Source: Nereocystis luetkeana (lineage: Eukaryota > Sar > Phaeophyceae > Laminariales > Laminariaceae). From it: a DNA stretch of 64,000 bases. The first letter of the stretch is position 1. Each line of letters starts with the position of its first letter. This document shows positions 1 to 64,000 of this stretch, piece by piece. Below the pieces are notes generated by a model, which saw nothing but the letters and a program-made list of their open reading frames with translations, had not been told where the DNA came from and ran no database searches. Where the stretch lies: positions 1,765,501-1,829,500 of the forward strand of contig JARUPZ010000006.1 in NCBI GenBank assembly GCA_031213475.1. Direction: 5' to 3'. The position numbers were made by a program, and so were the translations under genes.

Positions 1-1046
1 AGCAAGACTGATTACGGTAGGCTACGGGAGGTCCACCACAAGATGCTCCTCCGATGCATCGGCTGGCGAAAACGAAAGCGCGAAGACCACATTCTATCCT
101 ATGCTAGCGCGCTTCTCAGGACAACATCTGAAAGCGTTGAGACGACGGTACGCAGACGTAGGCTCTTGTTTGCGGGCTTTGTGACACGCATGGGAGAGGA
201 GCGTCTGCCGAAGAGGGTGATGTTTGGGGGTAAGGGTTACTCCGGAGGACAGGAGTGGGACTGGATGAGGTACCTTGAGGAGGACCTCAAGGAGTTCGGC
301 ATCAAGCTCGAAGGGTGGCGCGAGGCAGCACAGAAAGCCGGCAGATGGTTCCGACGGGTCGACGAAGGGGCGGAGGCCTTCATGCGGAAATGGCATACAG
401 ATGAGAAGGAGGCATCGGCAGAACGGCATAGAATAGCGGCAACAACGACCACAGCCGTTGACGCCAACGTGAGTGCGCAGAATGGCAGGGAAGAGGAGGG
501 GGGCGAAAGGGGGACGAGGGGGAATGCGGGGGGGAGGGGGGGGAGGCGGTCTGCCCAACAGACTGAAGCCTGGTTATGGCCATCATCGTCATGATGCACT
601 CCCTTCTTTGGGACCCAAGTAACTAGCATGGTGCCATCTGGGCAACGTTGCGTGTCTGTATGCTCCAGTGCCTGCCTTTCGTCTTTTCTTCCCCCCCCGC
701 CCGTGATTATCGCTTTTTTGTCCCTTCTTTTTTTTCATTTTTCTTTCATTCCCGTTTGTACCTCTTTGTGTTTTTGTTAGTATGGTCCGTTTTGCCTTTT
801 TTTGCGTTTTGCTATCTGCTTCTGTTTTTGTTTTGTTTTGTTTTTTTGCTTCTCTTCATCTTCTTTTTTAGGTTTTTGTCTGCTATTAATAGTCTCCTTT
901 TTGCTTCCCTGGTGTCCGCAGTGGTGGAGTGCGTATGCTTGTTTTTTGTTTTTGCCTCTGTTTTACTTGAGGTATTTCTTCCACTCCAGAGTTATTGGAG
1001 CCTGTCCTGCGACCACGGACTGCATTGTATTGTGAATTAATGTGAG

Positions 1047-1087
<41 letters not shown>

Positions 1088-1095
1088 CGACCGTA
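1..1095 (+). mobile_element. LINE (non-LTR retrotransposon) 3' end
   Basis: The frame is open from base 1 to the stop at 594 and reads RCIGWRKRKREDHILSY, RRRRLLFAGFVTRMGEERLP, then WMRYLEEDLKEFGI. This is the region downstream of the reverse transcriptase core in many LINEs. A T-rich 3' UTR follows, ending in an AAC trinucleotide tail at about 1046-1089. The 5' part lies outside the window. Confidence 0.8.
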
Positions 1096-1189
1096 CGCTG
1101 ACCTACCCGCTTCGTTTCATTACCTGGGGAACCAGGGAGATGTGTTTTTTTTAGGTGTGCACGCGCAAGCGTTTCTGTAAAAGAAACAT

Positions 1190-1272
1190 TGGAAGTGAGG
1201 TTCGAACCCGTGACATGGACGACGTCTAATGTGAAGGAGTTACCTACTGAGCTATAGGGGTAAACGACCGAT
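1190..1272 (-). repeat. tRNA-derived SINE head
   Basis: On the minus strand it carries an A-box-like ATAGCTCAGTAGGTA and a perfect B box GGGTTCGAACC. The D-stem does not close, so this is not a working tRNA. It may be the head of a SINE whose body runs to about 1095. Confidence 0.55.
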
Positions 1273-1474
1273 CGATTACCCAGCCCAGGGTCATCCTTAT
1301 AACAAAACCCCCATGCACCAAGTCTCCCTCCCTTCTGTGACAACTTTCGGCTTGTCTACTCAATTCGCTGTCCATGCTCCTTCCTTCTCATTACGTTCTA
1401 TTCTTAAAGCCTACGCTGCATCCAAGCTCCCATCCCCACGCCATCGGTGTGGGTCTGTCGCCCCCCCCCCCTCT

Positions 1475-1540
1475 GTTCGACTACGGCCATGCATGAGATC
1501 GAGTACATCTCTCCTATCGAGTACCCCCCCCCCCCCCCCA
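1475..1540 (-). repeat. R1 repeat fragment at a poly-C tract
   Basis: Contains CTACGGCCATGCATGAGAT and the paired CTCCTATCGAGTAC motif ending in a run of C. This is the same edge found in the full-length R1 at 6599-7137. Confidence 0.7.
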
Positions 1541-2980
1541 CCTGTGTTCCTCCTTCTTTCTTGGCGGTCCCTAAGCTGGAGTATTGTCTATGTATTATTT
1601 ACCTTCATACGCTCATAACTCCCAGTTCCCAGGTACCAGGGACGCGATGCGTCGTGCGTAGAATCGATAATGGGCAATGGTGCAACGATCTGACAACGAA
1701 CGATAGTAGTCTATACCGACCGGTAGTCTATACTTCGAAGTATACCGGTATCCCGTTCATGCAATGTGGAGCTCAAAACTCCTGTCTCCTGCCTGTACAT
1801 CGAGACCATGTACATATGTATATAATCAAATATGTGATCGATTTTGTACTTGTATTCTAATCCCATGATACCGTACCAGTCAAAGTCAGTACGACCTGTA
1901 CCAGGTATTCGATAGCGATAGTACGTTAGACGATATGCCCGGTAGACGATAGTATAACACCATCATGTTGCGTCTGTTCAGAATCGCTGCGACGTCGGAT
2001 CATGGACAGCTCAACATCTGATCATGCATCATACCCATACCTTTTTTACATTTACCACGTACTAAATACTAAATGAATGTACCTTTTAATAAATACACGA
2101 AGTACATCATTTACCATGAATCCATGCATCGGTTATCGGCAGGGTTTTGGTAACAAAATCATGCTGACATTTAGTGCGTTTCCTTACGATTTACGAAATG
2201 TCCTCGAATATTATGTACCCGCTTAATGAAAAAAAAATCAGACCTGCAGCAAGGATGAGGGACACCGTACCCGTGCATTTCTCGCAGTCTGTCACCTTAA
2301 ACAGGCAACCCGTCAACGTCGTCAAAGCTGAATAGTTTAGGATGGATGCTGCACGGTGTGAGCAGGAATCAGGAGCTGCCAATCCCACCCCGCCCGACAG
2401 TGACCGCGCGGATTGAAGACCTGAAGCAGGACGCGGTCGAGATCGAGACCGCCAAGAAGCTTAGGGAAGCCACGCGCGACCTGCTCTAACCGCGGATATT
2501 TGGACGGCCGATGATCGGGCAAGTTTCGAGATGTAAAAACTCGGTAAGTGGAAGCCGCCACTGGATGAAAGTAGAGGTCATTATGTCTCAATTTTCTCGT
2601 TGTCCTCTCCCTCTCCAACGTTGAAGTGCCAGAGTTTAACGACCCCCCCCCCCCCCAACCCCCCCCCTTCCCCCCCCCCCCGGCCCTCTCCCTTTGCTGG
2701 TTCGCACCACCCCCCCTCCTTTGCGCATACTAGACCTCGTAAACATGGCCATCACGGCGCAGTTTCTTCGGCAGGGGGGGTCGGCACACCAATCATGCGA
2801 CCCTCTCGTACAGAAAGTTCTCCGGTTCTCACACTGCTGAAAGGATCGTTGAGCATTTCACTGAAGCCCTCGACGTCGTTCGTCACTGCAGACACTGCCG
2901 TTACGCTTGGCAACCGACACCGCCTCGAGCATCAACAAGGCTGGGACCAAGACTAGCACGGCTGCGCAGCGCACAAGATA
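1541..2980. other. Unassigned region
   Basis: No gene recognised. Holds one TACCAGGTA motif (1899) and a C-rich tract (about 2641-2690). Short open frames here have no family signal. Confidence 0.5.
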
Positions 2981-3415
2981 AGAGTTTGTTCGTTTCACAA
3001 AGGATAGACCGCTGAGCTACTCAGCCAGCAGCGCACAAGATAGAGTCTGTTCGTTTTATCAAGGATAGACCGCTGAGCTACGTACTCAGTCAGAGTAGTA
3101 GCTCAGTGGTCTTATCCTTTATAAAACGAACAAATGAGGTACCTTTGGAACCACGATAAAAGAACACTCGACCAGAGAGTCGAAAGTGGAGTGAACCACT
3201 TGAGTAAAAGAACTCACGACTAGGGAGGGGGACTATAGGAAGGAAAAACCAGGCGCTGATTAGGGGCTTGATCAACCCCAGAGGACGTTATCGGCGGGAG
3301 GCCGTATCGAGCCCAAAGGTACTTCTCTTGTTCGTTTATACAGGATATACCACTGAACTACTTAGTCAGCGCTGACTGAGTAGCTCAGTGGTCTATCCTT
3401 TATAAAACGAACAGA
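2981..3415. repeat. Cluster of inverted tRNA-A-box-like repeats
   Basis: Five copies of a roughly 40-bp unit with TAGCTCAGTGGTCTATCC and TTTATAAAACGAAC. Three (about 2985-3027, 3045-3091, 3330-3372) are minus and two (about 3093-3133, 3373-3413) plus. Neighbours of opposite strand sit head to head, giving large palindromes. Confidence 0.7.
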
Positions 3416-3499
3416 GTTCTCTGTGAAGAAGCCTTGGACGAGCCGTCGGTGAAGAAGACACTGACCAAGAACAAAAATATTTTGCGACTAATGTCCTCG

Positions 3500-4660
3500 G
3501 GTCCACACAGATATTGGACAATATCTATCGATATACAGGGTTGCCAGTATATTGTCGTTAACAACATCTATCGACAGACAGCGTTGCCAGTCGATTGTGA
3601 TTAACAGTGCCTATCGACAGACATTGCTGCTATTACGGGGGGCCACTGTTAACAGGACCAAATATTGTTAGTAAAAATGGTTAAACATATAGTTTTTTAT
3701 GTATACCATAGGTCCTGTTAACTATGGACCCCCGTAATAGTCTATAGTGGTTCACAATGTCCATCGTGAGAGCCAGCGTTGCTAGTCTGTTGTCGTCAAC
3801 AATACCCATTGATACACGCTTTTTCGGGGCTACTCTGTAGCGGCAATGCTCTATTTCCTTCCTACTGCCTAGGGTATATTATGCTCATTTCTACCTCATC
3901 TATCCCAAGGAATCACTATCAATAACACCGAGTACCAACCCCAACAACACAGCCGACAATGCAGCACACTTAATCCCCATGATGCCCGCTGTCTTGATGA
4001 GAGACACAACGTTGCAGCCCTCCTTCACGCTATGCCATGCACCCACATTACTGCTCATCACGATACACCATGCACTCATTCCATGCTGGTGGTGATCACA
4101 CAAGATGAAATTATGGCATGGCTACGGCACAAAATATTGCAGTTCTTAATAAATCTGAGTACATTGTAGGTGTGGAAATAGGCGGGCGATGGTGTCCATC
4201 GATAGACATTGCCCACCGCAAGATATTCTCATCGGTGTCCATCGATAGCAATCACCGGTCACAATATATTAGAAATGTATCTATCGATAGCCATTGCTGG
4301 TCACAATAGATGAATAAAAATAAAAAATAGCTTCAGGAACATATACCAGGTATAACGATAGCCATTGCCGTCACGAAAGATTGTGAAATGCATCTATCGA
4401 TAGCCATTGCCGGCCACAACAGATGATCAAGAAATGTTTTCATCGATAGCCACTACCGTCGACCGCAATAGATTCTGCAAGCTATCCGTCGATAGCCATT
4501 GTCGGTGACATTAGCTTTCAACCTAGGTACTTCAGCACACTCCTGCCAGAACAATATGTTGGGGACGTAACCTATATAATCGATAGACAGCAGTATCGAC
4601 GACAATGGATCGAGAAACGTGCCAATCGATAGACTTTGCCGACGACATTAGAAGACCCGT
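3500..4660. repeat. Degenerate tandem array of a TATCGATAG-containing unit
   Basis: Repeats of a roughly 50-60 bp unit with CTATCGATAGCCATTGCCGG and CACAATAGAT, strongly diverged, interrupted by MITE-A at 3631-3739 and by about 400 bp of unrelated sequence. Confidence 0.7.
3631..3739. mobile_element. MITE-A copy 1
   Basis: Palindromic MITE with TTACGGGGG/CCCCCGTAA termini flanked by TA, here inside the TATCGATAG array. Confidence 0.85.
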
Positions 4661-5178
4661 TGATTGTCTAGGGTGTGGTTTACATACCACGGGCTCCACT
4701 TAAATCTGCAGAGAGTCACTATTAATAGGCTTCGTTTGGTTCGCCACGCCGGGGGCGCCAAGAGTATCTATCTACTCTGGCGCCCCCCCCCCCGTTGGCA
4801 GCTTTAAATATTTTAGACCGTCTTCGCGGAACCGCCTGCTCGGCACGAAATTGTCTTGCCGTACCAAACCTGACACCACACCTTGACGCGGGGTGGGGCA
4901 GAGTGCAGACAACGACCATAGTGCCGTATAGACTGCTGTGACCATAGAAAACAACACGAGAGTACACATCACAACAACTGACTGCTAATAATAGCACGTC
5001 GCATGTATGCATGTATAAATAGAGAGTGGAACCAGCGTACGCATGTGTGCATGTATAAATACGTGTTTTTACGTACGATGTACGGGTATAGAGTTTACAC
5101 GGTAATACAGAACAATTTCAACCGAGAGAGGGCAGACGCATACGGAGAGAAAAAAAAATCACTTACACCTTCTATATT

Positions 5179-5275
5179 GAAACCGGGACTTTTCGACGAC
5201 AGAAACCGGGACTTTTCGGTCGGGAAACCGAAATCGGGACTTTAGGGTCGGAAAACCGAAACCGGAAAACCGATT
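5179..5275. repeat. Short tandem repeat (AAACCGGGACTTTTCGG)
   Basis: Four diverged units of about 26 bp. The surrounding 4680-6318 holds no recognised gene; it is the region downstream of RAD23. Confidence 0.6.
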
Positions 5276-6318
5276 GTATTTTTTTACGCTTGTCAGGAGA
5301 CGTGAGACGGCCAGCCGAGGGAAAGCGTCCGCCGGTAAAGCGTGTGGATCCGAGAGTTCCACACTATAAGCTACCTACCGCTAGTATTTCGGCAAAACAG
5401 AAAATCGCCGTCAGTCCAAAGAGGTGAAGTGCCGTCTCCTGACATCTTTGCTTTGTTTTCAGGTCCATCGTTTTCCCTGTCACTACGCCAATAAAGCCTA
5501 CCTGGTGCGTATCTCTATGAAACTCTTTTTATGTATCGACGAATGAACACGCCAAGATAGGCCCTAGCCTTTTAGGCGTGCCTGAAATAATGCCTGAACC
5601 CCATTTGCATGTTTCGTTTTTTTTTTGGTAATCTGTTTCGAAAGAGCGGTCCCAACGCTGGCTCCATTTATCAAAACAAGAAACGTAAAACAACTGAATG
5701 TGCCAAGCAGACGTCGACAACGAGGCAATCACAAAAAAGGTTGTATCGAACGTGAAGCCGTTTCCGGTTTAGGACGACCAAAAAATAAAAACAACCACCC
5801 CCTGCGTCAGCGGCAGACAGTGCTTCATTTGATGTCGGATGTATCAGTCGTTAACCGTTACGAGGAATCTTCCTGGAATCTTCCGAGAGAAACCACCCAC
5901 TCGTCATCTGCCTTCCCTCTCTTTGTCTTCTTACGCAAAGCAGCTCTCGCGCGAACATCCCGCGTCCTTTTTTTTCTTTCTTATTTTTCGGGCCGACCAT
6001 GGTACCCCGTACACATACAGGGAGGAAAATACCGTTTTGTAACCGTTCGCGTGAAACCGTTTTCACGAAACGGCGTTTTCATAAAACGGTTCATCCCATA
6101 AAAAAAGGGGGAAAAAAACCCCCAGAAGCCCCCACAACAACAGCGCAGTGAAAAAAAAAAACTAAAACACCCAACTGAACCCACGAGAAGGCGTTTTCGG
6201 TCTAATAGAAAAAAGGAAGAAGGAAAAGAAGAAGAAAAAAAAAATCGAAGCGACAACCCACAGCAGCCCCAGCAGTGTTGATGTGGCAACCATAAAAACG
6301 AAAAACAACCCCAAAAAA

Positions 6319-6429
6319 CTAGAAGGCGTTTTCGAAGAGGAGGTTGGCCGCCATTTCCGCGTTCTTATCGCACGCGACGAATGCCTCCATCACCTGATCC
6401 CGACTGACCCCCGGAACCATCGACATCAG
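6319..6429 (-). CDS. RAD23: RAD23 exon 9 (UBA2 and stop)
   Basis: 36 codons plus TAG. Contains VMEAFVACDKNAEMAANLLF, the diagnostic RAD23 UBA2 signature, and ends ENAF. No clear polyadenylation signal was seen downstream. Confidence 0.95.
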   Translation of the reverse strand: MMSMVPGVSRDQVMEAFVACDKNAEMAANLLFENAF

Positions 6430-9400
6430 CTGCCCAACAGCAACGACGACGACAACAGCCGAAGAACACGGAAAGAAGCAAGGGAAGATAAGACAATGAT
6501 GGCGTCCGATTAGATCAGGGCAGGGTAGGGGGAGGAGGGAGATTGTATGATGGGCACGGGGGGGGGGGGGGGGGGGCGTACTCAACTTGTTGCCTTGCGG
6601 GGGGGGGGGGGGGTACTCGATCGGAGATATGTACTCGATCTTCATGCATGGCCGTAGTCGTATGACCATAGACCTTCGCATCCCTACAATACCGGGACGG
6701 AGCATGTCGGGTTTTCACCGACCAGGCAGCCATTGCTTGCACCAAGCGCGAACCGCCGTGAGGTGTCTGGCGAGTCGCATGAAGGGTGAGCTGCATCCCA
6801 CTAAGAACCGCTTGTGAGGCAGATTTGCATATGACAGCTTCAATTAGTTGCTTTCATTTCTGGTGTAGGCATTTCCAGAGACAGCAATGGGAGTACTATA
6901 AATATGTAACTGCCTCTTGGGTGCCTTACCTTGAACGCTACGTGATACAATCAAGTTCCTCGTGTGGAGTAAAGGTTCTTTACTTAGCACACATGATCTA
7001 ACTCGACAACCAGCTGTGGGCGACCGACGAAAAAAAAGAAGAAGGTACCCTGGTTGTTTAGCTCACGTAGTGAGCGGCATGTTTTATGGTGTCGTTGCCA
7101 ACCGACGCCAACCCAACCTATATATGATCAGGGGGGGGGAGGATAAACGTCACGACAGGTTAGGATCTACTTGCAGATCATCTGGATCATAGATCATGAT
7201 CTGTGCGATGTGTCAACTAATTGGAACTACAGCAGTGCGGAATCATTTCCTGCAGTGGTTGGGTGTAAGGGTTATTGTTAACTCCTTTAGGACGTCATTC
7301 CCATTTTGGGGACAAAATACTTAGAATTTAAGTGGTTTGTCCCCAAAACGGGACTGCGGTTCTAAACGGGATAAGGTGTTACTCCGTTGGGCTACTGGTA
7401 AAAGGTTAACTAATTACGCACCCAATCCACCCCTTGAAATACCCTCCCCCCCCCTCCCTTCGGAACAGCGGGGTCCTTAGTCTTCTTATATGGGGTCGTA
7501 CGTGCATACAGCAGTAGTCCGAAGCTCTTGACAATCTCTCGGGACCCAGGAAGAGGGTGTTATCAAATTCTTGACATGAGAAAAATCTTCAATTTTCTTC
7601 TTCTCAAAACAGCGTATTCATGATGGACGTGAGATCCGAAATCACGACCGCTACAGCCCAAATTCTGCTGAGAACGCCACTTGCCATGGTATTACTCCGT
7701 TGGGCCACTGGAAAAAGGTCAAATCAAAAGGGGGCCGCGTACAGAGTACAGGCGACGTCGACGAGTCAACAATCGGGAAATCTCCGCGCACTCTTCAACT
7801 CCCGGACAGTACGAGTATGCATTTCGCTTTTGGGACGGCCCTGGACCGGTCAAGCGCGAACTATCCAAGTGTTTCCTAGAAACAGACGGCGGGGCATGTC
7901 AGGCATTGGGCGTCAAGGAGAGGCCGGATCCACCACTACAACAAGTGACAACAAGTGGCAGAAATTTCAGCACGTTGAACGTCATAACACCGGAGAGGGG
8001 CTCGGCCGACTACCAGGCCGGGCCCACAACGAAACCGGCTGCCCGAGGAGCTGCTGCTCTGGGGGCTAGCGTGCTTGTCGTCGCGTCCGAGCTTGCAGCG
8101 TGCGGCGGGGTGGAACCAGCGGCAAGAGACGGCGAAAAGGAACGAGGGGCTAAGGCCCATCCTTATCGGAGAGCGTTTTTTTCCATAATTTCCAAAGTTT
8201 GGAAATAATTGGAGACGTGTATCAAATCTACGGAGGCGTTCTGTCACTATTCGAGAAATTCTCCAGCGTAGGCAAAAAAACAAGTTCGTAAAATTTCCCA
8301 CGTTTGGGGGGAACAAAAACTCGAAAATATGGAAGATCGAAAAATTGTGCGAAAAAAATGTCCACAATTTGGAAAAAAATGATCTCCGATAAGAATGACC
8401 CTAACCTGTTGCAAGCCGCGACAGGGAGCAGCCGCTGAAATAACCAAACAGCAGCGGCGCGGATATTCGTGTGTACACTCGAGTGCCCCCACCCTCTACG
8501 TACCTTGGTATGTCACCTGGGCCAACAAGCGCTGTTATTCCGGCAGTAAAACCGCGGTTGGCAGCCGCACCCACCCCCTCACTTAAGAAGACGCGGCGCT
8601 GCGATTTTGCCGACGAACAGCAGGCACCCCCCGGACGCAGGCCTGCCTGCCTACTTTGCCTGAATTTTCTCACAACGACCCTTCTGATCGTCCTGACGGC
8701 CAAGCACGCCAATTTGTCCCTGCTCTCTCCGCGCGAGACGTACGGCGCACCCGACGCGGAGCCTGTGCTACAGCAAGCGCTATGATACCCCCGTCCCCCC
8801 TGTGGCGGCGCCATGATTCGTAACAAGTGCCCCCTTATCATAACTGGCGCGCGTTACCTATCGCCTGCCTGGATGAGGGTTGCCCCACCCATCCGAATAC
8901 AACATACCGTAAGCTTCGACCATCGTCAGGCTCCCCTACAGTGTGTGAGCGACCGACCAGAGCTGACCCAGTGGCACACCTGCTAGCAGTAAGTAGTCGG
9001 TCTCCGCTTTAGGTCCATACCGCCCTTAGGCTTAACACTGGCGTCGTCGGCCGGACGCTTTTGGTTTTTCCCTGTTCGATAGGTCCATTACTTTCAAAAA
9101 CTACATATATATTAATTTCGGCTTTGTTCTCCTGACAAGCGCCTTTGTCGCGCTAAGCGTCGGCTGCGCGTCCGCCTTCTTGCAGGCCCGGCGGGCAGCC
9201 CGGGCCGATCGATGCCTGGTTCGCGATCGGCTTGTTGCGCAAGGTCGGGCCCAGCCCCGGAGCTTTCCTCGGTCGACACGGTGTCCCGGTACATGAAGGT
9301 AGAGTAGTATCTGGCAGACCGGAGGCGTCCCAAGCCGCTTGCCCGCGAAGGGTCGGTCCCCCGCCGCTGTCGAAGAAGAGTCGTCGTTCGGTGCCGCTGC

Positions 9401-12400
9401 CAGAGAAGAGTCAGTGGGGTCGTCGCCGGCTGAGGTTATTTATGCCCGAAGGTATGTCCGAGTTGGCGGGGGGTATGACAGCAGCTCCTCGCCGGAAGGC
9501 TGGAGGTTGGACTCCTGGCTGGATTCCACGGCGGAGTGAGGTTTCCCGCTCGTGATACCCCATCCCGCTAGGGAAGCCAGCAGGGACTCTAACCTCCAGC
9601 CTTCCGACCACGAGATGCTACCCCCCATCAACACGGACATCCGTTCGGGAACATCATCAGCCAGCGACGACACGCCTGGCTCTTCTTTGGCAGTGCCGGG
9701 GAACGGCGCCTCCTTTACGAGAACGGTGGAGGGCCTAGCCTTTCTAGGCAAGCGGCGAGGGACGACGTTGGTCTGCCAGACATTCCGTTCGTTTATACCG
9801 GGACGCCATGTCGACCGAGGGATGATCCGGGCTGGGCCCGGCCTTTTACAAGTTAAGACGTGTGGGAGTGGCGTGTGAAGCGCCGCATCTTCGATCCATT
9901 CTACGAATTCTCCGGGTGGGTTTCGTTCCCGCCTGATTTTTCTGTGAATCTGCATATACAGCCCTTCAGGGTGGGCTAGTGTTATGGTATCCCCTCCCCC
10001 CTGTTGCGGTGCCATGAGTTGTAGCAAGTGAATGTCCCGCCCCCTTCATCCAGAAGGCATCCGGCGTGGCAAGCAAAACAACCACTACAAGAAACTATAA
10101 TAACCTTCAAGCATCGTCGAGCACTGCTGTGTGCGCCTGGTGTGAGTGACCAAAGCAGAGCCAGCGACACACCTGATAGCAGTAGTCGGTCGGTCCCTAG
10201 GCCCATACTTCCTTTCAAGTTACCGCCCGCGAGGAAATTCGTTTTTTTTTTTTTTCCTTTCTTCTTAAACAGCGTTGTCATGGTGGACGTAAGATTCGAA
10301 CTGACGACCGCTGCTACAACCTACCTCCTGCTGTCGACGCCTGTTGTTAAGGTAATACTGTATGTAATCCATTGGGCTACTATTACGGGGGGCCACAGTA
10401 AATAATACCAAATATTGTTAGTAAAAGTAGCGAAATATATAGGATTTTGTGTGTACCGTAGGTCCTATTTAATACAGTCCCGGGCGTAATAGAAAAAAAG
10501 GTTAACCAAGTACCTACCCAGTCTAAGCTTTGCAACATTAACTATCCCGACCCGCTCGAGTGCGGCAAGAAACCGCCATCTCACATTTTGGACGGCAGCC
10601 TCCTCCTCCTCAGTGAGCTCGACCGTCACTTGCTGACCTTGCCCCTGCCCGCCCCCGGCCCCCCCCGCTGCAAACCCCGCGGCGGCCGCGTCCGCCTCAT
10701 CGTCGTCCTCCTGCTCCATACCATCCATCAAGCCTTCGATCCTGGAAACCCGAACGTTACATACACACCGGGGTAATTGTTAGCCCTTAAAAGAGACAAC
10801 ACACAACGGGTAAACGAAAAAAAACAACTTGAAATTCACGTTTGGGCAACAAAAAAGCTTAGAATTCACGTTTGGGCAACAAAAAAACTTAGAATTCACG
10901 TTTGGGCAACAAAAAAACTTAGAATTCACGTTCGGGCAATAAAAACGATGAAACGGATGTTTTTTCTCTCGGAATAAACGTGTTTTGGGAGACGAAAAAA
11001 ATGATTTTTTTACCCTTTCGGCGACAAAATTTTTGGAATTTAAGTGTGCATAGTGGTGCTTTTGAAGCTGTAAAATACTTCGAAAAAATACATCAGCCGC
11101 CGACAACGTTGATCAGCTGTTTTTATCGTCCAGACGTGGGCGAGAGGACAGAGCATGCCGAATTATCTATTCGACGCGTCAAGACTGCGTGCGGGGGAGC
11201 GAGCACCACGCGAAACAATTTTAAGCGACACGACTGCTCCGCGTTGTGGCTGGTTAGCCGCTACGCTTTCGTGTTCCTCCCTGTCATCCCCCCTCTCTGT
11301 CATTCTCCGTCCCCCGCCTTCTTCCCTTGCTGCCTCCTTTTCTCCTCTCTTTCTTCTTCTCCCTTCTTCTCTTTCTCCCTCTCTCTCCACGGCCACACCA
11401 GAAAATAAATACACTGATATTCATTTGACGTTATCATCCACATGCCGGAAAACTCGCCTCACAAGCGTTCCTTAGTAGGGCGCAGCTCACCCCATCATAC
11501 GACTCACGCCACATCTCACGGCGCTTCGCGCTTGGTGCAAGCAATGTCTTGTCTGGTCGGTGAAAACCTGACATGCTCCGCCCCGACATTGTAGGGATGC
11601 GAAGGTCTATGGTCATACGACTACGTCCATGCATGACAATGAGTACCCCCCCATCCCCCCCCTGATATCGAGCACACCCCCCCTCCTCCTCCTCCCCGAG
11701 GCCACACGCGGTGCGCCGGGGTCCCTCTCACCCCCCCCCCGGTTCCCCCCTCCCCCCCATTCCCCCCTCCCCCCCATTCCCCCTCTCTCTCCCCCCCTTC
11801 TTCGACCCTCCTCTCCTTTTCTTCTGCACCCCACCCACCTGGTCCTCCTTCGGGGCCTACTTATTCTCCGGGCATCCTCACTTGTTTATAGTACAAGAGC
11901 TCTACAGCCAACTCAAAAACTGAGGCTAGACTCTCGAGAAAACATCCATGAAAGTGCAAACCCCGATGCGGCCGAAGAAGGCGCTCAACGAACTATACGT
12001 AAAACAAAAATAGGCGAGAGCTCCTCGTTGAAGGGCTGACGGGAGTCCCGGTGACAGTTTGGCCTATAAAAAACTGCGCTCATTACAGGCAGTACCACCC
12101 CCCTCATCTCTCACTACATCTACTTTATAGTTTTTGCCCCTTGACGCCAGGCGGCTAAAACTCCAAACACGCCTCCAACACAACATGGGATTCCTCTACC
12201 CTTCCCCCCCGTCCTGGTGTATCACCCCATCGCCATCACTGTCTGCCCCTTCACGTCTGGCGGCTGAACACAAAAAAACGCGACATGACATGGACCCCAA
12301 CCCCCCCCCCCCCCCCCCCTCCCCCGCCTCCCCTCTTCATCTCTGACTACATCTGCATCACAGCTTGCTCCTCCACCTCAGGCAGCTAAGAAACCAAAAA

Positions 12401-15400
12401 CGCCTCCAACACAATATGGAACCCCCCCCCCCCCCCCAAACACATTTCTCACCCCATTTCCATCATAGCCTGCCCTTCCACATCGGGCGGCTCGTTCATT
12501 AACCTCAAGAAATCCCCCGGGTGCTCATTAATCCTCTCCATCAGCTCCTGGTGACGACGGTGAGAGTAAGCGCAACAGCGACAACAACAGGGCACGAGAC
12601 AAAAAAACAAACAAGAATAAACAGCAAGGTCACGGGACAAACGAAAATAAAAAAATAAAAAAATAAAAAAATAAAATAAAATACGGAGCGACACGTCGCG
12701 TTTTTTTGATATTATTATTTGATCAGAAATGAAATGTAACCATTTTTTTTTTCCCCCCAAGTCTTGTTTCACTTGATTGTATTTATTTAGCATACCCCGC
12801 CCCTGACCCCCCCCCCGCCCGCCTGGGACTGAAAAAAAATGGCGGAGTATCGAAAAAAAAAAGAATCGTCTAGCCTTGGCAAGAGTTCGTAAGAGTAAAT
12901 AAGAAGAGCGAAGGTACGAACAATACGAAGTGCTATTAATAGAGGGTCGTTCGTAGTTATTTTTTCCCCCAGAATTTTCCAATTTTTGTGAAATTATTTC
13001 TATATTTGGTTAGTGTAAATGAACTTCCGAATACGTAAAATTTGACAGAGGGCAAAATGGCGGGAAAGTATGTTTTGTTTGATACCATGGTAGAAAACGG
13101 GGCATAGTTAATAGGACCAAATATTGTTCGTAAAAATAGTAAAACATAGAGATTTTTGTGTGTACCATAGGTCCTGTTTAATGTGGTCCCCCGTAATAGA
13201 CTACAGCACTATGGGGCAAGCCCGACCACGGCTGTGCATGCTTACCCTGGTCACTCTCCATTGCTCACCCGTGTTGTTGGAATATTACGGGGGACCACAG
13301 TAAACAGGACCAAATACTGTTGGAAAAAATAAATAGGTTTTTGTGTGTACCGTAGGTCCTATTTACTACGGACCCCCGTAATACAGTAGCGGTTTCTTGC
13401 CTCTCCAGAGCTTCGGCGCGAGAGACGGCAAGCGTTTCTCTTTCAAGAGGAACCGTGAACACTAACGCCTCCACGACAACAGAGGGGAAACGTGGATACC
13501 ATGACCTACATCCCTCAGTGAACGAGCCACGGCCATTAATCATACCCAATAAACGTTTCGGCCAGAAAAATCACAAAAAGGCGACTCCTATCATACCAAG
13601 CGTCCGCTTTTTTTTTCCATGACATTTATTAGTGCGAGGACAAGGCTAAAAAATAGCGAAAAAAAAAAAAACGGTTTACTGTGAAGAACCCACACAGCGG
13701 GCTACGTAACCGAACCCTGTCTCGCAACAAAAAGAGAAGGCGTGGACCGCACGTGGAGGGCAGGGGGGAGGAGCACCTGCAACGTCACCAGGAGAATAAG
13801 TATTAACAGTGCAAGCAAACCAAATGGGATCAGAGGGGACGGAAAAACAAAAACAAAAACCCGGCAAAACGGAAAAACGGAAAATAAAAAACGCAAGGAT
13901 TATGGATATAAGAAGGGTAGCCAGTGCCCTCTCGCCCATTCTACCCTCTCAAAACACGTTGCTTCGTCTCACCGGGCTTTGGGCTCCCAGCTGCTGCAGA
14001 ACTTGCGGCAACATCGCCGGGTTGTCCCTCACCAGGCCTCGAAGCTGGAAGGGCCATCCGACGGGTTTTTATCCATACCACGATAGGTCGGTAATACCCA
14101 TACGTCGGGTATACCAGATATGCCCATACGCCGGGATATCCATCCGACGGGTATATCCATACGCCGGGATATCCATCCGACGGGTATATCCATCCGACGG
14201 GTACATCCATCCCACGGGTACATCCATCCGACGGGTATATCCATCCGACGGGTATATCCAGACGTCGGGCACATCCATTCGACGGGGATACCCACCCGAC
14301 AGGTTGAGTAGCAGTGTAGCACGCGGGGCGGTGAATGTCGCGACGGTGGCACGGCGGGTTATAGGCAGACACCCAGCTAGACCCAGGCTCAAGGGAAGAA
14401 TAAAAACGCTACCTCTTCTTTTATGCCCGGGACACTTTACTTGGCGCCAAACAAGAGAAACTACCATAGGCACTTAGATGAAGATGGCGGTGTGTACAGA
14501 CTCGGGCAAAGAGGCGTCGTACCAGGTAAAGCTCTTCGAACTCACACCACAGTAACGCTAACGACCGACCAACAAGACACGACATCGACCAGTAAGTGGC
14601 GCTAACGACCAGCAAGTGGAGCTAACGACCAACGAGCAACTCTAACGGACATCAAGCAACGTTAACGATCAGCAAAGTTGCGCGAACGGTCAGCAAGCGA
14701 CGTTAACGACCCCGATTTTTTTCCCTCTGTTGACTTTTCTGCTTTAAGGAAAAGTTACGTAATTTTCCTGTTTTTTCTGTTTCTCTGAAAAAAAAAAAAA
14801 AAAAACGAGGAAAATCGGGGGGGGGGCGGGGGGGGAATCGACCATAACTGCCCTTTCATTTTAATAGTAGGCTGCATGTAGCGCACGGTATTTTGTACCG
14901 GCGTTTTTTAGTAGGCGTCGTGTATGTACCGACACCAAAGCAGGTCTCCTATGACACTCAGGCTGTGCGCCGTGTGATGCCCGCTCAGACTCTTGAGCAC
15001 ATATAAACGGGGATTAAATCACCGCCAAAAGGGTATGTTGTACCGGTGCCAGGTATACACATCAGATACTAGGTGTACTACATATTCACCAGGTGGTCTT
15101 TGACGCCGGCATGATTCTTAGAAGGCAAGAGTGTCATGGCACTCCACCGATCCACACACCAGGCATGCTACATAAGGGACCGTCGTTTGACCCCATCGAC
15201 TGCCACCACGTCCTATACACCAAAAGCTAGTTATAGTAAGGCAAAAGGAGGCCTCCACGCGACCAAAAAAAAAGGCAGGTCTCCTATGCATATCATGGTA
15301 TTTCTATAGAAAACGTAGTACAGTATGGCAAAAGCAGGCCCTTGGCGTGACCACAAAAAGAAAAAGGGTTTCTATGGTATTATGGCGTATTTGTACCCCT

Positions 15401-18400
15401 CACCTCGTCGAACTGAGGGTGAAACCTCATGAAGTTCAGCGGGTTGCCCCCCCCTTCCACACCCAACCGCAAGGAAACGTCGTCCTCGCCTTCCTCATCA
15501 CCACCGTCTGCCCGATCATACCATCCCCCGTCCCCCCCCCACGGGAACCGCCGCCGCGCCGTTGCCGCCATCAAACGTAACGCGGAGGCAACAAGGGTAA
15601 CGTTTTTGAGGTATTATTTTTCAGGTCGAGTTGAGCTCGAACGCAAAAAACGATCACGAAGAAGATGAAATAGAATGGAAGGAAGCACGGGATGAGTGTG
15701 TGTTGCATGACGATCACGGATCTGAAGAGGGTTTCACACGTACAACTCACACGCGATACCCATCCACTAACACTATTACGGGGGACCATAGTTAATATTA
15801 CGGGGGATCCTAGTTAACAGGACCTATGGTGTACATAAAAACCTATATATTTAACCATTTTTACTAACAATATTTGGTCCTGTTAACTATGCCCCCCCGT
15901 AATAGGACCTGCGGTTTACATAAATATATATATATATATATTTAACCCTTTCTGCTATTAATAACAGCATTTCGTCCTATTAACTATGGTCCCCCGTAAG
16001 AGTGATTAAATATACTATGTAACATACGAGGAGGGTATAGCAACCAGAGTCCGCCATGGAACCAAAAAGATCATCCCCTTGTGTTCACAAACCATTTTTG
16101 GCTCTGATTGCCATGAAAAAACACAAAAATACATCCATCACACTTAGTACTACGGGGGACCATAGATAACAGGACCTACGATGAACACAAAACCCTACAT
16201 GTTTCGCTATTTTTTCCAACAACATTTGGTCCTATTAACTATGGTCCCCCGTAATAGGATTTATAGATACGTACATGTAAAAAAAGAATAACCCGCTTTC
16301 CCGGGACAGCACGTTGGATGTTGACTTTAATAAACTGTTCTTTTCCCAGCAACGCACACAAGCTGACGACGGTTACAGACATCCTGCTGCGCATAGAAAG
16401 AAAGCCCTGCCAGTATCTTACGTAGTGCACATACGAGCGACAGCTAAATACACCACCGAACAATAACGCCAATGCCTATAAATGAAGCACAACAGAACAG
16501 CAGTACGACTCGGGCCCACTAACCTGTTTAGTACTGCAGTCCCGATTTGGGGACAAATCATTCTAATTCCAAGTGGTTTGCCCCCAAACGGGACTGCACT
16601 ACAAAAAGGGCTGAAAAAAACACTCCACAGGTCTACCCCTCGGGCACCTGAGGCGTTAGATACTATTACGGGGGACCATAGTTAACCGGACCTATGGTAT
16701 ACATAAAAACCTGTATGTTTAACCATTTTCACTAACATTATTTGGTCCTGTTAACTATGGTACCCCGTAATAGTATAAAGGGGGACCATGGTAAAATAGG
16801 ACCTACGGTACACACAAAGACCTACCAGTATATATTTCACTTTTTTTACTATTAACATTAACCCCTTTAGAACCGCAGTCCCGTTTTGGGGACAAACTAC
16901 TTGAAATTTGACTGGTTTGTCCCCACATATGGGACTGCGGTTCTAAAAGGGTCAACAACAGTATTCGGTCCTATGTACTATTAATATTACGGGGGACCAT
17001 AGTTAATAGGACCAAATATTGTTGGTAAAAATGGATAAATATATGGGTTTTTATGTATACCATGGGTCCTATTATACCTGGTAGGACCAAATATTGTTAG
17101 TAAAAATGGATAAATATATAGGTTTTTACGTATACCATGGGTCCTATTAACTATGGTCCCCCGTAATATGGCCCCCCGTAAAACTGTAACAGTTACTATT
17201 ACTAGGCCGAACTTCCCGGCTAGTGATTAGTATACTTGGATCACGGCTTGGGCGGATCATTTACGGCTCATCTACAAATCATTCCCACTTGATGATCTAG
17301 ATCTTTGAAGGCGGACAGATAATCTGCTCCCGATCTTCCATGATCTACAGTGGCTCATGTCGTCCGATGGGACTCGCGCAACCTGCATGACTTGATTTTG
17401 TACGTGTTTCCTTGGTTTAGATCTGCCCTACAAGGCAGACCCTGCACAATCCGCCACAACGGCAGGTGAATAACTAAATCATCTATATGATCTGTAGATA
17501 GATAGATCATGATCTGCCCGATGTGTGGACTTAGTTGCACGGCGAAAATAAGCCAACTAACTGGCATGTTCATAACTTCATCAAACAACAACCCCCACCA
17601 CAAACTACAAATCGAGCCTCAAACGCGCCAAGCCAGACACAAAACATGGCAGCAGACAGAACTCTCTCCGCAAATTACAAAGCACGCAACAAAAGCTAGA
17701 GTATGTAGAATACCTACCGTGCCACTCTTCTCCCTAGTATTGAAATGTTAGGAACGGTTGTACACTATTACGGGGGGCCATAGTTAACAGGACCAAATAT
17801 TGTTAGTAAAAATGGTTAAACATATAGGTTTTTATGTATACCATAGTTAATAGGACCAAATGTTGTTAGTAAAAATGGTTAAATATATAGGTTTTTATGT
17901 ATATCATAGGTCCTGTTAACTATGGTCCCCCGTAATAGTATCTAGTATAGACGTTGTTTATATTCAGAGTATAAACGTTTATATTCAGGGACACAGCGGT
18001 ATGAACTACAGTACACCATTATCCAGAGTAGTTTGGTCCCTAGTATTGAAATGTTAGGAACGTTTGTACACTAATATCGAGTATAAACGCTGTTTATATT
18101 TAGGGGCAGAGCGATAGGAACTACACCAGTACCCAGAGTAGTCGGCGACTTACAGTCAGCCCAAGTCACTGCGGCCATTTCCTAGGAGATAGATATTACG
18201 GGGGACCATAGTTAATAGGACCAAATATCGTTAGTAAAATTGTTTAAATATATAGGGTTTTATGTATACCATAGGTCCTATTAACTATGGTCCCCCGTAA
18301 TAGTAGACACAGCCGGCGAAACAGGAAGGGGATAAGATTAGCGATCAAATTCTATGTAATGTATACGAGGTGTATTAGGCCACTTCATACGCAGTCGGAA

Positions 18401-21400
18401 ACTAGGATTGAAAAAGTCGGTTTCCAATCGGTTATTTTTCCGACTGGATTGTGAATAGCTACCCTTCTTATCGTCCGTCGGATCGAATATACACTTTTTG
18501 TGTTTTTTCTGGAGACGTTTGATGTAAGAGAGTGACTTTCAATAGATTGACTATTACAGGGGATCATCGTAAACAGGACCAAATATTGTTAGTAAAAATA
18601 GGGAAATATATAGGTTTTTGTCAGTACCGTAGGTCCTATTAACTATGGTCCCTCGTAATATTAAAGGTTCCGAGGAAAAAAGGGTACGTAGGACAGGCGG
18701 AAGTCGGTTCGAAACTGCTTCGCCGTACTGCTCGTCGGGTCAGAAAGGTCTTCATCTTCCAGCAGCTGCGCCCAAACACACATACATGCTGATGTCTCGC
18801 TTCTTCCTCGGGCAGCGTGGTGTGGGCTTCACACGCTGGGCGTTCTCCTCCCTCTCGTCCTCGAGGCCACCGCGGCGCTGGATTTCTTCGAGAGTCGCCA
18901 AAGCTTCAGCTAGCGCAGCAGTTGGCAAAAGGTTATCGATACCGCGCACTGCGGCCATCGGGTGCTGTCACGCTGACCCGCGCCGAGCAGCAGCAGGAGT
19001 GACAGCAGCCAAGCCAGCGTCGCCGACGATGTGGTGTGGGGTCGTGTCGTATGTGTGCGTTGTTGTGTGGATGTGTAATACTCGTACGAGTATGCGGCGG
19101 GACTTTCTAACATTTCCGATGCATGAATCCGACTGGCGAGTTGGATCGAAAATCTCACATTTTTTCGACTATCTGGTCCAGTTGGAGATCATAATCGAAA
19201 ATCTTGCATCAGAAAGGCGCTTTTCCAACTGCGTAACAATGCGGATTTTTGTCTCCAATCGGAAACCGGCTTTTTCAACCCTAGTTTCCGACTGCATAAG
19301 AAGTGGCCTGACTACGGGTATTTGGAAACGGAGTAGTGAGCGCTCAAATGTTAGAGATGTCTCTGTCAGGAGTAGAAACGGTGCTCCGTCTCGAAAGGGA
19401 CGTGTGGTCAATGCTCAAATGACCAAGGCAAGCAACAAATGAGTGCGCGACCCCCCTCCCCCTCTCCCCCCCCCTCACCGCGTGCATCGGACGGAGCGCC
19501 CACTGCCGCCGCCGCCGCCGCCGCCCCCGCCCCCGTCACCCCCTCGGGTATGCCTTCCATCAGATAGCTCGCCGCCCTGCTCACGTCGTTGAACGCCGCG
19601 CGCAGTGCTGCCCTCGCCTTCAAACAACAACGTTCGGCGGTCCGAAATAAGACAAAACACAAACATAAACATGGCTGTTTACGGGTCACGACCCCATCCG
19701 ATCCGTTGGGGTTGGGACAGGAGACTTCCACATCTCACGGGTCGGGTCGGGTCGGGTCGAGTCGAGTCAGGGGGTCTTCAAAATCTGACGCGTCTGCCGG
19801 GGTCGGATTAGGTGACCCGACCCGACCGACCCGACCCGACCCGACCCGACCCGACCGACCCGACTCGACCCGACCGACCCGACCCGACCCGACCCGACCC
19901 GACCCGACCCGACAAGGGAATTTTGACCCGACCCGTGAACCGCCCTGGAAATAAGTAGGGTTGTGGGTTGGCCGACCGTATCACAAGCCGCCGACCGACT
20001 AGGCATGAGCAGCCGACCGACTACAGTCAGCAGTTTTTTTGGTTGGTTTGGTATTGCAGCTGCTGCCTCCTTGCGGAAGTTAGCGGAGGGAGTGCTGTGT
20101 TTAGTATCAGACTATACTATTACTATTATAGCTGGCGCGTGAGTGTGTGGCTCCACGTTGGTTTCTGTTGATCAATACAAAGCCAGCTACAGTTGGTTCG
20201 TTACTTCGACACTCAAATAGGAACTACAGCACGTAGACGTGCCGCAATAGTCAGATAGTTGGCTCAATTCGCCATCCAACGAACAACTATTTCAGCCGGC
20301 AGTAAAAGTTAGACAGTTGGCTTACTTCGCCGCCAAAGAAATACCTAGCGGTGAAGAAATAGTCAGCTAGTTGGCGTATTTCTCCTCCACCTAAATGCTG
20401 CGGTACTACGCAGTCGGTAAGCAACAACAGCCAGTTAGTTGGTCTATTACTTCGCCGCCCGACTAACATACGGGTGGAAATGTAAGGACCGCTCGGGAAT
20501 GAAAAGGCATGCCCAAACTGTCCTCACATTTTCCTCCAGAGTGGTCAGGTTGGATTGGTCCGAATCTTATCCAGCTAAAGTGTGCGTTAGGGTGCGTTCT
20601 ACTCGGAAGACCAGTCCGCATTGCAGGGATGCGAGGGTCGTCTATGGTCTTACGACTATGGCCATGCACATGACGTGAGTATACCCCTCCCTTCCACCCG
20701 CCATCACCCTCCCCCGCACCTCTCTCCCCCCCATCCCCCATCCCCCCTCCCCTCACCCCTTCCTCACCCCCCCCTTCCCCTCCCCTCCCCCCTCTTCCTC
20801 CCGTCTTCCCTACCCCCTTCCCACCTGATCTTCAGGAAACCCCATGGCGGTCAGCATCTCCACGCTAGCCGGGTCTATCGCCAGTTCCTCCCCGGCCGCG
20901 TTAGCTACCGCTGCTGCCACCGACCCCCCCCCCTCCCCTACCGCCTCCGTTGCTGTTGTCGTGGATGCAGCAGCAGCTGCTGCTGCTGGTGCTGCTGGTA
21001 CTGCTGGTGCTGCTGTTGCTGCTGCTGCTGGTGTGCCTGCTGGTGATGGCGCTGGGGCTGGCGTTGGCGCTGGGGCTGTTGTTGCTGTTGCTGCTGGTGG
21101 TGGCGCCGCGGATGATGACGACGATGCTGATGACGAGGAGGGTCTCGTCGCGACCGGAGTTGCACGTTGTTTCCCCTGGGGGACGTTTTCGTTCGTTTCG
21201 TTTTTCGTGCATGAAAAAAAAAAAAAAAACGTTTTTCGTTTCGCCACGTTAAAAAAAAAGTTTTTCGTTGTGTTGGCGGCCGGCCGGCGTTGTAAGAAAC
21301 ACAAAACGAACAAAAAAGACAGGATGCGGAGATGGGGGAGGGGGGGGGGAGAGGAAGGGCGAGAGTCTCAGGTGACGCGGGGCGTTTGCGAGACAAAAAA

Positions 21401-24400
21401 AAGCCTCAAAAGCGAAACTGGAAAACCATTGAGACGAGAGCATTTCCCCCACCACCATTTATTTTGCCCACTGCTTGCCATGACAAAATCTACAACATAT
21501 GTCGCCTTGACAAAAAAACAGTCCAAGGGGATGGACTTTTGATAGACCCTCTGCCTTTCTGTACCTGGTATGAGCTTTTCTGCAATAAGGACTTTAGTAT
21601 TTCTGGGAAATTTTACTGTGGGGGGAGAAAAAAAGGTTGAAAATGACCTTGCGGGTGGAAACAAGAAAAGCGTACGTAATAGACGCGAGTGGACGAGGGA
21701 AAAGATGGCTCGAACCGTAGTAGGGAGGGAGGACAAGAGCTTACTATTAATATTACGGGGGGTCATAGAAAATAGGGGACCAAATGTTGTCAGTAAAAAT
21801 GGGTACATATATAGGTTTTTGTGTGTACCGTAGGTCCTATTTACTATGGTCCCCCGTGATAGGAGTTATTAATAGCATACGCATAGAACAGCAGCAGCAG
21901 CAGCAGCACTCTGTTTTTGTTGCATCACAGTGTCGGAGGTACTGAGTGATACAGCGCCGTGTCTGCCAGCTGGGCTCTACGCGGACACACACCGTAAGCC
22001 CTCCGCAAAATGAATAGTAAGTCAGGAAAACCTGCCCTAGATGGTGAAGGCGACTCAGGAAACTTGTCTTACAGCAGTAGATCATGCAGGCTATACATAC
22101 CGCTCTCACGCGGCAAGATGATCTATCTACTGTAGATCATACAGATTAAGAATCTATCCTCCTTGAAATATCTAGATCACCACGCGGTTGCGCACACACT
22201 CTGGGGTTCCCGGGTACAAAACCTGGTTATATTGGTTGTACTCGGGTAAATACCCGGGTACGTATCCGGGTTCATCCAGAATCCAGAGTATCTACATTCA
22301 AGACTAAACATACTCTTTGGAGTATACCAATAGTATAGTCTACCTTGTCTGGAATATGTGCGTGCATACCTCCGTAAACTTTCGTGACAAGAAAAAAAGG
22401 GTCCAGGATGCATACGCGGAAAATCCGGCGGTTCGTACTCGTTCAAGAGAGACCGACCGACCGACCGATCGACCGACCGACCTACCGACCAACCGACCGA
22501 CCAACCGAACAACCAACCGACCGACCGACCGACCAACCAACCAACCAACCAACCAACCTTGACCATGAGAACAAGGAAGCCGCCGGCCGCGACGCTGGAG
22601 GAGAGGGCGTCGCCATCCTTAAGGGTCTTTCCGCTGCAGATCAGGACCTGTGATGCAGGGTTGACCCCCCGCTGCTCCGAAATTTTGGCCTTGACGTCGC
22701 CCATCTGCGCTCATGAGAGGGGGAGGGAGGGAGGGAGGGGAGGGAGGGAGGGGAGGGGGGGGGGGGGGGGTACGCATTGTCATGCAGGTGGCCGTAGTCG
22801 TACGGCCATAGACCCTCGCATCTCTACAGTGCGGTGGAAGGAGGGGAGGGGGGGGGGGGGGGGGTGTAGTACTCGATAGGAGAGACGTACTCGATCTCAT
22901 GCATGGCCGTAGTCGGTACCAGGTACCAGGTATATTCTCATTTGTCGCTTGCCTTAAGTCATTTCACCATATCGACCACGCTTTCCTTTCGAGACGGAGC
23001 ACTGTTTCGTCCCGTTCCCTTCCGTTCTTCCGTTCCTACAACCCCTACGAACAATACACAACACCTCCAACCATTGGGGGCCTCGGTTACGATGTAGTCC
23101 GTACCGTTTTGATTGAATATTAGTGTACAAAAGTACCTTATATTTAGGGGCAGCGTGGCAAATTGGAAATTGGAGTACGCTGGAAACAACTTGCCAATCT
23201 CATCCTCTGCCTGTTTAGCCGTCTGCGGCCACCATCCATCTCCTAGGAGAGCGATCGTTTTCTCGCCACCATGTATATACTGCACATAGTAGTACGTAAG
23301 CGGGGCCAAAGTGAGTAGGACCAAATATTGTTGGTACAAATAGCGAAATATATAGGTATTTGTGTTCACCGTAGGTCCTATTTAGTATGGGTGCGAAAGC
23401 GGAGGACACGTTTGGCGGGACGCGTGGCTCGTATGGGTAACGAGAGACTACCCAAACGAGTCATGTTTGGGGAACTGGGGGGGCGGCGGGAGGCTTTCTT
23501 GGGAGGGCGAGAGCAGGAAGGACTGGATGGGTTGTCTCGGACGAGACCTATCGTTGTTTGACTTGCCGATCGAAGAGAAACAATGGACGTTGGAAGCGAA
23601 GAAATCGGGCAAGTGGTTCAGTCGTGTTGAGGAAGCGGCAGAGCGGTACATGAAGCGCTGGTTCGTCAAGGACAAGGATATTGTAGCCAAACGACGATAT
23701 CTTGAGGTACAAAGTGAGCAGCAACTTAAGACGATGCCCGGGGGAGGGGGGGAAGAGGAGCCGCATTGAGGGGGGGCGTAGCGATGGTAACTAGGCCGGT
23801 TGATAGAGTGAAAGCCACGGCCGAAACGGGGCACTGGTTGTCTTTCTAGTTGAGACGTCCAGTGACTACTGCCTAATGCTGTGTTACAACCCCTGTTTTA
23901 TTTGCTTTTATTTGTTTTATTTTTGTTTGTTGTGATGCCCTATTTATTCCCTGCCAAGTCGATGGTACCCCCCCTCCCCGTACCCTGCCATTCTGCGTCG
24001 GCTGCGTCACCTTATTTGTTATATTTGTGTGACCCTTCGCTATTTCTCCATTAAATTCCGATGTTGTTGATGTCTGTTTGTTCGTTCGTGTATATGTTTG
24101 TTTTTAGCCCCCCCTCCGTCCGTTTCTCTTCTGTTCTCTTTGTGTCGGTTGTGTCGTCCGTGGCCCACCAACTGGACATAGGACTGCTCGTTGTCTTGTT
24201 TTTGCTGTCAGCTCTTCGTCTCTACCGGCCTCTTGTCTTCTTGCCTTCCTTCTGTTCTTCTTGTGACATCCTTATGTTCGTCCATCAGCTAGCTATATCA
24301 TACCTGGTAGGACTGTTCATACCAGCAAACAGCAACCTTGTCCTCGGGACTCGGCCTGCGCCCCGAGCGCACGTTTTGGCTTCGTTCTTCTTCTCAGTTT

Positions 24401-27400
24401 GTCCTTCTCTTCTTTCTGTTCCCTCTCTGTGTGTGCGTGTTTTTTCCCTTCCTTCTTCTTTTTTCGAGTGTACATACTCGTAATATACCATGAATATGTT
24501 GCCTGGTGTTTTTTGGTTGCAAGTGATGCGGGATGGTATTCCACAGCTCGCTAGAACCGTTTCCCTCACGGGCCGGTATGGTAGTGCCGTGCGCACTATT
24601 TCGTACCTGGTACCAGGGGCTTGTTTGTTTTCTCCCATCGAGACGAACTTTTGTCACTACAGCCTGTTTTGTGACCATAGCACAGCCAGGACTTCAGGGA
24701 AGAAGTTGTGATAACACCACCATCATCATTACTATCATTTTGGCCGTAATTATAGTCACCGTTCGATATTGGCTTCATACGTCAACCGGGGGTTATATTT
24801 CCGTCCAGATTGACACATGCCTTCGAAAAAAAAATCTATTGCGGGGGACCATAGTTAATAGGACCAAATATTGTTAGTAAAAATGGTTAAATATGTAGGT
24901 TTTTATGCATACCATAGGTCCTACTAACTATGGTCCCCCGTAATATCAATATTCGTACTACTGCTGTAATACTACTGTAGTTTTAAAACGCGGGTGAAGC
25001 GGTCGTCAACGGATGATAAACTTCAAGTTCGCCTTTCTGTGTATGATATGTTGGAGGGAGTTGATTGTGACACAAAGTTTTTTGTATTTGTTTCGTTAGT
25101 TTGAAAAAGGATTCATTGCTCTGTTCTCTGTTCTGTTGAACTGCATTGTTGCATTGCTGCTGCTGTTGTTCACGCTGTAGTTGCTGGTGCTGTTGCCGAC
25201 GCTGCTGTTGTTGCTGCTGCTGCTGCTGCTGCGATTGCTACTGGTGCTGTTGTTTATTGCTGCTGCTGTGGCTGTGCCTGCTGCTGTGGCCGCTGCTGTG
25301 CACAGACTGCATACGCCTTTGGGCTGCTGTGGGTGCCATACATAGAGAGGAAAGGAACGAGAGGGGTATCCTTCGCACGACTCTGCCTGCTCTATGTAGG
25401 CACGTGAATGTTGCGTCGACAGCGACAACCAAATGACACTTGCGACCTCGAACCTAGGGGAAAACCCACGCTCGTGTGGTGATGGTGGTGGTTGGTTGTT
25501 GTGTTGGCGGCGGCGCATTGTTTTCCTGGTAGACTATAGTCTACCTGCTGCCAGGTAACAGGTACCTGGTAAATATTTTTCAATCACATAAATAGATATA
25601 TACCGGCATTCTCCAGGCTATCAATATACTGCCGGAGGAGACCATAAGGCAGCAGCAGATCTCTTGGTGTACAGTAGTACCTGGTATGATAGCGTGTATA
25701 TCTTGTACTGTATACATACCGTAGACCTACAGCAGTAGTAGACTGCTCAGGGCATGCCTGAACTGAAGACTGAACTCCCGGCTATGGATTTGAAAGGGAA
25801 CAATCCGCACCTCAGGCAGATAAATCACGATATACTCATTTATTAATCGTACAGATCAGATAGATCTAGATCCTAAGACCAATGCCAATGGAAACGCAAA
25901 GTTTCGATAACAAGGTTGAACGCCAGAAGATACTCGTCAAAAATTTTCAGGTAAATCTTGCTACGTATGAGCACGATCTTGAAAACGGAAAGTTACGAAA
26001 CTTTTGGAATCCCCCGGAAAAAAAAATCTGGGGCCGATGTTGGGCCAAGATCGGCTTCAGAAAAACACAGGCGGATGTTCAACTCGAAGCGGCGAAATTC
26101 CGACTCCTCGACAGACATCGATCGACAAAACCAACGGCTGCGTCATGAATTCTGAACGGAGTGCGCTCGTTAGGGGCTCTCCGACCCACCCTAGGGTCAC
26201 CGTGTTTACACAGTGGCCGGTGTCGTGTGACGGGAGCTGACCACGTGTATGATGAAAAAACAATAGGCCGCTGGTGTGCACTAAACAGAAGAAAAAAAAT
26301 CTCGATCCGTCTCGAATGGCAAAAAAATAGACTTTTTTTTTCAGGTTTGGGAGGATACCGTAGGACGCCGGCGGCAAGCTCTCGCCCCCTAGACCATGGA
26401 CCCATCTGATATTTTGAGGCCGTCATCTATACTCGTTGGCCTTATCCGACACCAAGCGGGTTGGCCGTGGGCTCAGTCTACGTCGAGATCGAGCGTCTAT
26501 CGTCGCACGAGCTGCTTCTTATCGGCGTGTTGACAATTTGTAACAAGAAAAGCAAATTGCGCCGCCTGCAGCCTTGAGAAGAAAAAAAAAAGAAAAAAAA
26601 TTTTTTTCCACTTTTTTCCCACAGCGGCGGTTCGAGGATATTTGCGGCTGTTTTTGAAAGCAAGATATTTCTGAAATATTTTTTTTGACTTCGCGTTCCC
26701 ATTGTCATAATAGGTCTAACCTCCCGTCGTGAGGTGCTGTGCAGGATCAGCCGAACAGAGTACCTGGTAGTGTAGATCCAACGCAGAAAGCATGCCCTAC
26801 CTGGTAGATCATTGCAGACTACTGCTGTATATATACGGATCCTACCCGGCAACATGAGCTACTGCATCCACAGCTCAGGAATCGAATCTGCTCTGAAAGA
26901 TCTAGATCATGATCTCTAGGAACTGATGATCTGTAGATGATCTGTCCGACGTGTGAGAAAATATCGTCGGCAAAAGAAGGACGGTTCTTAGATACAGCAG
27001 CATCATCGACCATTCGGCCACCCGAAGCAGCCCGGGCTGCTCGGGCAGGGGTTACGGGATGTGTCCGCGTTGCAAAGCAAGACGGAAGGAAATTATACCC
27101 AGGGCTGTTCACGGGTAGGCTCAACCTCGCCGGTCAGGTCTGGTCGGGTCGGGTACGGGTGACCCGACCCGACCCGAACTGACCCGACCCGACCCGTGAG
27201 ATTTCATTTTTTTTCGACCCGACCCGCTACGTAGTCGGGCCATGACGTCATGAGCCGTGAACAGCCTTACCCGACACGCGCCCATCTGTACTGCTGAGCT
27301 GCTGGCTCTTCTTGTGCACAACGGACAGGTCATCTACAAGTCATCGATTCCCACAGCCCACAGCATATGATCTTTTGTAGACCTTTCAGGCCATGTAGAT

Positions 27401-28918
27401 TCCTGATCTGTATCATCTACTGTACCTGGTGGCTCATTTTCCTGGGTGGGAGCCACACAATCGGCATGATCTAGGACATACAGTAGTTTCCTGGGTGGGA
27501 TCTGTGCATGTACACATATCCTGATCTGTGCATACACAGATCCTGCACAGCACGCCAGAACGGCACGCTCGGATCTACAGTAGATGATCAATACCAGGTA
27601 TGATCTATCTGTAGATGATACGTTGGAAGGCTTGACGTCGTGAAGGGGTGAGGCTGCACTTGTCGCTTTTAGGGTCGCTGGCGCCGTGGGTCTCTCACAG
27701 AACAGAACATCAACATTCTGTGCCGAATGACCTCGTAGTACGGAGTAGGCAGTCCGGGCCTGCTCGGGAGGGGGTGTGCCCGGGTTGCAACGGAAGTCGA
27801 AAGGAGGCGAGGAGACCCCAGGCATGACGCGCGCGCATCTGTGCTGCTGTTGTTGCTGTTGCTGCTGGTGGTGCTGTTTGCTGTTCCCTCCAGCGTGGAA
27901 GGTTGACACCGAACGTATGTGGTGGTACGAAACACCGCACTATTGACATTAATACTCGTATTAATAGTACCTTTGCTTTGGGTAGGCACAATTCGATGCG
28001 AGTCGACGAGGGAAGAAAAGGCTGAAATCTTCTCGCGATAAAAGTGAAAGCACGTACCGTAGCGGGAAGGGGGTAGAAGAGCCTGCTATGTGACCCCGGA
28101 TCTGAGTTACGAGTTGGAAGGAGAGAGAGAAGAGGGTGTGCGAAGATAATGAATGGGATGAGAAAAAAGAAAAGAAAAAAGAAAGAAAGTACAACTCTTT
28201 ACGAACGAGTACGCAGTGTAATAAGTGCGACTGCTGTGCATTACTGCGACCACGATTGCGACCGGCTTCAACCCCAGACCAACTAAAAACCTCCGAAACC
28301 TCAGTTTTTTTCTCCCGTAAACGTTGTCCCAGCAGCGCGGCAGGCAGCAGCCATGCTGTCGTCCGCGAGGGTTTACCGGTTGTACCGCGGCTGGATCAAC
28401 ATGCTAAATTATAGATGGCGACCCATGTGTATGCGGCCTCCGCCCTTGCGGCGATCGCAGATGGCGGTGATTTCAGGCGGCCTTGCAACATCCGCAGGCA
28501 AAACTCGATGCACACCTTCATACGAGTACCGTAAACAGAGTTGTCTCAGCTACGTATATATGTAGGGTTGATGCAGATGGCGGACGGCCAAAGAGCCGGT
28601 CGCCCCGGTGGTTCAAGTGGTTAACCTCGAATTCTACTTGTTTGAGTCCTGGGTTCGAGCCCTAGGAGGGTCGGACTTTGACTTTATTTGCAAAAATAAA
28701 AAAAGGGATTCAATTGTTGAGAGCGCCTTGAAGCGTGGGTAGGCACAATTCGATGCGAGTCGACGAGGGAAGAAAAGGCTGAAATCTTCTCGCGATAAAA
28801 ATGAAGGCACGTACCGTAGCGGGAAGGGGGGAGAAGAGCCTGCTATGTGACCCCGGATCTGAGTTACGAGTTGGAAGGAGAGAGAGAAGAAGATGTGCGA
28901 AGATAATAAATGGGATGG

Positions 28919-28956
<38 letters not shown>

Positions 28957-29144
28957 CAACATCGAATGGAATCATGGAGGTGTGAACGGCAATCGTGCAA
29001 CAAAAAACACCGTTTTCTCAAGACTACAAGTACTGCTGCTTGAATTGCTGGATGGATCAAACTTTTGCTCACCACGGCCTCCGGTGCCACTTCTATCTGG
29101 AAGGACTCTCCCTTGAGCGTCTTCACTTGGAGAGATCGCGCCAT
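6319..29144 (-). CDS. RAD23: RAD23-like ubiquitin receptor / nucleotide excision repair protein, nine exons
   Basis: RAD23 proteins carry ubiquitylated substrates to the proteasome (UBL binds it, UBA domains bind ubiquitin) and stabilise XPC/Rad4 in DNA repair. Exons on the minus strand: 29073-29144, 22558-22704, 20825-21175, 19479-19617, 15404-15507, 13973-14044, 12453-12547, 10585-10741, 6319-6429. Every junction is GT-AG with matching phase, and the total is 1248 nt, 415 codons plus stop, a normal RAD23 length. Domain order is UBL (exons 1-2), Ala/Ser/Pro linker and UBA1 (3-4), acidic linker and XPC-binding domain (5-7), Gly-rich linker and UBA2 (8-9). The start codon is the first ATG of the UBL domain. 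Introns make up about 95% of the 22.8 kb span and hold most of the repeats listed here. The start lies about 280 bp from the start of the divergent PDI-like gene. Seen directly: sequence, phases, domain motifs. Inferred: function from the family. Confidence 0.93.
6599..7137 (+). repeat. R1 repeat, apparently full length, poly-G at both ends
   Basis: Starts after a G run with TACTCGATCGGAGATATG and a second TACTCGAT, and ends in AACCTATATATGATCAGG plus G. The second long copy at 48640-49195 aligns along its whole length. No TIR or coding frame. Lies in RAD23 intron 8. Confidence 0.75.
7145..7250. repeat. GATC-rich repeat fragment
   Basis: Carries GATCATGATCTGTGCGATGTG, a signature shared with the fuller copies at 17270-17540 and 49365-49720. 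Confidence 0.6.
7278..7374. mobile_element. 95-bp hairpin element, copy 1
   Basis: Inverted arms with TTTTGGGGACAAA and TTTGTCCCCAAAACGGGAC around a short AT-rich centre, TTAA-like at the left edge. Confidence 0.75.
7560..7710 (-). repeat. tRNA-derived SINE fragment (family of 10230-10380)
   Basis: On the minus strand it starts CCAGTGGCCCAACGGAGTAA and contains TGATTTCGGATCTCACGTCC; it aligns to 10380-10230, where box B is intact. Confidence 0.5.
8158..8398. mobile_element. TIR MITE (TTATCGGAGA ends)
   Basis: Ends ATCCTTATCGGAGA and TCTCCGATAAGAATGA, about 240 bp, AT-rich inside. A half copy with the same end lies at 30755-30865. Confidence 0.7.
8776..9060. repeat. Direct repeat copy a (partner 9982-10230)
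   Basis: Shares GATACCCCCGTCCCCCC(TG)-type start, CGGTGCCATGA-like block, ACACCTG-TAGCAGTAGTCGG block and GGTCCATAC with 9982-10230 in the same order. Confidence 0.6.
9345..9745. repeat. Large inverted repeat (palindrome), arms about 170 bp
   Basis: Arms about 9350-9540 and 9565-9745 face each other. Examples are GAAGGCTGGAGGTTGGACTC against CTAACCTCCAGCCTTC and GAAGAGTCAGTGGG against its counterpart GCCTGGCTCTTC. Arms match loosely with small indels. Both arms carry a B-box-like GGTT-x-GA-x-TCC. Confidence 0.65.
9982..10380 (-). repeat. Direct repeat copy b with tRNA-derived SINE head
   Basis: On the minus strand, TAGCCCAATGGATTAC (A box) at the 10380 end and CAGTTCGAATC (B box) 70 bp on. 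The low-coordinate part repeats 8776-9060. Confidence 0.6.
10381..10491. mobile_element. MITE-A copy 2
   Basis: Ends TATTACGGGGGGCC and GGGCGTAATA; sits next to the SINE head. Confidence 0.85.
10585..10741 (-). CDS. RAD23: RAD23 exon 8 (acidic/Gly linker, start of UBA2)
   Basis: An acidic and Gly/Ala linker (GMEQEDDEADAAAAGFAAGG), then VTVELTEEEEAAVQN, the usual lead-in to UBA2. The phase 2 acceptor matches exon 7; the donor AAT|GTGAGA is in phase 0. Confidence 0.9.
10826..10950. repeat. 30-bp tandem repeat
   Basis: Four units of GAATTCACGTTTGGGCAAC plus AAAAAACTTA, nearly identical, in RAD23 intron 7. Confidence 0.85.
11456..11660 (-). repeat. R1 repeat, partial
   Basis: Holds the middle of R1 (GTCGGTGAAAACCTGACATG) through to the CCATGCATGA edge and a C tract. 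Confidence 0.75.
11661..11850. repeat. C-rich low-complexity tract
   Basis: Runs of CCCCCCATTCCCC; no coding signal. Confidence 0.7.
12100..12452 (-). repeat. Tandem array of RAD23 exon 7 end plus 5' splice site
   Basis: Three decayed copies of the exon 7 end follow the exon at about 103-123 bp spacing (centres near 12365, 12245, 12135 on the plus strand). Each has a form of GCCGCC-x-GA-x-GTGGAAGGGCA, a GATGGAGATG-like end and a donor-like GTGAGAGATG, then a G tract and TTGTGTTGGAGGCG. Confidence 0.8.
12453..12547 (-). CDS. RAD23: RAD23 exon 7 (XPC-binding domain, end)
   Basis: ELMERINEHPGDFLRLMNEP followed by PDVEGQAMMEM, ending in phase 2 at GG|GTGAGA. The last 40 bases and the donor are repeated, decayed, three more times in the following intron. 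Confidence 0.92.
13090..13199. mobile_element. MITE-A copy 3
   Basis: Left end decayed, right end TGGTCCCCCGTAATA clear. Confidence 0.8.
13283..13383. mobile_element. MITE-A copy 4
   Basis: Ends TATTACGGGGGACC and GGACCCCCGTAATA; slightly shortened centre. Confidence 0.85.
13973..14044 (-). CDS. RAD23: RAD23 exon 6 (XPC-binding domain, middle)
   Basis: 24 codons, LRGLVRDNPAMLPQVLQQLG then AQSP, matching the family motif (LR-x-L-V-x-x-NP-x-x-LP-x-x-LQQLG). The acceptor side abuts a 17-bp minisatellite. Confidence 0.92.
14085..14310. repeat. 17-bp minisatellite (CCGACGGGTATATCCAT)
   Basis: About twelve units, starting about 40 bp from RAD23 exon 6 on its acceptor side. As 17 is not a multiple of 3, all frames read Arg/Tyr/Pro peptides that mean nothing. 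Confidence 0.9.
14565..14715. repeat. Degenerate tandem repeat (GTTAACGACCAGCAAG)
   Basis: Five to six diverged units of about 24 bp. Confidence 0.6.
15235..15403 (-). repeat. Imperfect duplication beginning at the RAD23 exon 5 donor
   Basis: Two diverged units with TTTTGCCATACTGTACTAC and TTTTGCCTTACTATAACTAG, about 85-110 bp apart, in the first part of intron 5. Confidence 0.45.
15404..15507 (-). CDS. RAD23: RAD23 exon 5 (acidic linker, start of XPC-binding domain)
   Basis: Acidic stretch DGGDEEGEDD, then NPLNFMRFHPQFDE, the first helix of the XPC-binding (STI1-like) domain. The phase 1 acceptor matches exon 4 exactly. Confidence 0.9.
15774..15999. mobile_element. MITE-A copy 5, split by another MITE-A
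   Basis: Left arm 15774-15795 and right part 15905-15999 belong to one copy interrupted by copy 5b. Confidence 0.85.
15796..15904. mobile_element. MITE-A copy 5b, nested in copy 5
   Basis: Reads GTTAA-TA-TTACGGGGG ... CCCCGTAA-TA-GGACCT; removing it and one TA restores the usual GTTAATAGGACCT. This fixes the TA target duplication. Confidence 0.9.
16148..16256. mobile_element. MITE-A copy 6
   Basis: Ends TACTACGGGGGACC and GTCCCCCGTAATA. Confidence 0.85.
16520..16613. mobile_element. 95-bp hairpin element, copy 2
   Basis: Arms TACTGCAGTCCCGATTTGGG and CCCCCAAACGGGACTGCACT. Confidence 0.75.
16664..16772. mobile_element. MITE-A copy 7
   Basis: Both ends clear. Confidence 0.85.
16774..16984. 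mobile_element. MITE-A copy 8, interrupted by the hairpin element
   Basis: Left part 16774-16857 and right part 16956-16984 are MITE-A. The left part also carries a 6-bp TA-CCAG insertion (CCTACCAGTATATA against the usual CCTATATA). The outermost right end is missing. Confidence 0.75.
16858..16955. mobile_element. 95-bp hairpin element, copy 3, nested in MITE-A copy 8
   Basis: TTAACCCCTTTAGAACCGCA at one end and GCGGTTCTAAAAGGGTCAA at the other, inside the MITE centre. Confidence 0.85.
16985..17181. mobile_element. MITE-A copy 9, with internal duplication and TACCTGGTA at the join
   Basis: The centre is present twice, joined at 17075-17083 by TACCTGGTA; a second stray right end (GGCCCCCCGTAA) follows. 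Confidence 0.8.
17270..17540. repeat. GATC-rich repeat, near full copy
   Basis: Blocks shared with 49365-49720 in order: TTGATGATCTAGATCTT, CTCATG-TC-CCGATGGGA, GATCTG-CC then ACAACGGCAG, and GATCTGTAGATAGATAGATC. No ends defined. Confidence 0.65.
17766..17937. mobile_element. MITE-A copy 10, internal tandem duplication
   Basis: The block GGACCAAAT...GTATACCATAG occurs twice in one copy. Confidence 0.85.
18194..18302. mobile_element. MITE-A copy 11
   Basis: Both ends clear. Confidence 0.85.
18375..19312. mobile_element. DNA transposon with about 50-bp TIRs carrying a protein-like fragment
   Basis: Left end AGGCCACTTCATACGCAGTC, continuing GGAAACTAGG, is matched by the reverse complement at 19312-19255. 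A MITE-A copy sits inside. On the minus strand, 18752-18958 reads AAVRGIDNLLPTAALAEALA, then LEEIQRRGGLEDEREE, preceded in another frame by WLLSLLLLLGAG. It looks like a captured secretory gene fragment, but no donor gene is known. Confidence 0.65.
18552..18660. mobile_element. MITE-A copy 12, inside the TIR element
   Basis: Ends TATTACAGGGGATC and TCCCTCGTAATA. Confidence 0.85.
19320..19442 (-). repeat. R2 repeat
   Basis: GAGCGCTCAAATGTTAGAGA through CTCGAAAGGGACGTG to CAAGCAACAAATGAG. The same unit occurs at 22925-23060, 49192-49330 and 60660-60800 on the plus strand. Confidence 0.7.
19479..19617 (-). CDS. RAD23: RAD23 exon 4 (second half of UBA1)
   Basis: Starts ARAALRAAFNDVSRAASYLM, then EGIPEGV, the classic UBA1 helix 2-3 sequence, followed by an Ala-rich linker. 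Ends in phase 1 at a GTGAGG donor that runs straight into a G-rich tract. Confidence 0.9.
19716..19948. repeat. GGGTC/GACCC-rich element, copy 1
   Basis: A long 5-9 bp repeat of CCCGA framed by CTCACGGGTCGGG and GACCCGTGAACCGCCC. Confidence 0.7.
20605..20690 (-). repeat. R1 repeat fragment
   Basis: GCAGGGATGCGAGGGTCGTC to TATGGCCATGCACATGA, then a C-rich tract. Confidence 0.65.
20691..20824 (-). repeat. C/T-rich tract at the RAD23 exon 3 donor
   Basis: On the minus strand, repeats of GGTGAGGGGAGGGG-like sequence follow the GTGGGA donor. Confidence 0.55.
20825..21175 (-). CDS. RAD23: RAD23 exon 3 (linker and first half of UBA1)
   Basis: 117 codons in phase 0 at both ends. A low-complexity Ser, then Ala/Pro/Thr linker is followed by the UBA1 start with VEMLTAMGFPEDQ. 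The linker DNA is a GCT/GTT-type trinucleotide tract, so its length probably varies. The exact acceptor (CAG before GGGAAACAACG) is inferred from phase. Confidence 0.85.
21751..21861. mobile_element. MITE-A copy 13
   Basis: Ends TATTACGGGGGGTC and CCCCCGTGATA. Confidence 0.85.
22060..22190. repeat. GATC-rich repeat fragment
   Basis: TAGATCATGCAGGCTAT to ATCTAGATCACCACG block shared with 45985-46290. Confidence 0.55.
22448..22557 (-). repeat. Tetranucleotide array (GTTG/GTCG) at the RAD23 exon 2 donor
   Basis: About 110 bp; on the minus strand the first unit is the splice donor itself (AAGGTTGGTTGG). Confidence 0.85.
22558..22704 (-). CDS. RAD23: RAD23 exon 2 (rest of UBL)
   Basis: 49 codons beginning MGDVKAKISEQRG after a CAG acceptor, with LICSGKTLKDG in the place of the canonical LIYSGKIL motif and FLVLMVK as the last UBL strand. 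The donor AAG|GTTGGT is the first unit of a GTTG/GTCG tetranucleotide array that fills the intron start. Confidence 0.92.
22762..22916 (+). repeat. R1 repeat, two fragments split by poly-G
   Basis: 22762-22830 and 22865-22916 carry overlapping 5' parts of R1, each starting at a G run. Confidence 0.65.
22925..23280 (+). repeat. R2 repeat with protein-like segment
   Basis: R2 block followed, on the minus strand at about 23195-23270, by EKTIALLGDGWWPQTAKQAE, closely matching the peptide at 60825-60900. Confidence 0.55.
23295..23391. mobile_element. MITE-A copy 14, partial ends
   Basis: The central palindrome is intact and both tips are eroded; it abuts the truncated LINE. Confidence 0.75.
23391..24060 (+). 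mobile_element. Truncated LINE 3' end, same family
   Basis: The same segment (RVARMGNERLPKRVMFGEL, then WMGCLGRDLSLFDLPIEEKQ and WFSRVEEAAERYMKRWF) with a frameshift between the two parts near 23475; stop at about 23769. It abuts a partial MITE-A on its 5' side. The 3' boundary is not clear. Confidence 0.75.
24838..24945. mobile_element. MITE-A copy 15
   Basis: Both ends clear (TATTGCGGGGGACC). Confidence 0.85.
25145..25310. repeat. GCT/GTT trinucleotide-rich tract
   Basis: Low-complexity CTGCTGTTG sequence in RAD23 intron 1; open frames here are artefacts. Confidence 0.7.
25876..26716. mobile_element. 840-bp TIR element, copy 1
   Basis: Ends AGACCAATGCCAATGGAAAC and the reverse CGTTCCCATTGTCATAATAGGTC, flanked by TA on both sides. 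No transposase frame, so non-autonomous. Confidence 0.8.
26775..26965. repeat. GATC-rich repeat fragment
   Basis: GATCATGATCTCTAGG and GATGATCTGTAGATGATCTG blocks. Confidence 0.55.
27106..27266. mobile_element. GGGTC-rich TIR MITE, copy 2
   Basis: Ends CAGGGCTGTTCACGGG and CCGTGAACAGCCTTA, interior of GGGTC/GACCC repeats. The CAGGG start recalls hAT elements; the target duplication is not resolved. Confidence 0.65.
27315..27625. repeat. GATC-rich repeat
   Basis: Contains GATCATCTAC, TCCTGGGTGGGATCTGTGC and CAGATCCTGCACA blocks as in 49365-49720. Confidence 0.6.
27980..28190 (+). mobile_element. SINE, 5'-truncated copy
   Basis: Matches the body of the SINE at 28594-28955 from GGGTAGGCACAATTCGATGC to GAATGGGATGAGAAAAAA, with an A-rich tail. 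Confidence 0.8.
28594..28955 (+). mobile_element. tRNA-derived SINE, full copy with poly(A)
   Basis: The head has TGGTTCAAGTGG (A box) and GGGTTCGAGCC (B box) with a paired T-arm. The body (CACAATTCGATGCGAGTCGA) is followed by about 38 A residues. The acceptor stem does not pair, so it is not a functional tRNA gene. Confidence 0.8.
29073..29144 (-). CDS. RAD23: RAD23 exon 1 (UBL start)
   Basis: Encodes MARSLQVKTLKGESFQIEV and five more residues, the first two strands of a ubiquitin-like fold. 24 codons, ends in phase 0 at a GTGAGC donor. Confidence 0.92.
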
Positions 29145-29421
29145 GATGCACTCACTTCGGTCGTGCGTACTTCAGGCACACTGTTGCACTCTGCTCTGCA
29201 GCACTCCTGCTGGCTCCTGGGGCTCCATTTTACGCGGGGAGATTCCTCCATAAAATACATTATAAACAAGCCTTCGTGAAAATGGAAACCCCCGATCAAG
29301 AAACAAGAAACACTCGACACTCGACTCCGCACTCCACAGCAGCGTCTACCAGGTAGTAGGCGAACACTCAACCAGGTCGCCCCGTAGTACACGCTACGGC
29401 CGTGAAGATCGCTGCGAACAC
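29145..29421. promoter_or_regulatory. Shared intergenic region between divergent RAD23 and PDI-like genes
   Basis: About 277 bp separate the two start codons and no repeat family listed here lies in it. Both 5' UTRs and both promoters must fit here or overlap, so a bidirectional promoter is the simplest reading. No TATA box or named element can be pointed to with confidence. Confidence 0.5.
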
Positions 29422-29591
29422 ATGACACGTCTTGCAGCCGTGCTGGCCGGCAGCCTCGTCTTGCTCGCCGGGACGCCACTTGGAACAACAACCTACGGCG
29501 TTAGTGCGGAATCGGATACCTCTGGTTCGACGGCTTTGTTCACCAGCGATGACGCTCAGGTTGAGACATGGACGCGTTCTACGTTCATCAG
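29422..29591 (+). CDS. PDI-like gene exon 1 (signal peptide)
   Basis: 56 codons plus 2 nt. Hydrophobic leader with likely cleavage after GVSA, then ESDTSGSTALFTSDDAQ and VETWTRSTFI. The donor AG|GTGAAC gives phase 2, which fits exon 2. A nearer GTTGAG donor would give a phase clash and was not chosen. Confidence 0.75.
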
Positions 29592-32500
29592 GTGAACACG
29601 ATGAAGAGACATGCGGTGGCCGATGGCATCTTCTGCTCGCACTAGTGGGTTTCTCGCTTGCTTCCCGACTTCGCTCGCCGAGGTAGCGATGCGCTGCTGC
29701 CCCTGCCCCTGTAGAAGAACATACCTTACCTGGTACACACCAGTAGAACAGGTGCATCGTTTTGCGGCGGAACAGAGATATCGGACTCGCCACCTCGAGA
29801 TGAAATCAGGCGAATCTTTCTAAAATCGTCTTGTTCTGTGATACATAGAGGCCGTAGGTGCTACAGCATTAGTTTCTATCGCGAGGCCTGAATAATGCAG
29901 CAGTCGTTGGTGTGCTTGCTCTGCTGCGTGCAATTGATCTGCTCAAAGCTGTTGCGAGGCCAAGTAGCTATGTAGTGTGCTTTTGCTGCCTGCTGCCGAT
30001 TTCGGCTCCCGAGAAAAATGCGGCGAGATAGGCTTAGTTGGCCCAATCAGAGCAATCCGCGTGTCATGCGCAGCCATGGGCGGTGTTGCAGAGTCCCCGT
30101 TGAAAAATTATTTTGCTTTTTCTGCTACCTGGTATTTAATAGCAGTACTGGTGTGTACCAGGTACCCGATATGAGTAATAGGTATGAGCTACGTACAAGA
30201 TGTATGCACCCGCTGCTGTGCGGTTAAATAAGACCGCTGTGACTGCGTTCACGAGGGAATTGGCTACGTATTGAGAAAACGACATGAAACACGAGACATC
30301 ACACGTACTTCCGGACACCTGCGGGGTGTGCTCGATTCGACGAGTAGTAGAGATGACGTGCTCATGCGAAAACACACCCACAAGCAGTACGTACGAGTAC
30401 TCTGTATTCACCAAGCATCGTGCATCGCATTTTACTACTGCTGTACCAGGTAGGTATTATTGAGGTCGCGCCTCATTACGTCACACATTTACCTACCTGG
30501 TACGTAAATGAAACCGCAAGGGCGCGAGTCAGCAAAAACAGATCAAAATCGACGAGCCGTATGGGATGTATAATGGTAACCCGATACCTGGTACCAGGTA
30601 CCTGGTATATGCGTAGTGAAAAAAGTATGTATGTACTGCTGTACCGGGGGGGGGGAAGGGGAGGAAGACACCGACTCGCCCTATGTGCAGGACTGGTCGG
30701 CACAACATTTTGTGCCGTAGGATTCGGCACAAAAAAAAAAATGCAGGGTGTGATCTTAAGGCCGTCATTATCGGAGATCTTTTTCTTCCAGAATTTCTAG
30801 AATTTGAGGGGAGGCGTTTTCGCGCAATTTTTTCGGTCTTCCAGATTTTCCTGTTTTTCTTCCTAGGACCTATGCCAATGGAAACGCGAAGTTCAAAAAA
30901 AAAAAATCAAATATATCGCTTTAAAAAACAACCGAAAAAATTCTCGTACCGCCGCCGTGGGGAAAAAAGAGAAAAATGTTTGATTTTTTCTTTTTTTTTC
31001 CCCAACGGCTGCAGGCGGCGCAATTTGTGTTTTTCTGGTCGCAAATTGTCAACACGGTGATCGAAACCCGCTCGTGCGACGATCGACGCTCGATCTCGAC
31101 ATAGACTCAGCCCACGGCCAACCCACTCGGTATCTGGCAAGCCCAACGAATATAGATGATGGCCTCGAAGATATCAGGCGGACCTATGGTCTAGGGGGCG
31201 ATAGCTTGCCGGCGGCGTCCTACGGTATCCTCCCAAACCTGAAAAAAAGTCTATTTTGTTGCCATTCGAGACGGATGGAGAAGTTTTATCTTCTGTTTTG
31301 TGCAAACCAGCGGCCAAATATGTTTGTATCACACGCCTGGTCAGCTCCCGCCACATGACACCGCCCATGGTGTGAGGACGGTGACCGTAGGGTGGGTCGG
31401 AGCCCCTAACGAGCGCACTCTGTTTAGAATTCATGACGCAATCGTTGGTTTTGTTGATTGATGTCTGTCAAGGACTCGGAATCTCGCCGCTTCGAACCAA
31501 AGATCGGCCTGAGTTTTTCTCAAGCCGATGTTGACCCAACATCGGCCCCAGATTTGCTTTTTTTGGGCTTTTCCAAAAGTTAGGAACTTTTTTTTTTTTT
31601 TAGGTGGCCCATAGGAAGCGTGTTCTGATTTTTTTTGGCGGGTATCTTTGAAATTCAAACTTTTTATTGCAACTTCGCTGTACCATTGGCATAGGTCTAA
31701 GGGCCCATCTTAACGGGGAATGCTAATTGGGAGTAAAATTTTAATTTCAATGGAATTTAATTTGATTTCGAAAAAAAAACGTGTTTGTGTCCTATCGGGG
31801 AACAGCGTACTAGTTGCCAATCAAAAAATATTTCTGGAAGGACGCGCCGCGTCACACAACGCCCAGCAGACAAACAGCGACGAGCGTAGACGAGAGCGAA
31901 GGTTTGCGCTTCCGCGTGCGCGCCGCCGCCAGCCTCTTTCTCTTTTTGGTCGCGCAGGATAGGAAGCTATCACTCTCAGGGTGTCTTGGGTGGGCGGAGG
32001 AAGCCCTCAAGCGCCACGTGCGGGACAGCAGCGGTGGTGCAGCTATCGAGGTCCCGAGCGTATCCTCCGTATTTTTGCTCATTTGCTCGGTTTTCGCGAT
32101 TGTTGGCCGATCGGGCAGGCCGAAAAAATGGGATTGCGGCCGCCATGATTACTTTTGAGGCGCCACCGCCGGGGTACGATGTGCTATGGTGTGTGGGCGT
32201 GGGCGCGGCTATTGATCCGGTCACCTCTCGTTGAGGTTCGCGTTTTATCGCCTCGATTGTGGTCGCCGAAGCGGCCTAGAATCGCCCCAGACTCCACCCA
32301 GGGTGTTGACCCACCATGAACATGGTACGTCAAGTCCGAGGAACTCCCAAATTCCAAATTGGAATTCGAAAAATCTCACGAAAAAAGTCCCAAAAGACTT
32401 TCCGCTCTAATTCAATTTTTCTAATTTGCCTGCTTGGTCGTTCACTCTTCGGCCAATCAGATGCAAATTAAATTAGAAAAAAAACAAAAAAATCAAATTG

Positions 32501-35500
32501 AAAAAATATCCCCGTTAAGACCTATGCCAATGGAAACGCGAAGTTCAAAAGTTTTTTTTCAAATATATCGCTTTAAAAAAACAGCCGAAAAATTTCTCGT
32601 ACCGCCGCTGTGGGAAAAAAAGAGAAAAATGTCTGATTTTTTCTTTTTTTTTCCCCAACGGCTGCAGGCGGCGCAATTTGTTTTTTCTGGTTGCAAATTG
32701 TCAACACGGTGATAGAAACCAGCTCGTGCGACGATCGACGCTCGATGTCGACAGAGACTCAGCCCACGGCCAACCCGCTCGGTCTCTGGCAAGGCCAACG
32801 AATATATATGACGGCCTCGAAGATATCAGGGGGACCCATGGTCTAGGGGGCGAGAGCTTGCCGGCGGCGTCCTACGGTATCCTCCCAAACCTGAAAAAAA
32901 AAAAAGTCTATTTTTTTGCCATTCGAGACGGATCGAGATTTTTTGTCTTCTGTTTAGTGCACACCGGCGGCCTATTGTTTTTTTTATCATACGCCTGGCC
33001 AGCTCCCGCCACATGACACCGGCCATTGTGTGAAGACGGTGACCCTAGGGTGGGCGGGAGCCCCTAACGAACGCACTCCGTTCAGAATTCATGACGCAGT
33101 CGTTAGTCTTGTCGATCGATGTTTGTCGAGGACTCGGAATCTCGCCGCTTCGAACCAAAGATCGGCCTGAGTTTTTCTCGTCAAGCCGATGTTGGTCCAA
33201 CATGAACCCCAGATTTGCTTTTTCGGGCTTTTTCAAGATTTTGGAACTTTCCGTTTTAAGAAACGTGCCCGTAGCAAGCTGAACGTGGAAAAATTCTGAC
33301 GGGTATCTTTGGAATTCAAGCTTTTTATGGGAACTTTGATTTTCCATTGGCATACTCGTAGGTCTTGGGAATTAATACTTTTTATGGGAACTTTGCGTTT
33401 CCAAAAAAAAAATGAGCGGGTTGGCCGTGGGCTGAGTCTAAAGCCGAGATCGAGCGTCTATCGTCGCATGAGCTGGTTCTTATCAGCGTGTTCCCATTTT
33501 GCAACGAGAAAAAACAAATTGCGCCGCCTGCAGCCTTTTAGGATAAAAAAAGAAGAAAAACAAACTTTTTTCCCTCTTTTCCCCATAGCGGCGGTAAGAG
33601 GATATTTTCGGCTGTTCTTTGAAAGCAATCTTTTCGGAAGAAAACTTTTCGACTATGTACGCGTTTCCATTGGCAAAAAGAGGTCTTACTGGTCGAGACT
33701 GACCTTTCAGGAGTTGTTTTTGGAAAAAAACGCCACTTAAGACACGGGGCGAAGCCGAGTAACTGCCCCTGCCGGCCTCGAGGCCCCCAGAGGGTGGGGT
33801 TTGTGGTTAAATCTGGGGTCGGGTTGTTCTGGCTCGACGTGCAAGGTTGAAATTGACGGCACACGTCGTGCACAAAAAAAAATTGTGCCAACCAGTCCTG
33901 CACACAGCGAACGCCGGAGACACCTGTGTCCAGGAAAGTTGTCAAAACGAAAAGAAGTAACGAAAACAAAGCTCTTAGATGTAACGCCTCATTATCCCCG
34001 ATTTCAAGGTGGCACCCCAAGGCCTGTCACTCCGTTCGGTGTATCTGAGTAGACACCCGAGACACCAACCTTACCTCCATGTGTCCTCCGCACCGATACC
34101 ACCACACCGGGGAGGACCTGCAAGGGGCAACGCCACCGCCCCACACGATTAAAAATGAAACAGACTATTGCGGGGGGCTATAGTAAATAGGGGACCTACG
34201 GTACGCACAGAAACCTATATAGAACTACATACTTAGATCACAACCCCTGAGCGTGCTCGGTTGGTGCATCCCTGGCCTCTCAGAGCTCCCACTTCCAAAC
34301 CGCCTCCTTTCATTACTTGCCGGACCTTTCCAGCAGTTCTGTGTTTTCTTGGTCATTTCTTCCTTTTTTCTTCTTTCGTTTCGTGTGCGTGCGTGTTCTC
34401 CGAGCACGGCATCGTGGGAGGACCCGGCACCGTCGCGGGTGCCAGCGGGTGCTGGCGGGTAGAGGGGGGGTTGCAAGGAGCGCGGTCGCCGCTTTCGTGC
34501 CTAGGCGTCGCGTGTGCCTCGAGACACGAGGGATGCATGAACGGGCTTTGTCTGGCTTCGATTTATGATTGTTGATAGAGTATGTACGAGTTTATAAAGG
34601 TCGTTCGGGAGGGCAAGATAATATTCAAGCGGTGCTTATTTTTGCGACCACGCTGAAGTTGAAAGAGGGAGGTGTGCAGTTTGAACACCAACGTTATCGA
34701 GCTGGCGAACGACGGCCACGGTGAGCACCGGGCTTCACGCGGGGCGGGCGACGGGGCTGATTGTGGCAGAGAGTGATAAAAGCTTTAACCGGACCGAATC
34801 GGTAGCGAGGTGGTCGCGAGAGGGGCGGGCGGCGTACGAGGCTGAGAGAGAAGCTCTTCTGTGCGATTTGTTTCTTTTCTTTTCGACCGGGTGTAAGGTG
34901 TTCCAATCAGGCAGCAACATATTACACGAGAGGGGACGGGGATTTTTTTTCCTTTCCGAGTTTTCGGTTTCATTTTCATTGTTTTTTGCTGCTGTGCCGT
35001 GCTGTGCTTGCGCTTTCTTCGTACATACAGTACATACCTAGAGCATATCGAAAGAAGAAGAAAAGTACAGACAGTAGTACCCTACCTGGGGTGTATGTAC
35101 GTACGTACGTACGTACGACATCCGCGACGCGAAGCGTATACGTATGTGGCATCCAAGCTGACGTCGGAGCTGTTTTTTCCTGAAGCATGGCGGCGGGACT
35201 CTTGGCATTATCAAGTCGCCGATTTGCAATCACGATCCTTGAAAACACTAAACTCAGTCGTGGACCTTTGTTCGCTTCGCAGAAGTTGATGCACTTTTTT
35301 CCTTCCTGAGCGAGCGTAGCGGGCGGCGTAGGCCGCCCGCGGAGCGAAGCGCCTTGTATTTACCTATTTTTACTTACAATATTTGGTCCTATTTACTATG
35401 GTCCCCCGTCATAGTGGCCCGACAGCGGGTTGTGTACTGTGAAGTGTACCGCACAAGGTATAAGGGTAGCAGGCACCAAGATACCAGGGTATGTATTAAG

Positions 35501-38500
35501 AGGAGTAGCGGCGGTACTGATCAAGAGTGTGTTCATTGGTATTACGGAGGACCCTAGTTAACAGGACCTATGGTGTACATAAAAACATATATGTTTAACC
35601 ATTTTTACTAACGACATTTGGTCCTGTTAACTATGGCCCCCCGTAATAGTACATACCGGGATAAAATACGTACATATTATGTCCGAGAATATAATATACG
35701 TTTGATATTCACATTATAGTCCAAAAGTTGCTGATGGTGCCGGTCAGAGCGGTACCAGGTACCTTGTAGGGTATAACGTGCACCACTGGCTGTGGCCGGG
35801 AATATAGCAGGGCTCTTGGCGGGACATGAATGACTCGACCCGCCGGTCGGATCAAGATGTTTTTGAAATCTCACGGGCCGGGTCGGGTTACCCTTTTACC
35901 CGACCCGACCCAACCCGATCTGACACCTCGAGGTTTGGCCCGACCCGTGAACTGCCCCGGAATGTAGTCTCGGTTTAATACTGAAGTTTGAGTCCAAAGG
36001 GGGATTATAGTTCCGGTCAGAGTGGGGGTATATATACCCTACGGGGTACTCGGGGGCACCAAGCCTGTTTGGGTTGGTCATACCCGCCAGGTGGGTACCT
36101 GAGTACACCTATTAATAGAATACATACGTACCCACCGTAGACCGAACGGGAGCTATACTGTAGGTTAAATTGACACAAGACACGAGAACGTGGAAGTGTG
36201 GTGATCTTTAGCTTTATTTTTACCAATCCCGCCGGAGGATAAAAAAAAAAAAAAAAAACTGCGTTAGCGCTAAGCCTTACGTCGAACCCGGTAGCCCAGG
36301 CTGACAACCTCGTGTAACCGCACCATGGTCATACGACTACCGCCATGCTTGACGTCAGTATTTACCCCCCCCCCCTCCCGTCTCGAAAGGGATGCGTGGT
36401 CAATGGTCTAATGCCTAAGGCAAGCAACAAGTGAGTACCCCCCCTGCCTGGTCGGTGAAAACCCAACGTGATCCGTCCCGGAATTGTAGGGGTGCGAGGG
36501 TCTATGGCCATACGACTACGGCCATGCATCACACGCGTACGCGCCCCCGGAAAACATAAAAGCCTCCCTCGCCCCCCCCCCCCTCAACCCCACCTCAACC
36601 CCCCCCCCCCCCCCCCCGCTCTAACAAAAACGCCCCCCGCCCCCCCCCCCCCCCCCCCATGGCAAACGCAGCTCGGTTCTAGAATCTGACAGTCCCGCGA
36701 TGGTCATCGTGTACCACGGGTCCGACTGCCGTCCCGAATGCGAGGAGATGTCGGGCATGGTGGAGTCGGCGGCGGAGAAGCTCACCTCCTGGGGCGTGTC
36801 GGTCGGTGCGGTGGACTTGTCCACCGAGCCGAAGCTGGCCAAGGAGCTCGGCATGCGGAAGTCTTCTCCCTCTCCCATGATTCTCAAGGTAAAAAGGAGA
36901 AGGCTCGAGTTTTTTTTTTTTCGTTTTTTTCTGTTATGAGTGCAAGTTTTTGGTTCGAAGACAAGAACATATATACCAGGTACGTATATATATTTTTTTG
37001 TTGCTAGTACTATTATATTACGGGAGACCATAGTGAATAGGGCCAACTGTTGTTGGTAAAAAAAGCAAAATATATACCTGGTAGGTTTTTGTGTTTACCG
37101 TAGGTCCTATTTTATATGGCCCCCCGAAATATAAGAAATAATGTCCCCCGAAATATAAGAGTCTGTCCCCATGGTGCGGAACTCTTTCTTGTCCCACTCC
37201 CATGAGTTTCAAGATAGAAACGAAGTTTTTTTTTTTCTGGTTTAATGAAATCAAGTTCTGGGTTTGAAATTGAAAGGAGGGATGTTTTTTATAACTGTTA
37301 TATTAGTAGTTGGTGCATGTCTGCCCCCATGGTACTACGGTGTTGTCTCCACGTTTTTAAAGGCGCGGCCCCACCTACTAAGAAAACGAGGAGTAAGAAA
37401 GGCAGGTCGAAATTTACAGGAGAATGAAAGCTTGGGGAGGCATTGTGCTTAAATTAGTACCGAACGCGCCCATTCTCAAAAAAAAAAACTCAGCCTGGAA
37501 CAGCTTTCCTGTTTCTTATTTGTCAATAGGCGTCCGGTGCTGTACACCTATCAATAGTATCGTCCTAATGATGAATCCCACGTAGGGAGATGCAAGTCCT
37601 GCACGAACGGTGTGCTAGACACTTGAGAGACATTTTTATCTGTAAGTCTGTACGCATGGTGTCTAAGGTAATGATAGGTAATTTGCCTAAATTTGTACCC
37701 CTCTGCCGCCCACGGTTTTCAAGGTAGTGAAGGATGTTGTAATGAAGGATGTTTTACCTCATGCTAAAGTTGGTACTCTGCCTGCATCGTGCTCAAGCTT
37801 TTCAAGGATGCTGTTTTCCGTCTGCCCCCGTGGTGTTCTATTCAATGAGGGATGTTTTATCTTTAAGTCTGCCCCCATGGTTTTCAATACAGTTGGGATG
37901 TTTCACCTACTGGTCTGGCCTCCATGGTTTTCAAGGTAATGAGTTTTTTTTACTCATTGCTCAAATTGTTCACCTGCCTCCATGGTGTTGCCGCTAGTGA
38001 AGGGTGTTTTTCACACCTGCCCCTAGGTTTTCAAGATAAAGAGGGATTTTTTCCAAGCTGACATGCCGATAGACCGGTATTAGTCGGGTAGACCCCTTCT
38101 ACCCCGCCCCCCCCCACCTCTTCCCCTCCTTTCTTCCCTCCCTCCCTCCCTCATCATTCCCGTCGGGCCGCTTGGCTAATTGGCTGGTTGCCAATCATTG
38201 GCTGATTGGTTGCGTGCTTGATTGATTGATTGGCTGGTTGGCCCATCGGCTGATTAGGTGATTGGCTAGGTGGTTGATTAGTTCATTAGCTCATTGGTTG
38301 ATGGGCGCACGAACTAACTGGCTCATTCTATTGGCCCGATCTAACCAATCTGTTTATCTTATCTCTCAACCCCGCCTTGCCTGCCGCCGCCCGCCGCCGC
38401 CGCTGCCCCCGCCACCCGCCGCCGTGCGTGACAGGTGTACCACTCGGCGAGCACGCCCAACCCTTACGGAGGCCTTCCTGTCCGATCGGAAAGCTACTTA

Positions 38501-40845
38501 AATGCCTTCCAGGTGAGAGACGAGACAGCTCGACCACAAACGGGTTTCCATGCTACTTTGTAGGCGTCTACGGAAGCTGAGGTAAGGCGAGCATCGCGTC
38601 GGCGTTGCCCCTGCATTGTTACCTATGAGGCCGGGAGGACGAACCCCATCAGCTGCGAGTGTTGCGGACTTATTTTCCCTCCGACAGCCGTACAGCCATT
38701 TTCCTTTTTTTTCTTCACGTTTTACCCCCCCTACCCCGGATATTTATTCTCCCTTCCCCAATCCCCCCCCACCCTTCCATCTCATCCCCTGTCCCTTCCC
38801 ATCTCACCCCCTATCTCCTCCCATCTCATCCCCTGTCCCATCCCATCTCATCCCCTATCTCCTCCCATCTCATCCCCTATTCCCTCCCATCTCATCCCCT
38901 GCCCCCTCCCATCTCATCCCCTATCCCCTCCCATCTCATCCCCTATCCCCTCCCATCTCATCCCTTGCCCCCTCCCATCTCATCCCCTATCCCCTCCATC
39001 TCATCCCCTATCCCCTATCCCATCCCATCCCCTACCCCTGCTGAAGGATGCTCGCACCCTTCAAAAACGGATGCTGTCAGCAGTGCCGGACTTGGTGGTG
39101 ACGGCGGACTTGGGTACTGGGGTTGCGCCGCTGAAGGAGGCTTTGTCGGCAAGGGAGGAGGGATTCGCCGCGGTGCTGTTTACGGACGCCGGGTGAGTGA
39201 CGTATTACAGCCCCGAGCGTTTTTTTTTTTTTTTTTTCCTTTTTTTCTGTGCAGCGCTTTTCGCTACTTCCAGTTTTTTTTTTGCATTTTTATTGACCCA
39301 CTTTTCGCTGTTCTTGGGCATTTTGTGAGAGGCGTGTATTAAGCGTGTTTCGCTTGTTTGATTTTTTGGCATTTTCGTTTTTACAATGTGGCATATCGTA
39401 CACCGTTTTTTTCACTTTTTGCTTTACTGGCATTTCCGTTTTTACCTTTGTGTTTTATTATTATTTTTTTTGGTGAATGGGTGCTTTGTCGTATTGAAAA
39501 AAAGTGTTTCAGCTACTCTATAAATGGGTTCAACCGAAATGGGCGATAGGCAGATCAGTCACCCCCCCCCCCCCCTTCCTCCCACTCTCCAACCCCGACT
39601 CCCTCACGATGGGCATCCCTCTATACATTCAGGGGTAATCGCCCCCCTCTCCTTTCTCCTACCCGACCACAATAACGCCTCGATATATATGGGTCACCAA
39701 TCGTGCCCCCCCCGATCGAGTGTGTATATGGTAAGACACCCACTAGGCAGTTACATAGTAAACCCATTGCTGTCTCTGGAAGTGGCCACAACAGGAAATA
39801 AGTCAATCCATTGACGCTGTAATCCATATGCAAAAAAATCCGCCTCACGTGCGGTTCTTAGTAGGATGCAGCTCACCCTTTATGCGACTCGCCCGGCACC
39901 TCACGGGCCTTCGCAAAGCTTGGTGCAAGCAATGTCTGCCTGGTCGGCGGTAACCCGACGTGCTCCATCCCGGCATTGTAGGGATGCGAGGGTCTATGGT
40001 GATACGACTACGGTCATGCATGAGATCGAGAACACCCCCCCCCCCAAAAAACAAATATGTTCCACCCTCCCTTTCGACCCTGTTTTTTGTTTCGTTCACC
40101 GTGCCCCTTTTGGCGCATCAAATCAGTCTTCAATGGAAGCCCCTAGTCCTAAGCGGGATTTTATAAAACTTTTAGTCCTTCCACCACCCCTCGTTGTTAT
40201 CCTTCCCCCCCTCAAGCGCGGCCATCACGGCTGGATGGAAACCCCCATGGCTCTAAACAGGAAATTAAACTTCTGAACGTTTCGGCTGCCCTCTTGTTCT
40301 TGCCCCCCCCCCCCCCCCCCCCCTCTGATGCGTACATTCGCCAATGTATGGAAAACCCTCACCCACAAACAGGAAGGCTTCCCCTGCCTTGCGCGTCCTG
40401 GCTAGCGGTCTAAGCGGGAGGGTTTCCGCGGTGCAGGCACGTCTGCCCAAGACCAAATCTTCGGAGGAGGAGGACGGGGAGGGGGGGGGAGCAGCAAAAG
40501 ATGCGCTGTCAGGGTGAGGGGACGGGGAGTTTGTGTGGCATCGTTAGGCGGGTGCGAAGCGGGGAGGGGGGGGGAGGGGGGGGGTCGATTGTTGTGCCGG
40601 GGCGTTGAGGCAAAAGACGCGCTGTCTGGGTGAGGGGGCGGGGAGTGCGTGTGGGCATGCGAGCCGGGTACGAAGCGGGAGGGGGGGGGGGGGGGGGGAT
40701 GGTTGTGCTGATAGTTGACCGCTGACCACCAGGCGCCCCATCCCCTTGTCGTTTGCTATCGAGGGCCATTAGAACGGGACTATCCCCCCGGTCATACGAC
40801 TAGGGCCAAGCATGACATCGAGTACATCTCTCCTATCGAGTACAC

Positions 40846-40881
<36 letters not shown>

Positions 40882-41018
40882 CCCTCGACACCTTTATCGA
40901 CTCCCGCCGCTTTCTGGCTGTCTTGTCTGACTGTCGTGTCTGACTGTCTGTCTGGCTGTCTGTGCCGCTCTGTCTCTTGTCGATATCTTTCTCTGTCTGC
41001 TGTTTCTCCATCCCTCCC

Positions 41019-41049
<31 letters not shown>

Positions 41050-41206
41050 CCCCTCCCTCCCCACGCCCGCTATGGTTCGTGTTCATAGTCTTGTGGAAGG
41101 CGTGTTCAGCCTGCCGGGAGGAATCCCCTCCGTCCCCGCCCTCGTTCTCGTCGACAAAAAAACTGACACCGGAAAACTGTACGTGGGAGCCATCGACGAT
41201 GCCCAG
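29422..41206 (+). CDS. Secreted/ER thioredoxin-fold (PDI-like) protein, seven visible exons, 3' end not certain
   Basis: Exons: 29422-29591, 36672-36888, 38435-38512, 38564-38581, 39047-39192, 40373-40513, 41089-41206. Phases agree throughout (888 nt, 296 codons). The product starts with a signal peptide (MTRLAAVLAGSLVLLAG), followed by a thioredoxin-like a-type domain with MVIVYHGSDCRPECEEM, then NPYGGLPVRSESYL, a b-like domain (GFAAVLFTDAG) and a further thioredoxin-like strand region (PSVPALVLVDKK). PDI family proteins make or rearrange disulfides in the ER; here the cysteines are spaced C-x3-C instead of C-x2-C, so redox activity is doubtful. If exon 7 is not spliced the frame stops at 41260. 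If it is spliced, the rest may lie in or near the N gap. No KDEL-type tail was seen. The family call rests on pattern, not on a database match. Confidence 0.75.
30755..30865. mobile_element. Half copy of the TTATCGGAGA MITE
   Basis: CATTATCGGAGATCTTTTTC end present; cut by the following 840-bp element. Confidence 0.6.
30866..31697. mobile_element. 840-bp TIR element, copy 2
   Basis: GGACCTATGCCAATGGAAAC to CATTGGCATAGGTC, TA on both sides. Confidence 0.85.
31709..32517. mobile_element. TIR element with TTAACGGGGA ends
   Basis: CTTAACGGGGAATGCTAATT at the left and ATCCCCGTTAAG at the right. Both ends contain TTAA, which could be target duplication (as in piggyBac) or TIR. The interior has no recognised frame. 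Confidence 0.55.
32518..33364. mobile_element. 840-bp TIR element, copy 3
   Basis: AGACCTATGCCAATGGAAAC to CATTGGCATACTCGTAGGTC; closely similar to copy 2. Confidence 0.85.
33365..33690. mobile_element. 840-bp TIR element, deleted copy 4
   Basis: Keeps the end blocks (GTTGGCCGTGGGCTGAGTCT, CTGTTCTTTGAAAGCAA, CGTTTCCATTGG) but lacks half of the interior. Confidence 0.75.
34164..35415. mobile_element. MITE-A copy 16, split by the 1.1-kb element
   Basis: Left arm 34164-34221 and right part 35357-35415 rejoin into a normal MITE-A if the 1.1-kb insert and one TA are removed. Confidence 0.8.
34222..35356. mobile_element. 1.1-kb TA-flanked element, copy 1
   Basis: Starts GAACTACATACTTAGATCAC and ends GCGAAGCGCCTTG, TA on each side. 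It has no TIR; near the right end is a 9-bp perfect stem GCGGGCGGC-GTAG-GCCGCCCGC. No coding frame. Confidence 0.75.
35540..35647. mobile_element. MITE-A copy 17
   Basis: Both ends clear. Confidence 0.85.
35807..35961. mobile_element. GGGTC-rich TIR MITE, copy 3
   Basis: Right end GACCCGTGAACTGCCCCGG clear, left end decayed. Confidence 0.6.
36318..36545 (-). repeat. R1 / R2 / R1 fragments in a row with C tracts
   Basis: R1 edge 36318-36372, R2 36380-36440, R1 part 36440-36545; junctions lie in or at runs of C. Confidence 0.65.
36672..36888 (+). CDS. PDI-like gene exon 2 (thioredoxin-like domain)
   Basis: Reads SVLESDSPAMVIVYHGSDC, RPECEEMSGMVESAAEKL, then VGAVDLSTEPKLAKELGM, a thioredoxin beta-alpha-beta core with the VD-x-x-x-x-x-x-LA pattern. 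The acceptor at AACGCAG follows a poly-C tract; the donor is CTCAAG|GTAAAA. The exon end is echoed many times in the next intron. Confidence 0.8.
37016..37131. mobile_element. MITE-A copy 18, with a 7-bp TA-CCTGG insertion
   Basis: AAAATATA-TACCTGGTA-GGTTTTT where other copies read AAATATATAGGTTTTT. Confidence 0.85.
37190..38050 (+). repeat. Tandem array of PDI-like exon 2 end plus 5' splice site
   Basis: About nine decayed units of TCTGCCCCCATGGTTTTCAA then GGTAATGAGGGATGTTTT, spaced about 45-50 bp in the later part. They match the exon 2 junction (CTCCCATGATTCTCAAG|GTAAAAAGG). Clearest near 37203, 37697, 37868, 37914 and 38020. Confidence 0.75.
38165..38350. repeat. TTGGCTGATTGG-type tetranucleotide repeat
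   Basis: Diverged repeats of TTGGCTGG/TTGATTGA in intron 2. Confidence 0.7.
38435..38512 (+). CDS. PDI-like gene exon 3
   Basis: 26 codons, VYHSASTPNPYGGLPVRSES then YLNAFQ, phase 0 at both ends. Continues the thioredoxin fold after the SPSPMILK strand (equivalent to the cis-Pro strand). Confidence 0.75.
38564..38581 (+). CDS. PDI-like gene microexon (18 nt)
   Basis: TTGTAG|GCGTCTACGGAAGCTGAG|GTAAGG encodes ASTEAE in phase 0. It has good splice sites on both sides and lies 51 bp after exon 3. It could be skipped without a frameshift, so it may be alternatively used. Confidence 0.55.
38765..39035. repeat. C-rich minisatellite (CCCTCCCATCTCATC)
   Basis: About eleven units of roughly 22-26 bp directly upstream of exon 5; it doubles as a pyrimidine tract for the acceptor. 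Confidence 0.85.
39047..39192 (+). CDS. PDI-like gene exon 5 (b-like domain start)
   Basis: Reads DARTLQKRMLSAVPDLVVTA, then DLGTGVAPLKEALSA and EEGFAAVLFTDA. Ends in phase 2 at GG|GTGAGT. The acceptor lies directly after a C-rich minisatellite. Confidence 0.8.
39840..40060 (-). repeat. R1 repeat, partial
   Basis: From ACGTGCGGTTCTTAGTAGGA to CATGCATGAGATCGAG and a C tract. Confidence 0.75.
40373..40513 (+). CDS. PDI-like gene exon 6
   Basis: Phase 2 in and out: KASPALRVLASGLSGRVSAV, QARLPK, then an acidic/Gly tail SSEEEDGEGGGAAKDALS. A diverged copy of its last 21 bases plus donor follows about 115 bp downstream. Confidence 0.72.
40493..40695 (+). repeat. Tandem duplication spanning PDI-like exon 6 end and donor
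   Basis: Two units of about 115 bp: GCAAAAGATGCGCTGTCAGG|GTGAGGGG and GCAAAAGACGCGCTGTCTGG|GTGAGGGG, each followed by a GAAGCGGGAGGGGG tract. Confidence 0.85.
40785..40880 (-). repeat. R1 repeat fragment and long poly-C
   Basis: GTCATACGACTAGGGCCAAG to CTCCTATCGAGTAC, then more than 30 C. Confidence 0.7.
41089..41206 (+). CDS. PDI-like gene exon 7 (last visible)
   Basis: LVEGVFSLPGGIPSVPALVL, VDKKTDTGKLYVGAIDDAQ; this looks like the central strands of a second thioredoxin domain with its cis-Pro. The phase 2 acceptor CATAG fits exon 6. Without the GTGAAG donor, translation ends after 18 more codons at 41260. Confidence 0.7.
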
Positions 41207-41438
41207 GTGAAGGAAGAAAGAAGCGCCAAGGCATACCAACCAACTCTGGCCGGAAATTGACATGGAAACAGTAGAGCTGCGTGCCGGATGACTACAGCAG
41301 TAGAGCGAGCCTACCACTTTTTCGAGATTTGGTCTGATGCGGGCCTGGGGTCAGGATTGGGGGGGTTTGCTTACTCTGATTGGCATAGGGTCAGGGCTGG
41401 AGTTGCTGTGCTTCAGGTTTGGGGTTGCTCTAATTGGC

Positions 41439-41545
41439 TTAACTCTTTTAGCACTGCGGTCTCGTTTTGGGGACAATTGGGGACAAATTTCTTGGAATTT
41501 GAGTGGTTTGTCCCCGAAACAAGACTGGAGTTCTAAAAGGGTTAA
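41439..41545. mobile_element. 95-bp hairpin element, copy 4
   Basis: TTAACTCTTTTAGCACTGCG to GTTCTAAAAGGGTTAA, with a doubled TTGGGGACAA block. Confidence 0.8.
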
Positions 41546-41994
41546 GCATGGGGTTAGTTTTTATTCGTCTCGTACGCAGTGTGCGTCAACCATTTCCTCG
41601 AATACCAGGCACTGGTGAGCGGTAAGCAACCATATAGGTATTCGTAGTTGGCCACCGGGTAGGTGTTGTAGTCGGTTGCGGAAGCGCTATCTATCGGGGG
41701 GGGGGGGGGGGTGTTCAGGTCTTATTGTTTGTGAAAGGTGCGAGTTTCCCCCCCCCCTTGATTGACCCCACCCACCCACCCACTCGCTCATGAGAGGAAC
41801 TCGCTCAGAGGAGGTGCGTGTGTGTGTGAGAGATGGATAGAGAGAAAGAGAGATTGGGCTGAGAGGTCTACTGCCGAAGACCGCCTTGGCGTTTATTGTA
41901 GGGTATGGGTTTGTATGTAAACAAACACCTTCACACGGGGAGCATGCATCGAGTACAACATATTTCTTGTCAGATTGGCTCATCAATAGTATAT

Positions 41995-42094
41995 NNNNNN
42001 NNNNNNNNNNNNNNNNNNNNNNNNNNNNNNNNNNNNNNNNNNNNNNNNNNNNNNNNNNNNNNNNNNNNNNNNNNNNNNNNNNNNNNNNNNNNNN
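41995..42094. other. Assembly gap (100 N)
   Basis: Exactly 100 N, the usual placeholder for a gap of unknown size. It may hide the end of the PDI-like gene. Confidence 0.99.
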
Positions 42095-42344
42095 TGCCGC
42101 TATATATAATGCCGGTACTACAGTTGCCTGGCACATACATACATACATACATACATACGGACATACCGGCACTATAAAGGAACCATTACCGTACTTACAA
42201 GTACACTGCCCGGGAATTGACGGCGTAAACAAAATGTAATGTGCTGCAGTTTAGCCTGATGTCTGACCGCGGGTTAGCCTTGAGGGAAATGAGCTAAAGT
42301 GAGAACATCACCATCACCAGTGCTGTTGTAATGACCCTGTTGTA

Positions 42345-42880
42345 ATGACTAGACGCAAGTCGACGAGGCAAGAGAGGGCCGCAGTCTTCTCGCGATAAAA
42401 ATGGAAGGCACGAACCGTAGTGCTCTAGGGGGGTGGGGGTGTACTCGATAGGAGAGATGTACTCGATCTTATGCATGGCCGTAGTCGGATGACCATAGAC
42501 CCCCGCACCCCTGCAATACCGGGACGGAGCATGTCGGGTTTTCACCGACCAGGCGGACATTGCTTGCACCAAGCGCGAAGCGCCGCGGGGTGTCCGGCGA
42601 GTCGCCTGAAGGATGAGCTGCATCCTACTAGGAACCGCTTGTGAGGCGGACTTGCATATGGATGACAGCTTCAATATGTTGATATGATTTCCGGCGTAGC
42701 CACTCCCAGAGACAGCAATGCGAGTACCATGTAGCTGCCTCTTGGGGTGCCTTACCAACCGTAGCGGGGGGGGAGGGGACAAGAGTCTGCTACACATATG
42801 ACGCAATGGTTGATCTGAGTTACTACGAGGATGGAGAGAGAAAATAGGGGTAAAGAAATAAATGGGATGGGGGACGCAAA
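42345..42880 (+). mobile_element. SINE copy split by an R1 repeat
   Basis: The SINE body is present as 42345-42426 (GACGAGGCAAGAGAGG, CTTCTCGCGATAAAAATG) and 42754-42880 (ACCGTAGCGGGG, AATAAATGGGATGG), interrupted at the G-rich stretch. Confidence 0.75.
42427..42753 (+). repeat. R1 repeat inserted in a SINE
   Basis: From GGGGTGTACTCGATAGGAG to CCTCTTGGGGTGCCTTACC; it lacks the 3' third seen at 6900-7137. Confidence 0.75.
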
Positions 42881-42984
42881 AAAACTGTTACTATCCATTC
42901 TGGGAGCTTCAAGAAAAAAACATTACAAAAAAACTAAAAAGGTAAACACAGAACAACAAGGTCGACGTAACCGCAATTGACCAG

Positions 42985-43480
42985 GGCAGTCAACCCTGTC
43001 AGCCCCGATAAAAAAAAGGCTCCTTTCGACTTTAAATCTGGCATTAAGACAGTTCAAGCCAAACCCAACACCGTTGCAAATGCCAAAATTTTCCGCTAAA
43101 AAAAAAACGCCTCGTTTCGAGCGAAAACTCACCTGACAAAAAGACAGTCCGCAATCACCCCAAAACCCCCTTGCAAACGCCAAAGAATTCCGTTACAAAA
43201 AAAACGCCTCATGTCGAGCGAAAACTCGCCTGACAAAAAGACAGTCCGCATCATCCCAAAAGAGAAACATTTGCACACACCAAAACTTCCGCTACAAAAA
43301 ACCCCCCTCAAAACCGAGCGGAAAACCCACCCCGACATAAGAAGACAGTCGTCATCACCCCCCAAAAAATTACCCTCTACAAGCGCTATTTTCCGTGAAA
43401 AAAACAAACAAAAAAAACGCCTCCTATCGAGAGAAACACCCACCTGACAAGACAGTCGACGTCACCCCAACCCCCTTGCA
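42985..43480 (-). repeat. Tandem array of LRR exon end plus 5' splice site
   Basis: Minus strand, about 105-bp units with GCAAGGGGGTT-GGGGTGA, GACTGTCTT-TTGTCAG and GTGAGTTTTCGCTCGA. The first is the exon junction near 43444; three or four decayed copies follow. The last unit also holds GGGCTGACAGGGTTGACTGC, like the exon's own GGGTTGACCGCCC. Confidence 0.75.
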
Positions 43481-43795
43481 CCCCTCCAGGTCGAGCCGGG
43501 TAAGAGCCGTCATCGTCGACAGGGCGGTCAACCCTGGCCCCGAAATCCCTCTCCCTTTCTCCGGCAGAAAAATCACCCTCAGCCTCATCCCCATCCCCAC
43601 CCCCCCCCTCCCCCTCCCCCCTGCCCCGGGGTTTCCACCGACAGCAGCGGCAATCTGCACCAGAATCCTCTCCGTAGCCGATGTTCCCGAGATGTCCAGC
43701 TCTGTTAGGGAGGCCGCCAGGGGCGACGCTACCACCCGCGCGAGGCCTTCGTCCGTGACCCTAGCGCACCCAGCCACCGAAAGCAAGCGAAGGCA
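43424..43795 (-). CDS. UBA-UBX-LRR gene: last visible LRR exon
   Basis: CLRLLSVAGCARVTDEGLAR, SLTELDISGTSATERIL, then GPGLTALSTMTALTRLDLEG and CKGV. It either splices at TTGTCAG|GTGGGT (43444) or stops at TAG 43424-43426. Downstream lies a tandem array of this exon end. The 5' edge is unresolved. Confidence 0.75.
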   Translation of the reverse strand, partial: CLRLLSVAGCARVTDEGLARVVASPLAASLTELDISGTSATERILVQIAAAVGGNPGAGGRGRGGVGMGMRLRVIFLPEKGRGISGPGLTALSTMTALTRLDLEGCKGVGVTSTVLSGGCFSR

Positions 43796-46700
43796 AGAGA
43801 AGGATGACGGTGGTGCCGGTGCCGGTGGTGGTGATGGCAGCGCTGGTGCTGGCGCTGGGCCAGGAAAACCCACTCCAAGCAGCTCCTGCTGATGTTGCCG
43901 TCCCTGCGGCCACCACCCCTCCCCCGGCCCCCGCCCGCGCCCGAGCCCGGGCCACCGCCGCCGCTGCTGCCGCTTCTGATGCCGACGGTACAGCCGACGG
44001 CGATGCAGCTGACACCACTAACGGGCTGGAGCACAGCGCGTCGAGACCATCATCAGACAGCTCCGGTAGTCCATCGAGGCGGAGAGACTCCAGCCGACCC
44101 GCCCTACCCCCCCCGCCCGCCCCCCCAATCACCAGGGAGGATAAATGGGCTACCCCCGCGTCAGTAACGCCGCTACAGTCGGCCAGATCTAGGTGAACGA
44201 GGGACGGCGCCCCCCTTGAAAGGCTTAGGATGCCTAGGTCTGCCACCTGGTGGTGACAGTACGCCAGGATGGCGTTCATGCGGATGTGTCAGGGATTATT
44301 CAGGGGGGGGTAGGGAAGGGGGGGGGGAGGAGGGGGGTCGAGGGGAGGGGAGGGGAGGGGACGGGTGAGGAGAGGGCAGGAAGAGAGAGGTGAGGTGGTG
44401 GCAGTGCGTGAGGATGGCGTTCATGCGCATGTGTCAGGGATTATTCCGCGGGGGGGGGGGGGGAGGAGGGGAGTCGAGAGGAGGGGAGGGGAAGGGAAGG
44501 GTGAGGAGAGGAGGAGACCGTACATACAAGGAGAGCAGCAACCGAAGTGCCAGGGGCTAACTGGGTACGACAATCAGCAGCAACATCACAGCGAAACATC
44601 GATCAAGAGGGAACAGAACGAGAGAATAGGAAAACTACTGTAACATAGCACAGCACAAAAACGGGGGGGGAATCCTCTGCTCAAGAAAAACACTGCTGAC
44701 GGTATACTACTTAGTGGCTCCTCTATAGTGCCGGTCGCCCGCTGTATAGCACCTGTTGCCCGCGATGCAGCAGTGGCGCTTGTGAAATCGCTTGGTACAG
44801 ATGGGGGTTGGCTAGTGTGGTATTGCCATTTGATAGTGTCGGTTGCCGGTATAGATAGTGCCGGTATTGTTAAGGCTGGCGCATACATACCGACACTTTT
44901 TCTTCCGGGAAAAAACAAAACGCCGGGATGCAGGCGATGGATCACATCGAGAACCCCAGGAATATTCTAACGCAGCACTCGCTGTGCCTCAAAAACGAAA
45001 TCGCACAAGTACGCGAGCAACCTTAATCTTTCGACCAGAGCATCACAGCAGTTGCAGGTGCTACATCAAAAGGCCAAGCGATATATGGATGACATAGAAA
45101 ACTCCCAGAAAATTCCAACAAAGCAGTCTGGGGGCGGAGACCCAGTGAGAATGCCCCCCTCTTACCTTGGTACAACCTCGCATGACGAGGGTTTCCAATG
45201 CTGGAAGCTTGGCGAGGACCTTGAGCCAGCCGTTGGTTGCCTGCAAAATCGTTCATTTTTCGGCGAAAGGGGAAAACAAGACTCAGGAGAAACAAAAGTC
45301 GACTTTGATGGAGTTCCACATCCCGCGGAAAAAGGCAGCGAGGGACACGGAAGCTGCCCCCCGCCCAGCCCCCCCCCCCCCTCCCCGAGACGCCTCACGG
45401 CGCTTTGCGTTTGGTGCAAGCCATGTCTTTCTGGTCGGTGAAAACCCGACGTGCTCCGTCCCGGCATTGTAAGGACGCGAGGGTCTATGGTCATACGACT
45501 ATGGCCATGCATGACACGAGCCTTCCCCCCCCCCCCCCCCCTCCGCACGCCATGTCTCTAAAGGGACGCGTGACCAATGGCCAGATGACTAAGGAAAGCA
45601 AACAAATAAGTACGCCCTCCCCCCGCCCCCCCCCCCTCCCCTCCCGCGCGCCCGGACGCAACGATGTTTTCGAAAACGCACGAGAGGGGATGGAGGTATC
45701 AATATATAAGGATGAGGGTGCGCAGGGTTGGTTCACGTGACAAGATGCGACAAAAGCCAAGAACGGAGACACACACGTGCGTGGACCCTACCACTATGAA
45801 CGGGAATACAATACACGTTTTTACTCTGATAAGAGTAGCAAACCGAGCTTATATTCCCGGCCACAGAGTGGTAGGAAAAAGCGGGGGCGTACCGAAAAAT
45901 TGGGACGGGTTTGGGATGGTTGGGAGAAGCAGAGGGCGCGATAAATTTCGGGTAGGTATGGGAGGATGGTTTCACGGCCTCGGACATATCAGACAGATCA
46001 GATAGATAGCACAGATCATCTGAAGATAGATAATACAAACATCTAGACAATAGACTGCCGCTCTTGGGAGCTGTGCCGGACCTGTATAGTACAGACCGAA
46101 CCCAGGAAGCCTGTCCTAGATCATGCAGATAAAGTACGGCTCTCACCCGGCATCGTGAGCATCATACACATCATACTACGGATCTATCTGTCCTGAAATA
46201 TCTACGTCATCACGTGGGAATGATCTGTATATGATCTGTAGATGATCTGTAGATGATCTGTCTGATCTGTCTGAGGTGTGGGTGGTGTCGCTATTTGCCA
46301 CTACCGCACGCGGTGCCAAGCCAAGTCATTTCATGATGAAACGTTTCCACCACAGGCGTCACGAGCGAACGGCCCTAACTACCAGCTGTCGATCTCTCGC
46401 AGTGACTTATTTAGGGCCGTTTTTAGCGACACTGTGAAAACTTGGCGAAATTGGCAAGTTTTTGGAAGTTTGGATTATCAAGTCTTGCTAAAAACTTGCC
46501 AAATGAAATGGCACGCCCAAAATTTCCACGTGGAGGGCTAGGGGAATATACCTCCTCCTCCTCCTCCTCTTCCTTGGCTCTGGCTTGAATTGAAGGCTTC
46601 GGGGTGGTTTCTTCGCGGGAGAGCTGCGATATTGCGCTTGAAAGACGACATGCCGCTGGCTCTACTCGTAACCGTAATACAAACATGCCGACAGACGCCA

Positions 46701-49700
46701 GCCAACTTCAACAGCTCGCGACTTTGCATCCAACCCTTTGCATCGTAGAGCGTACTTCGTACTTTGTATGATACCTGGTAATAAATGTACGAAAAAAGAT
46801 GGCGCTGCGCCGAGCCTTCCCCCCCCCCCCCCCCCTTCGTTTTTTTTGTTTGTCCAGAACGTATTCCGGGCTTTTTATCTTGAATTTAGTGTGGGAGGGG
46901 CTATCTCGCTCAGTTTTGACTGCTTTTTTATTCTGACTCGAGTTCTGAGGAGACGATTTTCTCGACTTTTTTTCGATTCTTTCAAAAAACTAACTTCAAG
47001 TTAGTGTGGGATGTCTGTCTCGGATTCTAGTGTGAGATGAGCCGGACTGGGTATGACCTTCGAAAAAACGAAAAAAAAAGAAAAAAAAAAAGGTTCCGCA
47101 AGTAATCGAAGAAGGACGGACGCCCGGGAGGTTCTCCGAGAGGTGGAGTTAGGCAGGCGTGTTCCGGATGGGAACTCTGAGAGCGCAGCAAGGGCTTTCA
47201 AATCAAGCGTGGCCAGGACAAATCACTTGCCGAGGTAAACGTAATAAAGTCTCCATATGTCCGAAAACCTATCAAGTATACCACACGTACCACTACTGGT
47301 CAAAGCCTCGGGCCCGTTCACCCACAAAAATCATGGAGCCATCCACGTTTCGCCCCTCCTGTAACACAAGGACAGGTGGACCTATTGTACGTATAATACC
47401 TTGCAGCCAGTGACGTCGAGGCTGACCAGGGCTCTGAGGCCGACGAGAGCCTCGATCCCTTCCAGAGTGATCATGTCGTCGTGCACTAGGGACAGAGAAG
47501 TCAGCGAGACCTGCGTCGAAACAAGAACACAAATCAACACGAACGCCTGATTGCCATTCCATCCCCGCCACGAGGACAGAGCGCCCGTACGTGGTGGTCT
47601 AATCGAACATACAACGCTTCTTTTTTTTTTCTCCTGTCAACGATGGTTACAAGCTGGAAAATTAAAAAAACAAGTGGTACTCCGAAGTGTAAACGTATTG
47701 ACATATCCAAAAGGAACTGCTAGCTGTCTGCTCGTATTCGGTACGATCCCGCTATGAGGGTGAGCGGCTGAAAAACCTCCAGCTGCTGTATGTACGTACA
47801 TAGCTCCCCTTTGACAAAAAGCGGCGGCTAATGTTCCTGAATTTCAATAGTAAAACATAGTAATAAAATACTGGGAGAAGCACGGGGGGGCGGGGGGGGG
47901 GGGGGGGGGGGGACCCGCTCCGCGCCCGTCCCTAGCCCCCCGCACCGTCCTCCCACTCACGCCCCCCACCCTTCCACCCACGCTCGAGCCCCCCCTGCCG
48001 CCACCTCCCTCTACCCCCACCTCCACCCCCCCCCCACCCCCCCCCAAACCCCAACCCTCCTCTCCCCCCCCCCCCCCCCTGCCCCCTTCCCCCCCCCCCC
48101 CCCAACCCGCCTACCTCACCTTACGCCCAAGCTCGTGGAGCAAGGCGTTCGTCGTCCTGGGGTTCCTGTCGAGGGACAGGGATGCCACGGGGCAGCCGCG
48201 GAACGAGGCAAGCATGTGGGGCGTGAGCACCCCAAGGTCGGCGAGCCGCTGCAGGATGCGGCCCGCGGTGGCGCCGTCGAGGCCCCCGTAAGAGGGCTGG
48301 TAGCCGCCTTCCCTCATCCTGCGGCAGATGTCTTCTATTAGAATATCCTGCTCGGGGCGCGGTAGGGGGGGAAGGGGAGGAGGGGGGGGGGTAGGGGGTG
48401 TAAAATACTCAGTATCAAGCATGGCCGTGGTCGTACGGCCATGGACCCTAGCATCCCTACAATGGCGGGGCGGAGCGCGTCGGGTGTTCAACGACCGGGC
48501 AGGCATTGCTTGCAAACCAAGCGCGAAGAGCCGTGAGGTGTTGGGCGAGTCGCATGAAGGGTGAGCTTCATCCTACTAGGAACCGCTTGTGAGGCGGACT
48601 TTCTTGCGCATGGATGACAGCGGAGCGCGCGGGGGGCCAGGGGGGGTGTACTCGATAGGAGAGATGTACTCGATCTCATGCATGGCCGTAGTCGGATGAC
48701 CATAGACCCTCGCATCCCTACAATGCCGGGACGGAGCATGTCGGGTTTTCACCGACCAGGCAGCCATTGCTTGCACCAAGCGCGAAGCACCGTGAGGTGT
48801 CCGGCGAGTCGCATGAAGGGTGAGCTGCATCCTACTAAAACCCGCTTTTGAGGCGGACTTGCATATGGACGACAGCTTCAATGAGTTGATTTAATTTCCG
48901 GTGTAGGCATTTCCAGAGACAGCAAGGGGAGTACTATGTAACTGCCTCTTGGGTGCCTTACCTTGAACACTACCTGGTACGTGATACGATCATTCCCAAT
49001 TGTGCGGAGTAAAGGTTCTTTACCTCGCACAAATGATCAAACTCGACAACCAGCTGTGGGCGACCGCCAAAAAAAAAAAAACACAAAAAAAAACGGTACC
49101 CTGGTTGTCTAGCTCACGTAGTGAGCGGCATGTTTTACAGTGTCGTTGCCAACCGACGCCAACCCAACCTATAAAAAATAGGGGGGGGGGGGGGAGGTAC
49201 TCATTTGTTGCTTGCCCTATTATCGTCATTTGATCATCGACCGTGCCTCCCAGTCTCGACACATAGCACGGATTCGGATCCCTAAGAGAGACACCTGCAA
49301 CAGATTGGGCGCTCATCGCGTTGATTCCAGAGGGAGCGGTAACAACACTTCGTTCACGAATCGGGCAGATCGTCTACAGACCATTCCTACTTCCTTGATG
49401 ATCTAGATCTTCAAAGGGAAGACTATCCGTATGATCTGTAAATTCTAGCTCATGCTGCCGGATGGGAGCTGTATAAGCTGCATGACCTCTATTTACGGGG
49501 GGGCATAGCAAATAGGACAAAAAAATGTTACTAAAAATAGTGAAATATATAGGTTCTTGACAGTACCGTAGGTCCTATTTACTATGGTCCCGTGTAACAG
49601 GACATGTTTCCTGGGTCGGATGGATCTGTACCATACAGATCCTGCACAACCTCTCGCAACGGCAGCTTATGATCTAGATCATCCAGATCATCTACAGTTG

Positions 49701-52700
49701 GTAGATCGCGAGCTGTCCACCCGAAAGCTTCGCCCTCTCGAAACAGAAGGACCGCTTTTACATCAAGATTGAATACATACGGTTTTCATTAATAGGGGAC
49801 AGAGTGGTATACCCCAAAAGGACCTTCGAACAATCGCTGTATCCATCTCACAGCTCAGACGTTCTTGATTTTTTTTTTAGGAAAATTGAACAAAAACAAT
49901 GCTGGCAACAAAACCAAAGAAAACACCAACCAAGAGCATTTTCTACATACTACTATAAAACAATACTGTACTGCACTGTAGGCACTCTGCGTCAGTAACG
50001 TCAGCAGTCATGCAAAAACCCTTCTCACCTGCAGGGTAGACACCGCCTTCGAAGGTGGAGCCGCGGCGCCATCCCCGCCCACATCCCCTCCCCCCCCCGA
50101 CAGCCTCGCAAGTCGCTGCAGCCTTACAGCCGTCGCACGGTCTTCGCTCGCGCTTCCCGCCCCCCCCCCTCCCCCCGCCCCCCCCCCACCATCTCCGCTT
50201 CCTCCTGCTGTCCCTAGGGCACCGCCCCCCCCGAGCACATGCCCGGCGCCTGCGGCGGCGGCGGCAATAGGAGGACCCCCCACGTTCGGTAGCCACATCG
50301 GGTTGGCGATACCACCGTGGGCCGCCGCCGCCGCCGCCGCCCCCCCGGGAAGAGGGTAGGGGTCACCCCCCATGTCTTGCGGCACCCCATGACCGTCATC
50401 CCATTCGCCCACACCCTCCTGCGGTTCCCCCCCTTCCTCTCCCCCGCCACCGCCACCTCCGCCCCCCCCTCCTCCTCCTCCTCCTCCTCCTCCTACCCCA
50501 GCGAGCGCACCCGGGAACTGGAACCCACCATGCTCGAGCCCTCCTCCCCCCTCCTGCTCCTCCTCCTCCTCCTCCGCTGCCTCCTCCCCCCCATCCATGG
50601 CATCCCACATCTGGTAAGGGTTTTCCAGCCCATGGTTCCCGGCATCCTCCTCGTCCCCCTCGCTCTCCCCGCCTTCCTCGCCGTCGTCTTCCGATCCATC
50701 ATCCCCCCCACCCCACCCACCCCCACCCCCACCCCCACCGCCCCCCCCTAACCCTGCCCCCATCCCTCCTCCTCGCCCCCTTCCCCCCTGAGGAAACCCG
50801 CGCCCTCCCGCTAGCGGAACGCCTCCCAGACCTCTGCCGGTTCTACCCCCACCCCCACCCCCACCCCTACCCTCACCTCCACCGCGGCCCAGACCCCCCC
50901 CCCCCCCGCCGCCGCCTCCGCCGAAACGACCACCTAAACCTCGACCACGAACGCCTCCGGGGTTTCCTCCTCTTCTGCCTCTGCTGCCTGCGCCCCCGGT
51001 CCCCCGGTTTTCGGCGGAGGGCATGCCGCCCTTGCCTTGCTTGATGCCGGCGGAGCCGCTGTGGTATCGCGGGACGCGTTGCCGCGGGGAGAGAGAAACG
51101 TGCAAACATAATGGGGGAGGGGGGGGGGGGGGGGGGGGTCTGGGTTAAGGTGGCAGGGAGTGCGGGTACGAGAGGAGGAGGGGTGGGGGGAGAGTCGGGG
51201 GGTGGGGTGGGGTGGGGTAGGGTAGGGTGGGGTGAGGTGAGGTGGGGTGGGGGGGGCGTTGGTCACAACTACCTTACCGTACACTACCGTACACTGGGCA
51301 AAGCCCTGGTGCCTTATTCCACTCCGTGAGCGCGGAGGGAGGGGGGAGGGGGTGCGGGGGGGGGGGGGATCTGCCTCGCCCACCGCCCATCCGAAGTATA
51401 GAGATAGCAGACGCCTGGTCAGCCGCTACAACGAGAGCAACGGGGCAACTCATTTAGGACCGCAGTCGGGACAAACTACTTAGAATTTGACTGAACTGTG
51501 CCCCAAAAAGCGACTGTTGATATTGTCGTCACATTAAATTGTCCTTTCTACCCAGCTTCATCAGTACACCCAGTGTCCGTCCTGATTCCTTGTCCTCATC
51601 ATAGAGAGATGCTGATTCTGTGGTCACAAGCTGTGATACAGAGGAAGACCAAAAAGTAAAAAATAATCGCAAATTCAAGTGTCAAAAGTCAAGTAAAATG
51701 CCAGCGTACCGGGTACGAGAACAAAACACGACCAAGACCACGAGATAAGGACCAAAAGACAAAACAAAACAAATCAAAACGAAATCTGAAATGAATCAGA
51801 TTACATTTGATGACGCAAGGAGTTCCTACGTACTAAGGGAGGGCATACATATGCTGCACGGAGGAAGATACAGGCTAACGTCTGGACGAGCTAGTCGAAC
51901 CGATACCTATTACGGGGGGCCATAGTTAACAGGACCAAATATTGTTAGTAAAAATGGTTAAACACATGGGTTTTTATGTGTACCATAGGTCCTGTTAACT
52001 ATGGTCCCCCGTAATAGTCACCCGATCTATCATTTCGTTTCTGCATTCGTCGACAGCGGTATCAGTACGGCTGCCCCTCCCCCCCCCCCCCCCCCCCCCC
52101 CCTCCTCTTGTTGCTGTACCACCTCGCCACCAAACAGTGACTGCAGCTCTAAAAACGGTAAAAAATTACACACAGACACGATGCAGTACCCGTTAAATGC
52201 GGAACCGTGGTGAGCCCCAGTGTTATTCTTACTACGTTATCCGCCGGAGGACTAGAGAAGAACAAACAAACAAAAACAGAGAGGCGTGTCGGCTGGCTGG
52301 CGGTGACCGGGCCAACGCCCTGAAAACAACCCGCACGCGCCTGTCCAGCACCAACGACCACCACAGTAGACGCGGAAAGCCAGCTCTTCCCTCCTCGGAG
52401 CTAGCTGGCGAGAGTCCAACCTTCACGTTTGCGGGTTCGCGTGAAAAAATAAAAAATCGGATACCTCCGCCCCCCGGAGAGATTTTGTTTGATTCGCTCT
52501 CGGGTGAAGCGGACGTAAAAGTCGGAGCTCCTAAGCCTCCCGAAAAAAAAAGAAAAAAGAAATCATCGTCTCCCAGGAACACCCGATCAAGGAAAACGAA
52601 AAAAAAAAAACAGCACTCCTTCTTTCCTCTCCCCTCCCCTCCCCTCCCCTCCCCTCCCCCCTCTCTTCTTTTCGATACAGCCCCCTCCTCCCCCTTCCTA

Positions 52701-55700
52701 GCGATACAACTCCCTCCTATCTCCCCCGTTCGGTGTATAACCCCCCCCCCGCCCCGCCTCTCACCCTGCGGTACAACTCCTCCCCCCTACCCCCCCCCCT
52801 CTTTCCCACCGGGAAAAACGCCATCAATGAGCGGAATGGAATATCAATACGCAATTACCTACCTGAACTGCACCATTAGCCTTCCCCTCGGGCAAAGCCC
52901 GACGCCCTCCACAGTGACCTCCCCGAGCTCCGCGGCCGCCAAGACACGCCCCGGGGGTGGGAAGGGGAACCGCAGCTCCAACTCCTCGCCTTGCACTTTT
53001 CCTGTCGTTGACGTGGTGGTGGTGGCGGTGATGGTGTTGGTGATGGTGTTGGTGTTGTGATTATTTTTGGTGTTGCGGCGGTGGTGATGGTGTTGGTGAT
53101 GGTGTTGGTGTTGTGATTATTTTTGATGTTGCGGCGGTGGTGATGGTGATGGTGTTGGTGTTGCGATTGTTTTTGATGTTGCGGCGGTGGTGATGGTGTT
53201 GGTGTTGGTAGTGATGATGGTGTTGGTAGTGTGTTCGGCGTTATCACTGTTTTTTGCCTCACGACCCCATTTATTTTTATTGTCGCGGTGGTGGTGATGG
53301 TGTTGGTTTCGGTGTTGGTGGTGTTGGTATTACGGGGGACCATAGTTAACAGGGCCTATGGTATACATAAAAACCTATACATTTAACCATTTCCACTAAC
53401 AATATTTGGTCCTACCAGGTATTAACTATGGTCCCCCGTAATAGTGTGTTTGGCGTTATCGTTGGTTTTTGCCTCACGCACCCATTTTTTTTCATCAAGT
53501 ATATATCAAAAGTACGACGATGCTTGGCAGACCAGCTGCCAAGTGAAACATACCGGCATGTCACGCACCCACCGTAAGCCAAAATGGAACGAACCATGCA
53601 CCACACAGCCCGCAACTAATAAACCATGTATCCTATCGGGAACACCACATATCACAACCTCAACACATCACCACTACAATAGCCCATAAACCACACCAGG
53701 TATCCCATACCAGGTACCTGCTATACCATACACCATACCTGGTACCAGGTATACCGTGGGTACCACGCCATGAACCACATTCCATGTACCACGTGCCATT
53801 TATCTCATGGCCTTATTCTATACGGAAAACCGTATTCCGTGCCGTGTGGAACACTGGTACACCATCGCGCGGGCATGCCATCTTCCCGATACCACACTGG
53901 ACACACCACACCAAATTCCTGGTACCATACCGGTGACTCATCTCACGGTATGGTAGGAGTTCCACATTTGGGCCCAGGCTTTCCTGACCCGTCAACATAC
54001 AGCACAACCAGTAGTGTCCGTGCCAATTCTTCAATCCTATATACCAGGTAGATAGATACTTCGTACAAGTTTATGGTTGCAAAAAATCCCCACAGATATA
54101 CGACATTCAGACATAGGGAAATGCACGATTTTTCGGGGGGGTTTATCGTGGGTACTGACTTCTATGCCTCATGCTCCCCCGGAAAAAAATGAATTAAAAA
54201 AAGTTGACTGGGCTCTCTCACCCGCGCTGGGTTCGTTGGACTGCAGCCACGTCACCACCTCCAGCAGCGTAGCCGCGGCCGGGAAGGAGCTGGTGACCGA
54301 AGTACCGTCAGGAAGACGCATCGCCACGATAGCCTGGGCGACCAGACGAGAGCACGGGACGCCGTTAAACCACGCACATGTACGCCCCCGAGCGTTTCTT
54401 TGTGAGCATACCAGGACGGGTAGTTTTTCTGAGACCACCATAAAGTACACCGCAGAGTGTGTATCGATGTTATGGGGGGGAAAGCGCATAGATGCTACAG
54501 TAGGACCAAAAATAATACGCGAGGGTATACGGTGTGTTTCGAAAATCACGTGTTACTATTTTCGGTTTTACATTATTTTTACTCCCCAGGCAGGGCAATG
54601 TTCCACGGACGAGATTCTAAAACACAATTCTCCACGCCTCGGGCAGCCATATACAGATAATCTACAGATCATGTGCAGATCATTTGAATGGTCTAAATCA
54701 TCCAACAAGGGGGAGCTTGATCTGTATTATCTGCGTGATCTATAGATCATGTTACCGAGAGGGACCCGTGTAATCTGAACGATCTGTACTATACAGCTCC
54801 TGCACCTCTCACAACGGCAGGTGAGGAGGAACTAGATCATCTATCTGTAGACAGATCAGATAGATCATGCTCTGTCAGAGGTCTGCAATCCTCCTCCCCC
54901 TCTCCGTTGATAGTTGACGCGTCGCCACCATAAAAGCGCACGCAGGCGACGCCACGAAAACACTTAGCAGGTCGTTACAGGTACTGTTCTGTCCGGAACT
55001 GTAAGGAACGTTTGGGAATAAACTTCAACATTGACGTCCAAACGGTCCTGATATTTACGGACAGATTCATGTTTGTTTCGTTTCTCGACGACACAAGAAA
55101 CGGTCAAAATCTAAAATAAGATAGTACGGTAACCGCCCAACTGGTAAACGGTACCTCGAGCCGGGGCTACTAATGCCTCCCCCCCGGCGCCCTCCCCCGG
55201 CCATTCGCACCTCTGCTTGACCTTCTGCTCCCTCTGCTCCTGCGGGGCTAGAGCTGGCAGTTCCCCCCGCCACGCTTCCACTGCCGCCGCCGCCGCCACT
55301 TGCGTCGCCCAGAGGTCTAGCGTTGCTTTTTCGTTGCTTCGCATCGTCGCGCTGCTCCTTCCATATTGCCAGCTCCTGAGGTAGGAGGAATAAAACCGGT
55401 ATCATGATGGTACACGAAGCATGCCGGTAGCGAGAGCGGTAATGGACGGTGGCGTGAACCGAGAGCGGTAACAGGGAATGGCGACGGGGATGGCATTGGA
55501 ATTGGAAACGGTAGCGATAAACAGTAACGGTAATGACCGCCGTAACAGTCACGGTATATAAAATGGAAATGAAGGTACGAAGCAGTACATAGCAACGGTA
55601 ACGGAAATGGGGGCGGTAACGGTAGCGGTCATGGTAACAGTAGCGGTAATGGAACCGTAGTAGTAGCGGTAATGGAACCGTAGTAGTAGCGGTAATGGAA

Positions 55701-58398
55701 CGGTAATAGTAGTGGGGGCGGTAATGATAGTGGTCATGATAACAGTAGCGGTAATGGAACCGTAATAGTAGCGGATGCGGTAATGGAACGGAAATAATAT
55801 CGGTATTGGCAACGGTAACGGTGATGGGGGCGGTAATGGTAGCGGTAATGGCAACGGTTGCGGTAATGGAGCCGTAATAGTGGCGGTAATGGTAGCGGTT
55901 GCGGTAATGGAACGGAAATAATATCGGTATTGGCAACGGTAACGGAAATGGGGGCGGTAACGGGAGCGGTAATGGTAACGGGAGCGGTAATGGTAACGGG
56001 AGCGGTAATGGCACCGTAATAGTAGCGGTAATGGCACCGTAATAGTAGCGGTAATAGCGGTTGCGGTAATGGAACGGTAATAGTATCGGTATAGGTAACG
56101 GTAACGGAAATGGGGGCGGTAACGGTAGTGGTAGTGGAACGGTAATAGTATCGGTATTGACAACGGTAACGGTACTGGGGGCGGTAATGGTAGCGGTAAC
56201 GGTAATGGTTGCCGTAATGGAACCGTAATAGTAGCGGTAATGGTAGCGGTTGCGGTACTGGAACGGTGATATTACCGATATTGGCAATGGTAACGGAAAT
56301 GGGGGCGGTAATGGTAGTGGTAATGGTAACGGTTGCCGTATGGGAACCGTAATAGCGGTAATTGCAACGGTAACGGTAATGGGGGCGGTAACGGTAATGC
56401 TAACGAAAATGGTAACGGTAACGTGAGGGAGATAATAGTAGCGGTAACTGCAACGGTAACGGTAATGGGGGCGGTAACGGTAGCGGTAATGTTGACGAAA
56501 ATGGTAACGGTAACGTGAGCGGCAGATTGACGGAAACGTGGAGATTGACCGCCGCTCGAGTGAAAGAGCTTGCCATGTGGTGTGGTGTGTTGTGTTGTGT
56601 ATTATCCCTTCGTCCATCCCCCCTCCTCCTCCTCCTTTTCCATCTTTCCTTGTCCCCTATCCCCTGCCCGTGCGCTCGACACACCTGTTGGCGCCTGCGC
56701 TTAGCATCCCCCCTCAGCTGCTTCTTCTCCTTGGCTTCCTGCTCCCGTTGCTTTGCGAACACGCGTTGTCTTTCTTCCGCTTCGGTCGCTCGCCTGCCAA
56801 TGTGTACATGTGTACAGTCAGTAGTATTATAGCACAGGGGTAGGATGTCGTCGTAAAAGCAGTAGGATAATGTCGTACAGCAGCAGAATATCGTACCAGA
56901 TAGTAAACAGTAGGATATTGTGGTAAATCAGTACGGTATTGTAGTACCGACAGTAGGATAATGTGGCAAAAGAGTTCAATATTGTGGCACAATAACAGTA
57001 GGGTAAGGGGTGGTGTAGTGCAACACAAGTGTAGCCTACTGTTGTACCAACAGTACAGGCAGTGGCGGTGTTCACATGGCAGGGGTATTGTAGTACCTGG
57101 TATATAATACCTCAGTAGTATACCTGGCACCTCGTCTACACCTGGTATCAGGTAATACGCAAGGTAACACGCACGGTAACACACCCCCTTGGACGAATTT
57201 CGAAGCAGATTTTCTCGACGACGAGGAGCGTAAACGCCTACATACAACGTCTATAGAAACATCTCGACGAGACCTGTTCAACGTCACCATTTTCGATGTG
57301 TGTGCCTCCCATGTTTTTAGGAGAAAAGTGACTCTGAAAATCGTCCCAGGGGGTGTGGTATCTTATCACCCCCTGTGATAATATCATATTTACATACGGT
57401 ACGTCGCACGACCAACGCGCGTCACTCCTTCAAACGAAAAAAAACGAAACAAAAAATCCCGTCAGCCACAGCCGCCACCATCCCCGCCACCCCTATAGCG
57501 AAAGTACATTGGCACACGCTCGTTTCCCATCAAACGAAACGTAACGTGAAACAAAGCCCGTTTCAAACGAAGCGGAACAAACAGCACACGCTCGTTTCAC
57601 ATCAAACGAAACGTAACGTAAAACAAGACCGCTGCACACAAAGCGGAACACGCAGCACACGCCCGTTTCACATCAAACGAAACGTAACGTAAATCAAGAC
57701 CGTTTAACACGAAGCGGAACAAGCGGCACACGCCCGTTTCACATGAAACGAAACGTAACGTAAAACAAGACCGTTTCACACGTAGCGGAACAAAAACAAG
57801 CACACGCCCGTTTTACGCGTCCACGCGAAACGAACAAAAAACATAGAGCGCACCAGGCATCGAGCAGATATGTACCAATAAGTCTATATATACTGTAGAC
57901 CACACAAGCAACGCAAGCAGGGAGACGAAACTAGAAGCCAAGATACCGATATACTCACAGGGACGGAACGCTCGGGCCTGCGGGAGGCAACGGCGGCACT
58001 GATTCCGAAAAACCACCGCCCCCACTCCCACTCCCCCCCCCGCCGCCAACCCTCCCCCCTGATACAGAGGCCGAACTAGCTCCAGCTGTCTCCGATACCC
58101 TGCCACCACCACTTCCATCACCACCACCACCACCACCACCGCCGCCACCACCACCACCACCACCACCACCACCACCACCACCACCACCAGTTGCAGGAGT
58201 CGTATGCGCGGGAGGCGTTATGTTGAGCCTGAGAGCGGCACCGGCGGCGTTGGCGTCGCCGAGGCCCGTGTGGGCAGAAAGAGGCGGTATTTGGGCGGGG
58301 AGAGGGGGCGGCTCTGCTCCGTCCCAGCTGAGGATCATGGCCGCCGCCCGGTCCACGTTCCCATTCGAGGAGGCTAGGGCGACTTCCGCGGCGTGTTT
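43424..58398 (-). CDS. UBA - coiled coil - UBX - Gly/acidic linker - LRR protein (N-terminus not found, C-terminus uncertain)
   Basis: Visible exons: 57959-58398, 56685-56793, 55211-55375, 54222-54333, 52863-53001, 50029-51058, 48120-48347, 47400-47510, 45166-45240, then two LRR exons about 44018-44246 and 43444-43795. The first nine sum to 2409 nt (803 codons) with every phase agreeing. UBA-UBX proteins bind ubiquitin and the AAA ATPase p97/Cdc48; RNI-type LRRs bind proteins. The UBX is whole (about 80 residues) across exons 4-5 and joins the Gly-rich exon in phase 2 without a stop. The first UBA helix lies in an upstream exon that was not found in the repeat-rich 58.4-63.7 kb. The alternative is two adjacent genes, split between exons 5 and 6 or 6 and 7. 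No UBX-LRR protein is known to me. Confidence 0.7.
44018..44246 (-). CDS. UBA-UBX-LRR gene: LRR exon (3' edge unresolved)
   Basis: VADLGILSLSRGAPSLVHLD, LADCSGVTDAGVAHLSSL, then LESLRLDGLPELSDDGLDAL: cysteine-containing LRRs. The frame runs on into an Ala/Gly-rich stretch, and several GT sites could end the exon. Confidence 0.8.
44251..44525. repeat. Tandem duplication upstream of LRR exon 44018-44246
   Basis: Two units of about 145 bp with GGATGGCGTTCATGCG-x-ATG, GTGTCAGGGATTATTC and a G-rich tail; the first unit includes the exon acceptor. Confidence 0.8.
45166..45240 (-). CDS. UBA-UBX-LRR gene: LRR exon
   Basis: 25 codons, ATNGWLKVLAKLPALETLVM then RGCTK, one LRR unit. Acceptor TTTGCAG, donor AAG|GTAAGA, phase 0. 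Confidence 0.85.
45385..45620 (-). repeat. R1 followed by R2
   Basis: R1 part 45385-45540 and R2 part 45545-45615 with C runs at the junctions. Confidence 0.7.
45985..46290. repeat. GATC-rich repeat
   Basis: GATAGCACAGATCATCTG, GATCATGCAGATAAAG and repeated GATCTGTAGATGATCTG. Confidence 0.6.
46300..47390. other. Unassigned LRR-gene intron sequence
   Basis: No repeat family with clear ends and no exon recognised; one TACCTGGTA at 46772 and a C tract near 46820. Confidence 0.4.
47400..47510 (-). CDS. UBA-UBX-LRR gene: LRR exon
   Basis: VSLTSLSLVHDDMITLEGIE, ALVGLRALVSLDVTGCK: one and a half LRRs. Exon edges fall at the C-x-K/V position of the repeat, phase 0. Confidence 0.85.
48120..48347 (-). 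CDS. UBA-UBX-LRR gene: pre-LRR cap exon
   Basis: 76 codons: DILIEDICRRMREGGYQPSY, ATAGRILQRLADLGVLTPHM, then FRGCPVASLSLDRNPRTTN. It reads like the helical cap and first repeat of an RNI-type LRR protein. Phase 0 at both ends. Confidence 0.8.
48395..49195 (+). repeat. R1 repeat: partial copy, then near full-length copy
   Basis: 48395-48625 is partial; 48640-49195 aligns to 6599-7137 end to end and again finishes at a G run. One TACCTGGTA lies inside (48971). Confidence 0.75.
49192..49330 (+). repeat. R2 repeat
   Basis: GTACTCATTTGTTGCTTGCC to GATTGGGCGCTCAT, joined to R1 by a G run. Confidence 0.7.
49365..49720. repeat. GATC-rich repeat interrupted by MITE-A
   Basis: The same blocks as 17270-17540; a MITE-A copy is inserted at 49490-49599. 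Confidence 0.65.
49490..49599. mobile_element. MITE-A copy 19
   Basis: Ends TATTTACGGGGGGGC and GTCCCGTGTAACA; diverged. Confidence 0.75.
50029..51058 (-). CDS. UBA-UBX-LRR gene: 343-codon Gly-rich and acidic exon
   Basis: Open for 1030 nt with GSAGIKQGKGGMPSAENRG at the start, Arg/Gly (RGG-like) runs, an acidic block, NPYQMWDAMDGGEEAAEEEE, NPMWLPNVGGPP and SEDRATAVRLQRLARLSGGG at the end. The donor CTGCAG|GTGAGA is phase 0. Non-Gly islands such as NPYQMWDAM argue for real coding. It may be disordered. Confidence 0.7.
51110..51375. repeat. G-rich tract with GGGGTGGGGTG repeats
   Basis: Acceptor-side intron sequence of the Gly-rich exon; pyrimidine-rich on the coding strand. Confidence 0.65.
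51449..51515. mobile_element. 95-bp hairpin element, decayed copy 5
   Basis: ACTCATTTAGGACCGCAGTC recognisable, second arm eroded. Confidence 0.5.
51908..52016. mobile_element. MITE-A copy 20
   Basis: Both ends clear. Confidence 0.85.
52863..53001 (-). CDS. UBA-UBX-LRR gene: second half of UBX domain
   Basis: GEELELRFPFPPPGRVLAAA, ELGEVTVEGVGLCPRGRLMV then Q: strands 3-5 of UBX ending on the usual L-x-V. The p97-contact FPR loop reads FPFPPPGR here. The phase 1 acceptor matches exon 4. Confidence 0.85.
53008..53475. repeat. GTT/GGT-rich VNTR split by MITE-A
   Basis: Units of about 60 bp with GGTGATGGTGTTGGT and GTGATTATTTTTG-TGTTGC; the array resumes after the MITE (GTGTGTTTGGCGTTATC against GTGTGTTCGGCGTTATC). 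Confidence 0.8.
53328..53443. mobile_element. MITE-A copy 21, with a 7-bp TA-CCAGG insertion
   Basis: GGTCC-TACCAGGTA-TTAACTATGG where other copies read GGTCCTATTAACTATGG. Confidence 0.85.
54222..54333 (-). CDS. UBA-UBX-LRR gene: first half of UBX domain
   Basis: AIVAMRLPDGTSVTSSFPAA then ATLLEVVTWLQSNEPSA: the RLPDG turn, the FP position and helix 1 of UBX. Phase 0 in, phase 1 out at G|GTGAGA. Confidence 0.85.
54645..54900. repeat. GATC-rich repeat
   Basis: CAGATCATGTGCAGATCATT to CAGATAGATCATGCTCTGTC. Confidence 0.6.
55211..55375 (-). CDS. UBA-UBX-LRR gene: linker exon
   Basis: ELAIWKEQRDDAKQRKSNAR continues the charged helix, then a Gly/Ser/Ala linker. The donor GAG|GTGCGA is weak and was chosen because it keeps phase 0, so the 3' edge may differ. 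Confidence 0.65.
55430..56530. repeat. 1.1-kb hexamer-based minisatellite (GGTAAC/GGTAAT/GGTAGC)
   Basis: Intron array between the coiled-coil and linker exons, with a higher-order period near 117-120 bp (blocks such as GGAACGGAAATAATATCGG recur). The 6-bp base keeps one minus-strand frame open for about 370 codons; this is not a protein. Confidence 0.9.
56685..56793 (-). CDS. UBA-UBX-LRR gene: charged coiled-coil exon
   Basis: RATEAEERQRVFAKQREQEA, KEKKQLRGDAKRRRQQ; this is the Glu/Lys/Arg-rich helix typical of UBXN1-like proteins between UBA and UBX. Phase 2 in, phase 0 out. Confidence 0.8.
57515..57835. repeat. 70-bp tandem repeat
   Basis: Four and a half units of CACACGCCCGTTTCACATCA, AACGAAACGTAACGTAAAAC, then AGACCGTTTCACACGAAGCG. 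Confidence 0.9.
57959..58398 (-). CDS. UBA-UBX-LRR gene: UBA end and poly-Gly linker exon
   Basis: Starts KHAAEVALASSNGNVDRAAA then MILSWDG, the second and third helices of a UBA domain, followed by a Pro-rich part and a long poly-Gly run encoded by a GGT/GGC tract (about 58100-58195). The GTGAGTA donor leaves phase 2. The MGF loop must be in an earlier exon. Confidence 0.8.
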
Positions 58399-58810
58399 CT
58401 GAGGAGGGAGATTGTGGTTGCGTCCCCAGGGGGGGGGGGGGGGGGGGAGGGTTTCAAGAGGTAGGTAGGTGCCGGCAGAACAGGCAATTTTCCCTACCTG
58501 GAGTAGAGCGATGATAGTCGAGTATTTCTGTTGTTTATGGTATCTCTATGGCATGAAAAGGCTACCCCATGGGCGATACAAATTAACCTGTTCATATCAC
58601 CCTACCATCAGTGCAAGTGCCTATTGGCGCGCGCAGCAATCACGTGTGCTTCTGCCCTCTCAGCGCTGCAACCGAATCGCTTCAGTCTGTCAAGTACTGC
58701 GGATAGCATAAAACACTCGCACGCAATGCAGAGTCAGGTAGCAGGCAGAGCGCAGCGCAGGGCTGCCTCCCTGACGTCACAGTCCGTGATACGGTGCGGG
58801 AAACCACCGA

Positions 58811-58917
58811 TTACGGGGGGCCAGAGTAAAAAGGACCAAATGTTGTTAGTAAAAACAGGTAATTGTATAGTTTTTTGTGTGTACCGTAGGTCCTGTTTAC
58901 TATGGTCCCCCGTAATA
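58811..58917. mobile_element. MITE-A copy 22
   Basis: Ends TTACGGGGGGCC and GTCCCCCGTAATA; the last TA is the left target TA of the next element. Confidence 0.85.
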
Positions 58918-60004
58918 GAACCACTTACTTAGATCACAACCCCTGAGCGTTCTCGGTTGGTACATCCCTGGGCCCTCAGAGCTCCCACTTCGAAACCGCC
59001 TCCTTTTATTACTTGCCGGACCTTCCCAGCGGTTCTTTGTTTTCTCCATTTCTCTTGGCACTCTCGATCCTTTCTTGTTTCTTCTTTCGTTTCGTGTGCG
59101 TGTGTGTGCTCCGAGCACGGCACCGCGGGAGAGCCCGGCGCCGTCGCGGGTGTCGGCGGGCGCTGGCGGGTCGAGGGGGGGTTGCAAGGAGCGCGGTCGC
59201 CGCTTTCGTGCCTAGGCATCGCGTGTGCCTTGAGACACGAGGGATGCATGAACGGGCTCAGTCTAGCCTCCAGTTGTGATTTTTGATAGAGTATGTACGA
59301 GATATAAGGGTCGTTCAAAATTGCAAGATAATATTCAAGCGATGCCTAGTTTTGCGACCACGCTGAAGTTGAAAGAGGGAGCTCCCAGTCTGAGTACCAA
59401 CACTGCCGAGCTGGCGAACGACGGCCACGGTGAGCACCGGGCTTAACGCGAGGCGGGTGACGGGGCTTACTGTGGCAGAGAGGGGGGAAAGCTTTTCCCG
59501 GACCGAATCGGTGGCGAGGTGGTCGCGAGAGGGGCGGGCGGCGTACGGGGCTGTGAGAGAAGCTCTGCTGTTCGTTTTTTTTCTTCTTTGACCGGTGCGA
59601 GGTGTTCCAATCAGGCAGAAAAATATTACAGGGGAGGAACGGGGATTTTTATTTCTTCCCGAATTTTTCGGTTTCATTTTACGTTGTTTTTGCGGTGCTG
59701 CTGTGCCGTGCTGTGCTTTCTCTTTTTTCGTAGATATAGCATAACAGTACCCTACCTGGGGTATCTACGTACGTGCGGCAACCACCCGCGATGCGAAGCG
59801 TATGCGACGTCCGAGCTGGTTTCTCCTGAAGCATGGCGGAGGACTCTTGGCATTATCAAGTCGCCACTTTGCAACTACGACCATAATAAAAAAAGTACAT
59901 TCAATCATGGACCTTTGTCTGCTTCGCATAGTAATTTGATGCACTTTTCCTTCCTGAGCGAGCGTAGCGGGCGGCGTAGGCCGCTCGCGGAGCGAAGCGC
60001 CTTG
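58918..60004. mobile_element. 1.1-kb TA-flanked element, copy 2
   Basis: GAACCACTTACTTAGATCAC to GCGAAGCGCCTTG, TA on both sides, about 85-90% like copy 1 by eye. The stem near the right end has one mismatch. Confidence 0.8.
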
Positions 60005-60659
60005 TACTACAATACGAAACAGGAAAGCCGATCTAGGCCAGACGTCTTCCCTGAGAATCGGTGCGTTCTACAACACATTCGGTACAGCGACTCCCGAATT
60101 TCTCACGTTCCTATGAAATCCCGGCCTCCCTTTCGTAGTGCTCATTTTCTTTATCCTATGTCCTGTATAGACCGAACATACGAACCATCGATAACCGATC
60201 CACTTCTCCACCGATTCGGATTCGGGTACGTGCTGCAACAGTATACCTTGTACATTGGCTAACGACGAATATCGAACGATCCTCTACAAGCAGATCGATG
60301 TCACTCTGCCCGTGTAAATAGAAGAACCACTTACACATTAATATGAGAACCAACTGTTCCTTATATTTCCGACCAAAGTGTTATGTACGACATACAGGTT
60401 TGATACCACATGGCAGCTTTCGTTTCAGTGTCAACACGGGGATCGGGGATGGATGCCAGGGGGCGTTGGGCGAAAAAAGACGTTCGGTACGACTTACCGA
60501 AAGTTCAGTATTCTGATACATACCTGGTATATCGTAATATTCGGTACGATATCCAACACGAAGACTGGCCCGTTCTACGAGGCTGCTTGTTATTCTCGCA
60601 TTGATTAATCGCCATAATCTTAGTCCGTAGCCACGAGACTTTGATGAGTATATACTGGT

Positions 60660-60800
60660 ACCGGGGTGGGGGGGGGGTACTGATATGTTGCTTGCCATAG
60701 TCGTTTAACCATTGACCATGCGTCCCTTTCGAGACGGACCACCGTTCCTACTCCTAACAGAGACATCTCCGATAATTGGGCGCTCATTACGTTTTTTCCA
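60660..60800 (+). repeat. R2 repeat
   Basis: From the G run and GTACTGATATGTTGCTTGCC to ATAATTGGGCGCTCATTACG. Confidence 0.7.
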
Positions 60801-60824
60801 TATATTACACAGTTACTTTTTGTT

Positions 60825-60967
60825 TTGCTAACCTTATCCCCTTCCTGTTTGCCCGCCTGTGGCCAGCATGTATCTCCTATGATAGCGATCGTTTTCTCGC
60901 TCATATCTAGTGTTTCAAACTCCTCCAGGTCACATTCGTCTATTTCCCTCATCTCCTCTTCTAACAC
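60825..60967 (-). pseudogene. Protein-like segment linked to R2
   Basis: MLEEEMREIDECDLEEFETL, then EKTIAIIGDTCWPQAGKQEG. The second block recurs at 23195-23270 beside another R2, so it is probably element-derived. Family unknown. Confidence 0.4.
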
Positions 60968-61004
60968 ATCCCCTTCCTCCTTGCACCTTTCACATTATCC
61001 TACT

Positions 61005-61090
61005 ATGGGGGGGGGGGGGGGGTACTCGATAGGAGAGGTGTACTCGATCTCATCCATGGCCGTAGTCGTATGGTTGGGGGGGGGGGGGAG
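61005..61090 (+). repeat. R1 repeat fragment between G runs
   Basis: GTACTCGATAGGAGAGGTG to GGCCGTAGTCGTATGG, with poly-G on both sides. Confidence 0.7.
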
Positions 61091-62200
61091 TATGCTGGAG
61101 TTCCAGCGCACAGTGCAATGCCATGGTCGATCGAGGGAAGTAGCACATATTGCACTGTAGCACTGACTGCTGTGCGATCAATTTGACGGCGGGAATGCGG
61201 CATACGCTGCGCTCTGTCTTAATACACGGTCTCTTGCATTGACTCTAGCAGAGTGCGTTCCAGAGCTGGGTATCCACATCAAGAATGTTGGTACATCCGC
61301 CGGATAAGGACACATGATATGCCACTCTAAAACATCTATTTTCTCCCAAAGTTGGTATAAAAATGGCCATTTGTCTCATATATTATCTAAATTTCCTGCA
61401 CGAGGCCGAAAAAAACCCGTTGCACGCGCGATCGAAGTATCACACAAGATACACACACAGTTTACAAAGATGACTTTCGACCAAATCCTCCATCTCACAG
61501 CTGTTATTTTACAAAAATTAGAAATATACCATACGAGTGGGACGTCTCCGCGGCGGGCTGACGCCCGCCGGGGGGCTTCGCGCATGCCCGTAGTGGCGAA
61601 AGAGAGACATCACCATAACCATAGCTAAGCCGCACAACAGCAACCGTACTGCCATGGGGGGAAAGGTAACTATTAATAGTGTGCCTGTGATAAAGGAACG
61701 AAATCCTCAACAAAACACACGTCCGCGAGACACGATTTGGGTAGCCCAGCAACGAACGGTGTAGGCGGCAGAGTTGACCGCAGTGCCGCCACTAGCATCC
61801 CCCGAATGCAAGCAGTAGCACAGCAAGCAGCAGCTAGCCGTAGCTAGGGGCAGCATCAGCTTGAGCAAACAAAAGTAAACAGCATAAGCACCAGCACCAG
61901 CACCAGCTTCCATTTTTCGATCGCTACTGCTGCTACCGCAATACCAGATAGGGTGGAACTGAAATCATACACGAGCTGTCATGCTGTCGCGCTCTACAAG
62001 CAAGGCGGTACCAGCACCAGTACGAGCATGAATACGAGTCCTTTCGGGACGACGCATCCTCCACGACACCAAGCGCGGGCGAGAGGGTACCGTAGCAGCG
62101 GGCTGCCGGCGTCCCACCGGCACCATCCAACGCCGCTCGTGCGCGTTGTACTCCAGCAATACGTCTCGGCCATCTGTGCTCCCGGCGGTTGTTGTGTTGT
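61091..62200. other. Unassigned region
   Basis: No gene or repeat family recognised. The missing first exon of the UBA-UBX-LRR gene could be here, but no MGF-type UBA start was found. Confidence 0.4.
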
Positions 62201-62224
62201 TATACAGCTAGCAGCATGGTGCGT

Positions 62225-62790
62225 GGAGGCATGGAAGATGCTCGGTGGTTATGATACTGTCTTGAATGAAGTTGAAAGCCCGGTACAAACCTGGGTTCAG
62301 GCACTGGGATCGTGTTTGTAGTACTTGGAAGGCGCATCTTAAGTGGAAAACCAGGGGTTTCCAGAGACGCACGAGCTTGGTCTCAGTCTCCACCGTGCAC
62401 GGGTGGCATGGCGATGGCTTTCGTTGACGATTTCTTCCCGCCCCTCAAGGCTAGGTATTCATTTAATTTGTTTTCAAGTGCCGGTTTCATTGCCTTGCCG
62501 TTCAGAGGAGGTGTGGGAGTGGGTTTTGGGGAGCCGCATCTTTGACTCATGTTCTAGTTCGTGGGATCGGGGTTTCCATGAATTTCGCATAATTCGGCAG
62601 ATTATACGGCTCATCAGAGTGGGCTAGTGTTACGATACTGCCTTGAATGAGGTTGAAAGCCCGGTAAGTACCTGGGTCCAGGCGCTGGGATCGTGTTTGT
62701 AGTACTTGGAAGGCGTATCTTCTTAGATGAAAAGTTTTCCAGAGACGCACGAGCATGGTCTTAGTCTCCACTGTGCACGAAAGGAATTGC
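62225..62790. repeat. Direct repeat, two units of about 165 bp
   Basis: 62245-62405 and 62628-62790 share GTTGAAAGCCCGGTA, GGATCGTGTTTGTAGTACTT and CCAGAGACGCACGAGC. The spacer resembles 9850-9985 (GAGTGG, GCCGCATCTT, GTGGGCTAGTGTTA). Confidence 0.75.
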
Positions 62791-62903
62791 GCTGCTCTTC
62801 TTCTTTCTCTAAGCGAACAACAAAGCAAACTACACACGCGTGTACCAACGTACCGACTTGATAGGCAGACCTGTCCAGGGATACAAGGTGTCGCCTGCCG
62901 CTC

Positions 62904-63000
62904 TTAACCCTTTTAGAACCGCAGTCCCGTTCTGGGGACAAACCAGTCAAATTTCAAGTAGTTTTGTCCCCAAACGGGACCGCGGTTCTAAAGGGGTTAA
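62904..63000. mobile_element. 95-bp hairpin element, copy 6
   Basis: Best copy: TTAACCCTTTTAGAACCGCA to GCGGTTCTAAAGGGGTTAA. Confidence 0.85.
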
Positions 63001-63189
63001 CACCAATGATATGGAGAGCAAAAATATACCGTATATTTATGTCGTCAAATTCCTAGCTTACCATACCAGGCAATAAAGTACTTTTTAGCCCATTTTTCGA
63101 GAATTTGCCTCAAATCCTACATTCGGCGCTTTTGGGGGCAGGGAAGTAACACAAGCACATTGTATTTTCTGTACAGTACAGACCGGCGT

Positions 63190-63460
63190 CCCCGGGCTTG
63201 GTAGGTGGCCCGCGCGCCCACTAAGATCAAGTTCGTGGGTTCGAGTCTCACCGAGTGCATGCTCGTAGGGACTTTTTCTTGCATAAAGAAATTGATCAGC
63301 GGAAAGCGCGAGAGCGTGAGTTAGCTACATTCGATGAAAACCGACGAGCAGTGGGAATGCTGAACCGTATGCGCGACAAAAAATAAAGGCACGTACCGGG
63401 GGGGAGAAGGGACGACACCCGTGACCACGGCTTCTCCAGAAGAAGATCGCCGAGGGCGAA
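63190..63460 (+). repeat. tRNA-derived SINE, second family
   Basis: The head contains GGCTTGGTAGGTGG and a B box GGGTTCGAGTC with a paired T-arm (GTGGG/CTCAC). The body shares AAAGGCACGTACCG with the 28594 SINE. No acceptor stem pairing. Confidence 0.6.
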
Positions 63461-63746
63461 ACCTTATACCAGGTATTATAATACGAGTTTAGGGTGGAAA
63501 AGAAAAGTAATCACGAGAAAGAAAAAAGACTAACCAGGTACCACAGGGTACGTACCAATACGCAAGAGCGCCTGACGGGTCGACTATGCTTGTTTCATTG
63601 GCTTCGTCTTCAGTCTTTGTATCGCCCTTTCTCTCCCTCTCTTTCGGCGGAGCCCCTAACTCATAGTTTTGCCCAAGAGGCTACCACTGCCGCTGCACCG
63701 GGGCAATCCAAGCCGAAGCAGCACCTGCCTGCACCCAACTGAGACG

Positions 63747-64000
63747 ATGACAGCTTCTGTTCCTCCGGCAAGCGTGGCGGAAAACACACAAAAAATACCC
63801 CAAATTGAAGACAAGGCATCGTATGTACCGAGCGTTGAGCTGCCACGCGCAGTTCACGGGCGGGACGTGCACGAACTCAGCGATCGCGCTTGGCTTGCGC
63901 ACGCATTGCGGCGGCGTCAGGCAAGCAGCGCCAAAAGCAGCAGCAGCAGCAGCAGCAGCAGGGTAGCAGCAGCAGTGTTCCAAGTTGAGTTTCCCACTTC
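63747..64000 (+). CDS. Possible 5' end of an unidentified gene, running off the window
   Basis: From ATG at 63747 the frame stays open to the window edge (84 codons). The start reads MTASVPPASVAENTQKIPQI, later VHGRDVHELSDRAWLAHALR, then poly-Ser from an AGC tract. Composition is protein-like outside the Ser run, but no family is recognised. It could be a repeat-derived open frame. Confidence 0.4.
   Translation, partial: MTASVPPASVAENTQKIPQIEDKASYVPSVELPRAVHGRDVHELSDRAWLAHALRRRQASSAKSSSSSSSSRVAAAVFQVEFPT

Follow-up and report, generated by a model that had tools for sequence, protein, structure and literature searches.

TACCWGGTA words in the Nereocystis luetkeana genome as probable excision scars left at TA by a cut-and-paste transposon

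Introduction

The footprints of Sleeping Beauty take the form TAC[A/T]GTA, and the ends of Mos1 begin with CCAGG, the terminus proposed below for the source of the scars described here; Mos1 and other mariners likewise target TA. According to PMC2170065, Tc1/mariner transposases cut their elements 2-3 nt in from the 5' termini, and footprints of the Sleeping Beauty/Tc1 type are given in the excerpt of PMC7827188 as identical to the 3' overhangs. The scars here resemble that type in the duplicated TA, in the end bases that they would retain, in a central mismatch apparently settled as A or T, and in the end-joining logic. However, the Sleeping Beauty core is the 3-bp CWG with a 2-3 nt overhang, whereas here it is the 5-bp CCWGG with a probable overhang of about 5 nt (longer than the Tc1/mariner norm, as the earlier note on this DNA rightly remarked against the figure in PMC2170065), and about 182,000 genomic scars stand beside no element found in the searches below. 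Mos1 overhangs measure 3 nt in PMC4505599, whereas TACCATA is without excess here, and no mariner transposase was matched at a meaningful E-value, the Transposase_1 control being silent.

Plant Stowaway/Mariner MITE footprints, as outlined in the excerpt of PMC4561436, are likewise short insertions of TIR bases plus a retained TSD, but are made by known elements, whereas none was found beside the ~153 scars sampled here. Ciliate IESs, as described in PMC9942856, share TA boundaries, many thousands of sites and few visible transposases, in contrast to which the TA-bounded sites here carry 7-bp scars. Excision footprints are usually studied locus by locus; here, one scar type is followed genome-wide.

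Abundance of TACCWGGTA in the window and the genome

The window, a 64,000-nt stretch analysed as a whole, contains 36 TACCWGGTA sites (hereafter scars) between 1899 and 63475 against 0.56 expected, close to the 0.5 of the earlier note, whose tally of 35 was one short although the excess it reported stands. None of 100 dinucleotide-preserving shuffles of the window attained 36. The sites form 32 runs, of which 29 are single, two have two units (22917 and 53736) and one has three (30585) (Table 1). Across the 465 Mb of the one assembly used for genome-wide counts, 182,395 scars (about 1 per 2.5 kb) were counted versus 1,744 for the control, which is the same pattern read backwards, so that the excess proposed for checking extends to the whole genome.

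Table 1. Scars and minor forms located in the window
Feature	Position	Strand	Remarks
scar TACCAGGTA	1899..1907	.	
scar TACCAGGTA	4344..4352	.	
6-bp minor form TA-CCATGG-TA	13083..13092	.	
scar TACCAGGTA	14520..14528	.	
4-bp form TA-CCAG-TA	16823..16830	+	exact-TA homologue exists
scar TACCTGGTA	17075..17083	.	junction of 68-bp tandem duplication in MITE-A copy; element 16985-17168, 184 = 109 + 75 bp
scar TACCTGGTA	21562..21570	.	
tandem scar, 2 units	22917..22932	.	centres A, A
scar TACCTGGTA	24301..24309	.	
scar TACCTGGTA	24604..24612	.	
scar TACCTGGTA	25563..25571	.	
scar TACCTGGTA	25678..25686	.	
scar TACCTGGTA	26761..26769	.	
scar TACCTGGTA	26798..26806	.	
scar TACCAGGTA	27592..27600	.	
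scar TACCAGGTA	29347..29355	.	
scar TACCTGGTA	29727..29735	.	inside left arm (29727-29745) of perfect 19-bp inverted repeat
scar TACCTGGTA	30126..30134	.	
scar TACCAGGTA	30156..30164	.	inside right arm (30146-30164) of 29727-30164 inverted repeat
scar TACCAGGTA	30444..30452	.	
scar TACCTGGTA	30494..30502	.	
tandem scar, 3 units	30585..30607	.	centres T, A, T
6-bp minor form TA-CCAGGG-TA	35482..35491	+	taken as slip product
scar TACCAGGTA	35753..35761	.	
scar TACCAGGTA	36974..36982	.	
scar TACCTGGTA	37075..37083	.	in MITE-A copy; exact-TA homologues in 23/37 alignments
scar TACCTGGTA	46772..46780	.	
scar TACCTGGTA	48971..48979	.	in repeat; 9 alignments: 7 exact TA, 1 filled, 1 gap
scar TACCAGGTA	53413..53421	.	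in 116-bp MITE-A copy (109 + 7)
scar TACCAGGTA	53708..53716	.	
tandem scar, 2 units	53736..53751	.	centres T, A
scar TACCAGGTA	54042..54050	.	
scar TACCTGGTA	57094..57102	.	
scar TACCTGGTA	60521..60529	.	
scar TACCAGGTA	63467..63475	.	

Closer counts were made on a 314-kb sample holding ~153 scars, some of them on 264 kb. Among the sixteen TA-abWb'a'-TA classes in the sample, CCWGG alone stands out (153 vs 1 reversed), the runners-up being GGWCC (17 vs 1), TAWTA (16 vs 12) and TTWAA (9 vs 1). The GGWCC word occurs inside MITE-A. Both centres are common on the + strand (T 90, A 65). Single-base variants numbered 149 against 68 expected, 43 for the reversed control and 155 intact scars, giving a decay of ~6% per base, and exceeded expectation at all nine positions, the fourth only slightly.

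No Pfam match was obtained for the 10 scanned of the window's 28 ORFs of at least 150 aa, nor any match in tRNA and Rfam searches of the window. A motif of the EsV-1-7 family had no match in 363 kb. A scan of IMG/VR for the tandem form returned nine contigs with two sites apiece (one with three) and indicated no related genome. A literature search for TACCAGGTA with brown algae and genome found nothing, and among the papers listed for TACCTGGTA no title dealt with transposons, subscription literature lying mostly outside both searches.

Insertion at TA

TACCWGGTA is an insertion at TA and not a motif made by substitutions. An empty homologue with exactly TA in place of the scar exists for 14 of the 31 scars in the sample with an alignable homologue, versus 1 of 221 other TA-N5-TA words, control words touching a scar being left out (Fisher p 1e-13); excision footprints are expected to show just such a precise difference between filled and empty target sites. 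Under looser alignment settings, the figures were 16/42 scars and 27/288 control words, at least 9 of the 27 adjoining a scar by eye. The TA of the empty homologue, which flanks the 5-bp core left and right in the filled one, fits the target-site duplication of the Tc1/mariner/IS630 group.

The exact 7-bp insertions that the earlier note had read in two MITE-A copies were confirmed by alignment, and with them the TA/TA-CCWGG-TA polymorphism among repeat copies. For the scar at 37075, 37 alignments comprised 23 with exact TA, 5 with another dinucleotide, 8 with a gap and 1 with the same scar, and for that at 53413, 29 comprised 13, 12 and 4 with exact TA, another dinucleotide and a gap, respectively; the MITE-A copy at 53328-53443 measures 116 bp against 109 bp for that at 18194-18302. 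In other copies of the repeat that holds the 48971 scar, the same TA carries CCAGG (C1a 16290) and CCTGG (L023 2187). Empty homologues are up to 99% identical (C3 1490), a two-unit array is absent as a whole from a homologue 97.5% identical (C1a 38770), and the scar at 17075 sits exactly on the duplication junction of its MITE-A copy. The TA-CCAG-TA form that had been placed near 16792 is real but lies at 16823-16830.

Target preference and tandem arrays

The scars favour a symmetric target centred on TA. In the half-site logo, W at -7 is raised (0.83 vs 0.53), as is A at -6 (0.48 vs 0.25), and T at -1 is depleted (0.07 vs 0.21); WANNNNRTAYNNNNTW fits 9/141 scars versus 204/17,011 TAs. Tandem scar pairs number 15,917 genome-wide versus 2 for the control, where chance re-use of TAs would give ~2,640, and single units predominate (108 of the 120 runs in 264 kb). 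Some of the tandem arrays may stem from slippage, because 40 of the 59 tandem pairs listed have equal centres, against the half that independent repair would give (p 0.009); in the sample, equal centres were found in 7 of 14 pairs. The nesting of scars at TAs that earlier scars supply lends further support to the excision-footprint reading.

Proposed origin of the scars

TACCWGGTA is probably the repair scar of a TA-targeting cut-and-paste transposon with CCAGG ends. The earlier suggestion of an excision footprint is supported by the genome-wide excess, the exact-TA polymorphism, the symmetric target and the nested re-use; the excision step itself, like the former transposon, its CCAGG ends, the ~5-nt overhang and the end-joining repair, we infer from the scar sequences. 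A DNA transposon whose ends begin 5'-CCAGG would insert at TA and duplicate it. On excision, the transposase would place its cut of the non-transferred strand within the element, probably 5 nt from the end, and each flank would thereby retain a 3' overhang TA-CCAGG. The overhangs would pair C-G, C-G, A.A, G-C and G-C, and the central A.A mismatch, resolved either way, would yield TA-CCAGG-TA or TA-CCTGG-TA, a net gain of 7 bp, whereas a 1-nt slip in pairing would give CCAGGG/CCCTGG. The scar would supply two new TAs in favoured context, so that later rounds would build tandem 7-bp units. Scar length and slip form fit a cut of ~5 nt; a cut of 3 nt with a mismatch is also compatible.

The minor products bear on the identity of the end. 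In the 314 kb, the slip form was found as TACCAGGGTA 8 times and as TACCTGGGTA once (reversed controls 1 and 1), and the CCWGGG class numbers 13,000 genome-wide versus 771 for the control. CCAGGG rather than CCTGGG was read in 8 of the 9 genome matches listed with letters, two of which are also in the sample. The broken end probably read TA-CCAGG, since the 6-bp minor form is CCAGGG in 14 of 16 distinct cases when the sample and the genome matches listed are pooled. One MITE-A TA carries CCAGGGT in 21 rows and CCTGGGT in 1, the 21 possibly sharing descent. The CCAGGAC rows (18 vs 1 of CCTGGAC) are ambiguous and were not counted as evidence for the end; the sample holds 19 such MITE-A stretches, of which 7 have CAGGACC in any case, and the rows may therefore reflect no more than a MITE-A variant. 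The TA-CCAG-TA class is weakly above control (27 vs 16).

The family behind the scars has to be rare, extinct, highly divergent or long. A bolder and doubtful extension would be that a lineage of TA-targeting transposases cutting with a 5-nt stagger moved in a near-complete cut-and-leave mode. Insertions in the hundreds of thousands would each have been lost again, whether to a highly active excisase or to programmed elimination, and the genome would retain a ledger of ~182,000 excisions but next to no copies of the element responsible. If the scars are what they seem, they would offer a tally of past excisions that does not depend on surviving copies, some 10^5 natural trials of eukaryotic repair of one defined overhang (full anneal, slip and trim), and a pointer to a transposase with an unusually deep cut; comparison of scar and element numbers makes long-term DNA transposon movement without accumulation testable.

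Alternative explanations

A Mos1-like mariner that leaves the usual 3-nt CCA overhang might produce the same type of scar, the terminal A lying opposite A and the gaps being filled to CC[A/T]GG, while joining without overlap would give CCATGG. That word is indeed more natural for a CCA overhang (TACCATGGTA 6 vs 0 and TACCTAGGTA 0 in 314 kb), Mos1 overhangs are of this length in the excerpt of PMC4505599, and a Mos1 transposase query drew four weak matches. Their E-values of 0.40-0.82 are at chance level, however; all four match one segment and lie in frames of 409-489 aa. Furthermore, CCA ends would be held by no base pairs, yet a single product prevails (153 CCWGG); neither TACCATA (53 vs 66) nor TACCGGTA (18 vs 13) is in excess, and the CCWGGG class would be unpredicted. 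This origin is considered unlikely.

A second nuclear form is very improbable: elements persisting in the germline or such a form and cut out wholesale in development, as ciliate IESs are, would leave only scars in the sequenced DNA and explain numerous uniform scars without a visible element, but the ~6% per-base decay is that of old fixed sequence, contig 1 (21.9 Mb) begins with TTAGGG-type repeats, and piggyBac-type excisases are described in the excerpt of PMC9942856 as seamless, Tetrahymena Tpb2 excepted. Addition of the 7-bp unit itself, by micro-insertion or slippage and with no element ever present, would account for the unseen element and for the equal-centre bias among the 59 pairs listed; it is extremely improbable in view of the predominance of single runs at sites whose empty homologue is TA alone, of a palindromic target preference typical of transposases, and of a W centre and slip form that agree with overhang annealing. 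The abundance and near-palindromic form of the 9-mer would also suit a binding site under selection, whether for a transcription factor, as an origin or for methylation (Dcm-like CCWGG, for instance), but homologues are set apart by a 7-bp indel placed exactly at TA rather than by substitutions, variants exceed expectation at all nine positions (slightly at the fourth), and the contexts, MITE copies included, are unrelated; this explanation is disfavoured as barely credible.

Search for the source element

For the preferred reading, that of transposon repair scars, a TA-flanked element with CCAGG or CCTGG termini was sought, as the earlier note had proposed, and was found neither in the 314 kb nor by the transposase searches, so that no identified element shares its end bases with the scars; within the part examined, visible copies are indeed far fewer than traces, as the note had expected. 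The search covered TACCNGG...CCNGGTA pairs no more than 6 kb apart, inverted repeats of 14-16 bp flanked by TA, extensions after TACCWGG and repeat boundaries at TACC[AT]; it yielded MITE-A, a 95-bp MITE (TA-ACCCCTTTAGAACC), satellites, inverted duplications, tandem scars and single pairs presumed to be due to chance. Several candidates were rejected: the 438-bp stretch at 29727-30164 with perfect 19-bp arms matched itself alone in the genome; TACCTGGTACACAGCAG gave 97 dispersed matches, few close together, and its 13-kb inward pair on C4 had merely 17 bp in common; and the copy on C3 of C1b 29714-30259 (CCAGCAGCGAGG ends) continues past the left boundary. TACCTGGTACACACCAG gave 374 dispersed matches at up to one mismatch.

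Profile searches gave 0 matches for DDE_3 and 0 for Transposase_1, the latter uninformative since its control was silent too. DDE_1 gave 28 pogo-like matches, of which 11, in 10 loci, were inspected for ends; two elements have TA-flanked TIRs, CAGTGGGGGG (L028) and CAGTACCGG (L034), starting with CAG and not CCAGG, and the other eight loci showed no TIR or an inverted duplication. Large insertions in self-alignments were mostly MITE-A. Parallel cases accompany both families: the ends of MITE-A read TTACGGG and TATTAATA was counted 61 times vs 1, and beside the CAG starts of the pogo-like ends, TACWGTA was counted 88 times vs 32.

Abundance and empty sites of TACCWGGTA, a probable scar

By comparison of homologous copies, TACCWGGTA, which the earlier note had read as an excision footprint, is an insertion at TA. 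Each scar was collapsed to TA and homologues were then sought elsewhere in a 314-kb sample, comprising the window and an additional 250 kb fetched from the assembly. Under strict settings, a homologue with an exact TA and free of gaps was obtained for 14 of the 31 scar sites having a spanning homologue, compared with 1/221 for all other TA-N5-TA words, minus those touching a scar (Fisher p 1e-13). Looser settings (141 runs tested) gave exact-TA homologues at 16/42 scar sites versus 27/288 control words drawn from a random 900 of 1,097, with at least nine of the 27 adjoining a scar by eye; at the 26 scar sites failing this test, the homologues bore the same scar, had bases other than TA, or were gapped in other ways. 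One repeat family has a TA that is occupied by CCTGG in two of its copies and by CCAGG in another. Individual cases are listed in the table, together with two copies of MITE-A, a MITE family in which some copies bear scars.

The motif occurs 36 times in the window against 0.56 expected, a count reached in none of 100 shuffles, and at 182,395 sites across the 465-Mb assembly (1,987 contigs; window at G000:C6:1765501-1829500), as compared with 1,744 for the reversed control, the same pattern read backwards. Assuming that the TA density of the sample applies genome-wide, approximately 0.7% of TAs bear a scar. Among the sixteen TA-abWb'a'-TA classes in 314 kb, CCWGG is the sole very high one (153 vs 1 reversed), the others including GGWCC (17 vs 1, a word that occurs within MITE-A), TAWTA (16 vs 12), and TTWAA (9 vs 1). 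The density is uneven, with 44 sites per 50 kb in sample piece C2 versus a single site in the 50 kb of C3, the latter being rich in long inverted repeats.

Proposed origin from CCAGG overhangs

In the main model, the scars are left by excision of a TA-targeting transposon with CCAGG ends. Two CCAGG overhangs would anneal through four base pairs flanking a central A.A mismatch, whose repair in either direction would produce CCAGG or CCTGG; both centres are frequent, with 65 A and 90 T on the + strand. The logic is the same as that of Sleeping Beauty, whose footprints, according to an excerpt of PMC7827188, equal its 3' overhangs, although Tc1/mariner elements cut 2-3 nt inside (excerpt of PMC2170065) and 5 nt here would be unusual.

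As CCAGG and CCTGG are complementary, the dominant product tells nothing of the strand, whereas the slip form does: a 5-nt CCAGG overhang slipping by 1 nt would yield CCAGGG or CCCTGG, and a CCTGG overhang would instead yield CCTGGG or CCCAGG. In 314 kb, TACCAGGGTA was found eight times and TACCTGGGTA once (reversed controls 1 and 1), and genome-wide the slip-form class numbers 13,000 sites versus 771 in the control. CCAGGG accounts for 8/9 genome rows with letters shown and for 14 of the 16 distinct slip sites of sample and genome rows, two rows being common to both; the one TACCAGGGTA site with a homologue has an exact TA there (1/1). One MITE-A TA bears CCWGG plus an arbitrary base and then a base other than A at 57 places versus 8 in the control (CCAGGGT 21, CCTGGGT 1, CCAGGAC 18, CCTGGAC 1, others 16), of which the 21 CCAGGGT places may share descent. 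The 18 CCAGGAC places after this hot TA (site ATAGTTAATA) may have arisen by repair that used GG of the flank, or else represent a MITE-A variant; CAGGACC, already present in 7/19 such stretches of the sample, is common in MITE-A, and these places were therefore left out of the evidence for the end. It is very likely, judging from the slip forms, that the chromosome end after excision read TA-CCAGG. The main rival, a Mos1-like element with a 3-nt CCA overhang, would explain CCATGG (6 vs 0) but fails to account for the dominance of one product or for the CCAGGG form.

Two further motifs fit the overhang logic of the CCAGG model. TATTAATA (61 vs 1 reversed in 314 kb, with diverse flanks) may represent a TTAA scar left by elements of MITE-A type, which have TA-TTACGGGGG termini; a 3-nt overhang TTA would then pair across 2 nt. 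TACWGTA (88 vs 32) may be the scar of pogo-like elements with ends starting CAG. Both readings are weaker than that of CCWGG given the few exact empty sites (2/13 and 1/17 of the sites with a homologue, respectively). TACTGCTGTA/TACAGCAGTA is likewise in excess (27 vs 0 control in a 264-kb sample), CAG expansion inside a CWG scar being one possibility.

Target preference, re-use, and age

The half-site logo around the collapsed TA (282 half-sites vs a background of 34,002) is enriched for W at position -7 (0.83 vs 0.53) and A at -6 (0.48 vs 0.25), with T depleted at -1 (0.07 vs 0.21). The symmetric form WANNNNRTAYNNNNTW is found at 9/141 scars versus 204/17,011 TAs (odds ratio 5.6), and such a symmetric preference around TA looks like a transposase target. 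Tandem scar pairs number 15,917 against 2 in the control, about six times the expectation from random re-use. Equal centres were seen in 7/14 pairs of the sample and in 40/59 pairs readable on the + strand (AA 23, TT 17; unequal AT 14, TA 5), a set that counts two three-unit runs twice and includes one local duplicate. Since independent repair predicts half equal centres, part of the 59 may stem from slippage. In one MITE-A copy, a 68-bp inner segment is tandemly duplicated with TACCTGG exactly between the copies; such a junction would result if two TAs were broken and the ends joined by way of the same overhangs, a single suggestive case.

Single-base scar variants amount to 149 versus 68 expected and 43 in the reversed control, beside 155 intact scars, and per-base decay averages about 6%. 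A recent origin of some scars is suggested by empty homologues that are 99% identical.

Search for the source element

That cut-and-paste elements leave short insertions behind is already known; the novel aspects, as far as seen, are the CCWGG core, the scale, and the absent source element. No published report of such a scar was found in a literature search that missed most subscription papers, and the word "footprint" is absent from the main text of the Ectocarpus transposon survey. Searches of 314 kb (264 kb in one case) turned up no family of TA-flanked elements ending in CCWGG; elements that exceed ~6 kb or whose inverted repeats are poor would escape them. With none beside ~153 scars, intact copies are probably fewer than 2% of scars by the rule of three. 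In the window lies the best inverted pair obtained, which was rejected as the source, its sole genome match being itself.

Among transposase profiles searched in the genome, DDE_3 and Transposase_1 gave no matches, the control search for the latter being equally silent, while DDE_1 gave 28, of which 11 lie in 10 fetched loci. A Mos1 transposase query returned four matches (E 0.40-0.82), aligned to residues 83-179 in every case and located in open frames of 409-489 aa; by E-values alone they would be chance, and the common segment makes them of interest.

Coordinates of scars, repeats, and candidate elements
Feature	Location	Remark
Scar with exact-TA homologue	C3 1490	homologue 99% identical
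Two-unit scar array	C1a 38770	wholly missing from homologue, 97.5% identity
Scars with exact-TA homologues	window 37075, 48971, 53413	looser-settings alignment
MITE-A copy	window 53328-53443	116 bp
MITE-A copy	window 18194-18302	109 bp
MITE-A copy with inner duplication	window 16985-17168	
TATTAATA examples	window 884, 4720, 12934, 16979, 21745, 27959, 61671	
TACTGCTGTA/TACAGCAGTA	window 24959, 26820, 30436, 30634	
Best inverted pair	window 29727-30164	
Mos1-like weak matches	G000 C1:3120067-3120357, C1:12540274-12540561, C20:962109-962399, C14:10945991-10946278	
Pogo-like (DDE_1) element	L028 2051-4662	TA-flanked terminal repeats CAGTGGGGGGCCC
Pogo-like (DDE_1) element	L034 408-2385	TA-flanked terminal repeats CAGTACCGGCCCGCTAG; directly adjoins TACCAGG scar
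Two DDE_1 matches	G000 C34:4443801-4449800 (L031)	large inverted duplication, ~3 kb apart
95-105-bp MITE family	window 62905-62999; C2 41632, 45748; L021 773	ends TA-ACCC[CT]TTTAGAACC
Start of contig 1 (21.9 Mb)	G000:C1:1-10000 (L001)	begins with TTAGGG-type telomere repeats
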